Shown here piece after piece: positions 1 to 64,000 of a stretch of DNA of 64,000 nucleotides; the stretch's first letter is position 1, and each line of letters starts with the position of its first letter. The position numbers and the translations under genes were made by a program. The notes under the pieces are model-generated. The model had not been told where the DNA came from. It made no database searches and saw only the letters and a program-made list of their open reading frames with translations. This DNA is from Lepisosteus oculatus. Lineage: Eukaryota > Chordata > Actinopteri > Semionotiformes > Lepisosteidae. The stretch spans positions 43,966,490 through 44,030,489 of the forward strand of contig NC_090709.1 in NCBI RefSeq assembly GCF_040954835.1. The letters run 5' to 3'.

Positions 1-929
1 TGTCAGTTGGAAGTCTGTTTCTGTTGTCTCAGCTCTTGATAAAGAAAAGCCGTGCATGGGAGACTCCCTCTCTGAAGAAGTTTGCCGTCACCCTGCGAGG
101 GAGAAGAGCCATCAATCACCGAGGCAACTACTGAGACAGTTAACATTAAACACGTGAAATGCGAGATGTTGTGATTTTTTTCCCGCTTAAGGCTTCTATC
201 GTTTCTACTCTAACGAGAAAGACCTCTTTATTAGAAGTGAGATTTTAACAAACGTCTCCAGGGTTAACTGCGACCTGAACGCAACGCCTTAGACCACCAG
301 CCATCTGGCCTGTGGTACTTAGAGCAGTGCTCAATAAAAATGATCAAAAACCGAAAGCGCTTCTTATGCGGATCAGTATATTCCGATACCACTGGTTCTG
401 CAGAAGAAATAAGAAAAGCCGAACTCAAAGCAGTGTGTTGCCATTAAGGGTACTCTGCGGCTGCTTTAAGATCTACTCACACCGTGTTGCCATTAAGGCT
501 ACCTAGTTAAAAAAAAACTTATCGTCATCTTTTTGAACGTGATTATTAGACACCCGTTAAATCTCCACCGAGGTTTCTTGAGAGATCGTTCAGCGAGCGA
601 GTATTAAACTACGTCGCTTCCAACCTCTGCTCTCACTGTAAACTCGGACGTGATGTTCTGCAGATGTGCAGTGTGCCTTTCCTCTTGTCGTATTCGAGAG
701 TACTCACTATGTGAGCTCCTCACTGCGTGTTCTGTACTCTACTGTGATTTAATTTAGAGGATTACGGGGAGTAGAGTGACAAGATCTACTTGAACATTTT
801 CGGTTTGTGAAATGAAACACTAAATACACTACTGTAAATACAAGTAATGGACATTTAAAATAAACACAGTACAGCTAGAACAGTGAAAGATAAAAGACTA
901 TTTAGAATGACATTTAAGAACAGCACAAC

Positions 930-1002
930 CGCCCGAACAGGGACTTGAACCCTGGGCCCTCAGATTAAAAGTCTGATGCTCTACCGACTGAGCTATCCGG
1001 GC
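930..1002 (-). tRNA. tRNA-Lys (anticodon TTT), left arm copy
   Basis: Minus-strand 73-nt cloverleaf starting GCCCGGATAGCTCAGTCGG, anticodon TTT in loop CTTTTAA, T-arm with GTTCAAGTC, and a fully paired seven-base acceptor stem. It matches the vertebrate cytosolic Lys-TTT consensus almost base for base. The nearest clear T-run downstream is about 35 nt beyond the 3' end. It lies in the ~815-bp module 769-1585 that occurs three times in the first 7.8 kb. It looks functional. Confidence 0.95.
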
Positions 1003-2091
1003 TCTGAAAGAAAATCGACACTGTCGGGATCCTCGCAAGTCACGTGTCTCTTGTTCCGAAGAGCAGTCATACCTGACCCGTCTGGAATGACCACTGACAG
1101 ACTTTATCATGAAGCGACGGCACCACTCCCAGTAGAATGAGTGAGAAATACAGCATGACATGAGTAGTTAAGGGGCTCCCACAATCCATCTTTCCTCACA
1201 TTACTGATTTTTTTCAATAGCATTTGGACCTTTTTTCACATTCAGATTTTTTTCTCATTTAATAAAATCTTTTAATCAACAACATTAAAAAGAAAACAAA
1301 TGGATCATTTTTTGGAACAATAATTTAAAAAAATCTTTCAATGCCTTGGTTGTATACGTGTGCACACCCTTTATAAAGGGAGTTGCAACAGTGCTGAAAT
1401 ATAAAGAGCATTTCTGTAGAGAAAACAGCATTTTTTCTGCCTTGATGTTAAGCTTAGGGAGCCTGTCTTTTAGAAATTCTATTTCTTCACACCCTGCACA
1501 GCCTCCCGACAGACTAACGAATATTTTTGGGAGAAATTGGCTCACACACCGGAAGACACTAACGTTTATTTACGTTAGAGTATGTGAATAACAGTTTAAC
1601 CGAAAAAGTTTGTAATTGTGATTTTGTTAAAATTTAATAAATCGTCTATCATCAGTAAGTAATTATTAAGAAATTGTTTTATTTCATAAACTATAAGACA
1701 ATTTAGAAAGTTTATAGGTCATAAACGTCGCTTATGTTCTTTTAACTCTAGCGTTCAGGATCCAAACCCAGGTGCGGACGGTTGTGTTTCTTGAATCTCT
1801 TGTAATCATCAAAAGTCGATGTGTAGTCCTTCAGTACTTTCTCGAGTTGTGCCATGGATATTTTATACGATCAATACTTGTCATGCTCTTTTGCATTTTC
1901 CTTAACTAAATTAGTTCAAATAATTTAGGATTTAACAGAACTAAATGAGGTACATTTAAAACAGCAGCGCAACTCTGCAGCACGTCGAGTGTGCCTGCAT
2001 TTAATTGTGTAAACCTGGCTCTCTCTGAACACGAGCAAAGAGTTCTCACTCAACAGAAGATTGCGATGTGAGTACTGTAATATAAAGCACC

Positions 2092-2163
2092 TGGAGATGC
2101 CAGGGATTGAACCCGGGACCTCATACATGCGAAGCATGCGCTCTACCACTGAGCTACATCCCC
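2092..2163 (-). tRNA. tRNA-Ala (anticodon CGC), left arm
   Basis: Minus-strand 72-nt cloverleaf starting GGGGATGTAGCTCAGTGG and ending ATCTCCA. The acceptor stem has the G3:U70 wobble pair, the known identity element for alanyl-tRNA synthetase. The anticodon loop reads TTCGCAT, giving CGC. The mirrored gene in the right arm (5407-5478) reads TGC instead. No run of four T is seen close downstream. Confidence 0.93.
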
Positions 2164-2882
2164 GATGAAAAAGTTTACGGAACAGACTTAGAGATGTGCA
2201 AATGCTCACTGATCACACCACTCACGAAGAATGCCTGCAGTTTCCCACTTTCGCGTTTCTTCTACTACAGAGTAAATTCATAGGAATGAAAAAATAAGGA
2301 AGGAAAAATAATCGCATCGAAGCTTCAAGAGGCTGGGCACAAATTAATCTGTTATTTTTGCATCCAGTTACATGGGCGACGGTGGTTGATTCCCAGACGG
2401 GGGAGTGCTTTTTTTTTTCTACCTCCTTACTCGACTGTCCTTCAATTCTATTTTATTTGAAAGCTATTTGCATCTTTTAAGTGCTCTTGATTAAACTATG
2501 CATAGAAAAACAGCAGTACTGATGATTTAGTTTAAAAGGGTGAAACAACGCCCCAACCACAGGAATGGTAACAGGAAGGATCGTGTTCTTATTTAATATG
2601 TCCTTTTGAGATGTCTTGTCAATGCACACAGGCGGTAGAGCTGAATAATTTACTTTTAGTTCTTTCTATACCAGGAAGAAAGGAGCAGACTTTAACTTTA
2701 AGAGGCAAAAATGACACCTTGTCAAAGCTAATATTATTAAAATGACATCACAACAAAAGAGTGGAGCCTTGAGTGAATAAAGCCTTGAGTGGAGCCTTGA
2801 GCTTTCATTGGACGTATGTGTCTCCATAACTTTGTAGGTGAGAGAGAGGATTGTGATAATTTGCAGGTGCTTCTCGGGAGTG

Positions 2883-2938
2883 CGTTGGTGGTACAGGCGC
2901 CTTCCAAATAATTGAGTCGGGTTTGAATCCCAGCCAGT
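2883..2938 (+). pseudogene. tRNA-like relic with B-box (also in right arm, minus strand, about 4545-4602)
   Basis: A B-box-like GGGTTTGAATCCC with flanking bases that could form a T-arm follows a GTGGTACAGGCGCC stretch that could be a decayed A-box half. No acceptor stem or complete cloverleaf can be drawn, and the amino acid cannot be named. Both palindrome arms carry it, so it predates the duplication. Confidence 0.3.
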
Positions 2939-3045
2939 ACAAACCCAAATCTTTTCAAGATAATTTGTGGTCCGCTAACACATCTTTTGAAACACTACAA
3001 CAGGTAACACCCCGTGTGAAACATCATGAGCATCTGTTAAACCTC

Positions 3046-3628
3046 TCTACCTGCCCGTTCCTAGCAGAGACATGCCGAGGGTCTAAAGGGACATTTTGAG
3101 CCGTAGAAACATTTTATCATTCCATACTTTCCTGTGCAGTCAGGCCAGTTCCACTTTAACTGCGCCCAACAACGGAGGTCGTTTTGAAAACTACGAGAGT
3201 AAAGGCACACTGCACGTCTGCAGAACATCACGTCCGAGTTTAAGGACAGCAACATCAGAGATTGGAAGCTAGGGAGTTTCAGGTCTGTGTTTTTATTATA
3301 GGTTCAAAAAAATCTGAATACCTTTTCAAGAAGTATTTCAGAATCCCAGTCAAATCCAGTACGAATGCTGCATAGATCTGCATTGTACAATTAGTATACT
3401 GTTTGTCCCTTGAATCAAACACGCCTTATGAAGCATTTCTAAAACAGGAGAGATCGTTAGGGAATGCGTCTTCCTGTAAAAATAAAATGACTTCAAGGGC
3501 ACTATAAGCAGAGGTGCTCTACAGAAGAACTATAGCCAGAGATGCCAAAGAGGTCGAGATTTCACCACGTGAGAGAAAGCATCTCAGAAATGAAGTTGCG
3601 GTCGTTTCCACGCCTCATAAAACCATGT
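3046..3628. other. Palindrome spacer, first part; no gene seen
   Basis: Between the left arm and the third tRNA-Lys module. Positions 3213-3624 are a copy of 9376-9751 in the same orientation, the latter with a short internal deletion. The part around 3180-3243 also resembles, inverted, the block at 636-755. No coding frame is convincing. Confidence 0.6.
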
Positions 3629-4432
3629 GGAGTAGAGTGACAAGATCTACTTGAACATTTTCGGTTTGTGAAATGAAACACTAAATGCACTACTGTAAAT
3701 ACAAGTAATGGACATTTAAAATAACCACAGTACAGCTAGAAGAGTGAAAGATGAAAGACTATGTAGAATGACTTTCACAACAGACTTAAGAACAGCACAA
3801 TCACCCGAACAGGGACTTGAACCCTGGGCCCTCAGATTAAAAGTCTGATGCTCTACCGACTGAGCTATCCGGGCTCTGAAAGAAGATCGACACTGTCGGG
3901 ATCCTCGCAATTAACCTGTCTCTTGTGCCGAAGAGCAGTCATACCTGACCCGTCTGGAATGACCACCGACAGACTTTATCCAGAAGCGACGGCACCACTC
4001 CCAGTAGAATGAGTGAGAAATACAGCATGACATGGGTAGTTAAGGGGCTCCCACAATCCATCTTTCCTCACATTACTGATTTTTTTTCACATTCAGATTT
4101 TTTTCACATTTAATAAAATCTTTTTATCAACAACATTAAAAAGAAAACAAATGGAACATTTTTTGGAACAATAATTAAAAAAATCTTTCAATGCCTTGGT
4201 TGTATACGTTTGCACACCCTTTATAAAGGGAGTTGCAACAGTGCTGAAATTTAAAGAGCATTTCTGTAGAGAAAACAGCATTTTTTCTGCCTTGATGTTA
4301 TAGGGAGCCTGTCTTTTAGAAATTCTATTTCTTAACACCTTGCACAGCCTCCCGACAGACTAACAAATATTTTTTTGGAGAAATTGGCTCACACACCAGA
4401 AGACACTAACGTTTATTTACGTTAGAGTATGT
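3629..4432 (+). repeat. Third copy of the ~815-bp tRNA-Lys module
   Basis: Same orientation as 769-1585 and closely similar, from a shared GGAGTAGAGTGACAAG to a shared TTAGAGTATGT. The inverted copy in the right arm spans about 6195-7012. The right palindrome arm starts directly at its end. The module contains tRNA-Lys plus T-rich flanks. Confidence 0.85.
3802..3874 (-). tRNA. tRNA-Lys (anticodon TTT), spacer copy
   Basis: 73-nt minus-strand cloverleaf identical to the copy at 930-1002 except near the 3' end, where the first acceptor pair becomes a G:U wobble. Anticodon TTT and both internal promoter boxes are kept, so it is probably still functional, or only just past it. Confidence 0.88.
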
Positions 4433-5406
4433 ACAACTCAGGCTTTAACAAATGTTCATGATGTTTCACACGGGGTGTTACCTGTTGTAGTGTTTCAAAA
4501 GATGTGTTAGCGGACCACAAATTATCTTGAAAAGATTTGGGTTTGTACTGGCTGGGATTCAAACCCGACTCAATTATTTGGAAGGCGCCTGTACCACCAA
4601 CGCACTTCCGAGAAGCACCTGCAAATTATCACAATCCTCTCTCTCACCTACAAAGTTATGGAGACACATACGTCCAATGAAAACTAATTTTATTCACTCA
4701 AGGCTCCACTCTTTTGTTGTGATGTCATTTTAGTTGATATTAGCTTTGATAAGGTGTCGTTTTTGCCTCTTAAAGTTAAAGTCAGCTCCTTTGTTCCTGG
4801 TATAGAAATAACATGTTCCATCTTTGTTTAAAAACACCACTAAAAGTAAATTATTCAGCTCTAACGCCTGTGTGCATTGACAAGACATCTCAAAAGGACT
4901 TATCAAATAAGAACACGATCCTGCTTGTTACCATTCCTGTGGTTGGGGCGTTGTTTCACCCTTTTATGTTCTTCTACAATATTTGCAGACAGGGCTTTAT
5001 CACTCGAGTTGTACAGAACAAGTGTGCATCGGTCCATGAAAATCATCAGTAGTGCTGTTTTTCTATGCATAGTTTAATCAAGAGCACTTAAAAGATGCAA
5101 AAAGCTTTCAAATAAAACAGAATTGAAAGACAGTCGAGTAAGGAGGTAGAAAAAAAGCACTTCCCCGTCTGGGAATTAACCACCATCGCACGTGTGACTG
5201 GATACAAAAATAATAGATTAATTTGTGCCCAGTCTCTTGAAGCTTCAATGCGATTATTTTTCCTTCCTTATTTCTTCATTCCCATGAATTTATTCTGTAG
5301 TAGAGGAAACGCGAAAGTGGGAAACTGCAGGCATTCTTCGTGAGTGGTGGATTGTGATCAGTGAGCATCTGCACATCTCTAAGTCTGTTCCTTTACGTTT
5401 TTCATT

Positions 5407-5478
5407 GGGGATGTAGCTCAGTGGTAGAGTGCATGCTTTGCATGTATGAGGTCCCGGGTTCAATCCCTGGCATCTCCA
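5407..5478 (+). tRNA. tRNA-Ala (anticodon TGC), right arm
   Basis: 72-nt cloverleaf GGGGATGTAGCTCAGTGG through CATCTCCA with the G3:U70 pair. The anticodon loop TTTGCAT gives TGC. It differs from its left-arm partner at the anticodon wobble base and by a C-to-T in the stretch GAGTGCATG. Functional by appearance. Confidence 0.93.
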
Positions 5479-6762
5479 GGTGCTTTATATTACAGTACTC
5501 ACATTGCAATCTTCTGTTGAGTGAGAACTCTTTCCTTGTGTTCAGAGAGAGCCAGGTTTACACAACTAAATGCAGGCACACTCGACGTGCTGCAGAGTTG
5601 CGCTGCTGTTTTAAATGTACCTCATTTAGTTCTGTTAAATCCTAAATTATTTGAACTAACCCTAACCCTAATAATTTAGTTCAAATTCAGGAAATCCAGA
5701 GATTGCTTCACACTTGCCGTGGCTGTTGCAGAAAACACCTCTTGAATCTTACCCGGGATTTCTTGAGAGATCATTCAGTGAGCGAATCCTCCTTCTGAAC
5801 TCCGCACTGTCCTGTACTGCTCTCGTGTAGATGTGAAGCGCAGCCATAAACACACTTTGAACTTTTTCCGTTTGTTAATGAAAATGCAAAAGAGCATGAC
5901 AAGTATTGATCGTATAAAATATCCATGGCACAACTCGAGAAAGTACTGAAGGACTACACATCGACTTTTGATGATTACAAGAGATTCAAGAAACACAACC
6001 GTCCGCACCTGGGTTTGGATCCTGAATGCTAGAGTTAAAAGAACATAACCGACGTTTATGACCTATAAACTCTCTAAATTGTCTTATAATTTATGAAATA
6101 AAACACTTTCTTAATAATTACTTACTGATGATAGACGATTTATTGAATTTTAACAAAATCACAATTACAAACTTTTTCGGTTAAACTGTTATTCACATAC
6201 TCTAACGTAAATAAACGTTAGTGTCTTCCGGTGTGTGAGCCAATTTCTCAAAAAAAATATTTGTTAGTCTGCCGGGAGGCTGTGCAAGGTGTTATAAAAT
6301 AGAATTTCTAAAAGACATTCTCCCTAAGCTTAAGGCAGAAAAAATGCCGTTTTCTCTACAGAAATGCTCTTTACATTTCAGCACTGTTGCAACTCCCTTT
6401 ATAAACGCATACAACCAAGGCATTGAAAGTTTTTTTTTTAATTATTGTTCCAAAAAATGTTCCATTTGTTTTCTTTTTAATGTTGTTGATTAAAAGATTT
6501 TATTAAATGTGAAAAAAATCTGAATGTGAAAAAAGGTCAAAATGCTATTGAAAAAAATCAGTAATGTGAGGAAAGATGGATTGTGGGAGCCCCTTAACTA
6601 CCCATGTCATGCTGTATTTCTCTCTCATTCTACTGGAAGTGGTGCCGTGGCTTCTGGATAAAGTCTGTCAGTGGTCATTCCAGACGGGTCAGGTATGACT
6701 GCTCTTCGGCACAAGAAACACGTGACTTGCGAGGATCCCGACAGTGTCGACTTTCTTTCAGA

Positions 6763-6835
6763 GCCCGGATAGCTCAGTCGGTAGAGCATCAGACTTTTAA
6801 TCTGAGGGCCCAGGGTTCAAGTCCCTGTTCGGGCG
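6763..6835 (+). tRNA. tRNA-Lys (anticodon TTT), right arm copy
   Basis: 73-nt cloverleaf GCCCGGATAGCTCAGTCGG to CTGTTCGGGCG, same sequence as the left-arm gene at 930-1002. Anticodon TTT. All stems pair. Confidence 0.95.
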
Positions 6836-7914
6836 GTTGTGCTGTTCTTAAGTCTATTGTGAATGTCATTCTAAATAGTCTCTTATCTTTCACTCTTCTA
6901 GCTGTACTGTGGTTATTTTAAATGTCCATTACTTGTATTTACAGTAGTGTATTTAGTTTTTCATTTCACAAACCGAAAATGTTCAAGTAGATCTTGTCAC
7001 TCTACTCCACGTAATCATCTAAATTAAATCACAGTAGAGTACAGAACACGCAGTGAGGAGCGCACACAGTGAGTACTCTTGAATACGACAAGAGGAAAGG
7101 CACACTGCACATCTGCAGAACATCACGTCCGAGTTTACAGTGAGAGCAGAGGTTGGAAGCGACGTAGTTTTTTAATACTCGCTCGCTGAAAGATCTCTCA
7201 AGAAACCTCGGTGGAGATTTAACGGGTGTCTAATAATCACGTTCAAAAAGATGACGATAAGTTTTTTTTTTAACTAGGTAGCCTTAATGGCAACACGGTG
7301 TGAGTAGATCTTAAAGCAGCTGCAGACAGAGTACCCGTAATGGCAACACACTGCTTTGAGTTCGGCTTTTCTTATTTCTTCTGCAGAACCAGTGGTATCG
7401 GAATATACTGATCCGCATAAGAAGCGCTTTCGGGTTCTGATCATTTTTATTGAGCGCTGCTCTAAGTACCACAGGCAAGATGGCTGGTGGTCTAAGGCGT
7501 TGCGTTCAGGTCGCAGTTAACCCTGGAGACGTTTGTTAAAATCTCACTTCTAATAAAGAGGTCTTTCTCGTTAGAGTAGAAACGATAGAAGCCTTAAGCG
7601 GGAAAAAAATCACAACATCTCGCATTTCACGTGTTTAATGTTAACTGTGTCAGTGGTTGCCTCAGTGATTGATGGCTCTTCTCCCTCGCAGGGTGACGGC
7701 AAACTTCTTCAGAGAGGGAGTCTCCCACGCACGGCTTTTCTTTATCAAGAGCTGAGACAACAGAGACAACAGAAACAGACTTCAAACTGACATGAATTAC
7801 TTCTTGAGCGTTTATGACCGTCTTTAAAAGCTGAGAGCAAGTGAAAAAGTCTTTAGAAATGAGGAAATGACTGCTGACAGTAAACAGAGCTGACGCTCAG
7901 CTCCAGACAAGTGC

Positions 7915-7970
7915 TCCTCGTTAGTATAGTGCTGAGTACCCCCGCTTGTTGCGCGGGAGACTGGGGTACC
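7915..7970 (+). pseudogene. tRNA-Asp relic
   Basis: Begins like tRNA-Asp (TCCTCGTTAGTATAGTG) and keeps a recognisable anticodon arm and start of the T-arm (GCGGGAGACTGGGGT), but the anticodon loop is altered and the 3' quarter with the T-loop and acceptor strand is missing. It resembles the Asp relic in the array units, which is also cut just after the start of the T-arm. Confidence 0.7.
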
Positions 7971-8109
7971 TTTCTGTGACAGGGCGCTGAAACACACTTA
8001 AAAAGTGTGTACTGTGTACTACGTTTCGGACTAGTTACGGCGGTAGAATATGGAGATCATCTCCAGCTTTGAGCTCAACTGCAACAAGAAGTCATGCTAA
8101 ATGTAGTAT

Positions 8110-9385
8110 TGTAACGCTTACGGCCGACAAGCACTGTGTAAGAGCCAGCGTACCAGAGCGGGTGACGTCACCGCCCTTCCCTGTGATAGCAGGACTACAG
8201 CTACTGGGCTGTAGAGAGATCTCTCTTTAGCTCACGGGGCTAGGTCGCTGCAGAGAGACGCGGAAGTCCCGGGTTCGAGCCTCCAGTCGGGATGGGGCCG
8301 ACCAGATGCGGCAAGGGCGCCTGCCTGAGCCCCCGTTGCGTTACAGTATAGTGAGTAGACATCGCGAGACAACAGAACGAGAGAGTAGAAGGCGGGAATA
8401 TATGGTGTAAGGGCGTGATCTGTGTAGTTAACAAAATAGTTAAAATAATATAAAAACGTCTCTTTATTAAGATACACAACATTTATGGCGACGAGAGATG
8501 AGTGGTTGACGGACTCAAAGCGAGCAGAACACTGCAGATTTTAGTTCTCTTGCTGGTAGAAACGAACTTCTGAATTTTCGGACTTTTCGTTTAGCTTGCG
8601 CCATGGAAGATATGGCAGCCGCGCCGAGAAGCTTTGCTTATGCCCGGCTTTTTCCACCGCTTCTACTGAACCTCGGAGCTCCGGATTTGAATAAGGAATA
8701 CAAGATATGGATGGAGTCGTACAGATTATTTTAAATAGCCAGTGGATCTACAGAAGCTCAGGATGCCGTAAGACGGGCTACACTACTGCACTGTATCGGG
8801 GCTCCCGTGCAGCGGATTTTCGCCAACCTCCCTGGAGAAAAAGGTACATATGAACAGACTGTAGCTGCCTTAGACGCTTACTTTACACCGCGGAGAAAAG
8901 TGGTTTTGGAACGGCATAAATTTAGGCAGAGAACTTAGTCTCAGGATGAATCTGTTGTTGCTTTTGTGACTGCACTAAGAGAACTGGCTAAATCTTGTGA
9001 CTTTGGAGTATTGGAAACTGACATGTTAAGATATCAACTTGTGGAAAAATGTGCACATAAGAGACTATAAATTGCTGCAGGAGGAAGGGCTGACTTTAGA
9101 AAGAGCTCTTACAGTCGCTAGAATTCACGAATTCATGCTCAAGCAGAATCAAGAATGCTTTCTGACCACAGTGACAAAGTGACACTGAACGGGGCGTTCG
9201 CTCAAACTTTACAACCAAAAGCCCAACAGCAGGACGCAGTCATGCAAGAGATATAGAAGAACAGGGGACGGCTGACATTACATGTTACAGGTGCGGACTA
9301 ACAATGCACAAAGCAGATGAATGCGGAGCGTGAACAGCAAAATGTCTACACTGTAAGAAAACAGGACATTATGCACACGTCTGCA
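8110..9385 (+). mobile_element. LTR retrotransposon fossil, Ty3/Gypsy-like (LTR plus gag-like part)
   Basis: Fossil of an LTR element. A TG...CA block at about 8110-8481 is a candidate 5' LTR, followed by TTTATGGCGACGAGAG, which fits the primer-binding region of many Gypsy elements. From about 8603 the translation resembles a Gypsy gag: a capsid-like stretch and then a CCHC zinc-knuckle pattern (CxxC...GH....C) near 9290-9385. No protease, polymerase or second LTR is seen. The element is partial and broken, with several interruptions, and looks old. Its 3' end coincides with the start of the segmental copy at 9376. Confidence 0.65.
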
Positions 9386-9751
9386 GAACATCACGTCCGA
9401 GTTTAAGGACAGCAACATCAGAGATTGGAAGCTAGGGAGTTTCAGGTCTGTGTTTTTATTATAGGTTCAAGAAAGTCTGAATACCTTTGCAAGAAGTATT
9501 TCAGAATCCCACTCAAATCCAGTACGAATGCCGCATAAATCTGCATTGTACAATTAGTATACTGTTTGTCCTGAATCAAACACGCCTTATGAAGCATTTC
9601 TAAAACAGGAGAGATCGTTAGGGAATGCGTCTTCCTGTAAAAATAAAATGACTTCAAGGGCACTTAAGCAGAGGTGTGAAAGCCTGCTCTACAGAAGAAC
9701 TATAGCCAGAGATGCCAAAGTTGCGGTCGTTTCCACGCTTTATAAAACAAC
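9376..9751 (+). repeat. Segmental copy of 3213-3624
   Basis: Matches the palindrome spacer closely in the same orientation, from CACGTCTGCAGAACATCACG to a shared GTTGCGGTCGTTTCCACGC, with a deletion of about 40 bp near 9719 relative to the other copy. It follows straight on from the LTR-element fossil. Confidence 0.8.
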
Positions 9752-9979
9752 TACGTCAAACAACAAAAGGTGAAGAGCTGCTGTTGAGAACAACGCGGCC
9801 AAGCGCTCTAAGGAGCTGGCTTAAACCTCCAGGCTCTTCAGGAGCATCTGTTGGAGTCACACTGCTACAGTGTATCGCCTTGTTAAGTATCCCTTTTATT
9901 GTTGTTGCTGCCTCCAGGCGATGTAAACCAGATTCAGAAAAAAATAATTTGAACAACATTATTCCCATATTTACTTGAA

Positions 9980-10051
9980 GGCGTGGTGGACAAGTGGTAA
10001 GGTGTTGGTCTCGGAAACCGAAGATTGTGTGTTCAAGCCTCTCCCGTACCT
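9980..10051 (+). pseudogene. tRNA-like sequence (anticodon-like CGG), probably a pseudogene
   Basis: A five-pair anticodon stem closes a seven-base loop CTCGGAA, which would read CGG (Pro). The D-arm region and GATTGTG after the anticodon arm recall tRNA-Arg genes. The acceptor strands do not pair well and the T-stem is poor. A T-run follows directly. The identity is uncertain. Confidence 0.4.
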
Positions 10052-10414
10052 GTTTTATTTGTCTCCGCTTTCCTTTGGTTTCAAAGTCTTCAAAAACTCC
10101 ATATGTAGGAGTCTCAATAGTAAGAGAGCATAACTGTCGCCAGTGATTAGTATTCTTGCATATCCTGCCTTGTTTTTTAGTCGACAAAGCTTGTCTCTCT
10201 TCACACCCATCTTCCGAATGATTGCCTCAGCATTGGAAAGGAACGTGCGCTTGGTACAGCCCCCCACTCCACGGTCTGATCACAAACAAATCGGATGAGC
10301 TGTCAGTCCAGGTTGGAAGTAACGTTCGAAATCACTAAAAATCTGACTTAGGAACGAGAAGACCGTGTTTTTTTAAACGAGTAAACGATAAAATAATATA
10401 CTGCCTGCAAGACT
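10052..10414. other. No gene seen; diverged relative of part of the tRNA array unit
   Basis: About 10136-10265 aligns at roughly 70 percent by eye to 28286-28430 of the array unit, sharing GGAACGTGCG and TTGGTACA blocks in order. No tRNA or convincing coding frame lies in this stretch. Confidence 0.45.
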
Positions 10415-10885
10415 ATGTCAAGTTCAAGTTCAAGTTTATTGTCATTATACTCATACACAGGTATATGGTATAACGAAATGCTATTTAGCTAGCTCTCGGA
10501 CATAAGTAGTACAAAGAAAAAAACACAACAACAATACAATTGTATAACAAAAGAAAGACAGAGACAACAACCAATGTGCAAAAAACAACAACAGGCAGTG
10601 TGCAAAACAACAAAAATGTAACAGGTTATGTGCAAAACCATGCATCAAAAGAATGAAATAAAGGGATAGAAATGATGGGGAGTGAGCTTTTGACATGTAT
10701 GGTAGAGGTAGATTTTCAGTGTGTCTGGGTTTTTGGTAAGAAAGAAGGCACTGTGAGGCTCAGATCATAGGTGAGAGGTGAGGAGAGAGTGAGAAAGGCT
10801 GGGAGTTTAATAGTTTGATAGTGCGGGGGTAAAAACTGTTTCTGAGTCTGGTATTCCGGACCCGAATGCTCCGGTACCGTTTTCC
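10415..10885 (-). mobile_element. LINE 3' end, L2-like, minus orientation
   Basis: On the minus strand the element ends ATGACAATAAACTTGAAC with a short CTTGAA tandem tail, the typical finish of fish L2-type LINEs. Further inside, the block around 10810-10880 resembles a 3' region common in fish L2-type copies (recalled, not searched). Only the 3' part is present, so it is a 5'-truncated insertion. Family assignment is from memory of the consensus. Confidence 0.55.
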
Positions 10886-11051
10886 ATGTCATGCTAAACG
10901 CCACAAATTGTGTTCGTCCATTTGTATCAATCATCCTAAAGTTACGGAAAATTGCATGCGACTGGTGCAATCAGCACACATTTTTTCAGGATAGTCGAGC
11001 AGTTTAAAACAGCAAATTCACAGCTTCGTGTCTTATAAGCTTTGTGTTTCA

Positions 11052-11093
11052 CTCTCCAAATAGAGGCATGGGTTCAAATCCCACTCCCGACAA
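11052..11093 (+). pseudogene. tRNA-Leu 3' half relic
   Basis: Shows a long-variable-arm remnant (CTCTCCAAATAGAGG) followed by a T-arm (GCATGGGTTCAAATCCCACT) and an acceptor-like end CCCGACA, matching the 3' half of vertebrate tRNA-Leu(CAA). The 5' half is absent. Confidence 0.6.
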
Positions 11094-11384
11094 TCAGGCG
11101 TTTTACCCTGTCTTTTTTACCTGCCTTTACACTGTTTCAGTCTTGTTGTGCTCGCTGACAATCACAGTACGAGGAAAACGGAGAAACTGCTTAGCAAAAA
11201 CATAACGGACAGAAAAAAGCTTAGTAAACACGTGAATGTGATGAGCAGTAGTAAGGTATGCATTCAAATGTTTAAGGCTGATTTATAACAGCAGCAGAAG
11301 AAAGGTGCAGCCTTTGTGAGAATTTGCGGGTTTTTATGCTGCTTGGACTTCTTTCAAGCCTATGAAGTGACCCCCGTTTTATTT

Positions 11385-11760
11385 TCATTTTCAAACTTCA
11401 GAACCGAATAACAAAAAGGTTTCATGTGTGGCAGCATTCCATTGCAAATACCGTTTTCACGATGTATTCAGCGACGGGAATGAAATATTTTAGTGCTGGC
11501 TCAAATGCGAGGAATTTCAGAAAAACCTGGAAAAGCAACGCTTGCAGTAAATGACAAATGTAAAGCGTGTAGTCAGCATGAACAGAACAACGCAATGCTC
11601 TGTAAAAACGATCTGAAGCCGCAATTACTCTTTTATCTCAGGCAGTTCATTCCGATACGATGTTTCCGCAGAATAAATGAAATGCCGAACTCCAAACATG
11701 TTGTTGTCATTATTGTTACTCCTGCTGCTGTAGTTTTCCCAGTGGGCAAAAGACGTACAG
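11385..11760 (+). repeat. Diverged dispersed repeat, copy 1 (other copy 22690-23000)
   Basis: Shares blocks in order with 22690-23000: TTCATGTG, CAGCATTC, GAATGAAATATTT, AACGATCTGAAGCCGCAATT and a following GTTACTCCTGCTGCTG-like stretch. The family is not recognised. The open frame across 11493-11840 is probably not a gene, since it is not kept in the other copy. Confidence 0.6.
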
Positions 11761-12420
11761 ATGCAGCCATTCAAAGTGTGCGGTACAGACACGTACCGCA
11801 GGTAATTGGCTGCGGTATCGCGTATCATGACGCAATATGACGCGGTCCGTGATTGGTTGACCGACAGGGCACTCGTGTTCCGTTGGTCTGTTGTAGAAAG
11901 ACTTACTGTAAACGTCTTTACTGTGCCCGTTGTAGATATTGAATTTTACCACTGAAGGGAAATCTTAGTAGCTGAGCATAGAATAGGAGCATACTGTAAC
12001 GCGTGTGAAGGCCATAAACGATATTAATTTTAGAACATAAACATACAGTATATAGCTGGTCTTGGTACTTTAAAGAAAAAAATACACACCAGTATTCCAT
12101 TTCTCCCTAAACATTCTAAGCATCTGTCTTTAACTAACGTGATACCGGAGTCAACAAGCATACTTTTAGAATTTGATTAATAGGGAATATAATATGGAAT
12201 CGCGTATCTAAAGAATTTAATAACGGTATAATTATATTCGTGTACTGCGACAGGGCTGTGTAGGGCTGTTTCGCCTCCCTGTTCATGCAATTTGTCTTGT
12301 AGCATACTGGTCTAGGTGCGTAACTAACAATGCACAGGTTGTGTGTTTGAATCTAGCTGGTGACTTTTCTTTTAACAAACATTTCTTCGAAAAAATAGAA
12401 TAGCGATATTATGGACAATC
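11750..12420 (+). repeat. tRNA-headed repeat, left copy of an inverted pair
   Basis: Pairs as an inverted copy with about 14570-15510. Shared blocks include AGATGCAGCCATTCAAA, a long stretch around 11940-12070, and 12294-12362, which is tRNA-like (GTCTAGGTGCG A-box-like, GTTTGAATC B-box-like). TTTAACAAACATTTCTT follows. The family may be a SINE or part of a larger element. Confidence 0.65.
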
Positions 12421-12566
12421 AATTGACTTTTATATTTCAAAATATTGCAACATGATCGATTCTAAGTCATTTTTGATAACTATGAATAGTCACCTTCTTC
12501 CCTTTAAAAGCTAGCAAGACAGGTTTCGATTCACATTAGCTGGTGAGCCTTGTTAAAAAAACTAAT

Positions 12567-12790
12567 GATAATATAACATGCCACTGTTTGTTCATGAACA
12601 AAGTTATACTGAGATTTCCTTAGATACGCGATTAAAAAATAAATAAAAATTTGAATCTCCTGCGGAACACATTCCATAAGAATCAGCGGTTTTACAGTAT
12701 ATATCGCCTTTAAAGGTGGCTTCTCAAAATGCTTTACGGGATAAAAACAACCAGAACAGCAGCAACAACAATATTGTATTTCATTGCACT
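12567..12790 (+). repeat. Direct repeat, copy 1 (other copy 14270-14560)
   Basis: Shares blocks in order with 14270-14560: a TTATACTG-containing stretch, AGATACGCGATTA, CACATTCCATAAGAAT, GGTGGCTTCTCAAAA and GTATTTCATTGCACTTTGA. The two copies flank the transposase relic in the same orientation, so they may be parts of its mobile element or separate insertions. Confidence 0.6.
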
Positions 12791-12839
12791 TTGAAAACCA
12801 AGTAATAACTTAACTATACAGTACGTGCAAACATTTCGT

Positions 12840-13416
12840 ATGTTGCTGTCGTGAATGCCTGTGTACATCACGCAAAGTACATCCTGAAATGCCTCCCCCT
12901 GTTCAATCCATTGGAGCACTTGCTTGAGTCTTTCCTCTGTTTTTTAGCCTTATCATGGGGCATGTGTTGGTTTTTCTGTATCTCCATCCAAGCCTGCTGC
13001 GTACTCTTCTTATCGATGTCGGGCTAATGTTCGCACCGAGGTCAGCCCATAGCCGTCTTTGGACTTGCATCGCCGGCAGCTCATCATTTTCATCAGTCAG
13101 CTTGTCGATAGCTCGCACAATAGGACTTGAAAAAAAAGAGATCAACAGTTAGTTTTAAAAATAATGTGCGTAGTTGTATTTACATGCAAGAAAGGTATTT
13201 TTAGAAAGTTATTTACCTTTGAATCGTCCTCAGTTTAGATTCTCTTTGCCTCCTCTCCGCTTTATGATGTCGTCTCACTGTGCTTTCACAAACGAAGATG
13301 TCCATCGAAGCCAAATGCTGTACAATGTCCCGTGTTGACTTCCCGTTTCTTTTCATCTTCATTATTTGGTGTGAGAGAGTCTTCGTGATTTTGGCCATTG
13401 TCCGTCTCCTTACCAA
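12840..13416 (-). pseudogene. Tc1/mariner-superfamily transposase relic with one intron (N-terminal part)
   Basis: Exon 1 (13217-13416) encodes a helix-turn-helix-like N-terminus beginning MVRRRTMAKITKT. A 91-bp intron (13126-13216) with GTAAAT donor and T-rich TTTTCAAG acceptor joins it in frame to exon 2, giving LRTIQ-SPIVRAIDKLTD. Exon 2 continues as a second HTH (QVQRRLWADLGANISPTSIRRV) of the type found in Tc1-like transposases. Near 12920 one base seems to be missing; past it the frame resembles the approach to the DDE core (EERLKQVLQWIEQGEAFQDV), but the first catalytic Asp region is not intact and no further core is seen. Normal length is about 340 residues; this is roughly 150. Non-functional. 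Confidence 0.65.
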
Positions 13417-14269
13417 AGCGATACAGTAGTGCAGCTTGAATTCTGTACCTATATACTGTATGGTATGGTACAGATAAAACTTACACCATACCGATGAGCT
13501 TATACCGGGGAAAGACTCCTATTTTATTTAAAACACAATACGCCAGGAAATGTGTCTGATGCATTAGCAAGTTAAAACAATTGCGTCGACAACCTGGGCG
13601 TAACAGCAGTTCCTTTTTCTGATCACTCGCTCTCTGGATACACGTCTCACCTGTCCTGTTCTTTGTTTTCCTAATTTGCTGATTATGCCTGCTGCGATCC
13701 ACTCCTACCCTCACACCTAAAGAAGACTATTTTAAATTTCTTGGCGCGGTTCATTGTGCAATTAACCCTTGTATGTGCTGTCCTTAAGGTGATATCTCAT
13801 AAAGGTGATATGTAAAATAATATTTTTTATTATTGTTATAGAGAAACATGATCAGATTTTCCCCGGTTCAGAAAAAAAAGATCTAAAGTATACTAGTTTG
13901 TCACTAGTATACTTTTAATACAGTCTTTGCTGTGCTCTTGAGGATCCTTGTGATATTTCGAGCTCTGGTTGGATGATAAGTGTCACAGTTTAAATAATTT
14001 TTGTAGTTGGAAATTATGAAACGCTCTGTTAAAAGCAAGGGAGTTTTTGTGTCCTTTACAGTAAAAGAAAATGCCTGACAGAGAAGGGCTTGGACAGATT
14101 CCAAGTGCATTTTTGCAATTTACATTGCATTGTGCTGCTGTAATACAGTTTAAAATAATTAAAAGTCTAAACAGTATCAGCTTTATTTATGGGTTGCAAT
14201 TTAAAAAAAAGTCAAAAACCGCACTCAAAATGCAATTTAGAGCTTTCTGGCAAGAGGAGACACCCCAAT
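13417..14269. other. No gene seen
   Basis: AT-rich sequence with short chance frames only. The one structure of note is the perfect hairpin at 13885-13915. Confidence 0.6.
13885..13915. repeat. Perfect 13-bp hairpin
   Basis: AAAGTATACTAGT and its exact inverse flank a five-base loop. No element boundary or gene end is evident beside it; its role is unknown. Confidence 0.7.
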
Positions 14270-14560
14270 TAATAATGTAATATGCCCCTGTTTGTGCATG
14301 AATAAGGTTATACTGCTATTTCCTCAGATACGCGATTACAAAAATTTAAAAAAAAAATTGAATCCCCGGCGGAACCGGGCATCCATAAGAATCAAGTAAT
14401 AGGTTTATTCCACGCTGAAAAAAGAAAGCAAACACATTCCATAAGAATTGGCGCTTTTATATATCACCTTTAAAAGGTGGCTTCTCAAAACGCTTTACAG
14501 GATAAAAACAACAATAACATTGTATTTCATTGCACTTTGACAGATCGTCCTTAAATCAAA
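14270..14560 (+). repeat. Direct repeat, copy 2
   Basis: Same orientation as 12567-12790, with an extra ~65-bp block near 14370-14435 that includes a short CCCCGGCGGAACCGGG palindrome. Confidence 0.6.
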
Positions 14561-14569
14561 ACAGTAACC

Positions 14570-15510
14570 CTACACCATTTTATTTTTTCAAAGAAATGTT
14601 TGTTAAAAAAAAAAGTCATGGTTGTAGCTGGATTCAAACACCCTACATGAGATATACAAGTCAGTAACCTAGCCCACAGCACCACTGGCAAGGTCGCATG
14701 AGGCATGTTGAAAAAGCCCTAGAGAAACAGTATCAGCAGACATTGTACAGCGTGTACTATTCTTGTGTTGCGGTACATGAATATAATTATATCATTATTA
14801 ATTTCTTTAAATACGCTATTCAATATTATATTCCCTTTTAATCAAATATATACTGTATGTTTATGTTCCAAAATTAATATCGTTTATGGCCTTCACACGC
14901 GTTGCAGTATGCTCCTATTCTTTTTATGCTCAGCTACCAAGATTTCCCTTCAGTGGTAAAATTCCATATAAATATTCAATACTTAAACGGGCACAGTTAA
15001 GACATTAAATATACATATACATACTGTATACAGTACAGTTTGCATACAGTAATATGTTTATGTTCCTAAATCAATCTCTTTTATGAGCATGTGATGCGAA
15101 AGGCATGGTGAATCGGAAATTCTCAAAGATTACTGTACTTTGCATGATTGGAAACAAATGAGTGATTGCGAAACGCTGTGGTGTTACTTTTACAAAGACG
15201 GTCAACGAAAAAAAGAATGTGGACCAGGGCAATACTTTGAGTTTACAGGTTGTCCAAGGTCATTCATGATTAATACTATTAGTAATATCTTCGTTAAAGA
15301 CTTTGATGGCGACAACTCAAACATGAGAGGTTGTGCTTTATTAGCTCCACCTTGTGGAAATTCCGGATACTATTATTTTACTTAAGGTACCACGTGGTAT
15401 TATGAGGTACTATACGAGAATTTATGGTAACTCGTGGTAGGCTGCGTCAAGCGCACCGCAAAATAATGAGGTATCGCCTGCTCGTTTTGAATGGCTGCAT
15501 CTATATACAG
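14570..15510 (-). repeat. tRNA-headed repeat, right copy of an inverted pair
   Basis: Inverted relative to 11750-12420; the tRNA-like head lies at about 14626-14698 on the minus strand. It is longer than the left copy by an extra block near 15000-15420. That block contains an 81-codon plus-strand open frame (15140-15385, nine cysteines) that I do not recognise and that has no supporting signals. Confidence 0.6.
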
Positions 15511-15762
15511 TAAATTTTATAATCACATAAATCAGCAAATTTCTTCAGATCTTCATCTGTAATTATTTATACTCTTTCCTAAATTTAAGATGGTTTTCTC
15601 CACCCTATTAAAATTGTTCACATCCAACATCCACATTCAATTAGACAGAATGTAATTGATCATTTAGAGCAGAATGTTTTCCTGAAGTTCAATGTAGATC
15701 AGTTTTGTGTGACAGTAATGACCACTAGAGGACAGTTTTTGGACGGTGAATTCCCTCCCTAC

Positions 15763-16640
15763 CTTTCTTCAGCTTGCTGTTCTGGATCAGCTGCCCCGCT
15801 AACAGGGCAAGCACTACAAAGAGCAGAGCCCCCAGCAGCAGGAGGACCAGGGGTGAGATGGACAAGCCTGTCTGGGGTGTTGTCCTGGTGCTGCCTGAGC
15901 AAGGAGACAGATCAGAAAATGAACTTGTGTCTTAATCTTGTGTTCATCTGTACAGAGACTAGAAACTGGGGATTTTACCCGTCTTCAAGGAAGAAGTGCT
16001 GGTTGAAGTAGGAAGAGCAGTAATACAAGATAAAATGATTTTGATGAGGAGATTCACAGCAGTTCTTCTGTATTTCTTGACAAAAATGAAACAGAGAGGC
16101 CATGGTTTATAGACAGCAGTACTCCTGAGAATCAGCAGCAGCATTTAGACGAATGGAAGCGTCTCGTATTCCCTTCTGTCAACTGCATTACCCGTCATCA
16201 TTGGATGGTTTTGAGATCCCAAACCTGAAGAAAAAGGAAAAGGGATGGTTGAGATTCAGAAAGCACAAAAGAGGTCATAGCCAAGACAAATACACACTAC
16301 ATTAATATAGAGCATTTAATAGCCAGGGCTCACACTAATTGTTTTTCTAATAGGCAGAATATGTGTTGGCTTCTTCATTATTATTTACATCTGTATTCCT
16401 GTAGTGAGAGCAGCCCTGAACACCCTGAGACCTCCAGCTGCTCCCACTCACCTGTACAGGTGACCACAGCATCCTCCTTGTGCCAACAGTCACTCTGTCC
16501 CAGGGGAGCATGCCAGCAGTTCCGCACGTGAAGCTCACTACCCCTGCAGTTCACCTCAGCCAGACAGATGGTGCTGTTTCATCTTCCAAATGAGGAGTTT
16601 CCCCACTGCATTTAGCTGAAGAGAAGACATCCGTGCCTTG
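15763..16640 (-). pseudogene. SRCR-type membrane receptor gene remnant: 3' half of an SRCR exon plus transmembrane exon
   Basis: Exon piece 16452 to about 16640 encodes the second half of a scavenger receptor cysteine-rich domain: TICLAEVNCRGSELHVRNCW, then HAPLGQSDCWHKEDAVVTC. It ends at a good phase-1 donor (GTGAGT). After a 557-bp intron, exon 15763-15894 continues in phase with a short Thr-rich linker and a membrane span (LVLLLLGALLFVVLALLAG), then QLIQNSKLKK, as in CD163/WC1-like receptors; a GTAGGG donor follows. The frame has a TGA where a Gly codon is expected just before STICLAEV, and the first half of the domain is not on this strand. The matching half is at 17231-17348 on the other strand. 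Probably a broken paralog; tail exons not found. Confidence 0.6.
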
Positions 16641-16894
16641 GAGTCTCAAATCCTGTTCCACAGCCTCAGGCCAGGAAACATGTTCAAGTGAGTTTACAGG
16701 ATGTGGCCATAAGTTGATAAAGTAAATCAGTTCTTAAATTGTTTCACAGGTATGCGCCACATAACAAGATAGGGGCTACATACACTTTAAAAAAAATAAT
16801 AACCAATCGCGTCAGTGCACTGAACCAGAGAGTAGCCTAGCTGTATTCTGCATTGATGTTTAATAGATGTTTCAAGCCAGGAAGGAAGAAAATA

Positions 16895-17190
16895 GACTGG
16901 AGCATAAAGTGGTAGCAGAGTGGTGGCTCTGTGACTAAGGATCTGTCCCCGTAACTGGAAGGTTGCCAGTTCAGATCCCACAGCTGGCAGAGGAATCCTA
17001 CTCTGTTAGGCCCCTGAGCACGGCCCTTAACCCTAACTGCTCCAAGGGTGCTATACAATGGCAGACCCTGTGCTCTGACCCCAAGGTTTGCTCCCCGTCT
17101 GTGTCTTCACAGAGAAAAGCTGCGGTATGTGAAAAGATGAATTCCTAATGCAAGAAATTGTATAGGGCTAATAAAGAAACATTAAAATTA
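16895..17190 (+). mobile_element. tRNA-derived SINE
   Basis: Begins with a tRNA-like head (GTGGCTCTGTGACTAAGGAT with B-box-like GCCAGTTCAGATCCC), followed by a body with CCCCTGAGCACGGCCCTTAAC, familiar from fish SINEs, and an A-rich AATAAAGAAACATTAAAA tail. The named family is uncertain. It lies between the two separated SRCR half-exons. Confidence 0.65.
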
Positions 17191-17230
17191 AGTGTCTCTG
17201 TCTGTTAATCAGCTTTATTTTGTTCTCTAG

Positions 17231-17348
17231 ACCACTGGTCCCTCAGGTTAGCTGGAGGAGGTGCCTGCTCTGGGAGGGTTGAGGTATATCACAATGGCTC
17301 TCGGGGTACAGTCTGTGATTACTCCTGTAACCTGCAGGATGCCCAGGT
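17231..17348 (+). pseudogene. First half of an SRCR exon, opposite strand
   Basis: After an acceptor-like TTTTGTTCTCTAG the frame reads [18 protein letters not shown], then [14 protein letters not shown] and NLQDAQ, the canonical start of an SRCR domain. It stops matching at DAQV, before the expected VCRQLGCG. The missing second half lies about 600 bp away on the minus strand (16452-16640). Confidence 0.65.
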
Positions 17349-17779
17349 AGGCTCCAGACTCCCACTACCCTCTGAATAAGGAAGTGGCTCCTGTCAATTG
17401 AGAAAGCATTTAATCTCAAAAACACCTTAAATATGAGACCAACAGCAAAAGCTTTGTTTTTAACATGCTGTTGTATTGTTCCTGAAGCCCAAATAAGTGC
17501 AGCAAGTCAGTCATGTTCCCCCAAAACTCCCATTATTTTAGGTTTGATGAAAAAGTGCATAAAGACTTTTGTTCAGAAATCAGATTAACTACAGAGTGAA
17601 GGGTGTGGGTTAATTCTTTGTGATGGTTTTGGCCTTATGAACCCACCCCTCCCTTTTTTCCTGCATACATACTTCCCAATTAACTGTCACTGCTAGTGGC
17701 AGAACAAGTTGTCACCTTTCTGTGCTTTTGGTCATTAGAAATATTACAGTCTTTGATAAAAAGACTTACTTTAGTCTCC
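17349..17779. other. 3' flank of the ZP gene; nothing else seen
   Basis: No AATAAA on the minus strand is visible here; an ATTAAA lies about 370 bp beyond the stop (17408-17413) and could serve as a polyadenylation signal. Confidence 0.4.
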
Positions 17780-20105
17780 TCATGTCTTAGTGCTTAAACT
17801 GAACCTAGGTACATTACCCCACTTACTACTCCAGCCGCCCCCCCAGCTGAAAAGGGGGAGGGGAGGGGGTGATGATTCTCCAAAGTCCTCTGCTCCCTCC
17901 ACATCCTCACTGGTGCTCTCAGCATCTTGTCCTGCAGCCTCTCTGTCCCCTCGAGCCCCCTCAGCATCTTCACTGGAGCTCTGAGGGTCTCCCTCCTCAT
18001 CCTCAGTCCAGGCAGATTCCACACCCAGAGGACCCTCTACTGGTGCCACAGCCACCCTACTGCTGGTCACCAGGCTCCTGGTACCTGTGGACAAGCAGCA
18101 CCCAGCAGCGAGGGATCTGCTTCAGCTGGAGACCAACAGTGATGCTACTCATCTAAACAGCCACTTTGCCCAGGAAGGATCATTCCTCATAGTTCTCTGT
18201 TGGGCAGAGATGTATCAACAAGGGATAAAGAACCAGACCCACCTCCATTCTGTCTGCCAGCACACCTGGACTCACAGCAGACACAGACCTCATGGTCACC
18301 ATACAGCTCCTCCCACCTGGAGGAGAGGAGGACAGGTGAGGTCCCACCTGGCATGTCCCAGAGCACCCTCAGCAGGCTCCTTGCAGAAGTACCTCTTTGC
18401 CTCCCTGTTGTAGGTGCAGGACTTGGTCCCTGGTGTTGCTTTAGCAGGAGCCACAGCCATGACACAGTGCATGTACAGCTCAGTCACTTCATGCTGCAAG
18501 AGGGATGGTCACAGCATTAAGGGATCAAGGCCAATAGAGGGACAGAGAAGGAACTTCTGCCATCAGTGAAGGCAAGCTGGCAGCTCTAGGCACTACAGCT
18601 GCCACAGTCTGGTTCACATCTAGATCATGGATGGAAAAGCAGACCATGAATCAGTAGAGCAGGAAGGCTGAGCAGCCTTTGAGAGCAGTACCTTCCTGGA
18701 CAGCTTCTTCTGGAAGAGGAAGGCATCAATTGTGAAGCGGAGCACATCCTTCTGCTTGGAGGGGACAAACCTGGACAGGCAGCCATCTGCCTTGCTGTCC
18801 ACCATGCACCTGGGGACAAGGACAAGGATGAACCCCTGCAGGCTCTCGGGGCTCCTGTCCACCTCTCCTCCCAGAAGGGGCCGTACCCCAAGTTGTCGAT
18901 CACGGGGAAACGGGGCTGGGAGTGCTGGTCCGGTTTCTCCGTTACGTAACACAAGTGAATGTACAGCCTCTGCTCCGCTGTGGCAAAGTAGGCAGTGGCC
19001 TGGAAGTACATGGGCTGACCCAGGAAGTACTCATCCTTAGGAGAGAGCCGGACCCAGTGGGCTGGAGAGAGAGAGAGGCAGCATTACACCTGCACACAGC
19101 ACCCCCTGCAGGCAGGTGGAGCCACTCGCTCAAGGAGCTTACAGTTGGTGGTGAGCAGGACAAAGCTGTGCTTGTTCTTCAGGTCCTTGAAGAAGGTCCT
19201 TCTCCTGGCCCACGTGGGGACATAGCCAACCTTGTAGGAGTAGTGGAACCTGCAGGACAGAGGGGATGAGGGGCTTCTGGACACTTTCCCAGCGGCTTCT
19301 CAGCAGCAGCAGAGCCCTGCCTACCTGTTGTAGGAGCACTTGACCGACACAGAGAAGGGAATGAAGCGATGCACAGGTGCACTGGAGGAGGGCGGGGCAT
19401 AGCGGAGAGTGTTGGAGTACACCAGGCGGCCCTGGACAACCTGCAGGGTCACAGAGGAAGGGATATTCCCAGGAAAGGCAACCCCGACACTGGCCCTACA
19501 GCTCACATCGATACACTGCCTGTAGATGAAGACCCGCTTACCGATCGCTCGGTGCCGCACTCGTGAAGCCCGTAGATGAAGTAGAAGTAAAGGCGTGTGG
19601 TTCGGCTGACGCTGCAGTTGCCCAAGGTCACCTCCGATGGCCGACAGCTGAAGCCGAACAGGAGCCGACTGACCCTCACGTACATCCTGCTGGAGTCGCA
19701 CCACACAGCCACTCCTCGGGTGCCCCCGATGGCCGGGCGAGCCGGCTGCCGCCCTCGCTGGGGAGGAAACAGGACGCTCTTGATGTAGGCGGGTAAGGGG
19801 CGGCTGCCGGCTTCGGGCTTCATCTTCTCCTTGTCGAAGTAGGGCGAGTACGCGTCTCTGGACACGGGAAGGCGGCGAAAGTCGGGAGCCAAGGACTGCG
19901 AGTCGTTCTCGCTTGCAGACAGGTCTTCGGAGGGCGCATCTGCCAGGTTCAAATCCTCCGACTGGGCTGCGTCTTCAGGAGCCGGGAGGTCGGCCTGGAG
20001 CGCCAATTCCCGAGAGTCCCAGCCAGCCGGCCCGGCGGAGATCAGTGCGGGGAGCCCGGCCCCTGCGCACAGGCACAGCACAAAGAGAAACGAGCGCATC
20101 GCCAA
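17780..20105 (-). CDS. zp3: Zona pellucida sperm-binding protein 3-like (egg-coat glycoprotein), 8 exons
   Basis: Structural egg-envelope protein of the ZP3 family, made by the oocyte (or liver in some fish), secreted and polymerised through its ZP domain. Exons on the minus strand: 20105-19542, 19440-19325, 19249-19143, 19061-18887, 18809-18692, 18493-18393, 18316-18243, 18084-17780. All introns are GT-AG and phases agree, giving about 519 residues. A signal peptide (SFLFVLCLCAGAGLPALISA) is followed by an acidic Ser/Glu-rich segment and the ZP domain from about residue 130: VAVWCDSS, LHECGTER, LVYSNTLRY, FHYSYKVGY, VIDNLGCMVDSK, DAFLFQ, LYMHCVMA, and the closing VCVCCESRC. Eight exons match mammalian ZP3. 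Oddities: most introns are only 75-101 bp; there is no obvious furin site after CCESRC; the last exon is a 100-residue acidic, Ser-rich tail with no membrane span. Which ZP3 paralog is uncertain. Confidence 0.88.
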
Positions 20106-20200
20106 ATTGACGTCCCGCTAAACTGCTACAGAAGTAAGACACATAAACCACCAAACTGTGTTGAAGCAAGAGAGCATAAAGTGTGAACGCGGTGACTAGG

Positions 20201-20208
20201 TTTTTATA
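20201..20208 (-). promoter_or_regulatory. TATA box of the ZP3-like gene
   Basis: TATAAAAA on the minus strand about 95 bp before the start codon, placing a likely transcription start near 20170 and a 5' UTR of roughly 65 nt. Confidence 0.7.
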
Positions 20209-20230
20209 CTAGCAGGACTATGCTACCACA

Positions 20231-20236
20231 CACATG
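20231..20236. promoter_or_regulatory. E-box CACATG near the ZP3-like TATA box
   Basis: A CANNTG site about 23 bp upstream of the TATA box. Candidate oocyte bHLH site, by position only. Confidence 0.3.
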
Positions 20237-20418
20237 GTCGCACTACCGCTCAATCAACACAATCAATTACACACAGAGACCCGAATTGTTCTCAGCGTCT
20301 AATTAGAACCTGCTTTCAGTCTGAGGCGGGACTCCGTGAAGCCGCCTGAACACTTTCCCGTGTGTATCTGACCCCAGCGGAGGAGTTCCACGTAATTTCG
20401 ACAGAATGAAATCACCCA

Positions 20419-20424
20419 CACGTG
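20419..20424. promoter_or_regulatory. E-box CACGTG about 210 bp upstream of the ZP3-like TATA box
   Basis: In mouse Zp1-Zp3 an E-box about 200 bp before the transcription start binds FIGLA/TCF3. This palindromic CANNTG lies near that distance; binding is inferred. Confidence 0.4.
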
Positions 20425-20746
20425 TAAAATTTGCTCAGATTAATTTATTGTTCAATTCGTTTCTAATTTCCAAGGACAGTGTGTTAAACTCGCTGTCAGA
20501 CAGAGTACGGAACATGCGACACGTCCGTCCACACTTTCTTTTATCGAGGGGGCTGTTCTATCAACACGTAATTTTACAATAATATTTTTACTAATTTTCA
20601 TGTGTAATTGCATGTCATATTAAAATGTGTAATACAAGCAGTTCTTTGCTTCCCAGTAAAGAAATACTGATCAGCTTTTGACATGTTCTGATAATAATTT
20701 GTCTGATTTCTCAGAGATTGCTTTTGCTTCGCAGCACTGAGAACCA

Positions 20747-21132
20747 ATGGAAGCCCGTTTCCGCCAGGGAGTAAAAAAAAACGCACTATGGTATCTCAGA
20801 ATTGTGACTTAGAATCTCAGAATTGCGACCTAAAAACTCAGAATTTTGACTTTATATCTCACATTTGCGACTTCGAAATAGCCCATATTTCATTGTCTGT
20901 CCTTTTGTTATTGTAACGGATTCGGGTTCTAGGGCTTGTGCCCTCGCCGCTCCCACCCTACTTCGTGCCTCACTGTATTGGCTTGAATCCAGGCCTTGCT
21001 AGCTGAGCTAAAGAACATTTTAGATATAAAGTCGGAGTTCTGAGTTACCAAGTCGCAATTTTGAGTTACTTAGTCGGAATTCTGCGATACCATAGCGCGT
21101 TTTTTAACTCCCTGGCAGAAACGGGCTTTCAT
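20747..21132. mobile_element. MITE-like element with ~125-bp terminal inverted repeats
   Basis: Ends pair as inverted repeats starting ATGGAAGCCCGTTTC / ATGAAAGCCCGTTTC, continuing through CCAGGGAGT and CTATGGTATC. Each arm holds degenerate ~20-bp repeats of the form CTCAGAATTxxGACTTA. A non-repeated core (about 20900-21005) contains, on the minus strand, a tRNA-like TTAGCTCAGCTAGCAAGG and GGATTCAAGCC. No coding capacity. No clear target-site duplication. Superfamily unknown. Confidence 0.7.
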
Positions 21133-22578
21133 ACATTTCAATTAGTCTGATCAGTGTAGGACAAGTTAATGTAGAATTATTACTTTGTCTCTTGTTCGTA
21201 TATAAATGAATGTCTCTGACAACTTAATGTTAGTTTTTAATTTAGTTTTAGTTTTACGATGTAGGTCAAACGTTGACATATGCACGAGTATAGGAAATGT
21301 CTCACTCCTGATTCAGCTCATGCTCCATAGGAGAGAAGTGATTCCTCCTGCTTCTCGTACAACCATATCAGAACAGAAGCCCGTGTCACCCGGCTCTGAT
21401 TCAAGAGCAACTCACATCTTTAGCCCCTTTTTTTATTCGTGATCATAATTTTCTAAAGTTATGATCAATATTGAACTTTTTCTAAATAAAACGACAATAA
21501 TCAAACATACAAAGTATTAGGAGTTGACAGGGTGCCCCTTTGGAATAGTCGTCAGAAAATGTGAGAAAAGGAAAGTTACCTAAGCTCTCACACACAGCAT
21601 TAGAGATTGGAATCTGATTGTAAAAAAAAAAACTACCTGTCTCCCCTTCATTTAACGGTGCTGTTGTTTTTATTTTACATGTTGTTAGCATTTTAATGAA
21701 TTGTTAAAAGATTGATACACAAATCGCTAAATAAGAAAACGTAAAAACCCAACTGTAAGCAGTTGACCATTCATATTCCTGAATTTTAAATCCCTGTGTT
21801 TATCTGTGTCCAAGTGCCTGGTGCAGCTATTTTGAAAGCAGAGTCTATGATTTATTGCGGAAGCGCATTTTTGCCACCCAGGAAAAAAATCTTAATTAAT
21901 AAATACCAAATTATCTCCTAATTACGAGATAGCAACGATGTCATTTGTGTGTATGAACAACCTGTTACATTTGCAATGGCAGTACCTACAGGCTATCGAA
22001 AGGTTTGCTGGCACTGTGGGTTTAGTTTTCCTGACAATGTGCATGCTGAGAAATGCGCACGGACTGACTTTCTTCTCGCATTGAAAATGTTACCGTTTGT
22101 ACCTCATGTAAACAGTTCTAACCATTAGCACACTCATATATATCCTGAATCAAGAACGAATGTGACCTAGAATCCATTGTACCGCTTCAAACTGAAAGTC
22201 AGATATGTAGTCTCAAAACTACATAACTCAGGATTTTTTTCCCTTGATGGCAGCATTGGCTTCTGTTATTTAGATTCAACACTGAAGAGGTTGGTTTTGT
22301 GTTTTTAGCTATTGAACATAACTGGTAAGTTTAAGTCAGTTCTTGTAACTCTTTCCGCTCGAAAGCGCTGTATTAATACCGGCGCACCTGTCTCCACAGG
22401 AAAGTTATTGCTGTTCCAAAACCAATGTACTGCAGCTTGTGGCCACGTGTTCCTGCTGTCAGCATGTGATACCATGTTCTTCCACCGCTAGAAATATTAC
22501 TGCTCTAGTACAGGAGTAAAAGAAGAAACAAATGCAAACACCGTTTAGAAAAAACACACACGTCTCAGGCCTTAACTA
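21133..22578. other. No gene seen
   Basis: AT-rich, with short chance open frames on both strands (the longest about 78 codons, near 21206-21442). I recognise no domain, RNA or repeat family. Confidence 0.5.
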
Positions 22579-22632
22579 TGACAAGGATGGGATTTGAACC
22601 TAGACGAGCAGAGCACAGTGGATTAGCAATCC
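22579..22632 (-). pseudogene. tRNA-Ser(GCT) 3' half relic
   Basis: On the minus strand the sequence runs from the anticodon arm (GGATTGCTAATCC, anticodon GCT) through the variable arm (TGTGCTCTGC) and T-arm (GGTTCAAATCCCATCC) to an acceptor-like TTGTC. The 5' half is replaced by a T-run, so this is a truncated copy. Confidence 0.65.
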
Positions 22633-22689
22633 AAAAAAAGACTCCTGTTTAATTTTCTTTTTGCTTGCTCGATTTGTAGTACGCACCTC

Positions 22690-23000
22690 AATCCTTACAA
22701 CCGGCAAACAAAAGGGCTTCATGTGCCACAGCATTCTGCTGCAGGTACGGTTTGCACCGTGTATTGGGCGAACCCGAATGAAATATTTCAAATATGTGAA
22801 GAATTTCATGAAACCTGAAAAAAGAAGATCACAGCCAATGTCAACAATTCGGAGCCTGTAGGCAGCTTCAACAGAACAAAACGATCTGAAGCCGCAATTC
22901 TTTCATAGAGTGTTGTGACACTCTACGCTGTTGCTATTACTGCTATATCTGCTGCCGTTGCTTAAAACTCTACTCAGCGGGCAAGTTAGTTGTACAAGGA
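22690..23000 (+). repeat. Diverged dispersed repeat, copy 2 (other copy 11385-11760)
   Basis: Collinear with 11385-11760 with many differences; the clearest shared block is AACGATCTGAAGCCGCAATT near 22880-22900. Confidence 0.6.
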
Positions 23001-23867
23001 ATAGACTACTTTGAGCCGTCCAAATTCCATTATGTGAAGTTAAGCTTTTTTTTTATTAATAACAGCATTAGTAATACAATGCGTGCTCAGAAACGTTACT
23101 TATTAGCTTATGAAGCAATAGTGTTTCGACAATTTGCGGTCTTCAAAAAGTAAACGCTGACGTTTTTATACTTCCTTGTGAGCAGATCACCTTTGATTTA
23201 GAAAAGGAAAACTTACTCCCCTGTTGCTTTCATTGCAATATCTGAATCGAGACCCAAGCGCTAAGAAAGCTGAAAAACGCAGAAGTCATAAACCCGATTT
23301 TAATTTAGATACACATTTTCTAATGCAGCCTTCATTACAAGACAGTCTATTTCTCGAAAGCGTGTTATGTAAAAAAGAGAAAAACGAAAATATATGGATG
23401 ACAATATTAAAAACCTGAAGATTTTACTTTTGAGAAATTGTCATTTTATGTATCTAGACGCTTTTCAACCACTGCTTTTAGAACTTTGCTTTGCTTCCTG
23501 AATCATTTTCAGTGTTATAAACTGGGTGTGGAGATAACGATCAGTTTGTAGAGCAGTTGATAGGCTGGAGCTGTTCAGACTACTCTTGTTATTTCTCAAA
23601 CGCTTCCATCATTTTTCTTTCATGCTAGGACGCGAGTGTGTACATGTGTTTGGTTTTCGTTTCACTGATTCTCATTGAAGATTTGGGAATTAACGAAGAA
23701 AGAATCAGTAACCAGGAAGGCAGAAGCTTTGGTTCTCAACGATCTTGAAGACGCCCATGTAGAGCAGCGTGTGATGATTTGTACTACAAAAGACCAAGTG
23801 CTCAGTGACGTCTGCGTTTACCGTTGAAACTTTTCATCTCAGGTGCAAAAGCAGTTGTGTTAAACAT
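23001..23867. other. No gene seen
   Basis: Short frames only (for example about 64 codons at 23224-23418), without recognisable domains. Confidence 0.5.
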
Positions 23868-23939
23868 AGCTGAGTGGCGCAGTAGAAGCGTACTGGGTCC
23901 ATAACCCAAAGATTGATGGATCAAAGCCATCCTCTGCTA
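23868..23939 (+). pseudogene. Initiator tRNA-Met (CAT)-like, probably decaying
   Basis: 72-nt match to vertebrate initiator tRNA-Met: AGCTGAGTGGCGCAG start, anticodon loop with CAT, GATGGATCAAAGCCATC T-arm and CTCTGCTA end. It keeps the initiator A1:U72 pair. It has one mismatch in the acceptor stem, one at the top of the anticodon stem and several loop changes, and no clear T-run close by. A weakly functional gene cannot be excluded. Confidence 0.7.
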
Positions 23940-24829
23940 TACATGTTTAATGCATGACTGATAAGCACACCATCAGTTTAATGATGTGCATTGAAACTCA
24001 TTTCTTCTCTCGTGTGTGCAAACTTCACAGTTACGGTGCTCTTTAATCTTTACAAATACGCAGATGCCCAAATGTTTCTTTGGTTGTTCTGACATCCTTT
24101 ATAGATTCCTCAAATCCTTCAAATGAACATCCATATCAGCACAGTTATGTTTATATCTTTTAAAATTAAAGTACATACAACAAAAATATCAATGTTCATT
24201 TGTACTGTGCTCATTTAATAATGATTGTCAAGTTCTCCAACAACTCTGTGTTATAATTTTAAAATATTTTTGCTAAGGATACAGAACGGGTGTATAAGGC
24301 ATTCTAACTACAGCCAGCTGAAGATAAAATTCCACACGTGAAAATGGTTTCACGCACATTTCCTGCAAAGTTCAAGAGGGCTTTTAGCGGAGATTATGTT
24401 TACATCGAAACAATCCGAAGCGCGTCCCTGATCACCAGCCCTTTGTATAACAGCTGTACAAAGACACATGCATAAGGAAATGTTGTGCATAAGGAAATGC
24501 TGTGTTTAGCAGAAGTGAGTTAACATGATCCGTGACCTAATTTACCAGAACAAATACTCACCCAGCAAGGTCTGCTTTACTACAAGAGAGAAGTAGAGTG
24601 AAAGACGTGATCATTTCACGCCGTTGTGGAACAAAACGCTTTTTTCTTGGAATTCTAAATCAATTAGAAATTCAGAGCGACACATAAAGGCTTTGTCTGC
24701 TTAAAAGTGATGATTTTTAAAAACTGATAAAAATGTAGAAAACACGTTTCTCACGTAGAAATTTAAGATGGGGGTGGGGCTTTACTAGGAGCGGCGCTGA
24801 ACTCACCATGGTGCAATTCATTTACGTGA
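23940..24829. other. No gene seen
   Basis: AT-rich intergenic sequence; nothing recognised. Confidence 0.5.
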
Positions 24830-24902
24830 CGGGCTAGTGGTTTAATGGATAACGCGTCTGATTTCGGTTTATTAGATTGTCGATTCGACTTCTACCGGGG
24901 TT
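24830..24902 (+). pseudogene. tRNA-Arg(TCG)-like relic
   Basis: Resembles tRNA-Arg in TTTAATGGATAACGCGTCTGA and GATTG after the anticodon arm. The anticodon loop contains TCG but is about three bases too long, and the T-arm and acceptor strands pair poorly. Confidence 0.5.
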
Positions 24903-25255
24903 GTGTGATTTAAATCAGGCTCCTCAGAAATAGATGTCCGTTATGTAAATGAACCCCACCTGAAAGCAAACGTTGGGTCTGGGTTCCTTTCTTTCCTGCA
25001 TGAAATAGCAAATCGTTACAAAAAAAAAACACCAACTAATGTCCAATGGCGTTAGTCATTTAAGTAAACATGAATATACTGTAAGGTCTTGGTACATGGG
25101 AGTGGATTTCAACCACAATTAAAAAAGGGCAAATTATAATTACAGGCTTCAGACACTTTTTCAAACAAAAGAGACCAAACACTCCCTAACTTTCAGGTTT
25201 GCTTGAACCTGTAACAAGAAGGAGGTCTGAAACTTCCATTCTCTGATGTCACTGT

Positions 25256-25375
25256 CTCTAAAGCCGGGCGTGATGTTTCACGTATGGGCAGTGTGCCTTT
25301 TCTCTTGTCGTGTTCATGATGATTCGCTGCATAAGCTCCTGATTGGGTGTTCTGTACTGCGCTGTTACTTCGTTC
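25256..25375 (+). repeat. Short repeat shared with the palindrome arms (636-755, about 7030-7150)
   Basis: Shares CGTGATGTT, GCAGTGTGCCTTT, CTCTTGTCGT, AGCTCCT and GTGTTCTGTACT in the same order as the left arm. Parts also occur inverted near 3180-3243 and 9376-9405. The family is unknown. Confidence 0.6.
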
Positions 25376-25462
25376 AGATTACCTATGTGGTGTACAGATA
25401 AAACCCGACTGCGTGGTGTAATTTCCGGGTTCGGCACCAGCAGCACCTGCAAACTCCTCAGC

Positions 25463-25534
25463 TGACCTCGACGTGATTTGAACACGCAACCTTCTGATCT
25501 GGAGTCAGACGCGCTACCATTGCGCCACGAGGTC
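25463..25534 (-). tRNA. tRNA-Trp (anticodon CCA)
   Basis: 72-nt minus-strand cloverleaf GACCTCGTGGCGCAATGG to CGAGGTCA, anticodon loop CTCCAGA, fully paired acceptor stem, T-arm GCGTGTTCAAATCACGT. Nearly identical to vertebrate nuclear tRNA-Trp. The 5' flank is only 9 bp from the outer end of the foldback element at 25544. No TTTT is seen close to the 3' end. Confidence 0.95.
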
Positions 25535-25543
25535 ACTTGCGAC

Positions 25544-27455
25544 ACCGGGGTAAAGTTAGCTCGAAGTTCGAAAACGATTTTGGCACGCCTGTAGCGCTTT
25601 CACGAAACCTCTTAGAGTTGCAAGAATGCTTGTTTTGTGTATAAAATACATTGTGGATGCTTTCTCAGCCTTTACTTTTTCGTTTTTATGACATTTTTTT
25701 GACCAAGCACGAATATTCTTTTGTCCATATCTTCGCAATGGAAGCACAGAACGCCGTCAAACCAAATGCATTTTAAAGACCACGACTTGTGGATATTTCC
25801 ACACTCTTTACATCAAACTATCAGTGAGCTAATTATCTTTTTTTAAACCTCCGGTTTTTCATCGATGCGTAATTACGCACGAACTGGAACCCGGGGGACC
25901 GCTGTGTGCACACGTTCACAACGCGAGAAATACTGTTCAATACGGCTTCGTGCGAAAAACCCGTATATGACCATAGGAAGCAGAACAGCGCAGTCTCCCA
26001 TTACCCAGACTGTAAGCACGGGAATAAAGCTTTGTTTGATTTCTGAAAACCTTCCTTTACGCCCTGTTTTCATTCAGGTAAGGGTCAACTATATTGAAAA
26101 TACTACTGACAGCAGGAAGATTAAAATATTCTTTACTCAGCAGCTTATTAAAAACAGCTCCCATGATGTTCAAACCGATTTTTTACACAGAACACTGACA
26201 CAGCTTTGCATTCTGAATCTCTTTTTCTCATGCTTTTATTTAATATGGCACAATGCACTGGGATAGGGGTATTCTGTTCACAAACCAATAGCATTTAAAC
26301 CACAGCACCCACAATGCTGCAAGTGTTTTGCACACTAAGCAGGTCCTCTGACTTTTTCCAGCTTTGTTTTGAGTTGTGGAACCTTTCTTTATATTTTTTA
26401 GGATTTTCTGAAGATAACACTACAGGTAATACACTGGGACAGGTGGGTCATCTTCATGGCTCAATAGCATTTCAAATACAGCACCCACACTGCTGTACCC
26501 AAGTGTTTTACACACCAGACAGGCCCCCGAACCTCGTACAACCTTGCTGTGGCTGTGGCCCCTTTCTTTAATTTTTTTATGATTTTTTGAAGATAACACT
26601 TAAGGTAATACACTGGGATAGGTGGGTCGTCTTCATGGCTCAATAGCATTTCAAATACAGCACCCACACTGCTGAAACCAAGTGTTTTACACACCAGACA
26701 GGCCCCCTAACGTTATATAACCTTGCTGTGGCTGTGGCCCCTTTCTTTAATTTTTTATGATTTTTTGAAGATAACACTACAGGTAATACACTGGGATAGG
26801 TGGGTCGTCTTCATGGCTCAATGGCATTTCAAATACAGCACCCACACTGCTGAAACCAAGTGTTTTACACACCAGACAGCCCCCAGAACCTTATACAACC
26901 TTTCTGTGGTTGTGGCCCCTTTCTTTATTTTTTTAATAAGAATTTTAGTTTTTCAATATGGCACCATTAGACAGGCGGTACATGGGGATTGGGGGGTGCT
27001 ATTCATGAGTCAATAGCTCTTCAAGCACAACAGCCACAGTGCTGCAACCAGGTGTTTTACACCAGACATTTCCCCTAACCTTATACAACCTCGCTTTGAG
27101 TTGTGGAACATTTATTTATTTTTTAATTGTTTTTTTGACTGTAATCACTGGTTTAAAAAAAGATAATTAGCTCACCGATAGTTTGATGTAAAGGCTGTGG
27201 AAATATCCACAAGTCGTGGTCTTTAAAATGTTTTTGGTTTGAAGGCGTTCTGTGCTTCCATTGCGGAGATATGGACAAAAGCATATTCGTGCTTGGTCAA
27301 AAAAATGTCATAAAAACGAAAAAGTAAAGGCTGAGAAATCATCCACAATGTATTTTATACACAAAGCAAGTGTTTTTGTAACTCTAAGAGATTTCGTGAA
27401 AGCGCTACAGGCGTGCCAAAATCGTTTTCGAACTTCAAGCTAACTTTACCCCGGT
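25544..27455. mobile_element. Foldback-type element with 306-bp inverted arms
   Basis: Arms 25544-25849 and 27150-27455 are inverted copies of equal length beginning ACCGGGGTAAAGTTAG. Between them are about 400 bp without recognised content (including a 133-codon plus-strand frame at 25865-26266) and a block of ~178-bp tandem repeats. No transposase frame and no clear target-site duplication. The right arm ends on the base before the tRNA array begins. Confidence 0.8.
26245..27130 (+). repeat. Tandem repeat, about five copies of a ~178-bp unit
   Basis: Unit landmarks: GGTAATACACTGGGA, GGTGGGTC, CATTTCAAATACAGCACCC, AAGTGTTTTACACACCAGAC, CCCCTTTCTTTA and TTTTTTGAAGATAACACT. Start landmarks at 26425, 26604 and 26782 are about 178 bp apart. 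The outer two copies are diverged, the central three are close. Confidence 0.8.
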
Positions 27456-27599
27456 CCCTCCCACAGCGATGATCAGCTCGTCTCACACGCGAGAAGTTTC
27501 GGTTGGAAACAAGCGCCCCCTCTTCTCGCACGTTTTGCACGTTCGAGTAGTTTTAATGCGGCTCTTTCGTACACGGTGCTGATCTTTTGGAAAGCAGGA

Positions 27600-27662
27600 G
27601 GCAAAACCGAGTCGAACCGCCTGGGTGAAAACCAGGAACCCTAACCGCTAGACTATATGGCA
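27600..27662 (-). pseudogene. tRNA-Glu(TTC) relic, unit 1
   Basis: The minus strand reads like tRNA-Glu from the D-arm (TAGTCTAGCGGTTAGG) through the anticodon arm (CCTGGTTTTCACCCAGG, anticodon TTC), but about ten bases of the variable region and T-stem are missing and the acceptor strands no longer pair. It recurs in every unit at offset 144-206. Confidence 0.75.
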
Positions 27663-27863
27663 GCGAACAACCATGCTGTTCACGGCATCAAGCAAGCAAA
27701 CTACATAAATATGAGAAAACACGCAAGAGAGTTGTCACTCAGAGTGTCGAAGGGTCGATGTATACTGGGGCTCAGTTGAAATGCAACGTCAGGACTTTTC
27801 CGAATTATGTCACACGAAGAGAGCACAGCCCTTTCCGCCCTGCCGCGTGTGTCTCGGTAACTC

Positions 27864-27935
27864 GCTGTGATCGTATAGTGGTCAGTACTTTGCGTTGTGG
27901 CCGCAACAACCCCGGTTCGAATCCGGGTCACGGCA
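27864..27935 (+). tRNA. tRNA-His (GTG), unit 1
   Basis: 72-nt cloverleaf GCTGTGATCGTATAGTGG to TCACGGCA, anticodon GTG in loop TTGTGGC, T-arm CCCGGTTCGAATCCGGG. The acceptor stem pairs throughout with one wobble. TTTT follows about 17 nt downstream, a good Pol III stop. The D-arm matches vertebrate tRNA-His except for one base. Confidence 0.95.
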
Positions 27936-28509
27936 GAATAGGGGCGTCTGCTTTTACTACTCGCGCGAATGAAGGCAAAAAAAAGCCAATCGACGTGAAC
28001 GAACGGCGCTTTACAGAGGAGTACTGCCTGACTGGATCGTTGATGAACGACAGAGGCCACTCCGACCTCTTCTCGGTTTTCTTCAATGACTTACTAAGGA
28101 TCTTCTTCACATTCGCCCATGCAGGGGAAGCCAGTTACACCAAAGCAAACGCAGGAAAGTGCATTTCAAGCAGAGACCAGGAGGGACTTGTTTACACCGA
28201 GAGTGGGCGGAGAATGGAACAATGCGCCCAGCCCTGTTGCTGGAGCCGATTCTTGATGAGCTCTTGGGCTCACTAAGAGGCCCCCGCTGGATGCTAATCT
28301 TTCTGTTGTTCTTGCAGGTCCTGCGCTGCTTTTGAGCCGACAGAGCTCGACCTGGTCTGTCGGCACAGCCCAATTGCAAATGATCGGCTCCGCGTACAGA
28401 AGGAACGTGCGTTTGGTACAAGAGTGCACGAAGGCACCGGAAATACATTGGGAACAAATGACCGGTCGCTCAAGACCTCTGTGAAGTACAGGAGCGTGCA
28501 AAACGAGGC

Positions 28510-28582
28510 TGTTTCCGCCCGGTCTCGAACCGGGGACCTTTCGCGTGTTAGGCGAACGTGATAGCCGCTACACTACGGAAAC
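28510..28582 (-). tRNA. tRNA-Val (AAC), unit 1
   Basis: 73-nt cloverleaf GTTTCCGTAGTGTAGCGG to GGCGGAAACA, anticodon loop CTAACAC. All stems pair. TTTT lies about 9 nt past the 3' end. Compared with the Val(CAC) gene of the same unit it differs in the D-arm, anticodon and one T-loop base. Confidence 0.95.
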
Positions 28583-28691
28583 CTGTAGGGACTGCTGCTG
28601 GTGTCTCGCTTGCGTTTCGGGCTGAGAAAGGGACGCGTCACTTTAGGCAGGTGGCGCTGGAGAGAGGAACAAAGGGCGCGATGAAACAAAA

Positions 28692-28752
28692 TGCCAAAAC
28701 CCGGGACCTTTAGATCTTCAGTCTAACGCTCTCCCAACTGAGCTATTTCGGC
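28692..28752 (-). pseudogene. tRNA-Phe (GAA) with 12-bp deletion, unit 1
   Basis: Same as tRNA-Phe of the other units up to the start of the T-arm, then 12 bp covering the T-loop and one side of the T-stem are missing, which removes the B-box. It should be neither transcribed properly nor folded. Confidence 0.9.
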
Positions 28753-29776
28753 AGTGCGCAAAGCCCACAGCCACCTGCTCCAGCCTTCCTGTGTTGTGGC
28801 ATGAGCGCACCAAGAGTAGCGGGAGAGTGTTGCAGGAACGTCACTCAGAAGGAAAGCCACCCAGCTGCGCCCTCTGAGCTCTGTCCAGCGCATCTTCCTC
28901 GCATGGACTCCTGCCTGCGACGGGCAGGAAACAATTAGCAAGAACAGAACGACACGCCATGGGTGTCTCATGACCGCACCTTAGGTTGTGACACGTGCAG
29001 GTGTGAGGGGTTGCCGGGCTACTTTGGAGCAGAGCTTGGGCGGAGGGGGGGCGGGAAAGCAGACAAAGAGGTGACACCTCAAGGTCTGCACGATCACAGC
29101 TCTCCGCCGCCCCAGGCTTCCGCTCGATAAGCTACTGGACACACCCGCCCCTCCTCACACAGACCGTGGAAAAGCCCCCGAGTGGGAGGGCTCGCTCTTC
29201 CTCCCAGGAGCTCTTGGACACGACGCCCAGACAGGGCGCGGGGAGCCGCCGCCTGCAAACACGGCTCCAGGCAGGACTCCACTCCGCAGGAGCCGCAGAG
29301 CAGAGGAGATGAGGGCAGCTTAGCTCCTGTGCAGAGACCTGAGCTGTTGTTGCTGTGGATGCTGTCTTTTCTGCACTCGGGGTAGGAGTGAATGTTGAGT
29401 TGCACTTAGAAATGAAGCAGAGCACTTCAACGGCACGGGTGTGTGTGTGTGTGCGCCCTGGTGATTCTGGGAGACAGATCGAACCTGGGCTAAAAGAGAG
29501 GGGGCTTAGCCCTCTTCCATTTGCTAGTTCAAAGTTGTACAACCCCTTTGTATCTGCTAGGCGGCGCAGTCGTCGTGCACAAAGAACACTTTGAAAAGCG
29601 TCAAAGGCAAGTCATTCCGAGTTGGTCGTTTGTGTTTTCCGTTCAGACGCGAAATGCTGACATGATCTCTCGGCTCCTCGGTTGTCATTTCTGCTCCGTA
29701 AAGGGATCACAGCACGCGTCGGCTTCCAGCATGCTGGGTCGGGACACGATGCCGGGGGTTGGAGAGAGCGATGTCT

Positions 29777-29848
29777 TCCTCGTTAGTATAGTGGCAAGTA
29801 TCCCCGCCTGTCACGCGGGAGACCGGGGTTCGATTCCCCGACGGGGAG
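29777..29848 (+). tRNA. tRNA-Asp (GTC), unit 1
   Basis: 72-nt cloverleaf TCCTCGTTAGTATAGTGG to ACGGGGAG, anticodon GTC in loop CTGTCAC, T-arm CCGGGGTTCGATTCCCCG. Matches vertebrate tRNA-Asp. TTTT starts within 6 nt of the 3' end. Confidence 0.95.
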
Positions 29849-30260
29849 TAGCTTTTCTTTCACCTCCTTAGAGAAATGACTGCCTTTCACTTCTCTGTTT
29901 TCTTTCACAGCGTCGTGCACCTTTTCATTGCTCTCGCTTTCAGAGCCTCCGCACGGCAGTCGACTCGACATCAGGAAGCACATTGAAGTGAAAGCAGGAA
30001 GCGCTGCGACATGCACTGTGCAGATCCCGCCACACTAAGAGGTGAGTGGGTCTGTTCGATGCACAAAGAACGCTTTGAGAAGCGTCAAAGGCAAGTCATT
30101 CCGAGTTGGTCGTTTGTGTTTTCCGTTCAGATGCGAAATGCTGAAATGATCTCTCGGCTCCTCGGTTGTCATTTCTGCTCCGTAAAGGAATCACAGCACG
30201 CGTCGGCTTCCAGCACGGTGGGTCGGGACACGATGCCGGGGGTCGGAGAGAGCGATGTCT

Positions 30261-30320
30261 TCCTCGTTAGTATAGGACCTGTCACCTGTCCCCACCTGTC
30301 ACGCGGGAGACTGGGGTGCA
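30261..30320 (+). pseudogene. tRNA-Asp relic, unit 1
   Basis: Second copy of the tRNA-Asp region within the unit duplication. The D-arm is rearranged after TTAGTATAG, and the gene is cut just after GCGGGAGACTGGGGT, with no B-box or acceptor strand. Present in all eleven units. Confidence 0.8.
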
Positions 30321-30469
30321 TCAGGACGCGCCTTGAAGTGAAAGCAGGATGCGCTGTGACATGCACTGTGCAGATCCCGCCACACTAAGAGGTGGGTCCA
30401 GTGGGTCTGTTCGATCACAGCGCTAGGCGAATCCCCAATCCCCTTTTGTGCCTGGCGACAAAAGACGTC

Positions 30470-30542
30470 TGTTTCCACCCGGTTTCGAACCGGGGACCTT
30501 TCGCGTGTGAGGCGAACGTGATAACCACTACACTACGGAAAC
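30470..30542 (-). tRNA. tRNA-Val (CAC), unit 1
   Basis: 73-nt cloverleaf GTTTCCGTAGTGTAGTGG to GGTGGAAACA, anticodon loop CTCACAC. Only in this unit the last acceptor pair is G:U rather than G:C. A T-run follows about 7 nt downstream. Confidence 0.93.
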
Positions 30543-31236
30543 GGTGGTAAGACGTGCCCAGCGGCCCAGCGCTGAGCTTCGCCAATGCGATTTAGCTGCT
30601 TCCAGTGCCTTTATTGGAGTGCGCTGATGGACCGTGCTCTCTCTCCAGAGACCAGCACGCCTGTCATGGACGGAGCAGGAAAGGCGGCGCCACATTCTAC
30701 AGCCCTCTCCACGCAATCGACGAAATCGGGCTACTGAAGTGGAGAAAATCGCCTCTCCAGAAAGTGCAAATATCATCTTGGAGACTATAAATCCTATTGC
30801 CGAAGGTCAGCCCTGTCTACCAGAGTAACCCTCCCACAGCGATGATCAGCTCGTCTCACACGCGAGAAGTTTCGGTTGGAAACAAGCGCCCCCTCTTCTC
30901 GCACGTTTTGCACGTTCGAGTAGTTTTAATGCGGCTCTTTCGTACACGGTGCTGATCTTTTGGAAAGCAGGAGGCAAAACCGAGTCGAACCGCCTGGGTG
31001 AAAACCAGGAACCCTAACCGCTAGACTATATGGCAGCGAACAACCATGCTGTTCACGGCATCAAGCAAGCAAACTACATAAATATGAGAAAACACGCAAG
31101 AGAGTTGTCACTCAGAGTGTCGAAGGGTCGATGTATACTGGGGCTCAGTTGAAATGCAACGTCAGGACTTTTCCGAATTATGTCACACGAAGAGAGCACA
31201 GCCCTTTCCGCCCTGCCGCGTGTGTCTCGGTAACTC

Positions 31237-31308
31237 GCTGTGATCGTATAGTGGTCAGTACTTTGCGTTGTGGCCGCAACAACCCCGGTTCGAATCCGGG
31301 TCACGGCA
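31237..31308 (+). tRNA. tRNA-His (GTG), unit 2
   Basis: Identical to the unit 1 gene; TTTT downstream. Confidence 0.95.
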
Positions 31309-31882
31309 GAATAGGGGCGTCTGCTTTTACTACTCGCGCGAATGAAGGCAAAAAAAAGCCAATCGACGTGAACGAACGGCGCTTTACAGAGGAGTACTGC
31401 CTGACTGGATCGTTGATGAACGACAGAGGCCACTCCGACCTCTTCTCGGTTTTCTTCAATGACTTACTAAGGATCTTCTTCACATTCGCCCATGCAGGGG
31501 AAGCCAGTTACACCAAAGCAAACGCAGGAAAGTGCATTTCAAGCAGAGACCAGGAGGGACTTGTTTACACCGAGAGTGGGCGGAGAATGGAACAATGCGC
31601 CCAGCCCTGTTGCTGGAGCCGATTCTTGATGAGCTCTTGGGCTCACTAAGAGGCCCCCGCTGGATGCTAATCTTTCTGTTGTTCTTGCAGGTCCTGCGCT
31701 GCTTTTGAGCCGACAGAGCTCGACCTGGTCTGTCGGCACAGCCCAATTGCAAATGATCGGCTCCGCGTACAGAAGGAACGTGCGTTTGGTACAAGAGTGC
31801 ACGAAGGCACCGGAAATACATTGGGAACAAATGACCGGTCGCTCAAGACCTCTGTGAAGTACAGGAGCGTGCAAAACGAGGC

Positions 31883-31955
31883 TGTTTCCGCCCGGTCTCG
31901 AACCGGGGACCTTTCGCGTGTTAGGCGAACGTGATAGCCGCTACACTACGGAAAC
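31883..31955 (-). tRNA. tRNA-Val (AAC), unit 2
   Basis: Identical to the unit 1 gene. Confidence 0.95.
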
Positions 31956-32064
31956 CTGTAGGGACTGCTGCTGGTGTCTCGCTTGCGTTTCGGGCTGAGA
32001 AAGGGACGCGTCACTTTAGGCAGGTGGCGCTGGAGAGAGGATCAAAGGGCGCGATGAAACAAAA

Positions 32065-32137
32065 TGCCAAAACCCGGGATCGAACCAGGGACCTTTAGAT
32101 CTTCAGTCTAACGCTCTCCCAACTGAGCTATTTCGGC
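32065..32137 (-). tRNA. tRNA-Phe (GAA), unit 2
   Basis: 73-nt cloverleaf GCCGAAATAGCTCAGTTGGG to TTTTGGCA, anticodon loop CTGAAGA, T-arm CCTGGTTCGATCCCGG. The fourth acceptor pair is G:U here (G:C in units 6, 7, 8, 10, 11). TTTT begins right after the discriminator A. Confidence 0.95.
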
Positions 32138-33161
32138 AGTGCGCAAAGCCCACAGCCACCTGCTCCAGCCTTCCTGTGTTGTGGCATGAGCGCACCAAGA
32201 GTAGCGGGAGAGTGTTGCAGGAACGTCACTCAGAAGGAAAGCCACCCAGCTGCGCCCTCTGAGCTCTGTCCAGCGCATCTTCCTCGCATGGACTCCTGCC
32301 TGCGACGGGCAGGAAACAATTAGCAAGAACAGAACGACACGCCATGGGTGTCTCATGACCGCACCTTAGGTTGTGACACCTGCAGGTGTGAGGGGTTGCC
32401 GGGCTACTTTGGAGCAGAGCTTGGGCGGAGGGGGGGCGGGAAAGCAGACAAAGAGGTGACACCTCAAGGTCTGCACGATCACAGCTCTCCGCCGCCCCAG
32501 GCTTCCGCTCGATAAGCTACTGGACACACCCGCCCCTCCTCACACAGACCGTGGAAAAGCCCCCGAGTGGGAGGGCTCGCTCTTCCTCCCAGGAGCTCTT
32601 GGACACGACGCCCAGACAGGGCGCGGGGAGCCGCCGCCTGCAAACACGGCTCCAGGCAGGACTCCACTCCGCAGGAGCCGCAGAGCAGAGGAGATGAGGG
32701 CAGCTTAGCTCCTGTGCAGAGACCTGAGCTGTTGTTGCTGTGGATGCTGTCTTTTCTGCACTCGGGGTAGGAGTGAATGTTGAGTTGCACTTAGAAATGA
32801 AGCAGAGCACTTCAACGGCACGGGTGTGTGTGTGTGTGCGCCCTGGTGATTCTGGGAGACAGATCGAACCTGGGCTAAAAGAGAGGGGGCTTAGCCCTCT
32901 TCCATTTGCTAGTTCAAAGTTGTACAACCCCTTTGTATCTGCTAGGCGGCGCAGTCGTCGTGCACAAAGAACACTTTGAAAAGCGTCAAAGGCAAGTCAT
33001 TCCGAGTTGGTCGTTTGTGTTTTCCGTTCAGACGCGAAATGCTGACATGATCTCTCGGCTCCTCGGTTGTCATTTCTGCTCCGTAAAGGGATCACAGCAC
33101 GCGTCGGCTTCCAGCATGCTGGGTCGGGACACGATGCCGGGGGTTGGAGAGAGCGATGTCT

Positions 33162-33233
33162 TCCTCGTTAGTATAGTGGCAAGTATCCCCGCCTGTCACG
33201 CGGGAGACCGGGGTTCGATTCCCCGACGGGGAG
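33162..33233 (+). tRNA. tRNA-Asp (GTC), unit 2
   Basis: Identical to the unit 1 gene. Confidence 0.95.
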
Positions 33234-33854
33234 TAGCTTTTCTTTCACCTCCTTAGAGAAATGACTGCCTTTCACTTCTCTGTTTTCTTTCACAGCGTCG
33301 TGCACCTTTTCATTGCTCTCGCTTTCAGAGCCTCCGCACGGCAGTCGACTCGACATCAGGAAGCACATTGAAGTGAAAGCAGGAAGCGCTGCGACATGCA
33401 CTGTGCAGATCCCGCCACACTAAGAGGTGAGTGGGTCTGTTCGATGCACAAAGAACGCTTTGAGAAGCGTCAAAGGCAAGTCATTCCGAGTTGGTCGTTT
33501 GTGTTTTCCGTTCAGACGCGAAATGCTGAAATGATCTCTCGGCTCCTCGGTTGTCATTTCTGCTCCGTAAAGGAATCACAGCACGCGTCGGCTTCCAGCA
33601 CGGTGGGTCGGGACACGATGCCGGGGGTCGGAGAGAGCGATGTCTTCCTCGTTAGTATAGGACCTGTCACCTGTCCCCACCTGTCACGCGGGAGACTGGG
33701 GTGCATCAGGACGCGCCTTGAAGTGAAAGCAGGATGCGCTGTGACATGCACTGTGCAGATCCCGCCACACTAAGAGGTGGGTCCAGTGGGTCTGTTCGAT
33801 CACAGCGCTAGGCGAATCCCCAATCCCCTTTTGTGCCTGGCGACAAAAGATGTC

Positions 33855-33927
33855 TGTTTCCGCCCGGTTTCGAACCGGGGACCTTTCGCGTGTGAGGCGA
33901 ACGTGATAACCACTACACTACGGAAAC
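33855..33927 (-). tRNA. tRNA-Val (CAC), unit 2
   Basis: Standard array sequence with a fully Watson-Crick acceptor stem (3' strand CGGAAAC). Confidence 0.95.
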
Positions 33928-34621
33928 GGTGGTAAGACGTGCCCAGCGGCCCAGCGCTGAGCTTCGCCAATGCGATTTAGCTGCTTCCAGTGCCTTTATT
34001 GGAGTGCGCTGATGGACCGTGCTCTCTCTCCAGAGACCAGCACGCCTGTCATGGACGGAGCAGGAAAGGCGGCGCCACATTCTACAGCCCTCTCCACGCA
34101 ATCGACGAAATCGGGCTACTGAAGTGGAGAAAATCGCCTCTCCAGAAAGTGCAAATATCATCTTGGAGACTATAAATCCTATTGCCGAAGGTCAGCCCTG
34201 TCTACCAGAGTAACCCTCCCACAGCGATGATCAGCTCGTCTCACACGCGAGAAGTTTCGGTTGGAAACAAGCGCCCCCTCTTCTCGCACGTTTTGCACGT
34301 TCGAGTAGTTTTAATGCGGCTCTTTCGTACACGGTGCTGATCTTTTGGAAAGCAGGAGGCAAAACCGAGTCGAACCGCCTGGGTGAAAACCAGGAACCCT
34401 AACCGCTAGACTATATGGCAGCGAACAACCATGCTGTTCACGGCATCAAGCAAGCAAACTACATAAATATGAGAAAACACGCAAGAGAGTTGTCACTCAG
34501 AGTGTCGAAGGGTCGATGTATACTGGGGCTCAGTTGAAATGCAACGTCAGGACTTTTCCGAATTATGTCACACGAAGAGAGCACAGCCCTTTCCGCCCTG
34601 CCGCGTGTGTCTCGGTAACTC

Positions 34622-34693
34622 GCTGTGATCGTATAGTGGTCAGTACTTTGCGTTGTGGCCGCAACAACCCCGGTTCGAATCCGGGTCACGGCA
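34622..34693 (+). tRNA. tRNA-His (GTG), unit 3
   Basis: Standard array copy. Confidence 0.95.
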
Positions 34694-35267
34694 GAATAGG
34701 GGCGTCTGCTTTTACTACTCGCGCGAATGAAGGCAAAAAAAAGCCAATCGACGTGAACGAACGGCGCTTTACAGAGGAGTACTGCCTGACTGGATCGTTG
34801 ATGAACGACAGAGGCCACTCCGACCTCTTCTCGGTTTTCTTCAATGACTTACTAAGGATCTTCTTCACATTCGCCCATGCAGGGGAAGCCAGTTACACCA
34901 AAGCAAACGCAGGAAAGTGCATTTCAAGCAGAGACCAGGAGGGACTTGTTTACACCGAGAGTGGGCGGAGAATGGAACAATGCGCCCAGCCCTGTTGCTG
35001 GAGCCGATTCTTGATGAGCTCTTGGGCTCACTAAGAGGCCCCCGCTGGATGCTAATCTTTCTGTTGTTCTTGCAGGTCCTGCGCTGCTTTTGAGCCGACA
35101 GAGCTCGACCTGGTCTGTCGGCACAGCCCAATTGCAAATGATCGGCTCCGCGTACAGAAGGAACGTGCGTTTGGTACAAGAGTGCACGAAGGCACCGGAA
35201 ATACATTGGGAACAAATGACCGGTCGCTCAAGACCTCTGTGAAGTACAGGAGCGTGCAAAACGAGGC

Positions 35268-35340
35268 TGTTTCCGCCCGGTCTCGAACCGGGGACCTTTC
35301 GCGTGTTAGGCGAACGTGATAGCCGCTACACTACGGAAAC
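35268..35340 (-). tRNA. tRNA-Val (AAC), unit 3
   Basis: Standard array copy. Confidence 0.95.
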
Positions 35341-35449
35341 CTGTAGGGACTGCTGCTGGTGTCTCGCTTGCGTTTCGGGCTGAGAAAGGGACGCGTCACT
35401 TTAGGCAGGTGGCGCTGGAGAGAGGATCAAAGGGCGCGATGAAACAAAA

Positions 35450-35522
35450 TGCCAAAACCCGGGATCGAACCAGGGACCTTTAGATCTTCAGTCTAACGCT
35501 CTCCCAACTGAGCTATTTCGGC
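35450..35522 (-). tRNA. tRNA-Phe (GAA), unit 3
   Basis: Standard copy with the G:U fourth acceptor pair. Confidence 0.95.
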
Positions 35523-36546
35523 AGTGCGCAAAGCCCACAGCCACCTGCTCCAGCCTTCCTGTGTTGTGGCATGAGCGCACCAAGAGTAGCGGGAGAGTGT
35601 TGCAGGAACGTCACTCAGAAGGAAAGCCACCCAGCTGCGCCCTCTGAGCTCTGTCCAGCGCATCTTCCTCGCATGGACTCCTGCCTGCGACGGGCAGGAA
35701 ACAATTAGCAAGAACAGAACGACACGCCATGGGTGTCTCATGACCGCACCTTAGGTTGTGACACCTGCAGGTGTGAGGGGTTGCCGGGCTACTTTGGAGC
35801 AGAGCTTGGGCGGAGGGGGGGCGGGAAAGCAGACAAAGAGGTGACACCTCAAGGTCTGCACGATCACAGCTCTCCGCCGCCCCAGGCTTCCGCTCGATAA
35901 GCTACTGGACACACCCGCCCCTCCTCACACAGACCGTGGAAAAGCCCCCGAGTGGGAGGGCTCGCTCTTCCTCCCAGGAGCTCTTGGACACGACGCCCAG
36001 ACAGGGCGCGGGGAGCCGCCGCCTGCAAACACGGCTCCAGGCAGGACTCCACTCCGCAGGAGCCGCAGAGCAGAGGAGATGAGGGCAGCTTAGCTCCTGT
36101 GCAGAGACCTGAGCTGTTGTTGCTGTGGATGCTGTCTTTTCTGCACTCGGGGTAGGAGTGAATGTTGAGTTGCACTTAGAAATGAAGCAGAGCACTTCAA
36201 CGGCACGGGTGTGTGTGTGTGTGCGCCCTGGTGATTCTGGGAGACAGATCGAACCTGGGCTAAAAGAGAGGGGGCTTAGCCCTCTTCCATTTGCTAGTTC
36301 AAAGTTGTACAACCCCTTTGTATCTGCTAGGCGGCGCAGTCGTCGTGCACAAAGAACACTTTGAAAAGCGTCAAAGGCAAGTCATTCCGAGTTGGTCGTT
36401 TGTGTTTTCCGTTCAGACGCGAAATGCTGACATGATCTCTCGGCTCCTCGGTTGTCATTTCTGCTCCGTAAAGGGATCACAGCACGCGTCGGCTTCCAGC
36501 ATGCTGGGTCGGGACACGATGCCGGGGGTTGGAGAGAGCGATGTCT

Positions 36547-36618
36547 TCCTCGTTAGTATAGTGGCAAGTATCCCCGCCTGTCACGCGGGAGACCGGGGTT
36601 CGATTCCCCGACGGGGAG
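36547..36618 (+). tRNA. tRNA-Asp (GTC), unit 3
   Basis: Standard array copy. Confidence 0.95.
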
Positions 36619-37239
36619 TAGCTTTTCTTTCACCTCCTTAGAGAAATGACTGCCTTTCACTTCTCTGTTTTCTTTCACAGCGTCGTGCACCTTTTCATTG
36701 CTCTCGCTTTCAGAGCCTCCGCACGGCAGTCGACTCGACATCAGGAAGCACATTGAAGTGAAAGCAGGAAGCGCTGCGACATGCACTGTGCAGATCCCGC
36801 CACACTAAGAGGTGAGTGGGTCTGTTCGATGCACAAAGAACGCTTTGAGAAGCGTCAAAGGCAAGTCATTCCGAGTTGGTCGTTTGTGTTTTCCGTTCAG
36901 ACGCGAAATGCTGAAATGATCTCTCGGCTCCTCGGTTGTCATTTCTGCTCCGTAAAGGAATCACAGCACGCGTCGGCTTCCAGCACGGTGGGTCGGGACA
37001 CGATGCCGGGGGTCGGAGAGAGCGATGTCTTCCTCGTTAGTATAGGACCTGTCACCTGTCCCCACCTGTCACGCGGGAGACTGGGGTGCATCAGGACGCG
37101 CCTTGAAGTGAAAGCAGGATGCGCTGTGACATGCACTGTGCAGATCCCGCCACACTAAGAGGTGGGTCCAGTGGGTCTGTTCGATCACAGCGCTAGGCGA
37201 ATCCCCAATCCCCTTTTGTGCCTGGCGACAAAAGATGTC

Positions 37240-37312
37240 TGTTTCCGCCCGGTTTCGAACCGGGGACCTTTCGCGTGTGAGGCGAACGTGATAACCACTA
37301 CACTACGGAAAC
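37240..37312 (-). tRNA. tRNA-Val (CAC), unit 3
   Basis: Standard array copy. Confidence 0.95.
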
Positions 37313-38006
37313 GGTGGTAAGACGTGCCCAGCGGCCCAGCGCTGAGCTTCGCCAATGCGATTTAGCTGCTTCCAGTGCCTTTATTGGAGTGCGCTGATGG
37401 ACCGTGCTCTCTCTCCAGAGACCAGCACGCCTGTCATGGACGGAGCAGGAAAGGCGGCGCCACATTCTACAGCCCTCTCCACGCAATCGACGAAATCGGG
37501 CTACTGAAGTGGAGAAAATCGCCTCTCCAGAAAGTGCAAATATCATCTTGGAGACTATAAATCCTATTGCCGAAGGTCAGCCCTGTCTACCAGAGTAACC
37601 CTCCCACAGCGATGATCAGCTCGTCTCACACGCGAGAAGTTTCGGTTGGAAACAAGCGCCCCCTCTTCTCGCACGTTTTGCACGTTCGAGTAGTTTTAAT
37701 GCGGCTCTTTCGTACACGGTGCTGATCTTTTGGAAAGCAGGAGGCAAAACCGAGTCGAACCGCCTGGGTGAAAACCAGGAACCCTAACCGCTAGACTATA
37801 TGGCAGCGAACAACCATGCTGTTCACGGCATCAAGCAAGCAAACTACATAAATATGAGAAAACACGCAAGAGAGTTGTCACTCAGAGTGTCGAAGGGTCG
37901 ATGTATACTGGGGCTCAGTTGAAATGCAACGTCAGGACTTTTCCGAATTATGTCACACGAAGAGAGCACAGCCCTTTCCGCCCTGCCGCGTGTGTCTCGG
38001 TAACTC

Positions 38007-38078
38007 GCTGTGATCGTATAGTGGTCAGTACTTTGCGTTGTGGCCGCAACAACCCCGGTTCGAATCCGGGTCACGGCA
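38007..38078 (+). tRNA. tRNA-His (GTG), unit 4
   Basis: Standard array copy. Confidence 0.95.
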
Positions 38079-38652
38079 GAATAGGGGCGTCTGCTTTTAC
38101 TACTCGCGCGAATGAAGGCAAAAAAAAGCCAATCGACGTGAACGAACGGCGCTTTACAGAGGAGTACTGCCTGACTGGATCGTTGATGAACGACAGAGGC
38201 CACTCCGACCTCTTCTCGGTTTTCTTCAATGACTTACTAAGGATCTTCTTCACATTCGCCCATGCAGGGGAAGCCAGTTACACCAAAGCAAACGCAGGAA
38301 AGTGCATTTCAAGCAGAGACCAGGAGGGACTTGTTTACACCGAGAGTGGGCGGAGAATGGAACAATGCGCCCAGCCCTGTTGCTGGAGCCGATTCTTGAT
38401 GAGCTCTTGGGCTCACTAAGAGGCCCCCGCTGGATGCTAATCTTTCTGTTGTTCTTGCAGGTCCTGCGCTGCTTTTGAGCCGACAGAGCTCGACCTGGTC
38501 TGTCGGCACAGCCCAATTGCAAATGATCGGCTCCGCGTACAGAAGGAACGTGCGTTTGGTACAAGAGTGCACGAAGGCACCGGAAATACATTGGGAACAA
38601 ATGACCGGTCGCTCAAGACCTCTGTGAAGTACAGGAGCGTGCAAAACGAGGC

Positions 38653-38725
38653 TGTTTCCGCCCGGTCTCGAACCGGGGACCTTTCGCGTGTTAGGCGAAC
38701 GTGATAGCCGCTACACTACGGAAAC
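38653..38725 (-). tRNA. tRNA-Val (AAC), unit 4
   Basis: Standard array copy. Confidence 0.95.
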
Positions 38726-38834
38726 CTGTAGGGACTGCTGCTGGTGTCTCGCTTGCGTTTCGGGCTGAGAAAGGGACGCGTCACTTTAGGCAGGTGGCGC
38801 TGGAGAGAGGATCAAAGGGCGCGATGAAACAAAA

Positions 38835-38907
38835 TGCCAAAACCCGGGATCGAACCAGGGACCTTTAGATCTTCAGTCTAACGCTCTCCCAACTGAGCTA
38901 TTTCGGC
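38835..38907 (-). tRNA. tRNA-Phe (GAA), unit 4
   Basis: Copy with the G:U fourth acceptor pair. Confidence 0.95.
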
Positions 38908-39931
38908 AGTGCGCAAAGCCCACAGCCACCTGCTCCAGCCTTCCTGTGTTGTGGCATGAGCGCACCAAGAGTAGCGGGAGAGTGTTGCAGGAACGTCACT
39001 CAGAAGGAAAGCCACCCAGCTGCGCCCTCTGAGCTCTGTCCAGCGCATCTTCCTCGCATGGACTCCTGCCTGCGACGGGCAGGAAACAATTAGCAAGAAC
39101 AGAACGACACGCCATGGGTGTCTCATGACCGCACCTTAGGTTGTGACACGTGCAGGTGTGAGGGGTTGCCGGGCTACTTTGGAGCAGAGCTTGGGCGGAG
39201 GGGGGGCGGGAAAGCAGACAAAGAGGTGACACCTCAAGGTCTGCACGATCACAGCTCTCCGCCGCCCCAGGCTTCCGCTCGATAAGCTACTGGACACACC
39301 CGCCCCTCCTCACACAGACCGTGGAAAAGCCCCCGAGTGGGAGGGCTCGCTCTTCCTCCCAGGAGCTCTTGGACACGACGCCCAGACAGGGCGCGGGGAG
39401 CCGCCGCCTGCAAACACGGCTCCAGGCAGGACTCCACTCCGCAGGAGCCGCAGAGCAGAGGAGATGAGGGCAGCTTAGCTCCTGTGCAGAGACCTGAGCT
39501 GTTGTTGCTGTGGATGCTGTCTTTTCTGCACTCGGGGTAGGAGTGAATGTTGAGTTGCACTTAGAAATGAAGCAGAGCACTTCAACGGCACGGGTGTGTG
39601 TGTGTGTGCGCCCTGGTGATTCTGGGAGACAGATCGAACCTGGGCTAAAAGAGAGGGGGCTTAGCCCTCTTCCATTTGCTAGTTCAAAGTTGTACAACCC
39701 CTTTGTATCTGCTAGGCGGCGCAGTCGTCGTGCACAAAGAACACTTTGAAAAGCGTCAAAGGCAAGTCATTCCGAGTTGGTCGTTTGTGTTTTCCGTTCA
39801 GACGCGAAATGCTGACATGATCTCTCGGCTCCTCGGTTGTCATTTCTGCTCCGTAAAGGGATCACAGCACGCGTCGGCTTCCAGCATGCTGGGTCGGGAC
39901 ACGATGCCGGGGGTTGGAGAGAGCGATGTCT

Positions 39932-40003
39932 TCCTCGTTAGTATAGTGGCAAGTATCCCCGCCTGTCACGCGGGAGACCGGGGTTCGATTCCCCGACGGG
40001 GAG
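39932..40003 (+). tRNA. tRNA-Asp (GTC), unit 4
   Basis: Standard array copy. Confidence 0.95.
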
Positions 40004-40624
40004 TAGCTTTTCTTTCACCTCCTTAGAGAAATGACTGCCTTTCACTTCTCTGTTTTCTTTCACAGCGTCGTGCACCTTTTCATTGCTCTCGCTTTCAGAG
40101 CCTCCGCACGGCAGTCGACTCGACATCAGGAAGCACATTGAAGTGAAAGCAGGAAGCGCTGCGACATGCACTGTGCAGATCCCGCCACACTAAGAGGTGA
40201 GTGGGTCTGTTCGATGCACAAAGAACGCTTTGAGAAGCGTCAAAGGCAAGTCATTCCGAGTTGGTCGTTTGTGTTTTCCGTTCAGACGCGAAATGCTGAA
40301 ATGATCTCTCGGCTCCTCGGTTGTCATTTCTGCTCCGTAAAGGAATCACAGCACGCGTCGGCTTCCAGCACGGTGGGTCGGGACACGATGCCGGGGGTCG
40401 GAGAGAGCGATGTCTTCCTCGTTAGTATAGGACCTGTCACCTGTCCCCACCTGTCACGCGGGAGACTGGGGTGCATCAGGACGCGCCTTGAAGTGAAAGC
40501 AGGATGCGCTGTGACATGCACTGTGCAGATCCCGCCACACTAAGAGGTGGGTCCAGTGGGTCTGTTCGATCACAGCGCTAGGCGAATCCCCAATCCCCTT
40601 TTGTGCCTGGCGACAAAAGATGTC

Positions 40625-40697
40625 TGTTTCCGCCCGGTTTCGAACCGGGGACCTTTCGCGTGTGAGGCGAACGTGATAACCACTACACTACGGAAAC
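40625..40697 (-). tRNA. tRNA-Val (CAC), unit 4
   Basis: Standard array copy. Confidence 0.95.
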
Positions 40698-41391
40698 GGT
40701 GGTAAGACGTGCCCAGCGGCCCAGCGCTGAGCTTCGCCAATGCGATTTAGCTGCTTCCAGTGCCTTTATTGGAGTGCGCTGATGGACCGTGCTCTCTCTC
40801 CAGAGACCAGCACGCCTGTCATGGACGGAGCAGGAAAGGCGGCGCCACATTCTACAGCCCTCTCCACGCAATCGACGAAATCGGGCTACTGAAGTGGAGA
40901 AAATCGCCTCTCCAGAAAGTGCAAATATCATCTTGGAGACTATAAATCCTATTGCCGAAGGTCAGCCCTGTCTACCAGAGTAACCCTCCCACAGCGATGA
41001 TCAGCTCGTCTCACACGCGAGAAGTTTCGGTTGGAAACAAGCGCCCCCTCTTCTCGCACGTTTTGCACGTTCGAGTAGTTTTAATGCGGCTCTTTCGTAC
41101 ACGGTGCTGATCTTTTGGAAAGCAGGAGGCAAAACCGAGTCGAACCGCCTGGGTGAAAACCAGGAACCCTAACCGCTAGACTATATGGCAGCGAACAACC
41201 ATGCTGTTCACGGCATCAAGCAAGCAAACTACATAAATATGAGAAAACACGCAAGAGAGTTGTCACTCAGAGTGTCGAAGGGTCGATGTATACTGGGGCT
41301 CAGTTGAAATGCAACGTCAGGACTTTTCCGAATTATGTCACACGAAGAGAGCACAGCCCTTTCCGCCCTGCCGCGTGTGTCTCGGTAACTC

Positions 41392-41463
41392 GCTGTGATC
41401 GTATAGTGGTCAGTACTTTGCGTTGTGGCCGCAACAACCCCGGTTCGAATCCGGGTCACGGCA
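41392..41463 (+). tRNA. tRNA-His (GTG), unit 5
   Basis: Standard array copy. Confidence 0.95.
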
Positions 41464-42037
41464 GAATAGGGGCGTCTGCTTTTACTACTCGCGCGAATGA
41501 AGGCAAAAAAAAGCCAATCGACGTGAACGAACGGCGCTTTACAGAGGAGTACTGCCTGACTGGATCGTTGATGAACGACAGAGGCCACTCCGACCTCTTC
41601 TCGGTTTTCTTCAATGACTTACTAAGGATCTTCTTCACATTCGCCCATGCAGGGGAAGCCAGTTACACCAAAGCAAACGCAGGAAAGTGCATTTCAAGCA
41701 GAGACCAGGAGGGACTTGTTTACACCGAGAGTGGGCGGAGAATGGAACAATGCGCCCAGCCCTGTTGCTGGAGCCGATTCTTGATGAGCTCTTGGGCTCA
41801 CTAAGAGGCCCCCGCTGGATGCTAATCTTTCTGTTGTTCTTGCAGGTCCTGCGCTGCTTTTGAGCCGACAGAGCTCGACCTGGTCTGTCGGCACAGCCCA
41901 ATTGCAAATGATCGGCTCCGCGTACAGAAGGAACGTGCGTTTGGTACAAGAGTGCACGAAGGCACCGGAAATACATTGGGAACAAATGACCGGTCGCTCA
42001 AGACCTCTGTGAAGTACAGGAGCGTGCAAAACGAGGC

Positions 42038-42110
42038 TGTTTCCGCCCGGTCTCGAACCGGGGACCTTTCGCGTGTTAGGCGAACGTGATAGCCGCTACA
42101 CTACGGAAAC
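42038..42110 (-). tRNA. tRNA-Val (AAC), unit 5
   Basis: Standard array copy. Confidence 0.95.
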
Positions 42111-42219
42111 CTGTAGGGACTGCTGCTGGTGTCTCGCTTGCGTTTCGGGCTGAGAAAGGGACGCGTCACTTTAGGCAGGTGGCGCTGGAGAGAGGATCAA
42201 AGGGCGCGATGAAACAAAA

Positions 42220-42292
42220 TGCCAAAACCCGGGATCGAACCAGGGACCTTTAGATCTTCAGTCTAACGCTCTCCCAACTGAGCTATTTCGGC
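42220..42292 (-). tRNA. tRNA-Phe (GAA), unit 5
   Basis: Copy with the G:U fourth acceptor pair. Confidence 0.95.
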
Positions 42293-43316
42293 AGTGCGCA
42301 AAGCCCACAGCCACCTGCTCCAGCCTTCCTGTGTTGTGGCATGAGCGCACCAAGAGTAGCGGGAGAGTGTTGCAGGAACGTCACTCAGAAGGAAAGCCAC
42401 CCAGCTGCGCCCTCTGAGCTCTGTCCAGCGCATCTTCCTCGCATGGACTCCTGCCTGCGACGGGCAGGAAACAATTAGCAAGAACAGAACGACACGCCAT
42501 GGGTGTCTCATGACCGCACCTTAGGTTGTGACACCTGCAGGTGTGAGGGGTTGCCGGGCTACTTTGGAGCAGAGCTTGGGCGGAGGGGGGGCGGGAAAGC
42601 AGACAAAGAGGTGACACCTCAAGGTCTGCACGATCACAGCTCTCCGCCGCCCCAGGCTTCCGCTCGATAAGCTACTGGACACACCCGCCCCTCCTCACAC
42701 AGACCGTGGAAAAGCCCCCGAGTGGGAGGGCTCGCTCTTCCTCCCAGGAGCTCTTGGACACGACGCCCAGACAGGGCGCGGGGAGCCGCCGCCTGCAAAC
42801 ACGGCTCCAGGCAGGACTCCACTCCGCAGGAGCCGCAGAGCAGAGGAGATGAGGGCAGCTTAGCTCCTGTGCAGAGACCTGAGCTGTTGTTGCTGTGGAT
42901 GCTGTCTTTTCTGCACTCGGGGTAGGAGTGAATGTTGAGTTGCACTTAGAAATGAAGCAGAGCACTTCAACGGCACGGGTGTGTGTGTGTGTGCGCCCTG
43001 GTGATTCTGGGAGACAGATCGAACCTGGGCTAAAAGAGAGGGGGCTTAGCCCTCTTCCATTTGCTAGTTCAAAGTTGTACAACCCCTTTGTATCTGCTAG
43101 GCGGCGCAGTCGTCGTGCACAAAGAACACTTTGAAAAGCGTCAAAGGCAAGTCATTCCGAGTTGGTCGTTTGTGTTTTCCGTTCAGACGCGAAATGCTGA
43201 CATGATCTCTCGGCTCCTCGGTTGTCATTTCTGCTCCGTAAAGGGATCACAGCACGCGTCGGCTTCCAGCATGCTGGGTCGGGACACGATGCCGGGGGTT
43301 GGAGAGAGCGATGTCT

Positions 43317-43388
43317 TCCTCGTTAGTATAGTGGCAAGTATCCCCGCCTGTCACGCGGGAGACCGGGGTTCGATTCCCCGACGGGGAG
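43317..43388 (+). tRNA. tRNA-Asp (GTC), unit 5
   Basis: Standard array copy. Confidence 0.95.
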
Positions 43389-44009
43389 TAGCTTTTCTTT
43401 CACCTCCTTAGAGAAATGACTGCCTTTCACTTCTCTGTTTTCTTTCACAGCGTCGTGCACCTTTTCATTGCTCTCGCTTTCAGAGCCTCCGCACGGCAGT
43501 CGACTCGACATCAGGAAGCACATTGAAGTGAAAGCAGGAAGCGCTGCGACATGCACTGTGCAGATCCCGCCACACTAAGAGGTGAGTGGGTCTGTTCGAT
43601 GCACAAAGAACGCTTTGAGAAGCGTCAAAGGCAAGTCATTCCGAGTTGGTCGTTTGTGTTTTCCGTTCAGACGCGAAATGCTGAAATGATCTCTCGGCTC
43701 CTCGGTTGTCATTTCTGCTCCGTAAAGGAATCACAGCACGCGTCGGCTTCCAGCACGGTGGGTCGGGACACGATGCCGGGGGTCGGAGAGAGCGATGTCT
43801 TCCTCGTTAGTATAGGACCTGTCACCTGTCCCCACCTGTCACGCGGGAGACTGGGGTGCATCAGGACGCGCCTTGAAGTGAAAGCAGGATGCGCTGTGAC
43901 ATGCACTGTGCAGATCCCGCCACACTAAGAGGTGGGTCCAGTGGGTCTGTTCGATCACAGCGCTAGGCGAATCCCCAATCCCCTTTTGTGCCTGGCGACA
44001 AAAGATGTC

Positions 44010-44082
44010 TGTTTCCGCCCGGTTTCGAACCGGGGACCTTTCGCGTGTGAGGCGAACGTGATAACCACTACACTACGGAAAC
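44010..44082 (-). tRNA. tRNA-Val (CAC), unit 5
   Basis: Standard array copy. Confidence 0.95.
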
Positions 44083-44776
44083 GGTGGTAAGACGTGCCCA
44101 GCGGCCCAGCGCTGAGCTTCGCCAATGCGATTTAGCTGCTTCCAGTGCCTTTATTGGAGTGCGCTGATGGACCGTGCTCTCTCTCCAGAGACCAGCACGC
44201 CTGTCATGGACGGAGCAGGAAAGGCGGCGCCACATTCTACAGCCCTCTCCACGCAATCGACGAAATCGGGCTACTGAAGTGGAGAAAATCGCCTCTCCAG
44301 AAAGTGCAAATATCATCTTGGAGACTATAAATCCTATTGCCGAAGGTCAGCCCTGTCTACCAGAGTAACCCTCCCACAGCGATGATCAGCTCGTCTCACA
44401 CGCGAGAAGTTTCGGTTGGAAACAAGCGCCCCCTCTTCTCGCACGTTTTGCACGTTCGAGTAGTTTTAATGCGGCTCTTTCGTACACGGTGCTGATCTTT
44501 TGGAAAGCAGGAGGCAAAACCGAGTCGAACCGCCTGGGTGAAAACCAGGAACCCTAACCGCTAGACTATATGGCAGCGAACAACCATGCTGTTCACGGCA
44601 TCAAGCAAGCAAACTACATAAATATGAGAAAACACGCAAGAGAGTTGTCACTCAGAGTGTCGAAGGGTCGATGTATACTGGGGCTCAGTTGAAATGCAAC
44701 GTCAGGACTTTTCCGAATTATGTCACACGAAGAGAGCACAGCCCTTTCCGCCCTGCCGCGTGTGTCTCGGTAACTC

Positions 44777-44848
44777 GCTGTGATCGTATAGTGGTCAGTA
44801 CTTTGCGTTGTGGCCGCAACAACCCCGGTTCGAATCCGGGTCACGGCA
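44777..44848 (+). tRNA. tRNA-His (GTG), unit 6
   Basis: Standard array copy. Confidence 0.95.
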
Positions 44849-45422
44849 GAATAGGGGCGTCTGCTTTTACTACTCGCGCGAATGAAGGCAAAAAAAAGCC
44901 AATCGACGTGAACGAACGGCGCTTTACAGAGGAGTACTGCCTGACTGGATCGTTGATGAACGACAGAGGCCACTCCGACCTCTTCTCGGTTTTCTTCAAT
45001 GACTTACTAAGGATCTTCTTCACATTCGCCCATGCAGGGGAAGCCAGTTACACCAAAGCAAACGCAGGAAAGTGCATTTCAAGCAGAGACCAGGAGGGAC
45101 TTGTTTACACCGAGAGTGGGCGGAGAATGGAACAATGCGCCCAGCCCTGTTGCTGGAGCCGATTCTTGATGAGCTCTTGGGCTCACTAAGAGGCCCCCGC
45201 TGGATGCTAATCTTTCTGTTGTTCTTGCAGGTCCTGCGCTGCTTTTGAGCCGACAGAGCTCGACCTGGTCTGTCGGCACAGCCCAATTGCAAATGATCGG
45301 CTCCGCGTACAGAAGGAACGTGCGTTTGGTACAAGAGTGCACGAAGGCACCGGAAATACATTGGGAACAAATGACCGGTCGCTCAAGACCTCTGTGAAGT
45401 ACAGGAGCGTGCAAAACGAGGC

Positions 45423-45495
45423 TGTTTCCGCCCGGTCTCGAACCGGGGACCTTTCGCGTGTTAGGCGAACGTGATAGCCGCTACACTACGGAAAC
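45423..45495 (-). tRNA. tRNA-Val (AAC), unit 6
   Basis: Standard array copy. Confidence 0.95.
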
Positions 45496-45604
45496 CTGTA
45501 GGGACTGCTGCTGGTGTCTCGCTTGCGTTTCGGGCTGAGAAAGGGACGCGTCACTTTAGGCAGGTGGCGCTGGAGAGAGGAACAAAGGGCGCGATGAAAC
45601 AAAA

Positions 45605-45677
45605 TGCCGAAACCCGGGATCGAACCAGGGACCTTTAGATCTTCAGTCTAACGCTCTCCCAACTGAGCTATTTCGGC
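45605..45677 (-). tRNA. tRNA-Phe (GAA), unit 6
   Basis: Copy with a G:C fourth acceptor pair (3' end TTTCGGCA), the same as the usual vertebrate gene. Confidence 0.95.
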
Positions 45678-46701
45678 AGTGCGCAAAGCCCACAGCCACC
45701 TGCTCCAGCCTTCCTGTGTTGTGGCATGAGCGCACCAAGAGTAGCGGGAGAGTGTTGCAGGAACGTCACTCAGAAGGAAAGCCACCCAGCTGCGCCCTCT
45801 GAGCTCTGTCCAGCGCATCTTCCTCGCATGGACTCCTGCCTGCGACGGGCAGGAAACAATTAGCAAGAACAGAACGACACGCCATGGGTGTCTCATGACC
45901 GCACCTTAGGTTGTGACACGTGCAGGTGTGAGGGGTTGCCGGGCTACTTTGGAGCAGAGCTTGGGCGGAGGGGGGGCGGGAAAGCAGACAAAGAGGTGAC
46001 ACCTCAAGGTCTGCACGATCACAGCTCTCCGCCGCCCCAGGCTTCCGCTCGATAAGCTACTGGACACACCCGCCCCTCCTCACACAGACCGTGGAAAAGC
46101 CCCCGAGTGGGAGGGCTCGCTCTTCCTCCCAGGAGCTCTTGGACACGACGCCCAGACAGGGCACGGGGAGCCGCCGCCTGCAAACACGGCTCCAGGCAGG
46201 ACTCCACTCCGCAGGAGCCGCAGAGCAGAGGAGATGAGGGCAGCTTAGCTCCTGTGCAGAGACCTGAGCTGTTGTTGCTGTGGATGCTGTCTTTTCTGCA
46301 CTCGGGGTAGGAGTGAATGTTGAGTTGCACTTAGAAATGAAGCAGAGCACTTCAACGGCACGGGTGTGTGTGTGTGTGCGCCCTGGTGATTCTGGGAGAC
46401 AGATCGAACCTGGGCTAAAAGAGAGGGGGCTTAGCCCTCTTCCATTTGCTAGTTCAAAGTTGTACAACCCCTTTGTATCTGCTAGGCGGCGCAGTCGTCG
46501 TGCACAAAGAACACTTTGAAAAGCGTCAAAGGCAAGTCATTCCGAGTTGGTCGTTTGTGTTTTCCGTTCAGACGCGAAATGCTGACATGATCTCTCGGCT
46601 CCTCGGTTGTCATTTCTGCTCCGTAAAGGGATCACAGCACGCGTCGGCTTCCAGCATGCTGGGTCGGGACACGATGCCGGGGGTTGGAGAGAGCGATGTC
46701 T

Positions 46702-46773
46702 TCCTCGTTAGTATAGTGGCAAGTATCCCCGCCTGTCACGCGGGAGACCGGGGTTCGATTCCCCGACGGGGAG
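46702..46773 (+). tRNA. tRNA-Asp (GTC), unit 6
   Basis: Standard array copy. Confidence 0.95.
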
Positions 46774-47394
46774 TAGCTTTTCTTTCACCTCCTTAGAGAA
46801 ATGACTGCCTTTCACTTCTCTGTTTTCTTTCACAGCGTCGTGCACCTTTTCATTGCTCTCGCTTTCAGAGCCTCCGCACGGCAGTCGACTCGACATCAGG
46901 AAGCACATTGAAGTGAAAGCAGGAAGCGCTGCGACATGCACTGTGCAGATCCCGCCACACTAAGAGGTGAGTGGGTCTGTTCGATGCACAAAGAACGCTT
47001 TGAGAAGCGTCAAAGGCAAGTCATTCCGAGTTGGTCGTTTGTGTTTTCCGTTCAGACGCGAAATGCTGAAATGATCTCTCGGCTCCTCGGTTGTCATTTC
47101 TGCTCCGTAAAGGAATCACAGCACGCGTCGGCTTCCAGCACGGTGGGTCGGGACACGATGCCGGGGGTCGGAGAGAGCGATGTCTTCCTCGTTAGTATAG
47201 GACCTGTCACCTGTCCCCACCTGTCACGCGGGAGACTGGGGTGCATCAGGACGCGCCTTGAAGTGAAAGCAGGATGCGCTGTGACATGCACTGTGCAGAT
47301 CCCGCCACACTAAGAGGTGGGTCCAGTGGGTCTGTTCGATCACAGCGCTAGGCGAATCCCCAATCCCCTTTTGTGCCTGGCGACAAAAGATGTC

Positions 47395-47467
47395 TGTTTC
47401 CGCCCGGTTTCGAACCGGGGACCTTTCGCGTGTGAGGCGAACGTGATAACCACTACACTACGGAAAC
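47395..47467 (-). tRNA. tRNA-Val (CAC), unit 6
   Basis: Standard array copy. Confidence 0.95.
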
Positions 47468-48161
47468 GGTGGTAAGACGTGCCCAGCGGCCCAGCGCTGA
47501 GCTTCGCCAATGCGATTTAGCTGCTTCCAGTGCCTTTATTGGAGTGCGCTGATGGACCGTGCTCTCTCTCCAGAGACCAGCACGCCTGTCATGGACGGAG
47601 CAGGAAAGGCGGCGCCACATTCTACAGCCCTCTCCACGCAATCGACGAAATCGGGCTACTGAAGTGGAGAAAATCGCCTCTCCAGAAAGTGCAAATATAA
47701 TCTTGGAGACTATAAATCCTATTGCCGAAGGTCAGCCCTGTCTACCAGAGTAACCCTCCCACAGCGATGATCAGCTCGTCTCACACGCGAGAAGTTTCGG
47801 TTGGAAACAAGCGCCCCCTCTTCTCGCACGTTTTGCACGTTCGAGTAGTTTTAATGCGGCTCTTTCGTACACGGTGCTGATCTTTTGGAAAGCAGGAGGC
47901 AAAACCGAGTCGAACCGCCTGGGTGAAAACCAGGAACCCTAACCGCTAGACTATATGGCAGCGAACAACCATGCTGTTCACGGCATCAAGCAAGCAAACT
48001 ACATAAATATGAGAAAACACGCAAGAGAGTTGTCACTCAGAGTGTCGAAGGGTCGATGTATACTGGGGCTCAGTTGAAATGCAACGTCAGGACTTTTCCG
48101 AATTATGTCACACGAAGAGAGCACAGCCCTTTCCGCCCTGCCGCGTGTGTCTCGGTAACTC

Positions 48162-48233
48162 GCTGTGATCGTATAGTGGTCAGTACTTTGCGTTGTGGCC
48201 GCAACAACCCCGGTTCGAATCCGGGTCACGGCA
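48162..48233 (+). tRNA. tRNA-His (GTG), unit 7
   Basis: Standard array copy. Confidence 0.95.
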
Positions 48234-48807
48234 GAATAGGGGCGTCTGCTTTTACTACTCGCGCGAATGAAGGCAAAAAAAAGCCAATCGACGTGAACGA
48301 ACGGCGCTTTACAGAGGAGTACTGCCTGACTGGATCGTTGATGAACGACAGAGGCCACTCCGACCTCTTCTCGGTTTTCTTCAATGACTTACTAAGGATC
48401 TTCTTCACATTCGCCCATGCAGGGGAAGCCAGTTACACCAAAGCAAACGCAGGAAAGTGCATTTCAAGCAGAGACCAGGAGGGACTTGTTTACACCGAGA
48501 GTGGGCGGAGAATGGAACAATGCGCCCAGCCCTGTTGCTGGAGCCGATTCTTGATGAGCTCTTGGGCTCACTAAGAGGCCCCCGCTGGATGCTAATCTTT
48601 CTGTTGTTCTTGCAGGTCCTGCGCTGCTTTTGAGCCGACAGAGCTCGACCTGGTCTGTCGGCACAGCCCAATTGCAAATGATCGGCTCCGCGTACAGAAG
48701 GAACGTGCGTTTGGTACAAGAGTGCACGAAGGCACCGGAAATACATTGGGAACAAATGACCGGTCGCTCAAGACCTCTGTGAAGTACAGGAGCGTGCAAA
48801 ACGAGGC

Positions 48808-48880
48808 TGTTTCCGCCCGGTCTCGAACCGGGGACCTTTCGCGTGTTAGGCGAACGTGATAGCCGCTACACTACGGAAAC
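48808..48880 (-). tRNA. tRNA-Val (AAC), unit 7
   Basis: Standard array copy. Confidence 0.95.
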
Positions 48881-48989
48881 CTGTAGGGACTGCTGCTGGT
48901 GTCTCGCTTGCGTTTCGGGCTGAGAAAGGGACGCGTCACTTTAGGCAGGTGGCGCTGGAGAGAGGAACAAAGGGCGCGATGAAACAAAA

Positions 48990-49062
48990 TGCCGAAACCC
49001 GGGATCGAACCAGGGACCTTTAGATCTTCAGTCTAACGCTCTCCCAACTGAGCTATTTCGGC
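48990..49062 (-). tRNA. tRNA-Phe (GAA), unit 7
   Basis: Copy with the G:C fourth acceptor pair. Confidence 0.95.
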
Positions 49063-50086
49063 AGTGCGCAAAGCCCACAGCCACCTGCTCCAGCCTTCCT
49101 GTGTTGTGGCATGAGCGCACCAAGAGTAGCGGGAGAGTGTTGCAGGAACGTCACTCAGAAGGAAAGCCACCCAGCTGCGCCCTCTGAGCTCTGTCCAGCG
49201 CATCTTCCTCGCATGGACTCCTGCCTGCGACGGGCAGGAAACAATTAGCAAGAACAGAACGACACGCCATGGGTGTCTCATGACCGCACCTTAGGTTGTG
49301 ACACGTGCAGGTGTGAGGGGTTGCCGGGCTACTTTGGAGCAGAGCTTGGGCGGAGGGGGGGCGGGAAAGCAGACAAAGAGGTGACACCTCAAGGTCTGCA
49401 CGATCACAGCTCTCCGCCGCCCCAGGCTTCCCCTCGATAAGCTACTGGACACACCCGCCCCTCCTCACACAGACCGTGGAAAAGCCCCCGAGTGGGAGGG
49501 CTCGCTCTTCCTCCCAGGAGCTCTTGGACACGACGCCCAGACAGGGCGCGGGGAGCCGCCGCCTGCAAACACGGCTCCAGGCAGGACTCCACTCCGCAGG
49601 AGCCGCAGAGCAGAGGAGATGAGGGCAGCTTAGCTCCTGTGCAGAGACCTGAGCTGTTGTTGCTGTGGATGCTGTCTTTTCTGCACTCGGGGTAGGAGTG
49701 AATGTTGAGTTGCACTTAGAAATGAAGCAGAGCACTTCAACGGCACGGGTGTGTGTGTGTGTGCGCCCTGGTGATTCTGGGAGACAGATCGAACCTGGGC
49801 TAAAAGAGAGGGGGCTTAGCCCTCTTCCATTTGCTAGTTCAAAGTTGTACAACCCCTTTGTATCTGCTAGGCGGCGCAGTCGTCGTGCACAAAGAACACT
49901 TTGAAAAGCGTCAAAGGCAAGTCATTCCGAGTTGGTCGTTTGTGTTTTCCGTTCAGACGCGAAATGCTGACATGATCTCTCGGCTCCTCGGTTGTCATTT
50001 CTGCTCCGTAAAGGGATCACAGCACGCGTCGGCTTCCAGCATGCTGGGTCGGGACACGATGCCGGGGGTTGGAGAGAGCGATGTCT

Positions 50087-50158
50087 TCCTCGTTAGTATA
50101 GTGGCAAGTATCCCCGCCTGTCACGCGGGAGACCGGGGTTCGATTCCCCGACGGGGAG
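50087..50158 (+). tRNA. tRNA-Asp (GTC), unit 7
   Basis: Standard array copy. Confidence 0.95.
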
Positions 50159-50779
50159 TAGCTTTTCTTTCACCTCCTTAGAGAAATGACTGCCTTTCAC
50201 TTCTCTGTTTTCTTTCACAGCGTCGTGCACCTTTTCATTGCTCTCGCTTTCAGAGCCTCCGCACGGCAGTCGACTCGACATCAGGAAGCACATTGAAGTG
50301 AAAGCAGGAAGCGCTGCGACATGCACTGTGCAGATCCCGCCACACTAAGAGGTGAGTGGGTCTGTTCGATGCACAAAGAACGCTTTGAGAAGCGTCAAAG
50401 GCAAGTCATTCCGAGTTGGTCGTTTGTGTTTTCCGTTCAGACGCGAAATGCTGAAATGATCTCTCGGCTCCTCGGTTGTCATTTCTGCTCCGTAAAGGAA
50501 TCACAGCACGCGTCGGCTTCCAGCACGGTGGGTCGGGACACGATGCCGGGGGTCGGAGAGAGCGATGTCTTCCTCGTTAGTATAGGACCTGTCACCTGTC
50601 CCCACCTGTCACGCGGGAGACTGGGGTGCATCAGGACGCGCCTTGAAGTGAAAGCAGGATGCGCTGTGACATGCACTGTGCAGATCCCGCCACACTAAGA
50701 GGTGGGTCCAGTGGGTCTGTTCGATCACAGCGCTAGGCGAATCCCCAATCCCCTTTTGTGCCTGGCGACAAAAGATGTC

Positions 50780-50852
50780 TGTTTCCGCCCGGTTTCGAAC
50801 CGGGGACCTTTCGCGTGTGAGGCGAACGTGATAACCACTACACTACGGAAAC
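50780..50852 (-). tRNA. tRNA-Val (CAC), unit 7
   Basis: Standard array copy. Confidence 0.95.
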
Positions 50853-51546
50853 GGTGGTAAGACGTGCCCAGCGGCCCAGCGCTGAGCTTCGCCAATGCGA
50901 TTTAGCTGCTTCCAGTGCCTTTATTGGAGTGCGCTGATGGACCGTGCTCTCTCTCCAGAGACCAGCACGCCTGTCATGGACGGAGCAGGAAAGGCGGCGC
51001 CACATTCTACAGCCCTCTCCACGCAATCGACGAAATCGGGCTACTGAAGTGGAGAAAATCGCCTCTCCAGAAAGTGCAAATATCATCTTGGAGACTATAA
51101 ATCCTATTGCCGAAGGTCAGCCCTGTCTACCAGAGTAACCCTCCCACAGCGATGATCAGCTCGTCTCACACGCGAGAAGTTTCGGTTGGAAACAAGCGCC
51201 CCCTCTTCTCGCACGTTTTGCACGTTCGAGTAGTTTTAATGCGGCTCTTTCGTACACGGTGCTGATCTTTTGGAAAGCAGGAGGCAAAACCGAGTCGAAC
51301 CGCCTGGGTGAAAACCAGGAACCCTAACCGCTAGACTATATGGCAGCGAACAACCATGCTGTTCACGGCATCAAGCAAGCAAACTACATAAATATGAGAA
51401 AACACGCAAGAGAGTTGTCACTCAGAGTGTCGAAGGGTCGATGTATACTGGGGCTCAGTTGAAATGCAACGTCAGGACTTTTCCGAATTATGTCACACGA
51501 AGAGAGCACAGCCCTTTCCGCCCTGCCGCGTGTGTCTCGGTAACTC

Positions 51547-51618
51547 GCTGTGATCGTATAGTGGTCAGTACTTTGCGTTGTGGCCGCAACAACCCCGGTT
51601 CGAATCCGGGTCACGGCA
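51547..51618 (+). tRNA. tRNA-His (GTG), unit 8
   Basis: Standard array copy. Confidence 0.95.
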
Positions 51619-52192
51619 GAATAGGGGCGTCTGCTTTTACTACTCGCGCGAATGAAGGCAAAAAAAAGCCAATCGACGTGAACGAACGGCGCTTTACAGA
51701 GGAGTACTGCCTGACTGGATCGTTGATGAACGACAGAGGCCACTCCGACCTCTTCTCGGTTTTCTTCAATGACTTACTAAGGATCTTCTTCACATTCGCC
51801 CATGCAGGGGAAGCCAGTTACACCAAAGCAAACGCAGGAAAGTGCATTTCAAGCAGAGACCAGGAGGGACTTGTTTACACCGAGAGTGGGCGGAGAATGG
51901 AACAATGCGCCCAGCCCTGTTGCTGGAGCCGATTCTTGATGAGCTCTTGGGCTCACTAAGAGGCCCCCGCTGGATGCTAATCTTTCTGTTGTTCTTGCAG
52001 GTCCTGCGCTGCTTTTGAGCCGACAGAGCTCGACCTGGTCTGTCGGCACAGCCCAATTGCAAATGATCGGCTCCGCGTACAGAAGGAACGTGCGTTTGGT
52101 ACAAGAGTGCACGAAGGCACCGGAAATACATTGGGAACAAATGACCGGTCGCTCAAGACCTCTGTGAAGTACAGGAGCGTGCAAAACGAGGC

Positions 52193-52265
52193 TGTTTCCG
52201 CCCGGTCTCGAACCGGGGACCTTTCGCGTGTTAGGCGAACGTGATAGCCGCTACACTACGGAAAC
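52193..52265 (-). tRNA. tRNA-Val (AAC), unit 8
   Basis: Standard array copy. Confidence 0.95.
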
Positions 52266-52374
52266 CTGTAGGGACTGCTGCTGGTGTCTCGCTTGCGTTT
52301 CGGGCTGAGAAAGGGACGCGTCACTTTAGGCAGGTGGCGCTGGAGAGAGGAACAAAGGGCGCGATGAAACAAAA

Positions 52375-52447
52375 TGCCGAAACCCGGGATCGAACCAGGG
52401 ACCTTTAGATCTTCAGTCTAACGCTCTCCCAACTGAGCTATTTCGGC
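52375..52447 (-). tRNA. tRNA-Phe (GAA), unit 8
   Basis: Copy with the G:C fourth acceptor pair. Confidence 0.95.
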
Positions 52448-53471
52448 AGTGCGCAAAGCCCACAGCCACCTGCTCCAGCCTTCCTGTGTTGTGGCATGAG
52501 CGCACCAAGAGTAGCGGGAGAGTGTTGCAGGAACGTCACTCAGAAGGAAAGCCACCCAGCTGCGCCCTCTGAGCTCTGTCCAGCGCATCTTCCTCGCATG
52601 GACTCCTGCCTGCGACGGGCAGGAAACAATTAGCAAGAACAGAACGACACGCCATGGGTGTCTCATGACCGCACCTTAGGTTGTGACACGTGCAGGTGTG
52701 AGGGGTTGCCGGGCTACTTTGGAGCAGAGCTTGGGCGGAGGGGGGGCGGGAAAGCAGACAAAGAGGTGACACCTCAAGGTCTGCACGATCACAGCTCTCC
52801 GCCGCCCCAGGCTTCCGCTCGATAAGCTACTGGACACACCCGCCCCTCCTCACACAGACCGTGGAAAAGCCCCCGAGTGGGAGGGCTCGCTCTTCCTCCC
52901 AGGAGCTCTTGGACACGACGCCCAGACAGGGCGCGGGGAGCCGCCGCCTGCAAACACGGCTCCAGGCAGGACTCCACTCCGCAGGAGCCGCAGAGCAGAG
53001 GAGATGAGGGCAGCTTAGCTCCTGTGCAGAGACCTGAGCTGTTGTTGCTGTGGATGCTGTCTTTTCTGCACTCGGGGTAGGAGTGAATGTTGAGTTGCAC
53101 TTAGAAATGAAGCAGAGCACTTCAACGGCACGGGTGTGTGTGTGTGTGCGCCCTGGTGATTCTGGGAGACAGATCGAACCTGGGCTAAAAGAGAGGGGGC
53201 TTAGCCCTCTTCCATTTGCTAGTTCAAAGTTGTACAACCCCTTTGTATCTGCTAGGCGGCGCAGTCGTCGTGCACAAAGAACACTTTGAAAAGCGTCAAA
53301 GGCAAGTCATTCCGAGTTGGTCGTTTGTGTTTTCCGTTCAGACGCGAAATGCTGACATGATCTCTCGGCTCCTCGGTTGTCATTTCTGCTCCGTAAAGGG
53401 ATCACAGCACGCGTCGGCTTCCAGCATGCTGGGTCGGGACACGATGCCGGGGGTTGGAGAGAGCGATGTCT

Positions 53472-53543
53472 TCCTCGTTAGTATAGTGGCAAGTATCCCC
53501 GCCTGTCACGCGGGAGACCGGGGTTCGATTCCCCGACGGGGAG
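53472..53543 (+). tRNA. tRNA-Asp (GTC), unit 8
   Basis: Standard array copy. Confidence 0.95.
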
Positions 53544-54152
53544 TAGCTTTTCTTTCACCTCCTTAGAGAAATGACTGCCTTTCACTTCTCTGTTTTCTTT
53601 CACAGCGTCGTGCACCTTTTCATTGCTCTCGCTTTCAGAGCCTCCGCACGGCAGTCGACTCGACATCAGGAAGCACATTGAAGTGAAAGCAGGAAGCGCT
53701 GCGACATGCACTGTGCAGATCCCGCCACACTAAGAGGTGAGTGGGTCTGTTCGATGCACAAAGAACGCTTTGAGAAGCGTCAAAGGCAAGTCATTCCGAG
53801 TTGGTCGTTTGTGTTTTCCGTTCAGACGCGAAATGCTGAAATGATCTCTCGGCTCCTCGGTTGTCATTTCTGCTCCGTAAAGGAATCACAGCACGCGTCG
53901 GCTTCCAGCACGGTGGGTCGGGACACGATGCCGGGGGTCGGAGAGAGCGATGTCTTCCTCGTTAGTATAGGACCTGTCACCTGTCCCCACCTGTCACGCG
54001 GGAGACTGGGGTGCATCAGGACGCGCCTTGAAGTGAAAGCAGGATGCGCTGTGCAGATCCCGCCACACTAAGAGGTGGGTCCAGTGGGTCTGTTCGATCA
54101 CAGCGCTAGGCGAATCCCCAATCCCCTTTTGTGCCTGGCGACAAAAGATGTC

Positions 54153-54225
54153 TGTTTCCGCCCGGTTTCGAACCGGGGACCTTTCGCGTGTGAGGCGAAC
54201 GTGATAACCACTACACTACGGAAAC
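54153..54225 (-). tRNA. tRNA-Val (CAC), unit 8
   Basis: Standard array copy. Confidence 0.95.
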
Positions 54226-54919
54226 GGTGGTAAGACGTGCCCAGCGGCCCAGCGCTGAGCTTCGCCAATGCGATTTAGCTGCTTCCAGTGCCTTTATTGG
54301 AGTGCGCTGATGGACCGTGCTCTCTCTCCAGAGACCAGCACGCCTGTCATGGACGGAGCAGGAAAGGCGGCGCCACATTCTACAGCCCTCTCCACGCAAT
54401 CGACGAAATCGGGCTACTGAAGTGGAGAAAATCGCCTCTCCAGAAAGTGCAAATATCATCTTGGAGACTATAAATCCTATTGCCGAAGGTCAGCCCTGTC
54501 TACCAGAGTAACCCTCCCACAGCGATGATCAGCTCGTCTCACACGCGAGAAGTTTCGGTTGGAAACAAGCGCCCCCTCTTCTCGCACGTTTTGCACGTTC
54601 GAGTAGTTTTAATGCGGCTCTTTCGTACACGGTGCTGATCTTTTGGAAAGCAGGAGGCAAAACCGAGTCGAACCGCCTGGGTGAAAACCAGGAACCCTAA
54701 CCGCTAGACTATATGGCAGCGAACAACCATGCTGTTCACGGCATCAAGCAAGCAAACTACATAAATATGAGAAAACACGCAAGAGAGTTGTCACTCAGAG
54801 TGTCGAAGGGTCGATGTATACTGGGGCTCAGTTGAAATGCAACGTCAGGACTTTTCCGAATTATGTCACACGAAGAGAGCACAGCCCTTTCCGCCCTGCC
54901 GCGTGTGTCTTGGTAACTC

Positions 54920-54991
54920 GCTGTGATCGTATAGTGGTCAGTACTTTGCGTTGTGGCCGCAACAATCCCGGTTCGAATCCGGGTCACGGCA
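54920..54991 (+). tRNA. tRNA-His (GTG), unit 9
   Basis: Differs from the other copies by C-to-T at 54966, in the variable loop beside the T-stem; folding is unaffected. Confidence 0.93.
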
Positions 54992-55566
54992 GAATAGGGG
55001 CGTCTGCTTTTACTACTCGCGCGAATGAAGGCAAAAAAAAAGCCAATCGACGTGAACGAACGGCGCTTTACAGAGGAGTACTGCCTGACTGGATCGTTGA
55101 TGAACGACAGAGGCCACTCCGACCTCTTCTCGGTTTTCTTCAATGACTTACTAAGGATCTTCTTCACATTCGCCCATGCAGGGGAAGCCAGTTACACCAA
55201 AGCAAACGCAGGAAAGTGCATTTCAAGCAGAGACCAGGAGGGACTTGTTTACACCGAGAGTGGGCGGAGAATGGAACAATGCGCCCAGCCCTGTTGCTGG
55301 AGCCGATTCTTGATGAGCTCTTGGGCTCACTAAGAGGCCCCCGCTGGATGCTAATCTTTCTGTTGTTCTTGCAGGTCCTGCGCTGCTTTTGAGCCGACAG
55401 AGCTCGACCTGGTCTGTCGGCACAGCCCAATTGCAAATGATCGGCTCCGCGTACAGAAGGAACGTGCGTTTGGTACAAGAGTGCACGAAGGCACCGGAAA
55501 TACATTGGGAACAAATGACCGGTCGCTCAAGACCTCTGTGAAGTACAGGAGCGTGCAAAACGAGGC

Positions 55567-55639
55567 TGTTTCCGCCCGGTCTCGAACCGGGGACCTTTCG
55601 CGTGTTAGGCGAACGTGATAGCCGCTACACTACGGAAAC
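55567..55639 (-). tRNA. tRNA-Val (AAC), unit 9
   Basis: Standard array copy. Confidence 0.95.
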
Positions 55640-55748
55640 CTGTAGGGACTGCTGCTGGTGTCTCGCTTGCGTTTCGGGCTGAGAAAGGGACGCGTCACTT
55701 TAGGCAGGTGGCGCTGGAGAGAGGAACAAAGGGCGCGATGAAACAAAA

Positions 55749-55821
55749 TGCCAAAACCCGGGATCGAACCAGGGACCTTTAGATCTTCAGTCTAACGCTC
55801 TCCCAACTGAGCTATTTCGGC
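55749..55821 (-). tRNA. tRNA-Phe (GAA), unit 9
   Basis: Copy with the G:U fourth acceptor pair. Confidence 0.95.
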
Positions 55822-56845
55822 AGTGCGCAAAGCCCACAGCCACCTGCTCCAGCCTTCCTGTGTTGTGGCATGAGCGCACCAAGAGTAGCGGGAGAGTGTT
55901 GCAGGAACGTCACTCAGAAGGAAAGCCACCCAGCTGCGCCCTCTGAGCTCTGTCCAGCGCATCTTCCTCGCATGGACTCCTGCCTGCGACGGGCAGGAAA
56001 CAATTAGCAAGAACAGAACGACACGCCATGGGTGTCTCATGACCGCACCTTAGGTTGTGACACGTCCAGGTGTGAGGGGTTGCCGGGCTACTTTGGAGCA
56101 GAGCTTGGGCGGAGGGGGGGCGGGAAAGCAGACAAAGAGGTGACACCTCAAGGTCTGCACGATCACAGCTCTCCGCCGCCCCAGGCTTCCGCTCGATAAG
56201 CTACTGGACACACCCGCCCCTCCTCACACAGACCGTGGAAAAGCCCCCGAGTGGGAGGGCTCGCTCTTCCTCCCAGGAGCTCTTGGACACGACGCCCAGA
56301 CAGGGCGCGGGGAGCCGCCGCCTGCAAACACGGCTCCAGGCAGGACTCCACTCCGCAGGAGCCGCAGAGCAGAGGAGATGAGGGCAGCTTAGCTCCTGTG
56401 CAGAGACCTGAGCTGTTGTTGCTGTGGATGCTGTCTTTTCTGCACTCGGGGTAGGAGTGAATGTTGAGTTGCACTTAGAAATGAAGCAGAGCACTTCAAC
56501 GGCACGGGTGTGTGTGTGTGTGCGCCCTGGTGATTCTGGGAGACAGATCGAACCTGGGCTAAAAGAGAGGGGGCTTAGCCCTCTTCCATTTGCTAGTTCA
56601 AAGTTGTACAACCCCTTTGTATCTGCTAGGCGGCGCAGTCGTCGTGCACAAAGAACACTTTGAAAAGCGTCAAAGGCAAGTCATTCCGAGTTGGTCGTTT
56701 GTGTTTTCCGTTCAGACGCGAAATGCTGACATGATCTCTCGGCTCCTCGGTTGTCATTTCTGCTCCGTAAAGGGATCACAGCACGCGTCGGCTTCCAGCA
56801 TGCTGGGTCGGGACACGATGCCGGGGGTTGGAGAGAGCGATGTCT

Positions 56846-56917
56846 TCCTCGTTAGTATAGTGGCAAGTATCCCCGCCTGTCACGCGGGAGACCGGGGTTC
56901 GATTCCCCGACGGGGAG
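56846..56917 (+). tRNA. tRNA-Asp (GTC), unit 9
   Basis: Standard array copy. Confidence 0.95.
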
Positions 56918-57538
56918 TAGCTTTTCTTTCACCTCCTTAGAGAAATGACTGCCTTTCACTTCTCTGTTTTCTTTCACAGCGTCGTGCACCTTTTCATTGC
57001 TCTCGCTTTCAGAGCCTCCGCACGGCAGTCGACTCGACATCAGGAAGCACATTGAAGTGAAAGCAGGAAGCGCTGCGACATGCACTGTGCAGATCCCGCC
57101 ACACTAAGAGGTGAGTGGGTCTGTTCGATGCACAAAGAACGCTTTGAGAAGCGTCAAAGGCAAGTCATTCCGAGTTGGTCGTTTGTGTTTTCCGTTCAGA
57201 CGCGAAATGCTGAAATGATCTCTCGGCTCCTCGGTTGTCATTTCTGCTCCGTAAAGGAATCACAGCACGCGTCGGCTTCCAGCACGGTGGGTCGGGACAC
57301 GATGCCGGGGGTCGGAGAGAGCGATGTCTTCCTCGTTAGTATAGGACCTGTCACCTGTCCCCACCTGTCACGCGGGAGACTGGGGTGCATCAGGACGCTC
57401 CTTGAAGTGAAAGCAGGATGCGCTGTGACATGCACTGTGCAGATCCCGCCACACTAAGAGGTGGGTCCAGTGGGTCTGTTCGATCACAGCGCTAGGCGAA
57501 TCCCCAATCCCCTTTTGTGCCTGGCGACAAAAGATGTC

Positions 57539-57611
57539 TGTTTCCGCCCGGTTTCGAACCGGGGACCTTTCGCGTGTGAGGCGAACGTGATAACCACTAC
57601 ACTACGGAAAC
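57539..57611 (-). tRNA. tRNA-Val (CAC), unit 9
   Basis: Standard array copy. Confidence 0.95.
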
Positions 57612-58305
57612 GGTGGTAAGACGTGCCCAGCGGCCCAGCGCTAAGCTTCGCCACTGCGATTTAGCTGCTTCCAGTGCCTTTATTGGAGTGCGCTGATGGA
57701 CCGTGCTCTCTCTCCAGAGACCAGCACGCCTGTCATGGACGGAGCAGGAAAGGCGGCGCCACATTCTACAGCCCTCTCCACGCAATCGACGAAATCGGGC
57801 TACTGAAGTGGAGAAAATCGCCTCTCCAGAAAGTGCAAATATCATCTTGGAGACTATAAATCCTATTGCCGAAGGTCAGCCCTGTCTACCAGAGTAACCC
57901 TCCCACAGCGATGATCAGCTCGTCTCACACGCGAGAAGTTTCGGTTGGAAACAAGCGCCCCCTCTTCTCGCACGTTTTGCACGTTCGAGTAGTTTTAATG
58001 CGGCTCTTTCGTACACGGTGCTGATCTTTTGGAAAGCAGGAGGCAAAACCGAGTCGAACCGCCTGGGTGAAAACCAGGAACCCTAACCGCTAGACTATAT
58101 GGCAGCGAACAACCATGCTGTTCACGGCATCAAGCAAGCAAACTACATAAATATGAGAAAACACGCAAGAGAGTTGTCACTCAGAGTGTCGAAGGGTCGA
58201 TGTATACTGGGGCTCAGTTGAAATGCAACGTCAGGACTTTTCCGAATTATGTCACACGAAGAGAGCACAGCCCTTTCCGCCCTGCCGCGTGTGTCTCGGT
58301 AACTC

Positions 58306-58377
58306 GCTGTGATCGTATAGTGGTCAGTACTTTGCGTTGTGGCCGCAACAACCCCGGTTCGAATCCGGGTCACGGCA
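58306..58377 (+). tRNA. tRNA-His (GTG), unit 10
   Basis: Standard array copy. Confidence 0.95.
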
Positions 58378-58903
58378 GAATAGGGGCGTCTGCTTTTACT
58401 ACTCGCGCGAATGAAGGCAAAAAAAAGCCAATCGACGTGAACGAACGGCGCTTTACAGAGGAGTACTGCCTGACTGGATCGTTGATGAACGACAGAGGCC
58501 ACTCCACTGCCCATGCAGGGGAAGCCAGTTACACCAAAGCAAACGCAGGAAAGTGCATTTCAAGCAGAGACCAGGAGGGACTTGTTTACACCGAGAGTGG
58601 GCGGAGAATGGAACAATGCGCCCAGCCCTGTTGCTGGAGCCGATTCTTGATGAGCTCTTAGGCTCACTAAGAGGCCCCCGCTGGATGCTAATCTTTCTGT
58701 TGTTCTTGCAGGTCCTGCGCTGCTTTTGAGCCGACAGAGCTCGACCTGGTCTGTCGGCACAGCCCAATTGCAAATGATCGGCTCCGCGTACAGAAGGAAC
58801 GTGCGTTTGGTACAAGAGTGCACGAAGGCACCGGAAATACATTGGGAACAAATGACCGGTCGCTCAAGACCTCTGTGAAGTACAGGAGCGTGCAAAACGA
58901 GGC

Positions 58904-58976
58904 TGTTTCCGCCCGGTCTCGAACCGGGGACCTTTCGCGTGTTAGGCGAACGTGATAGCCGCTACACTACGGAAAC
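58904..58976 (-). tRNA. tRNA-Val (AAC), unit 10
   Basis: Standard array copy. Confidence 0.95.
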
Positions 58977-59085
58977 CTGTAGGGACTGCTGCTGGTGTCT
59001 CGCTTGCGTTTCGGGCTGAGAAAGGGACGCGTCACTTTAGGCAGGTGGCGCTGGAGAGAGGAACAAAGGGCGCGATGAAACAAAA

Positions 59086-59158
59086 TGCCGAAACCCGGGA
59101 TCGAACCAGGGACCTTTAGATCTTCAGTCTAACGCTCTCCCAACTGAGCTATTTCGGC
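59086..59158 (-). tRNA. tRNA-Phe (GAA), unit 10
   Basis: Copy with the G:C fourth acceptor pair. Confidence 0.95.
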
Positions 59159-60391
59159 AGTGCGCAAAGCCCACAGCCACCTGCTCCAGCCTTCCTGTGT
59201 TGTGGCATGAGCGCACCAAGAGTAGCGGGAGAGTGTTGCAGGAACGTCACTCAGAAGGAAAGCCACCCAGCTGCGCCCTCTGAGCTCTGTCCAGCGCATC
59301 TTCCTCGCATGGACTCCTGCCTGCGACGGGCAGGAAACAATTAGCAAGAACAGAACGACACGCCATGGGTGTCTCATGACCGCACCTTAGGTTGTGACAC
59401 GTCCAGGTGTGAGGGGTTGCCGGGCTACTTTGGAGCAGAGCTTGGGCGGAGGGGGGGCGGGAAAGCAGACAAAGAGGTGACACCTCAAGGTCTGCACGAT
59501 CACAGCTCTCCGCCGCCCCAGGCTTCCGCTCGATAAGCTACTGGACACACCCGCCCCTCCTCACACAGACCGTGGAAAAGCCCCCGAGTGGGAGGGCTCG
59601 CTCTTCCTCCCAGGAGCTCTTGGACACGACGCCCAGACAGGGCGCGGGGAGCCGCCGCCTGCAAACACGGCTCCAGGCAGGACTCCACTCCGCAGGAGCC
59701 GCAGAGCAGAGGAGATGAGGGCAGCTTAGCTCCTGTTCAGAGACCTGAGCTGTTGTTGCTGTGGATGCTGTCTTTTCTGCACTCGGGGTAGGAGTGAATG
59801 TTGAGTTGCACTTAGAAATGAAGCAGAGCACTTCAACGGCACGGGTGTGTGTGTGTGTGCGCCCTGGTGATTCTGGGAGACAGATCGAACCTGGGCTAAA
59901 AGAGAGGGGGCTTAGCCCTCTTCCATTTGCTAGTTCAAAGTTGTACAACCCCTTTGTATCTGCTAGGCGGCGCAGTCGTCGTGCACAAAGAACACTTTGA
60001 AAAGCGTCAAAGGCAAGTCATTCCGAGTTGGTCGTTTGTGTTTTCCGTTCAGACGCGAAATGCTGACATGATCTCTCGGCTCCTCGGTTGTCATTTCTGC
60101 TCCGTAAAGGAATCACAGCACGCGTCGGCTTCCAGCACGGTGGGTCGGGACACGATGCCGGGGGTCGGAGAGAGCGATGTCTTCCTCGTTAGTATAGGAC
60201 CTGTCACCTGTCCCCACCTGTCACGCGGGAGACTGGGGTGCATCAGGACGCGCCTTGAAGTGAAAGCAGGATGCGCTGTGACATGCACTGTGCAGATCCC
60301 GCCACACTAAGAGGTGGGTCCAGTGGGTCTGTTCGATCACAGCGCTAGGCGAATCCCCAATCCCCTTTTGTGCCTGGCGACAAAAGATATC

Positions 60392-60464
60392 TGTTTCCGC
60401 CCGGTTTCGAACCGGGGACCTTTCGCGTGTGAGGCGAACGTGATAACCACTACACTACGGAAAC
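60392..60464 (-). tRNA. tRNA-Val (CAC), unit 10
   Basis: Gene body standard; the flank just downstream has a private change (AAGATATCTG). Confidence 0.95.
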
Positions 60465-61158
60465 GGTGGTAAGATGTGCCCAGCGGCCCAGCGCTGAGCT
60501 TCGCCAATGCGATTTAGCTGCTTCCAGTGCCTTTATTGGAGTGCGCTGATGGACCGTGCTCTCTCTCCAGAGACCAGCACGCCTGTCATGGACGGAGCAG
60601 GAAAGGCGGCGCCACATTCTACAGCCCTCTCCACGCAATCGACGAAATCGGGCTACTGAAGTGGAGAAAATCGCCTCTCCAGAAAGTGCAAATATCATCT
60701 TGGAGACTATAAATCCTATTGCCGAAGGTCAGCCCTGTCTACCAGAGTAACCCTCCCACAGCGATGATCAGCTCGTCTCACACGCGAGAAGTTTCGGTTG
60801 GAAACAAGCGCCCCCTCTTCTCGCACGTTTTGCACGTTCGAGTAGTTTTAATGCGGCTCTTTCGTACACGGTGCTGATCTTTTGGAAAGCAGGAGGCAAA
60901 ACCGAGTCGAACCGCCTGGGTGAAAACCAGGAACCCTAACCGCTAGACTATATGGCAGCGAACAACCATGCTGTTCACGGCATCAAGCAAGCAAACTACA
61001 TAAATATGAGAAAACACGCAAGAGAGTTGTCACTCAGAGTGTCGAAGGGTCGATGTATACTGGGGCTCAGTTGAAATGCAACGTCAGGACTTTTCCGAAT
61101 TATGTCACACGAAGAGAGCACAGCCCTTTCCGCCCTGCCGCGTGTGTCTCGGTAACTC

Positions 61159-61230
61159 GCTGTGATCGTATAGTGGTCAGTACTTTGCGTTGTGGCCGCA
61201 ACAACCCCGGTTCGAATCCGGGTCACGGCA
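61159..61230 (+). tRNA. tRNA-His (GTG), unit 11
   Basis: Standard array copy. Confidence 0.95.
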
Positions 61231-61804
61231 GAATAGGGGCGTCTGCTTTTACTACTCGCGCGAATGAAGGCAAAAAAAAGCCAATCGACGTGAACGAACG
61301 GCGCTTTACAGAGGAGTACTGCCTGACTGGATCGTTGATGAACGACAGAGGCCACTCCGACCTCTTCTCGGTTTTCTTCAATGACTTACTAAGGATCTTC
61401 TTCACATTCGCCCATGCAGGGGAAGCCAGTTACACCAAAGCAAACGCAGGAAAGTGCATTTCAAGCAGAGACCAGGAGGGACTTGTTTACACCGAGAGTG
61501 GGCGGAGAATGGAACAATGCGCCCAGCCCTGTTGCTGGAGCCGATTCTTGATGAGCTCTTGGGCTCACTAAGAGGCCCCCGCTGGATGCTAATCTTTCTG
61601 TTGTTCTTGCAGGTCCTGCGCTGCTTTTGAGCCGACAGAGCTCGACCTGGTCTGTCGGCACAGCCCAATTGCAAATGATCGGCTCCGCGTACAGAAGGAA
61701 CGTGCGTTTGGTACAAGAGTGCACGAAGGCACCGGAAATACATTGGGAACAAATGACCGGTCGCTCAAGACCTCTGTGAAGTACAGGAGCGTGCAAAACG
61801 AGGC

Positions 61805-61877
61805 TGTTTCCGCCCGGTCTCGAACCGGGGACCTTTCGCGTGTTAGGCGAACGTGATAGCCGCTACACTACGGAAAC
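61805..61877 (-). tRNA. tRNA-Val (AAC), unit 11
   Basis: Standard array copy. Confidence 0.95.
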
Positions 61878-61986
61878 CTGTAGGGACTGCTGCTGGTGTC
61901 TCGCTTGCGTTTCGGGCTGAGAAAGGGACGCGTCACTTTAGGCAGGTGGCGCTGGAGAGAGGAACAAAGGGCGCGATGAAACAAAA

Positions 61987-62059
61987 TGCCGAAACCCGGG
62001 ATCGAACCAGGGACCTTTAGATCTTCAGTCTAACGCTCTCCCAACTGAGCTATTTCGGC
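61987..62059 (-). tRNA. tRNA-Phe (GAA), unit 11
   Basis: Copy with the G:C fourth acceptor pair. Confidence 0.95.
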
Positions 62060-63083
62060 AGTGCGCAAAGCCCACAGCCACCTGCTCCAGCCTTCCTGTG
62101 TTGTGGCATGAGCGCACCAAGAGTAGCGGGAGAGTGTTGCAGGAACGTCACTCAGAAGGAAAGCCACCCAGCTGCGCCCTCTGAGCTCTGTCCAGCGCAT
62201 CTTCCTCGCATGGACTCCTGCCTGCGACGGGCAGGAAACAATTAGCAAGAACAGAACGACACCCCATGGGTGTCTCATGACCGCACCTTAGGTTGTGACA
62301 CGTGCAGGTGTGAGGGGTTGCCGGGCTACTTTGGAGCAGAGCTTGGGCGGAGGGGGGGCGGGAAAGCAGACAAAGAGGTGACACCTCAAGGTCTGCACGA
62401 TCACAGCTCTCCGCCGCCCCAGGCTTCCGCTCGATAAGCTACTGGACACACCCGCCCCTCCTCACACAGACCGTGGAAAAGCCCCCGAGTGGGAGGGCTC
62501 GCTCTTCCTCCCAGGAGCTCTTGGACACGACGCCCAGACAGGGCGCGGGGAGCCGCCGCCTGCAAACACGGCTCCAGGCAGGACTCCACTCCGCAGGAGC
62601 CGCAGAGCAGAGGAGATGAGGGCAGCTTAGCTCCTGTGCAGAGACCTGAGCTGTTGTTGCTGTGGATGCTGTCTTTTCTGCACTCGGGGTAGGAGTGAAT
62701 GTTGAGTTGCACTTAGAAATGAAGCAGAGCACTTCAACGGCACGGGTGTGTGTGTGTGTGCGCCCTGGTGATTCTGGGAGACAGATCGAACCTGGGCTAA
62801 AAGAGAGGGGGCTTAGCCCTCTTCCATTTGCTAGTTCAAAGTTGTACAACCCCTTTGTATCTGCTAGGCGGCGCAGTCGTCGTGCACAAAGAACACTTTG
62901 AAAAGCGTCAAAGGCAAGTCATTCCGAGTTGGTCGTTTGTGTTTTCCGTTCAGACGCGAAATGCTGACATGATCTCTCGGCTCCTCGGTTGTCATTTCTG
63001 CTCCGTAAAGGGATCACAGCACGCGTCGGCTTCCAGCATGCTGGGTCGGGACACGATGCCGGGGGTTGGAGAGAGCGATGTCT

Positions 63084-63155
63084 TCCTCGTTAGTATAGTG
63101 GCAAGTATCCCCGCCTGTCACGCGGGAGACCGGGGTTCGATTCCCCGACGGGGAG
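63084..63155 (+). tRNA. tRNA-Asp (GTC), unit 11
   Basis: Standard array copy. Confidence 0.95.
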
Positions 63156-63776
63156 TAGCTTTTCTTTCACCTCCTTAGAGAAATGACTGCCTTTCACTTC
63201 TCTGTTTTCTTTCACAGCGTCGTGCACCTTTTCATTGCTCTCGCTTTCAGAGCCTCCGCACGGCAGTCGACTCGACATCAGGAAGCACATTGAAGTGAAA
63301 GCAGGAAGCGCTGCGACATGCACTGTGCAGATCCCGCCACACTAAGAGGTGAGTGGGTCTGTTCGATGCACAAAGAACGCTTTGAGAAGCGTCAAAGGCA
63401 AGTCATTCCGAGTTGGTCGTTTGTGTTTTCCGTTCAGACGCGAAATGCTGAAATGATCTCTCGGCTCCTCGGTTGTCATTTCTGCTCCGTAAAGGAATCA
63501 CAGCACGCGTCGGCTTCCAGCACGGTGGGCAGGGACACGATGCCGGGGGTCGGAGAGAGCGATGTCTTCCTCGTTAGTATAGGACCTGTCACCTGTCCCC
63601 ACCTGTCACGCGGGAGACTGGGGTGCATCAGGACGCGCCTTGAAGTGAAAGCAGGATGCGCTGTGACATGCACTGTGCAGATCCCGCCACACTAAGAGGT
63701 GGGTCCAGTGGGTCTGTTCGATCACAGCGCTAGGCGAATCCCCAATCCCCTTTTGTGCCTGGCGACAAAAGATGTC

Positions 63777-63849
63777 TGTTTCCGCCCGGTTTCAAACCGG
63801 GGACCTTTCGCGTGTGAGGCGAACGTGATAACCACTACACTACGGAAAC
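63777..63849 (-). tRNA. tRNA-Val (CAC), unit 11, B-box variant
   Basis: Same as the other copies except that the T-loop reads TTTGAAA instead of TTCGAAA: the invariant C56 is replaced. C56 pairs with G19 in the tRNA elbow and is a core base of the B-box, so transcription and folding are probably weakened. Confidence 0.85.
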
Positions 63850-64000
63850 GGTGGTAAGACGTGCCCAGCGGCCCAGCGCTGAGCTTCGCCAATGCGATTT
63901 AGCTGCTTCCAGTGCCTTTATTGGAGTGCGCTGATGGACCGTGCTCTCTCTCCAGAGACCAGCACGCCTGTCATGGACGGAGCAGGAAAGGCGGCGCCAC

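What the first reader, a model, noticed from the sequence alone, without database searches (positions are those of the whole stretch)
27456..64000. Large homogeneous tandem array of a 3,385-bp unit with five tRNA genes on both strands
Eleven head-to-tail copies each carry His(GTG), Val(AAC), Phe(GAA), Asp(GTC) and Val(CAC), nearly all intact and with T-run stops, on alternating strands. Copies are nearly identical over the spacers too, so the array is kept uniform by unequal exchange or gene conversion, like rDNA. The known parallel is the 3.18-kb Xenopus laevis tDNA unit, but its tRNA set differs. The array runs out of the window, so total copy number is unknown.
Basis: partly seen in the sequence, partly recalled or inferred. 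Interest (0 to 1): 0.75.

Follow-up and report, generated by a model that had tools for sequence, protein, structure and literature searches.

The report
Tandem tRNA-gene array on one chromosome
A 3.4-kilobase block with five transfer-RNA genes is repeated head to tail about fourteen times here and again elsewhere on the same chromosome, a large-scale example of a kind of repeat already known from humans.

Summary
From 27456 to the window's end lie 11 head-to-tail units (six of ten complete ones exactly 3385 bp; 99.5-100% identical), each built with His-GTG, Val-AAC, Phe-GAA, Asp-GTC and Val-CAC genes; ARAGORN of 55. In the assembly the array runs on to 49.8 kb: 14 full and two partial units. 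A spacer word of the unit occurs 759 times in the genome; all 100 places listed are on this 60-Mb chromosome. A private array subtype occurs 88 times, all on the chromosome's last 17 Mb. A neighbouring array 250 kb away begins at the same unit position but has about five units: copy number changed after duplication. tRNA genes are no better conserved than spacers, so exchange, not selection on each copy, best explains the uniformity. Variants inside the arrays look like decay of methylated DNA. Closest known: the human 1q23.3 tDNA VNTR and the tRNA-rich long arm of zebrafish chromosome 4. Expression is untested; maternal (egg) tRNA supply is the more interesting reading, a largely silent satellite the main rival. 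New member of a known kind, unusual in scale.

The parts
27456..27863 (+). Partial first unit (unit positions 2978-3385): left border of the array
   Evidence: 100% to unit consensus over 408 bp; the neighbouring array at C14:44245326 starts at the same unit position
27864..31236 (+). Unit 1 (3373 bp); Phe gene shortened by 12 bp
31237..34621 (+). Unit 2 (3385 bp), used as the representative unit below
31237..31308 (+). tRNA-His (GTG)
   Evidence: ARAGORN; 57.9 bits Rfam
31883..31955 (-). tRNA-Val (AAC), array isodecoder
   Evidence: ARAGORN; 59.9 bits in the equivalent gene of unit 6; missed by Rfam's fast filters
32065..32137 (-). tRNA-Phe (GAA)
   Evidence: 67.5 bits
33162..33233 (+). tRNA-Asp (GTC), array isodecoder
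   Evidence: 56.9 bits
33855..33927 (-). tRNA-Val (CAC)
   Evidence: 66.3 bits
32961..33450 (+). Internal duplication, first copy (holds the intact Asp gene); borders approximate
   Evidence: 93% self-match of unit 1725-1978 with 2209-2466 and 89% of 2118-2214 with 2468-2568; spacing 484
33445..33804 (+). Internal duplication, second copy (holds a broken Asp relic at about 33645-33710); borders approximate
34365..34420 (-). Glu (TTC) tRNA relic lacking part of the T-arm; ARAGORN calls a Glu gene in related copies at four other C14 loci (L004, L029, L030 and window-frame 134285)
34622..58305 (+). Units 3-9 (3385 bp five times, then 3373 and 3386 bp)
58306..61158 (+). Unit 10 (2853 bp): a 484-bp deletion, equal to the spacing of the internal duplicates, leaves no Asp call; also a 48-bp deletion
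61159..64000 (+). Unit 11, cut by the window end; the array continues to window-frame 77214
25544..27127 (.). Repeated element just left of the array; part of it (25545-26339) lies inverted just right of the array (window-frame 77468-78266, 93%)

Best explanation
This is a tDNA macrosatellite. A multi-gene tRNA cluster was duplicated onto or within one chromosome, a 3385-bp His/Val/Phe/Asp/Val segment became a tandem unit, and unequal crossing-over and conversion between units, together with large segmental duplications, multiplied and homogenised it into several arrays. Shown: unit, array, shared variants, copy-number difference between duplicated arrays, a related diverged locus on another chromosome (C2). 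Inferred: that the C2 locus resembles the founder; that the genes can be transcribed by Pol III (intact genes and T-run stops only). Not shown: expression. If the arrays are used, bulk tRNA supply in the female germ line is the likeliest use, by analogy with zebrafish.
For: Eleven units at 99.48-100% with equally uniform spacers. The edge unit A15 is 98.9% identical to the rest, against 99.84% among A01-A14. Array B, 250 kb away, has the same left junction and 99.89% identity to A01-A14, but five His-to-His units and the start of a sixth, against 14 full units; window 1-15223 recurs 248,782 bp away at 99.8%. The 12-bp deletion of A08 occurs in B03 and B05; T at unit position 806 is shared by A02-A05. 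The 484-bp deletion in unit 10 equals the spacing of the internal duplicates. Private subtype: 88 of 88 places on C14, 41 successive spacings of exactly 3385. tRNA genes not better conserved than spacers across 11 sources: 81/2775 against 519/24121 mismatches. Array-type Asp and Val-AAC sequences nearly confined to C14 among rows listed: 99 of 100 listed (of 261) and 100 of 100 listed (of 229). A C2 locus is a collinear relative at 78-88% in two blocks.
Against: No correlation between distance and identity within A01-A14 (rho -0.06; 562 of 2000 permutations as low), so a purely local stepwise exchange is not demonstrated. Units 2, 3 and 5 are identical, which an assembler could also produce; no reads were available. 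The array-type His anticodon arm also occurs 8 times on C2, so His is not private to the arrays. No expression data. Pattern searches list 100 places at most, so contigs after C14 were not seen for the counts 759, 464, 261 and 229.
Confidence: 0.85

Rival explanations
1. Silent satellite: the array is heterochromatic and methylated, spreads and is homogenised like any satellite, and its tRNA genes are passengers that contribute little or nothing to the tRNA pool. (This and the next concern use, not origin, and are compatible with the best explanation.)
For: Variants among A01-A14 and B01-B05 are biased to CpG transitions: 11 at 458 CpG positions against 5 at 1413 other C/G positions, about 7-fold, P 0.0002; the edge unit A15 alone 6 and 4, about 4.6-fold: the mark of methylated DNA. 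tRNA genes are not more conserved than spacers. The three single copies read are 3.2-4.0% diverged. [quoted passage not shown]
Against: 53 of 55 genes in the window are called as tRNA genes and the 17 array genes printed have terminators. Methylated tDNA clusters can still be switched on in special cells: the Arabidopsis SYY cluster (PMC12308677, abstract).
Confidence: 0.45
2. Maternal tRNA supply: arrays on this chromosome are expressed in growing oocytes and load the egg with tRNA, while dispersed genes serve the soma.
For: [quoted passage not shown] that chromosome-4 tRNA genes are maternal was put forward as a hypothesis (PMC11075544, passages). Here the Asp and Val-AAC array isodecoders are nearly C14-only in the rows listed, and the human-type His anticodon arm was found once, on C2.
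Against: Array-type His is also on C2. The 5S and U1 genes that accompany tRNA genes on zebrafish 4q are not on C14 among the hits scored: 0 of 47 and 0 of 42, though these are few of 63,500 and 22,159 candidates. CpG decay suggests germ-line methylation. The search for the human-type Asp gene did not complete.
Confidence: 0.35
3. Assembly artefact: a few real units were expanded by the assembler.
For: Units 2, 3 and 5 do not differ; at least 15 kb are repeated 248.8 kb away at 99.8%, which false duplication could also give.
Against: Units carry their own substitutions and indels of 1, 8, 12, 48 and 484 bp; six arrays of the subtype lie at different places and on both strands; array B differs from A by an insertion in the flank and in unit number.
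Confidence: 0.08

Closest known systems
Human 1q23.3 tDNA variable-number tandem repeat (Darrow and Chadwick 2014, PMC4041453; outline with abstract and one section read)
   Same: GC-rich unit with five tRNA genes on both strands, tandem, 98% identity between units, tens of copies
   Different: 7.3-kb unit, Leu/Gly/Glu/Gly/Asp set, one locus with 9-43 units per allele and a CTCF site conserved in mouse; here 3.4 kb, His/Val/Phe/Asp/Val, several arrays on one chromosome; CTCF-like core words in the unit are only two, against 0.3 expected
tRNA-rich long arm of zebrafish chromosome 4 (PMC11417395, PMC11075544, PMC11574265; passages read)
   Same: Large numbers of tRNA genes in repeats on one chromosome
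   Different: There with maternal 5S, snRNA and zinc-finger genes; Rfam finds no 5S or snRNA in the 264 kb read continuously here; homology of the chromosomes was not tested
Xenopus laevis 3.18-kb tDNA unit (recalled; no paper on it among the 10 of 83 listed)
   Same: Unit size and multi-tRNA tandem organisation (recalled)
Entamoeba tRNA gene arrays (PMC2652664, start of abstract in listing)
   Same: Tandem units with up to five tRNA genes
   Different: There 25 array types hold almost all tRNA genes, with short tandem repeats between genes; in this window Tandem Repeats Finder reports no short array inside the units

Membership tests
tDNA tandem macrosatellite (type: human 1q23.3) | Head-to-tail units of several kb, near-identical including spacers | tested here: met
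tDNA tandem macrosatellite (type: human 1q23.3) | Several intact tRNA genes per unit | tested here: met
   53 of 55 by ARAGORN; five genes of one unit 56.9-69.8 bits
tDNA tandem macrosatellite (type: human 1q23.3) | Copy number varies between alleles | not testable with these tools
   One assembly only; duplicated arrays A (14 full units) and B (five and the start of a sixth) differ
tDNA tandem macrosatellite (type: human 1q23.3) | CTCF binding | tested here: inconclusive
   Two core-word matches per unit, 0.3 expected from 500 mononucleotide shuffles; the word is recalled, binding not testable
Zebrafish 4q-type maternal RNA gene block | Most tRNA genes of the genome concentrated on one arm | tested here: inconclusive
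   True of this unit: 88 of 88 places of the subtype on C14 42.9-59.4 Mb and 100 of 100 listed of 759 for the unit word on C14; but 86 of those 100 lie at 3.2-34.0 Mb, and the genome's tRNA genes as a whole were not counted
Zebrafish 4q-type maternal RNA gene block | Maternal 5S and U1/U6 genes in the same region | tested here: inconclusive
   None in the 264 kb read continuously; the 5S and U1 hits scored lie on C1, C11 and small contigs, 0 on C14; one U1-like match (89 bits) at C14:25.0 Mb
Zebrafish 4q-type maternal RNA gene block | Isodecoders distinct from those of dispersed genes | tested here: inconclusive
   Asp and Val-AAC nearly C14-only in rows listed; His shared with C2; human-type Asp search did not complete
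Zebrafish 4q-type maternal RNA gene block | Expression in oocyte or egg | not testable with these tools
   No expression data held

The most novel reading that the evidence does not exclude
This chromosome is a specialised tRNA chromosome: copies of one tRNA unit lie along much of it (3-34 and 43-59 Mb), with its own Asp and Val-AAC isodecoders, used in the female germ line; a second vertebrate case, independent of or homologous to zebrafish 4q, which would make a 'maternal tRNA chromosome' a recurring design.
Probability: 0.25. Interest if true: 0.75.

Novelty: new member of a known kind. Interest (0 to 1): 0.5.

Why it matters
It is a clearly assembled example of a tRNA-gene satellite with internal markers (private variants, a divergent edge unit, two duplicated arrays of different length), so that rates and modes of homogenisation of Pol III genes can be measured. 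The array-type Asp and Val-AAC sequences make the question whether repeat-encoded tRNAs are used in eggs directly testable by tRNA sequencing in this species.

Tried and rejected
Selection on each tRNA gene as the cause of uniformity: not supported. Genes differ at 81 of 2775 sites and spacers at 519 of 24121, Fisher P 0.012 with the genes the more variable; gapped sites are also commoner in genes, 84 against 149. Copies that read N were dropped, which biases at least one gene upward; leaving out the gene most affected gives 56 of 2114, 2.6% against 2.2%, by subtraction. L006 and L008, which overlap L001 and L005, were left out of that count. Germ-line-unmethylated array, suggested by a CpG observed/expected of 0.88 in the unit against 0.66 in the left flank: not supported, since variants show CpG-type decay. 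Array-private His isodecoder: rejected, 8 identical anticodon arms on C2. Similarity falling with distance between units: no signal. 5S or U1 co-location on C14: not found among the hits scored. Human-type CTCF boundary: only a weak motif excess. Paper searches (capped listings with starts of abstracts) listed no paper that I recognised as describing a tandem multi-tRNA unit in another fish; beyond the zebrafish chromosome-4 papers there is a survey of tRNA gene clusters (PMC2888827, passages). One paper search of ten was not used. A search for the human-type Asp sequence and one for the ZP gene did not complete, so the two-class test for Asp is half done.
Full report
What is there. The window lies at C14:43966490-44030489 of a 1.2-Gb assembly in 813 contigs. 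From 27456 it consists of a partial unit of 408 bp and 11 head-to-tail units; six of the ten complete units are 3385 bp, the others differ by indels of 1, 12, 48 and 484 bp. Identity outside gaps is 99.48-100%. ARAGORN of 55 tRNA genes. In a unit scored with permissive filters the five genes reach 56.9 to 69.8 bits. Rfam's fast filters lost all 11 Val-AAC genes, a reminder not to read that as decay. Each full unit also has an internal duplication with a broken Asp relic, and a Glu relic; in related copies at four other C14 loci (L004, L029, L030, window-frame 134285) ARAGORN calls a Glu gene. The ancestral unit therefore probably had six tRNA genes and the amplified subtype five; that is an inference. 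G+C is 0.55 in the unit against 0.42 in the left flank.

How far it extends. With 200 kb of adjoining sequence the array ends at window-frame 77214: 14 full units and a shortened fifteenth, 49.8 kb in all. Part of the element at the left border lies inverted at the right border. Window positions 1-15223 recur 248,782 bp further on at 99.8%, up to the end of what was fetched. Beyond, a second array, B, begins at the same unit position, with a 2.6-kb insertion in its left flank. It has five His-to-His units and a sixth His; its end was not read.

On the chromosome. A 36-base spacer word occurs 759 times in the genome with up to two mismatches, reversed control 0. The 100 places listed are all exact and all on C14: 86 between 3.2 and 34.0 Mb (median gap 269 kb, one gap under 8 kb) and 14 from 42.9 Mb on, where spacings near 3385 appear. 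The other 659 were not listed. A word private to the array subtype occurs 88 times with up to one mismatch, all 88 listed, all on C14 between 42.9 and 59.4 Mb: six arrays of 3 to 17, four pairs, 18 singles; 41 spacings are exactly 3385. The zone at 34-43 Mb was sampled once, at 36.5 Mb, and is a 36-bp satellite there. A locus at C2:77.51 Mb, 1000 bp read, matches the unit collinearly at 78% and 88% in two blocks; together with eight array-type His arms at C2:77.5-77.8 Mb and one human-type arm nearby it looks like a surviving relative of the founder cluster. That is an inference.

How it is kept uniform. Units A01-A14 average 99.84% identity, array B 99.96%, A against B 99.89%, both against L001 and L002 (copies at 43.1 and 50.9 Mb) 99.2-99.3%. 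The edge unit A15 is at 98.9%. Unit 10 lost its Asp call by a deletion as long as the spacing of the internal duplicates, and the 12-bp deletion of A08 occurs twice in B. Across 11 sources the tRNA genes differ at 81 of 2775 sites and spacers at 519 of 24121, so the genes are not specially protected; if anything they vary more. Against a simple picture: identity does not fall with distance inside the array, and A and B are not set apart from each other.

Is it used? Sequence says that the genes could be transcribed: intact structures, and TTTT terminators in the 17 array genes printed. It does not say that they are. Variants among A01-A14 and B01-B05 are biased to CpG transitions about 7-fold, P 0.0002, as in methylated DNA, although the unit is still rich in CpG. 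The Asp and Val-AAC sequences of the unit are nearly private to C14 as far as listed: 261 places, of 100 listed 1 on C6 and 99 on C14; and 229 places, 100 of 100 listed on C14. Rows seem to come in contig order, so C1-C13 probably hold no others, but contigs after C14 were not seen. His is not private. In zebrafish, egg isodecoders come from repeats and late ones from scattered genes (PMC11417395, passages), yet tRNA gene number does not track tRNA level and chromosome 4 is heterochromatic (PMC11574265, passages). I therefore hold maternal supply at about one third and a largely silent satellite at somewhat under one half.

What is known. The human 1q23.3 repeat (PMC4041453, abstract and one section) has the same anatomy: five tRNA genes on both strands of a GC-rich unit, tens of copies. 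Tandem tRNA units are also known from Entamoeba (PMC2652664, start of abstract in a listing) and, from recall, Xenopus. [quoted passage not shown] The kind is known; the tRNA set, the subtype history and the scale on one chromosome are what this case adds.

Noticed in passing
window 18625-20117 (-): Two neighbouring ORFs match the zona-pellucida (egg-coat) domains ZP-N (3.4e-06) and ZP-C (6.8e-06), both above Pfam's cut-off, about 7 kb from the array. CpG is very low next to it, at 16-19 kb. A genome search for its copies did not complete.
   Followed up: partly
window 930-10052: A second tRNA group (Lys-TTT x3, Ala x2, Pro) that is part of the block repeated 248,782 bp away at 99.8%.
   Followed up: partly
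G000:C1:5530803-5698415: 5S rRNA genes, many at a spacing of about 3336 bp, with U1 genes between several of them: a linked 5S-U1 tandem array. Several small contigs (such as C401, C552, C574) also carry both genes.
   Followed up: no
L034 446-581 (C14:25.0 Mb): A U1-like match of 89 bits, far below the genome's best U1 copies (about 170 bits), perhaps a relic.
   Followed up: no
L032 (C14:36.5 Mb): 4 kb made wholly of a 36-bp, CpG-rich satellite in a zone where no unit word was listed; perhaps centromeric.
   Followed up: no
window 23868-23939 (+): A tRNA-like match (46.7 bits, Rfam) that ARAGORN does not call.
   Followed up: no
window 26286-26935: A 179-bp tandem repeat, 3.7 copies, inside the element that borders the array.
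   Followed up: no
window-frame 133692-135283 (C14, 69.7 kb right of the window end): An inverted, about 10% diverged older copy of the unit with His and Glu calls; it is closer to the C2 locus (84%) than the array units are (78%).
   Followed up: partly
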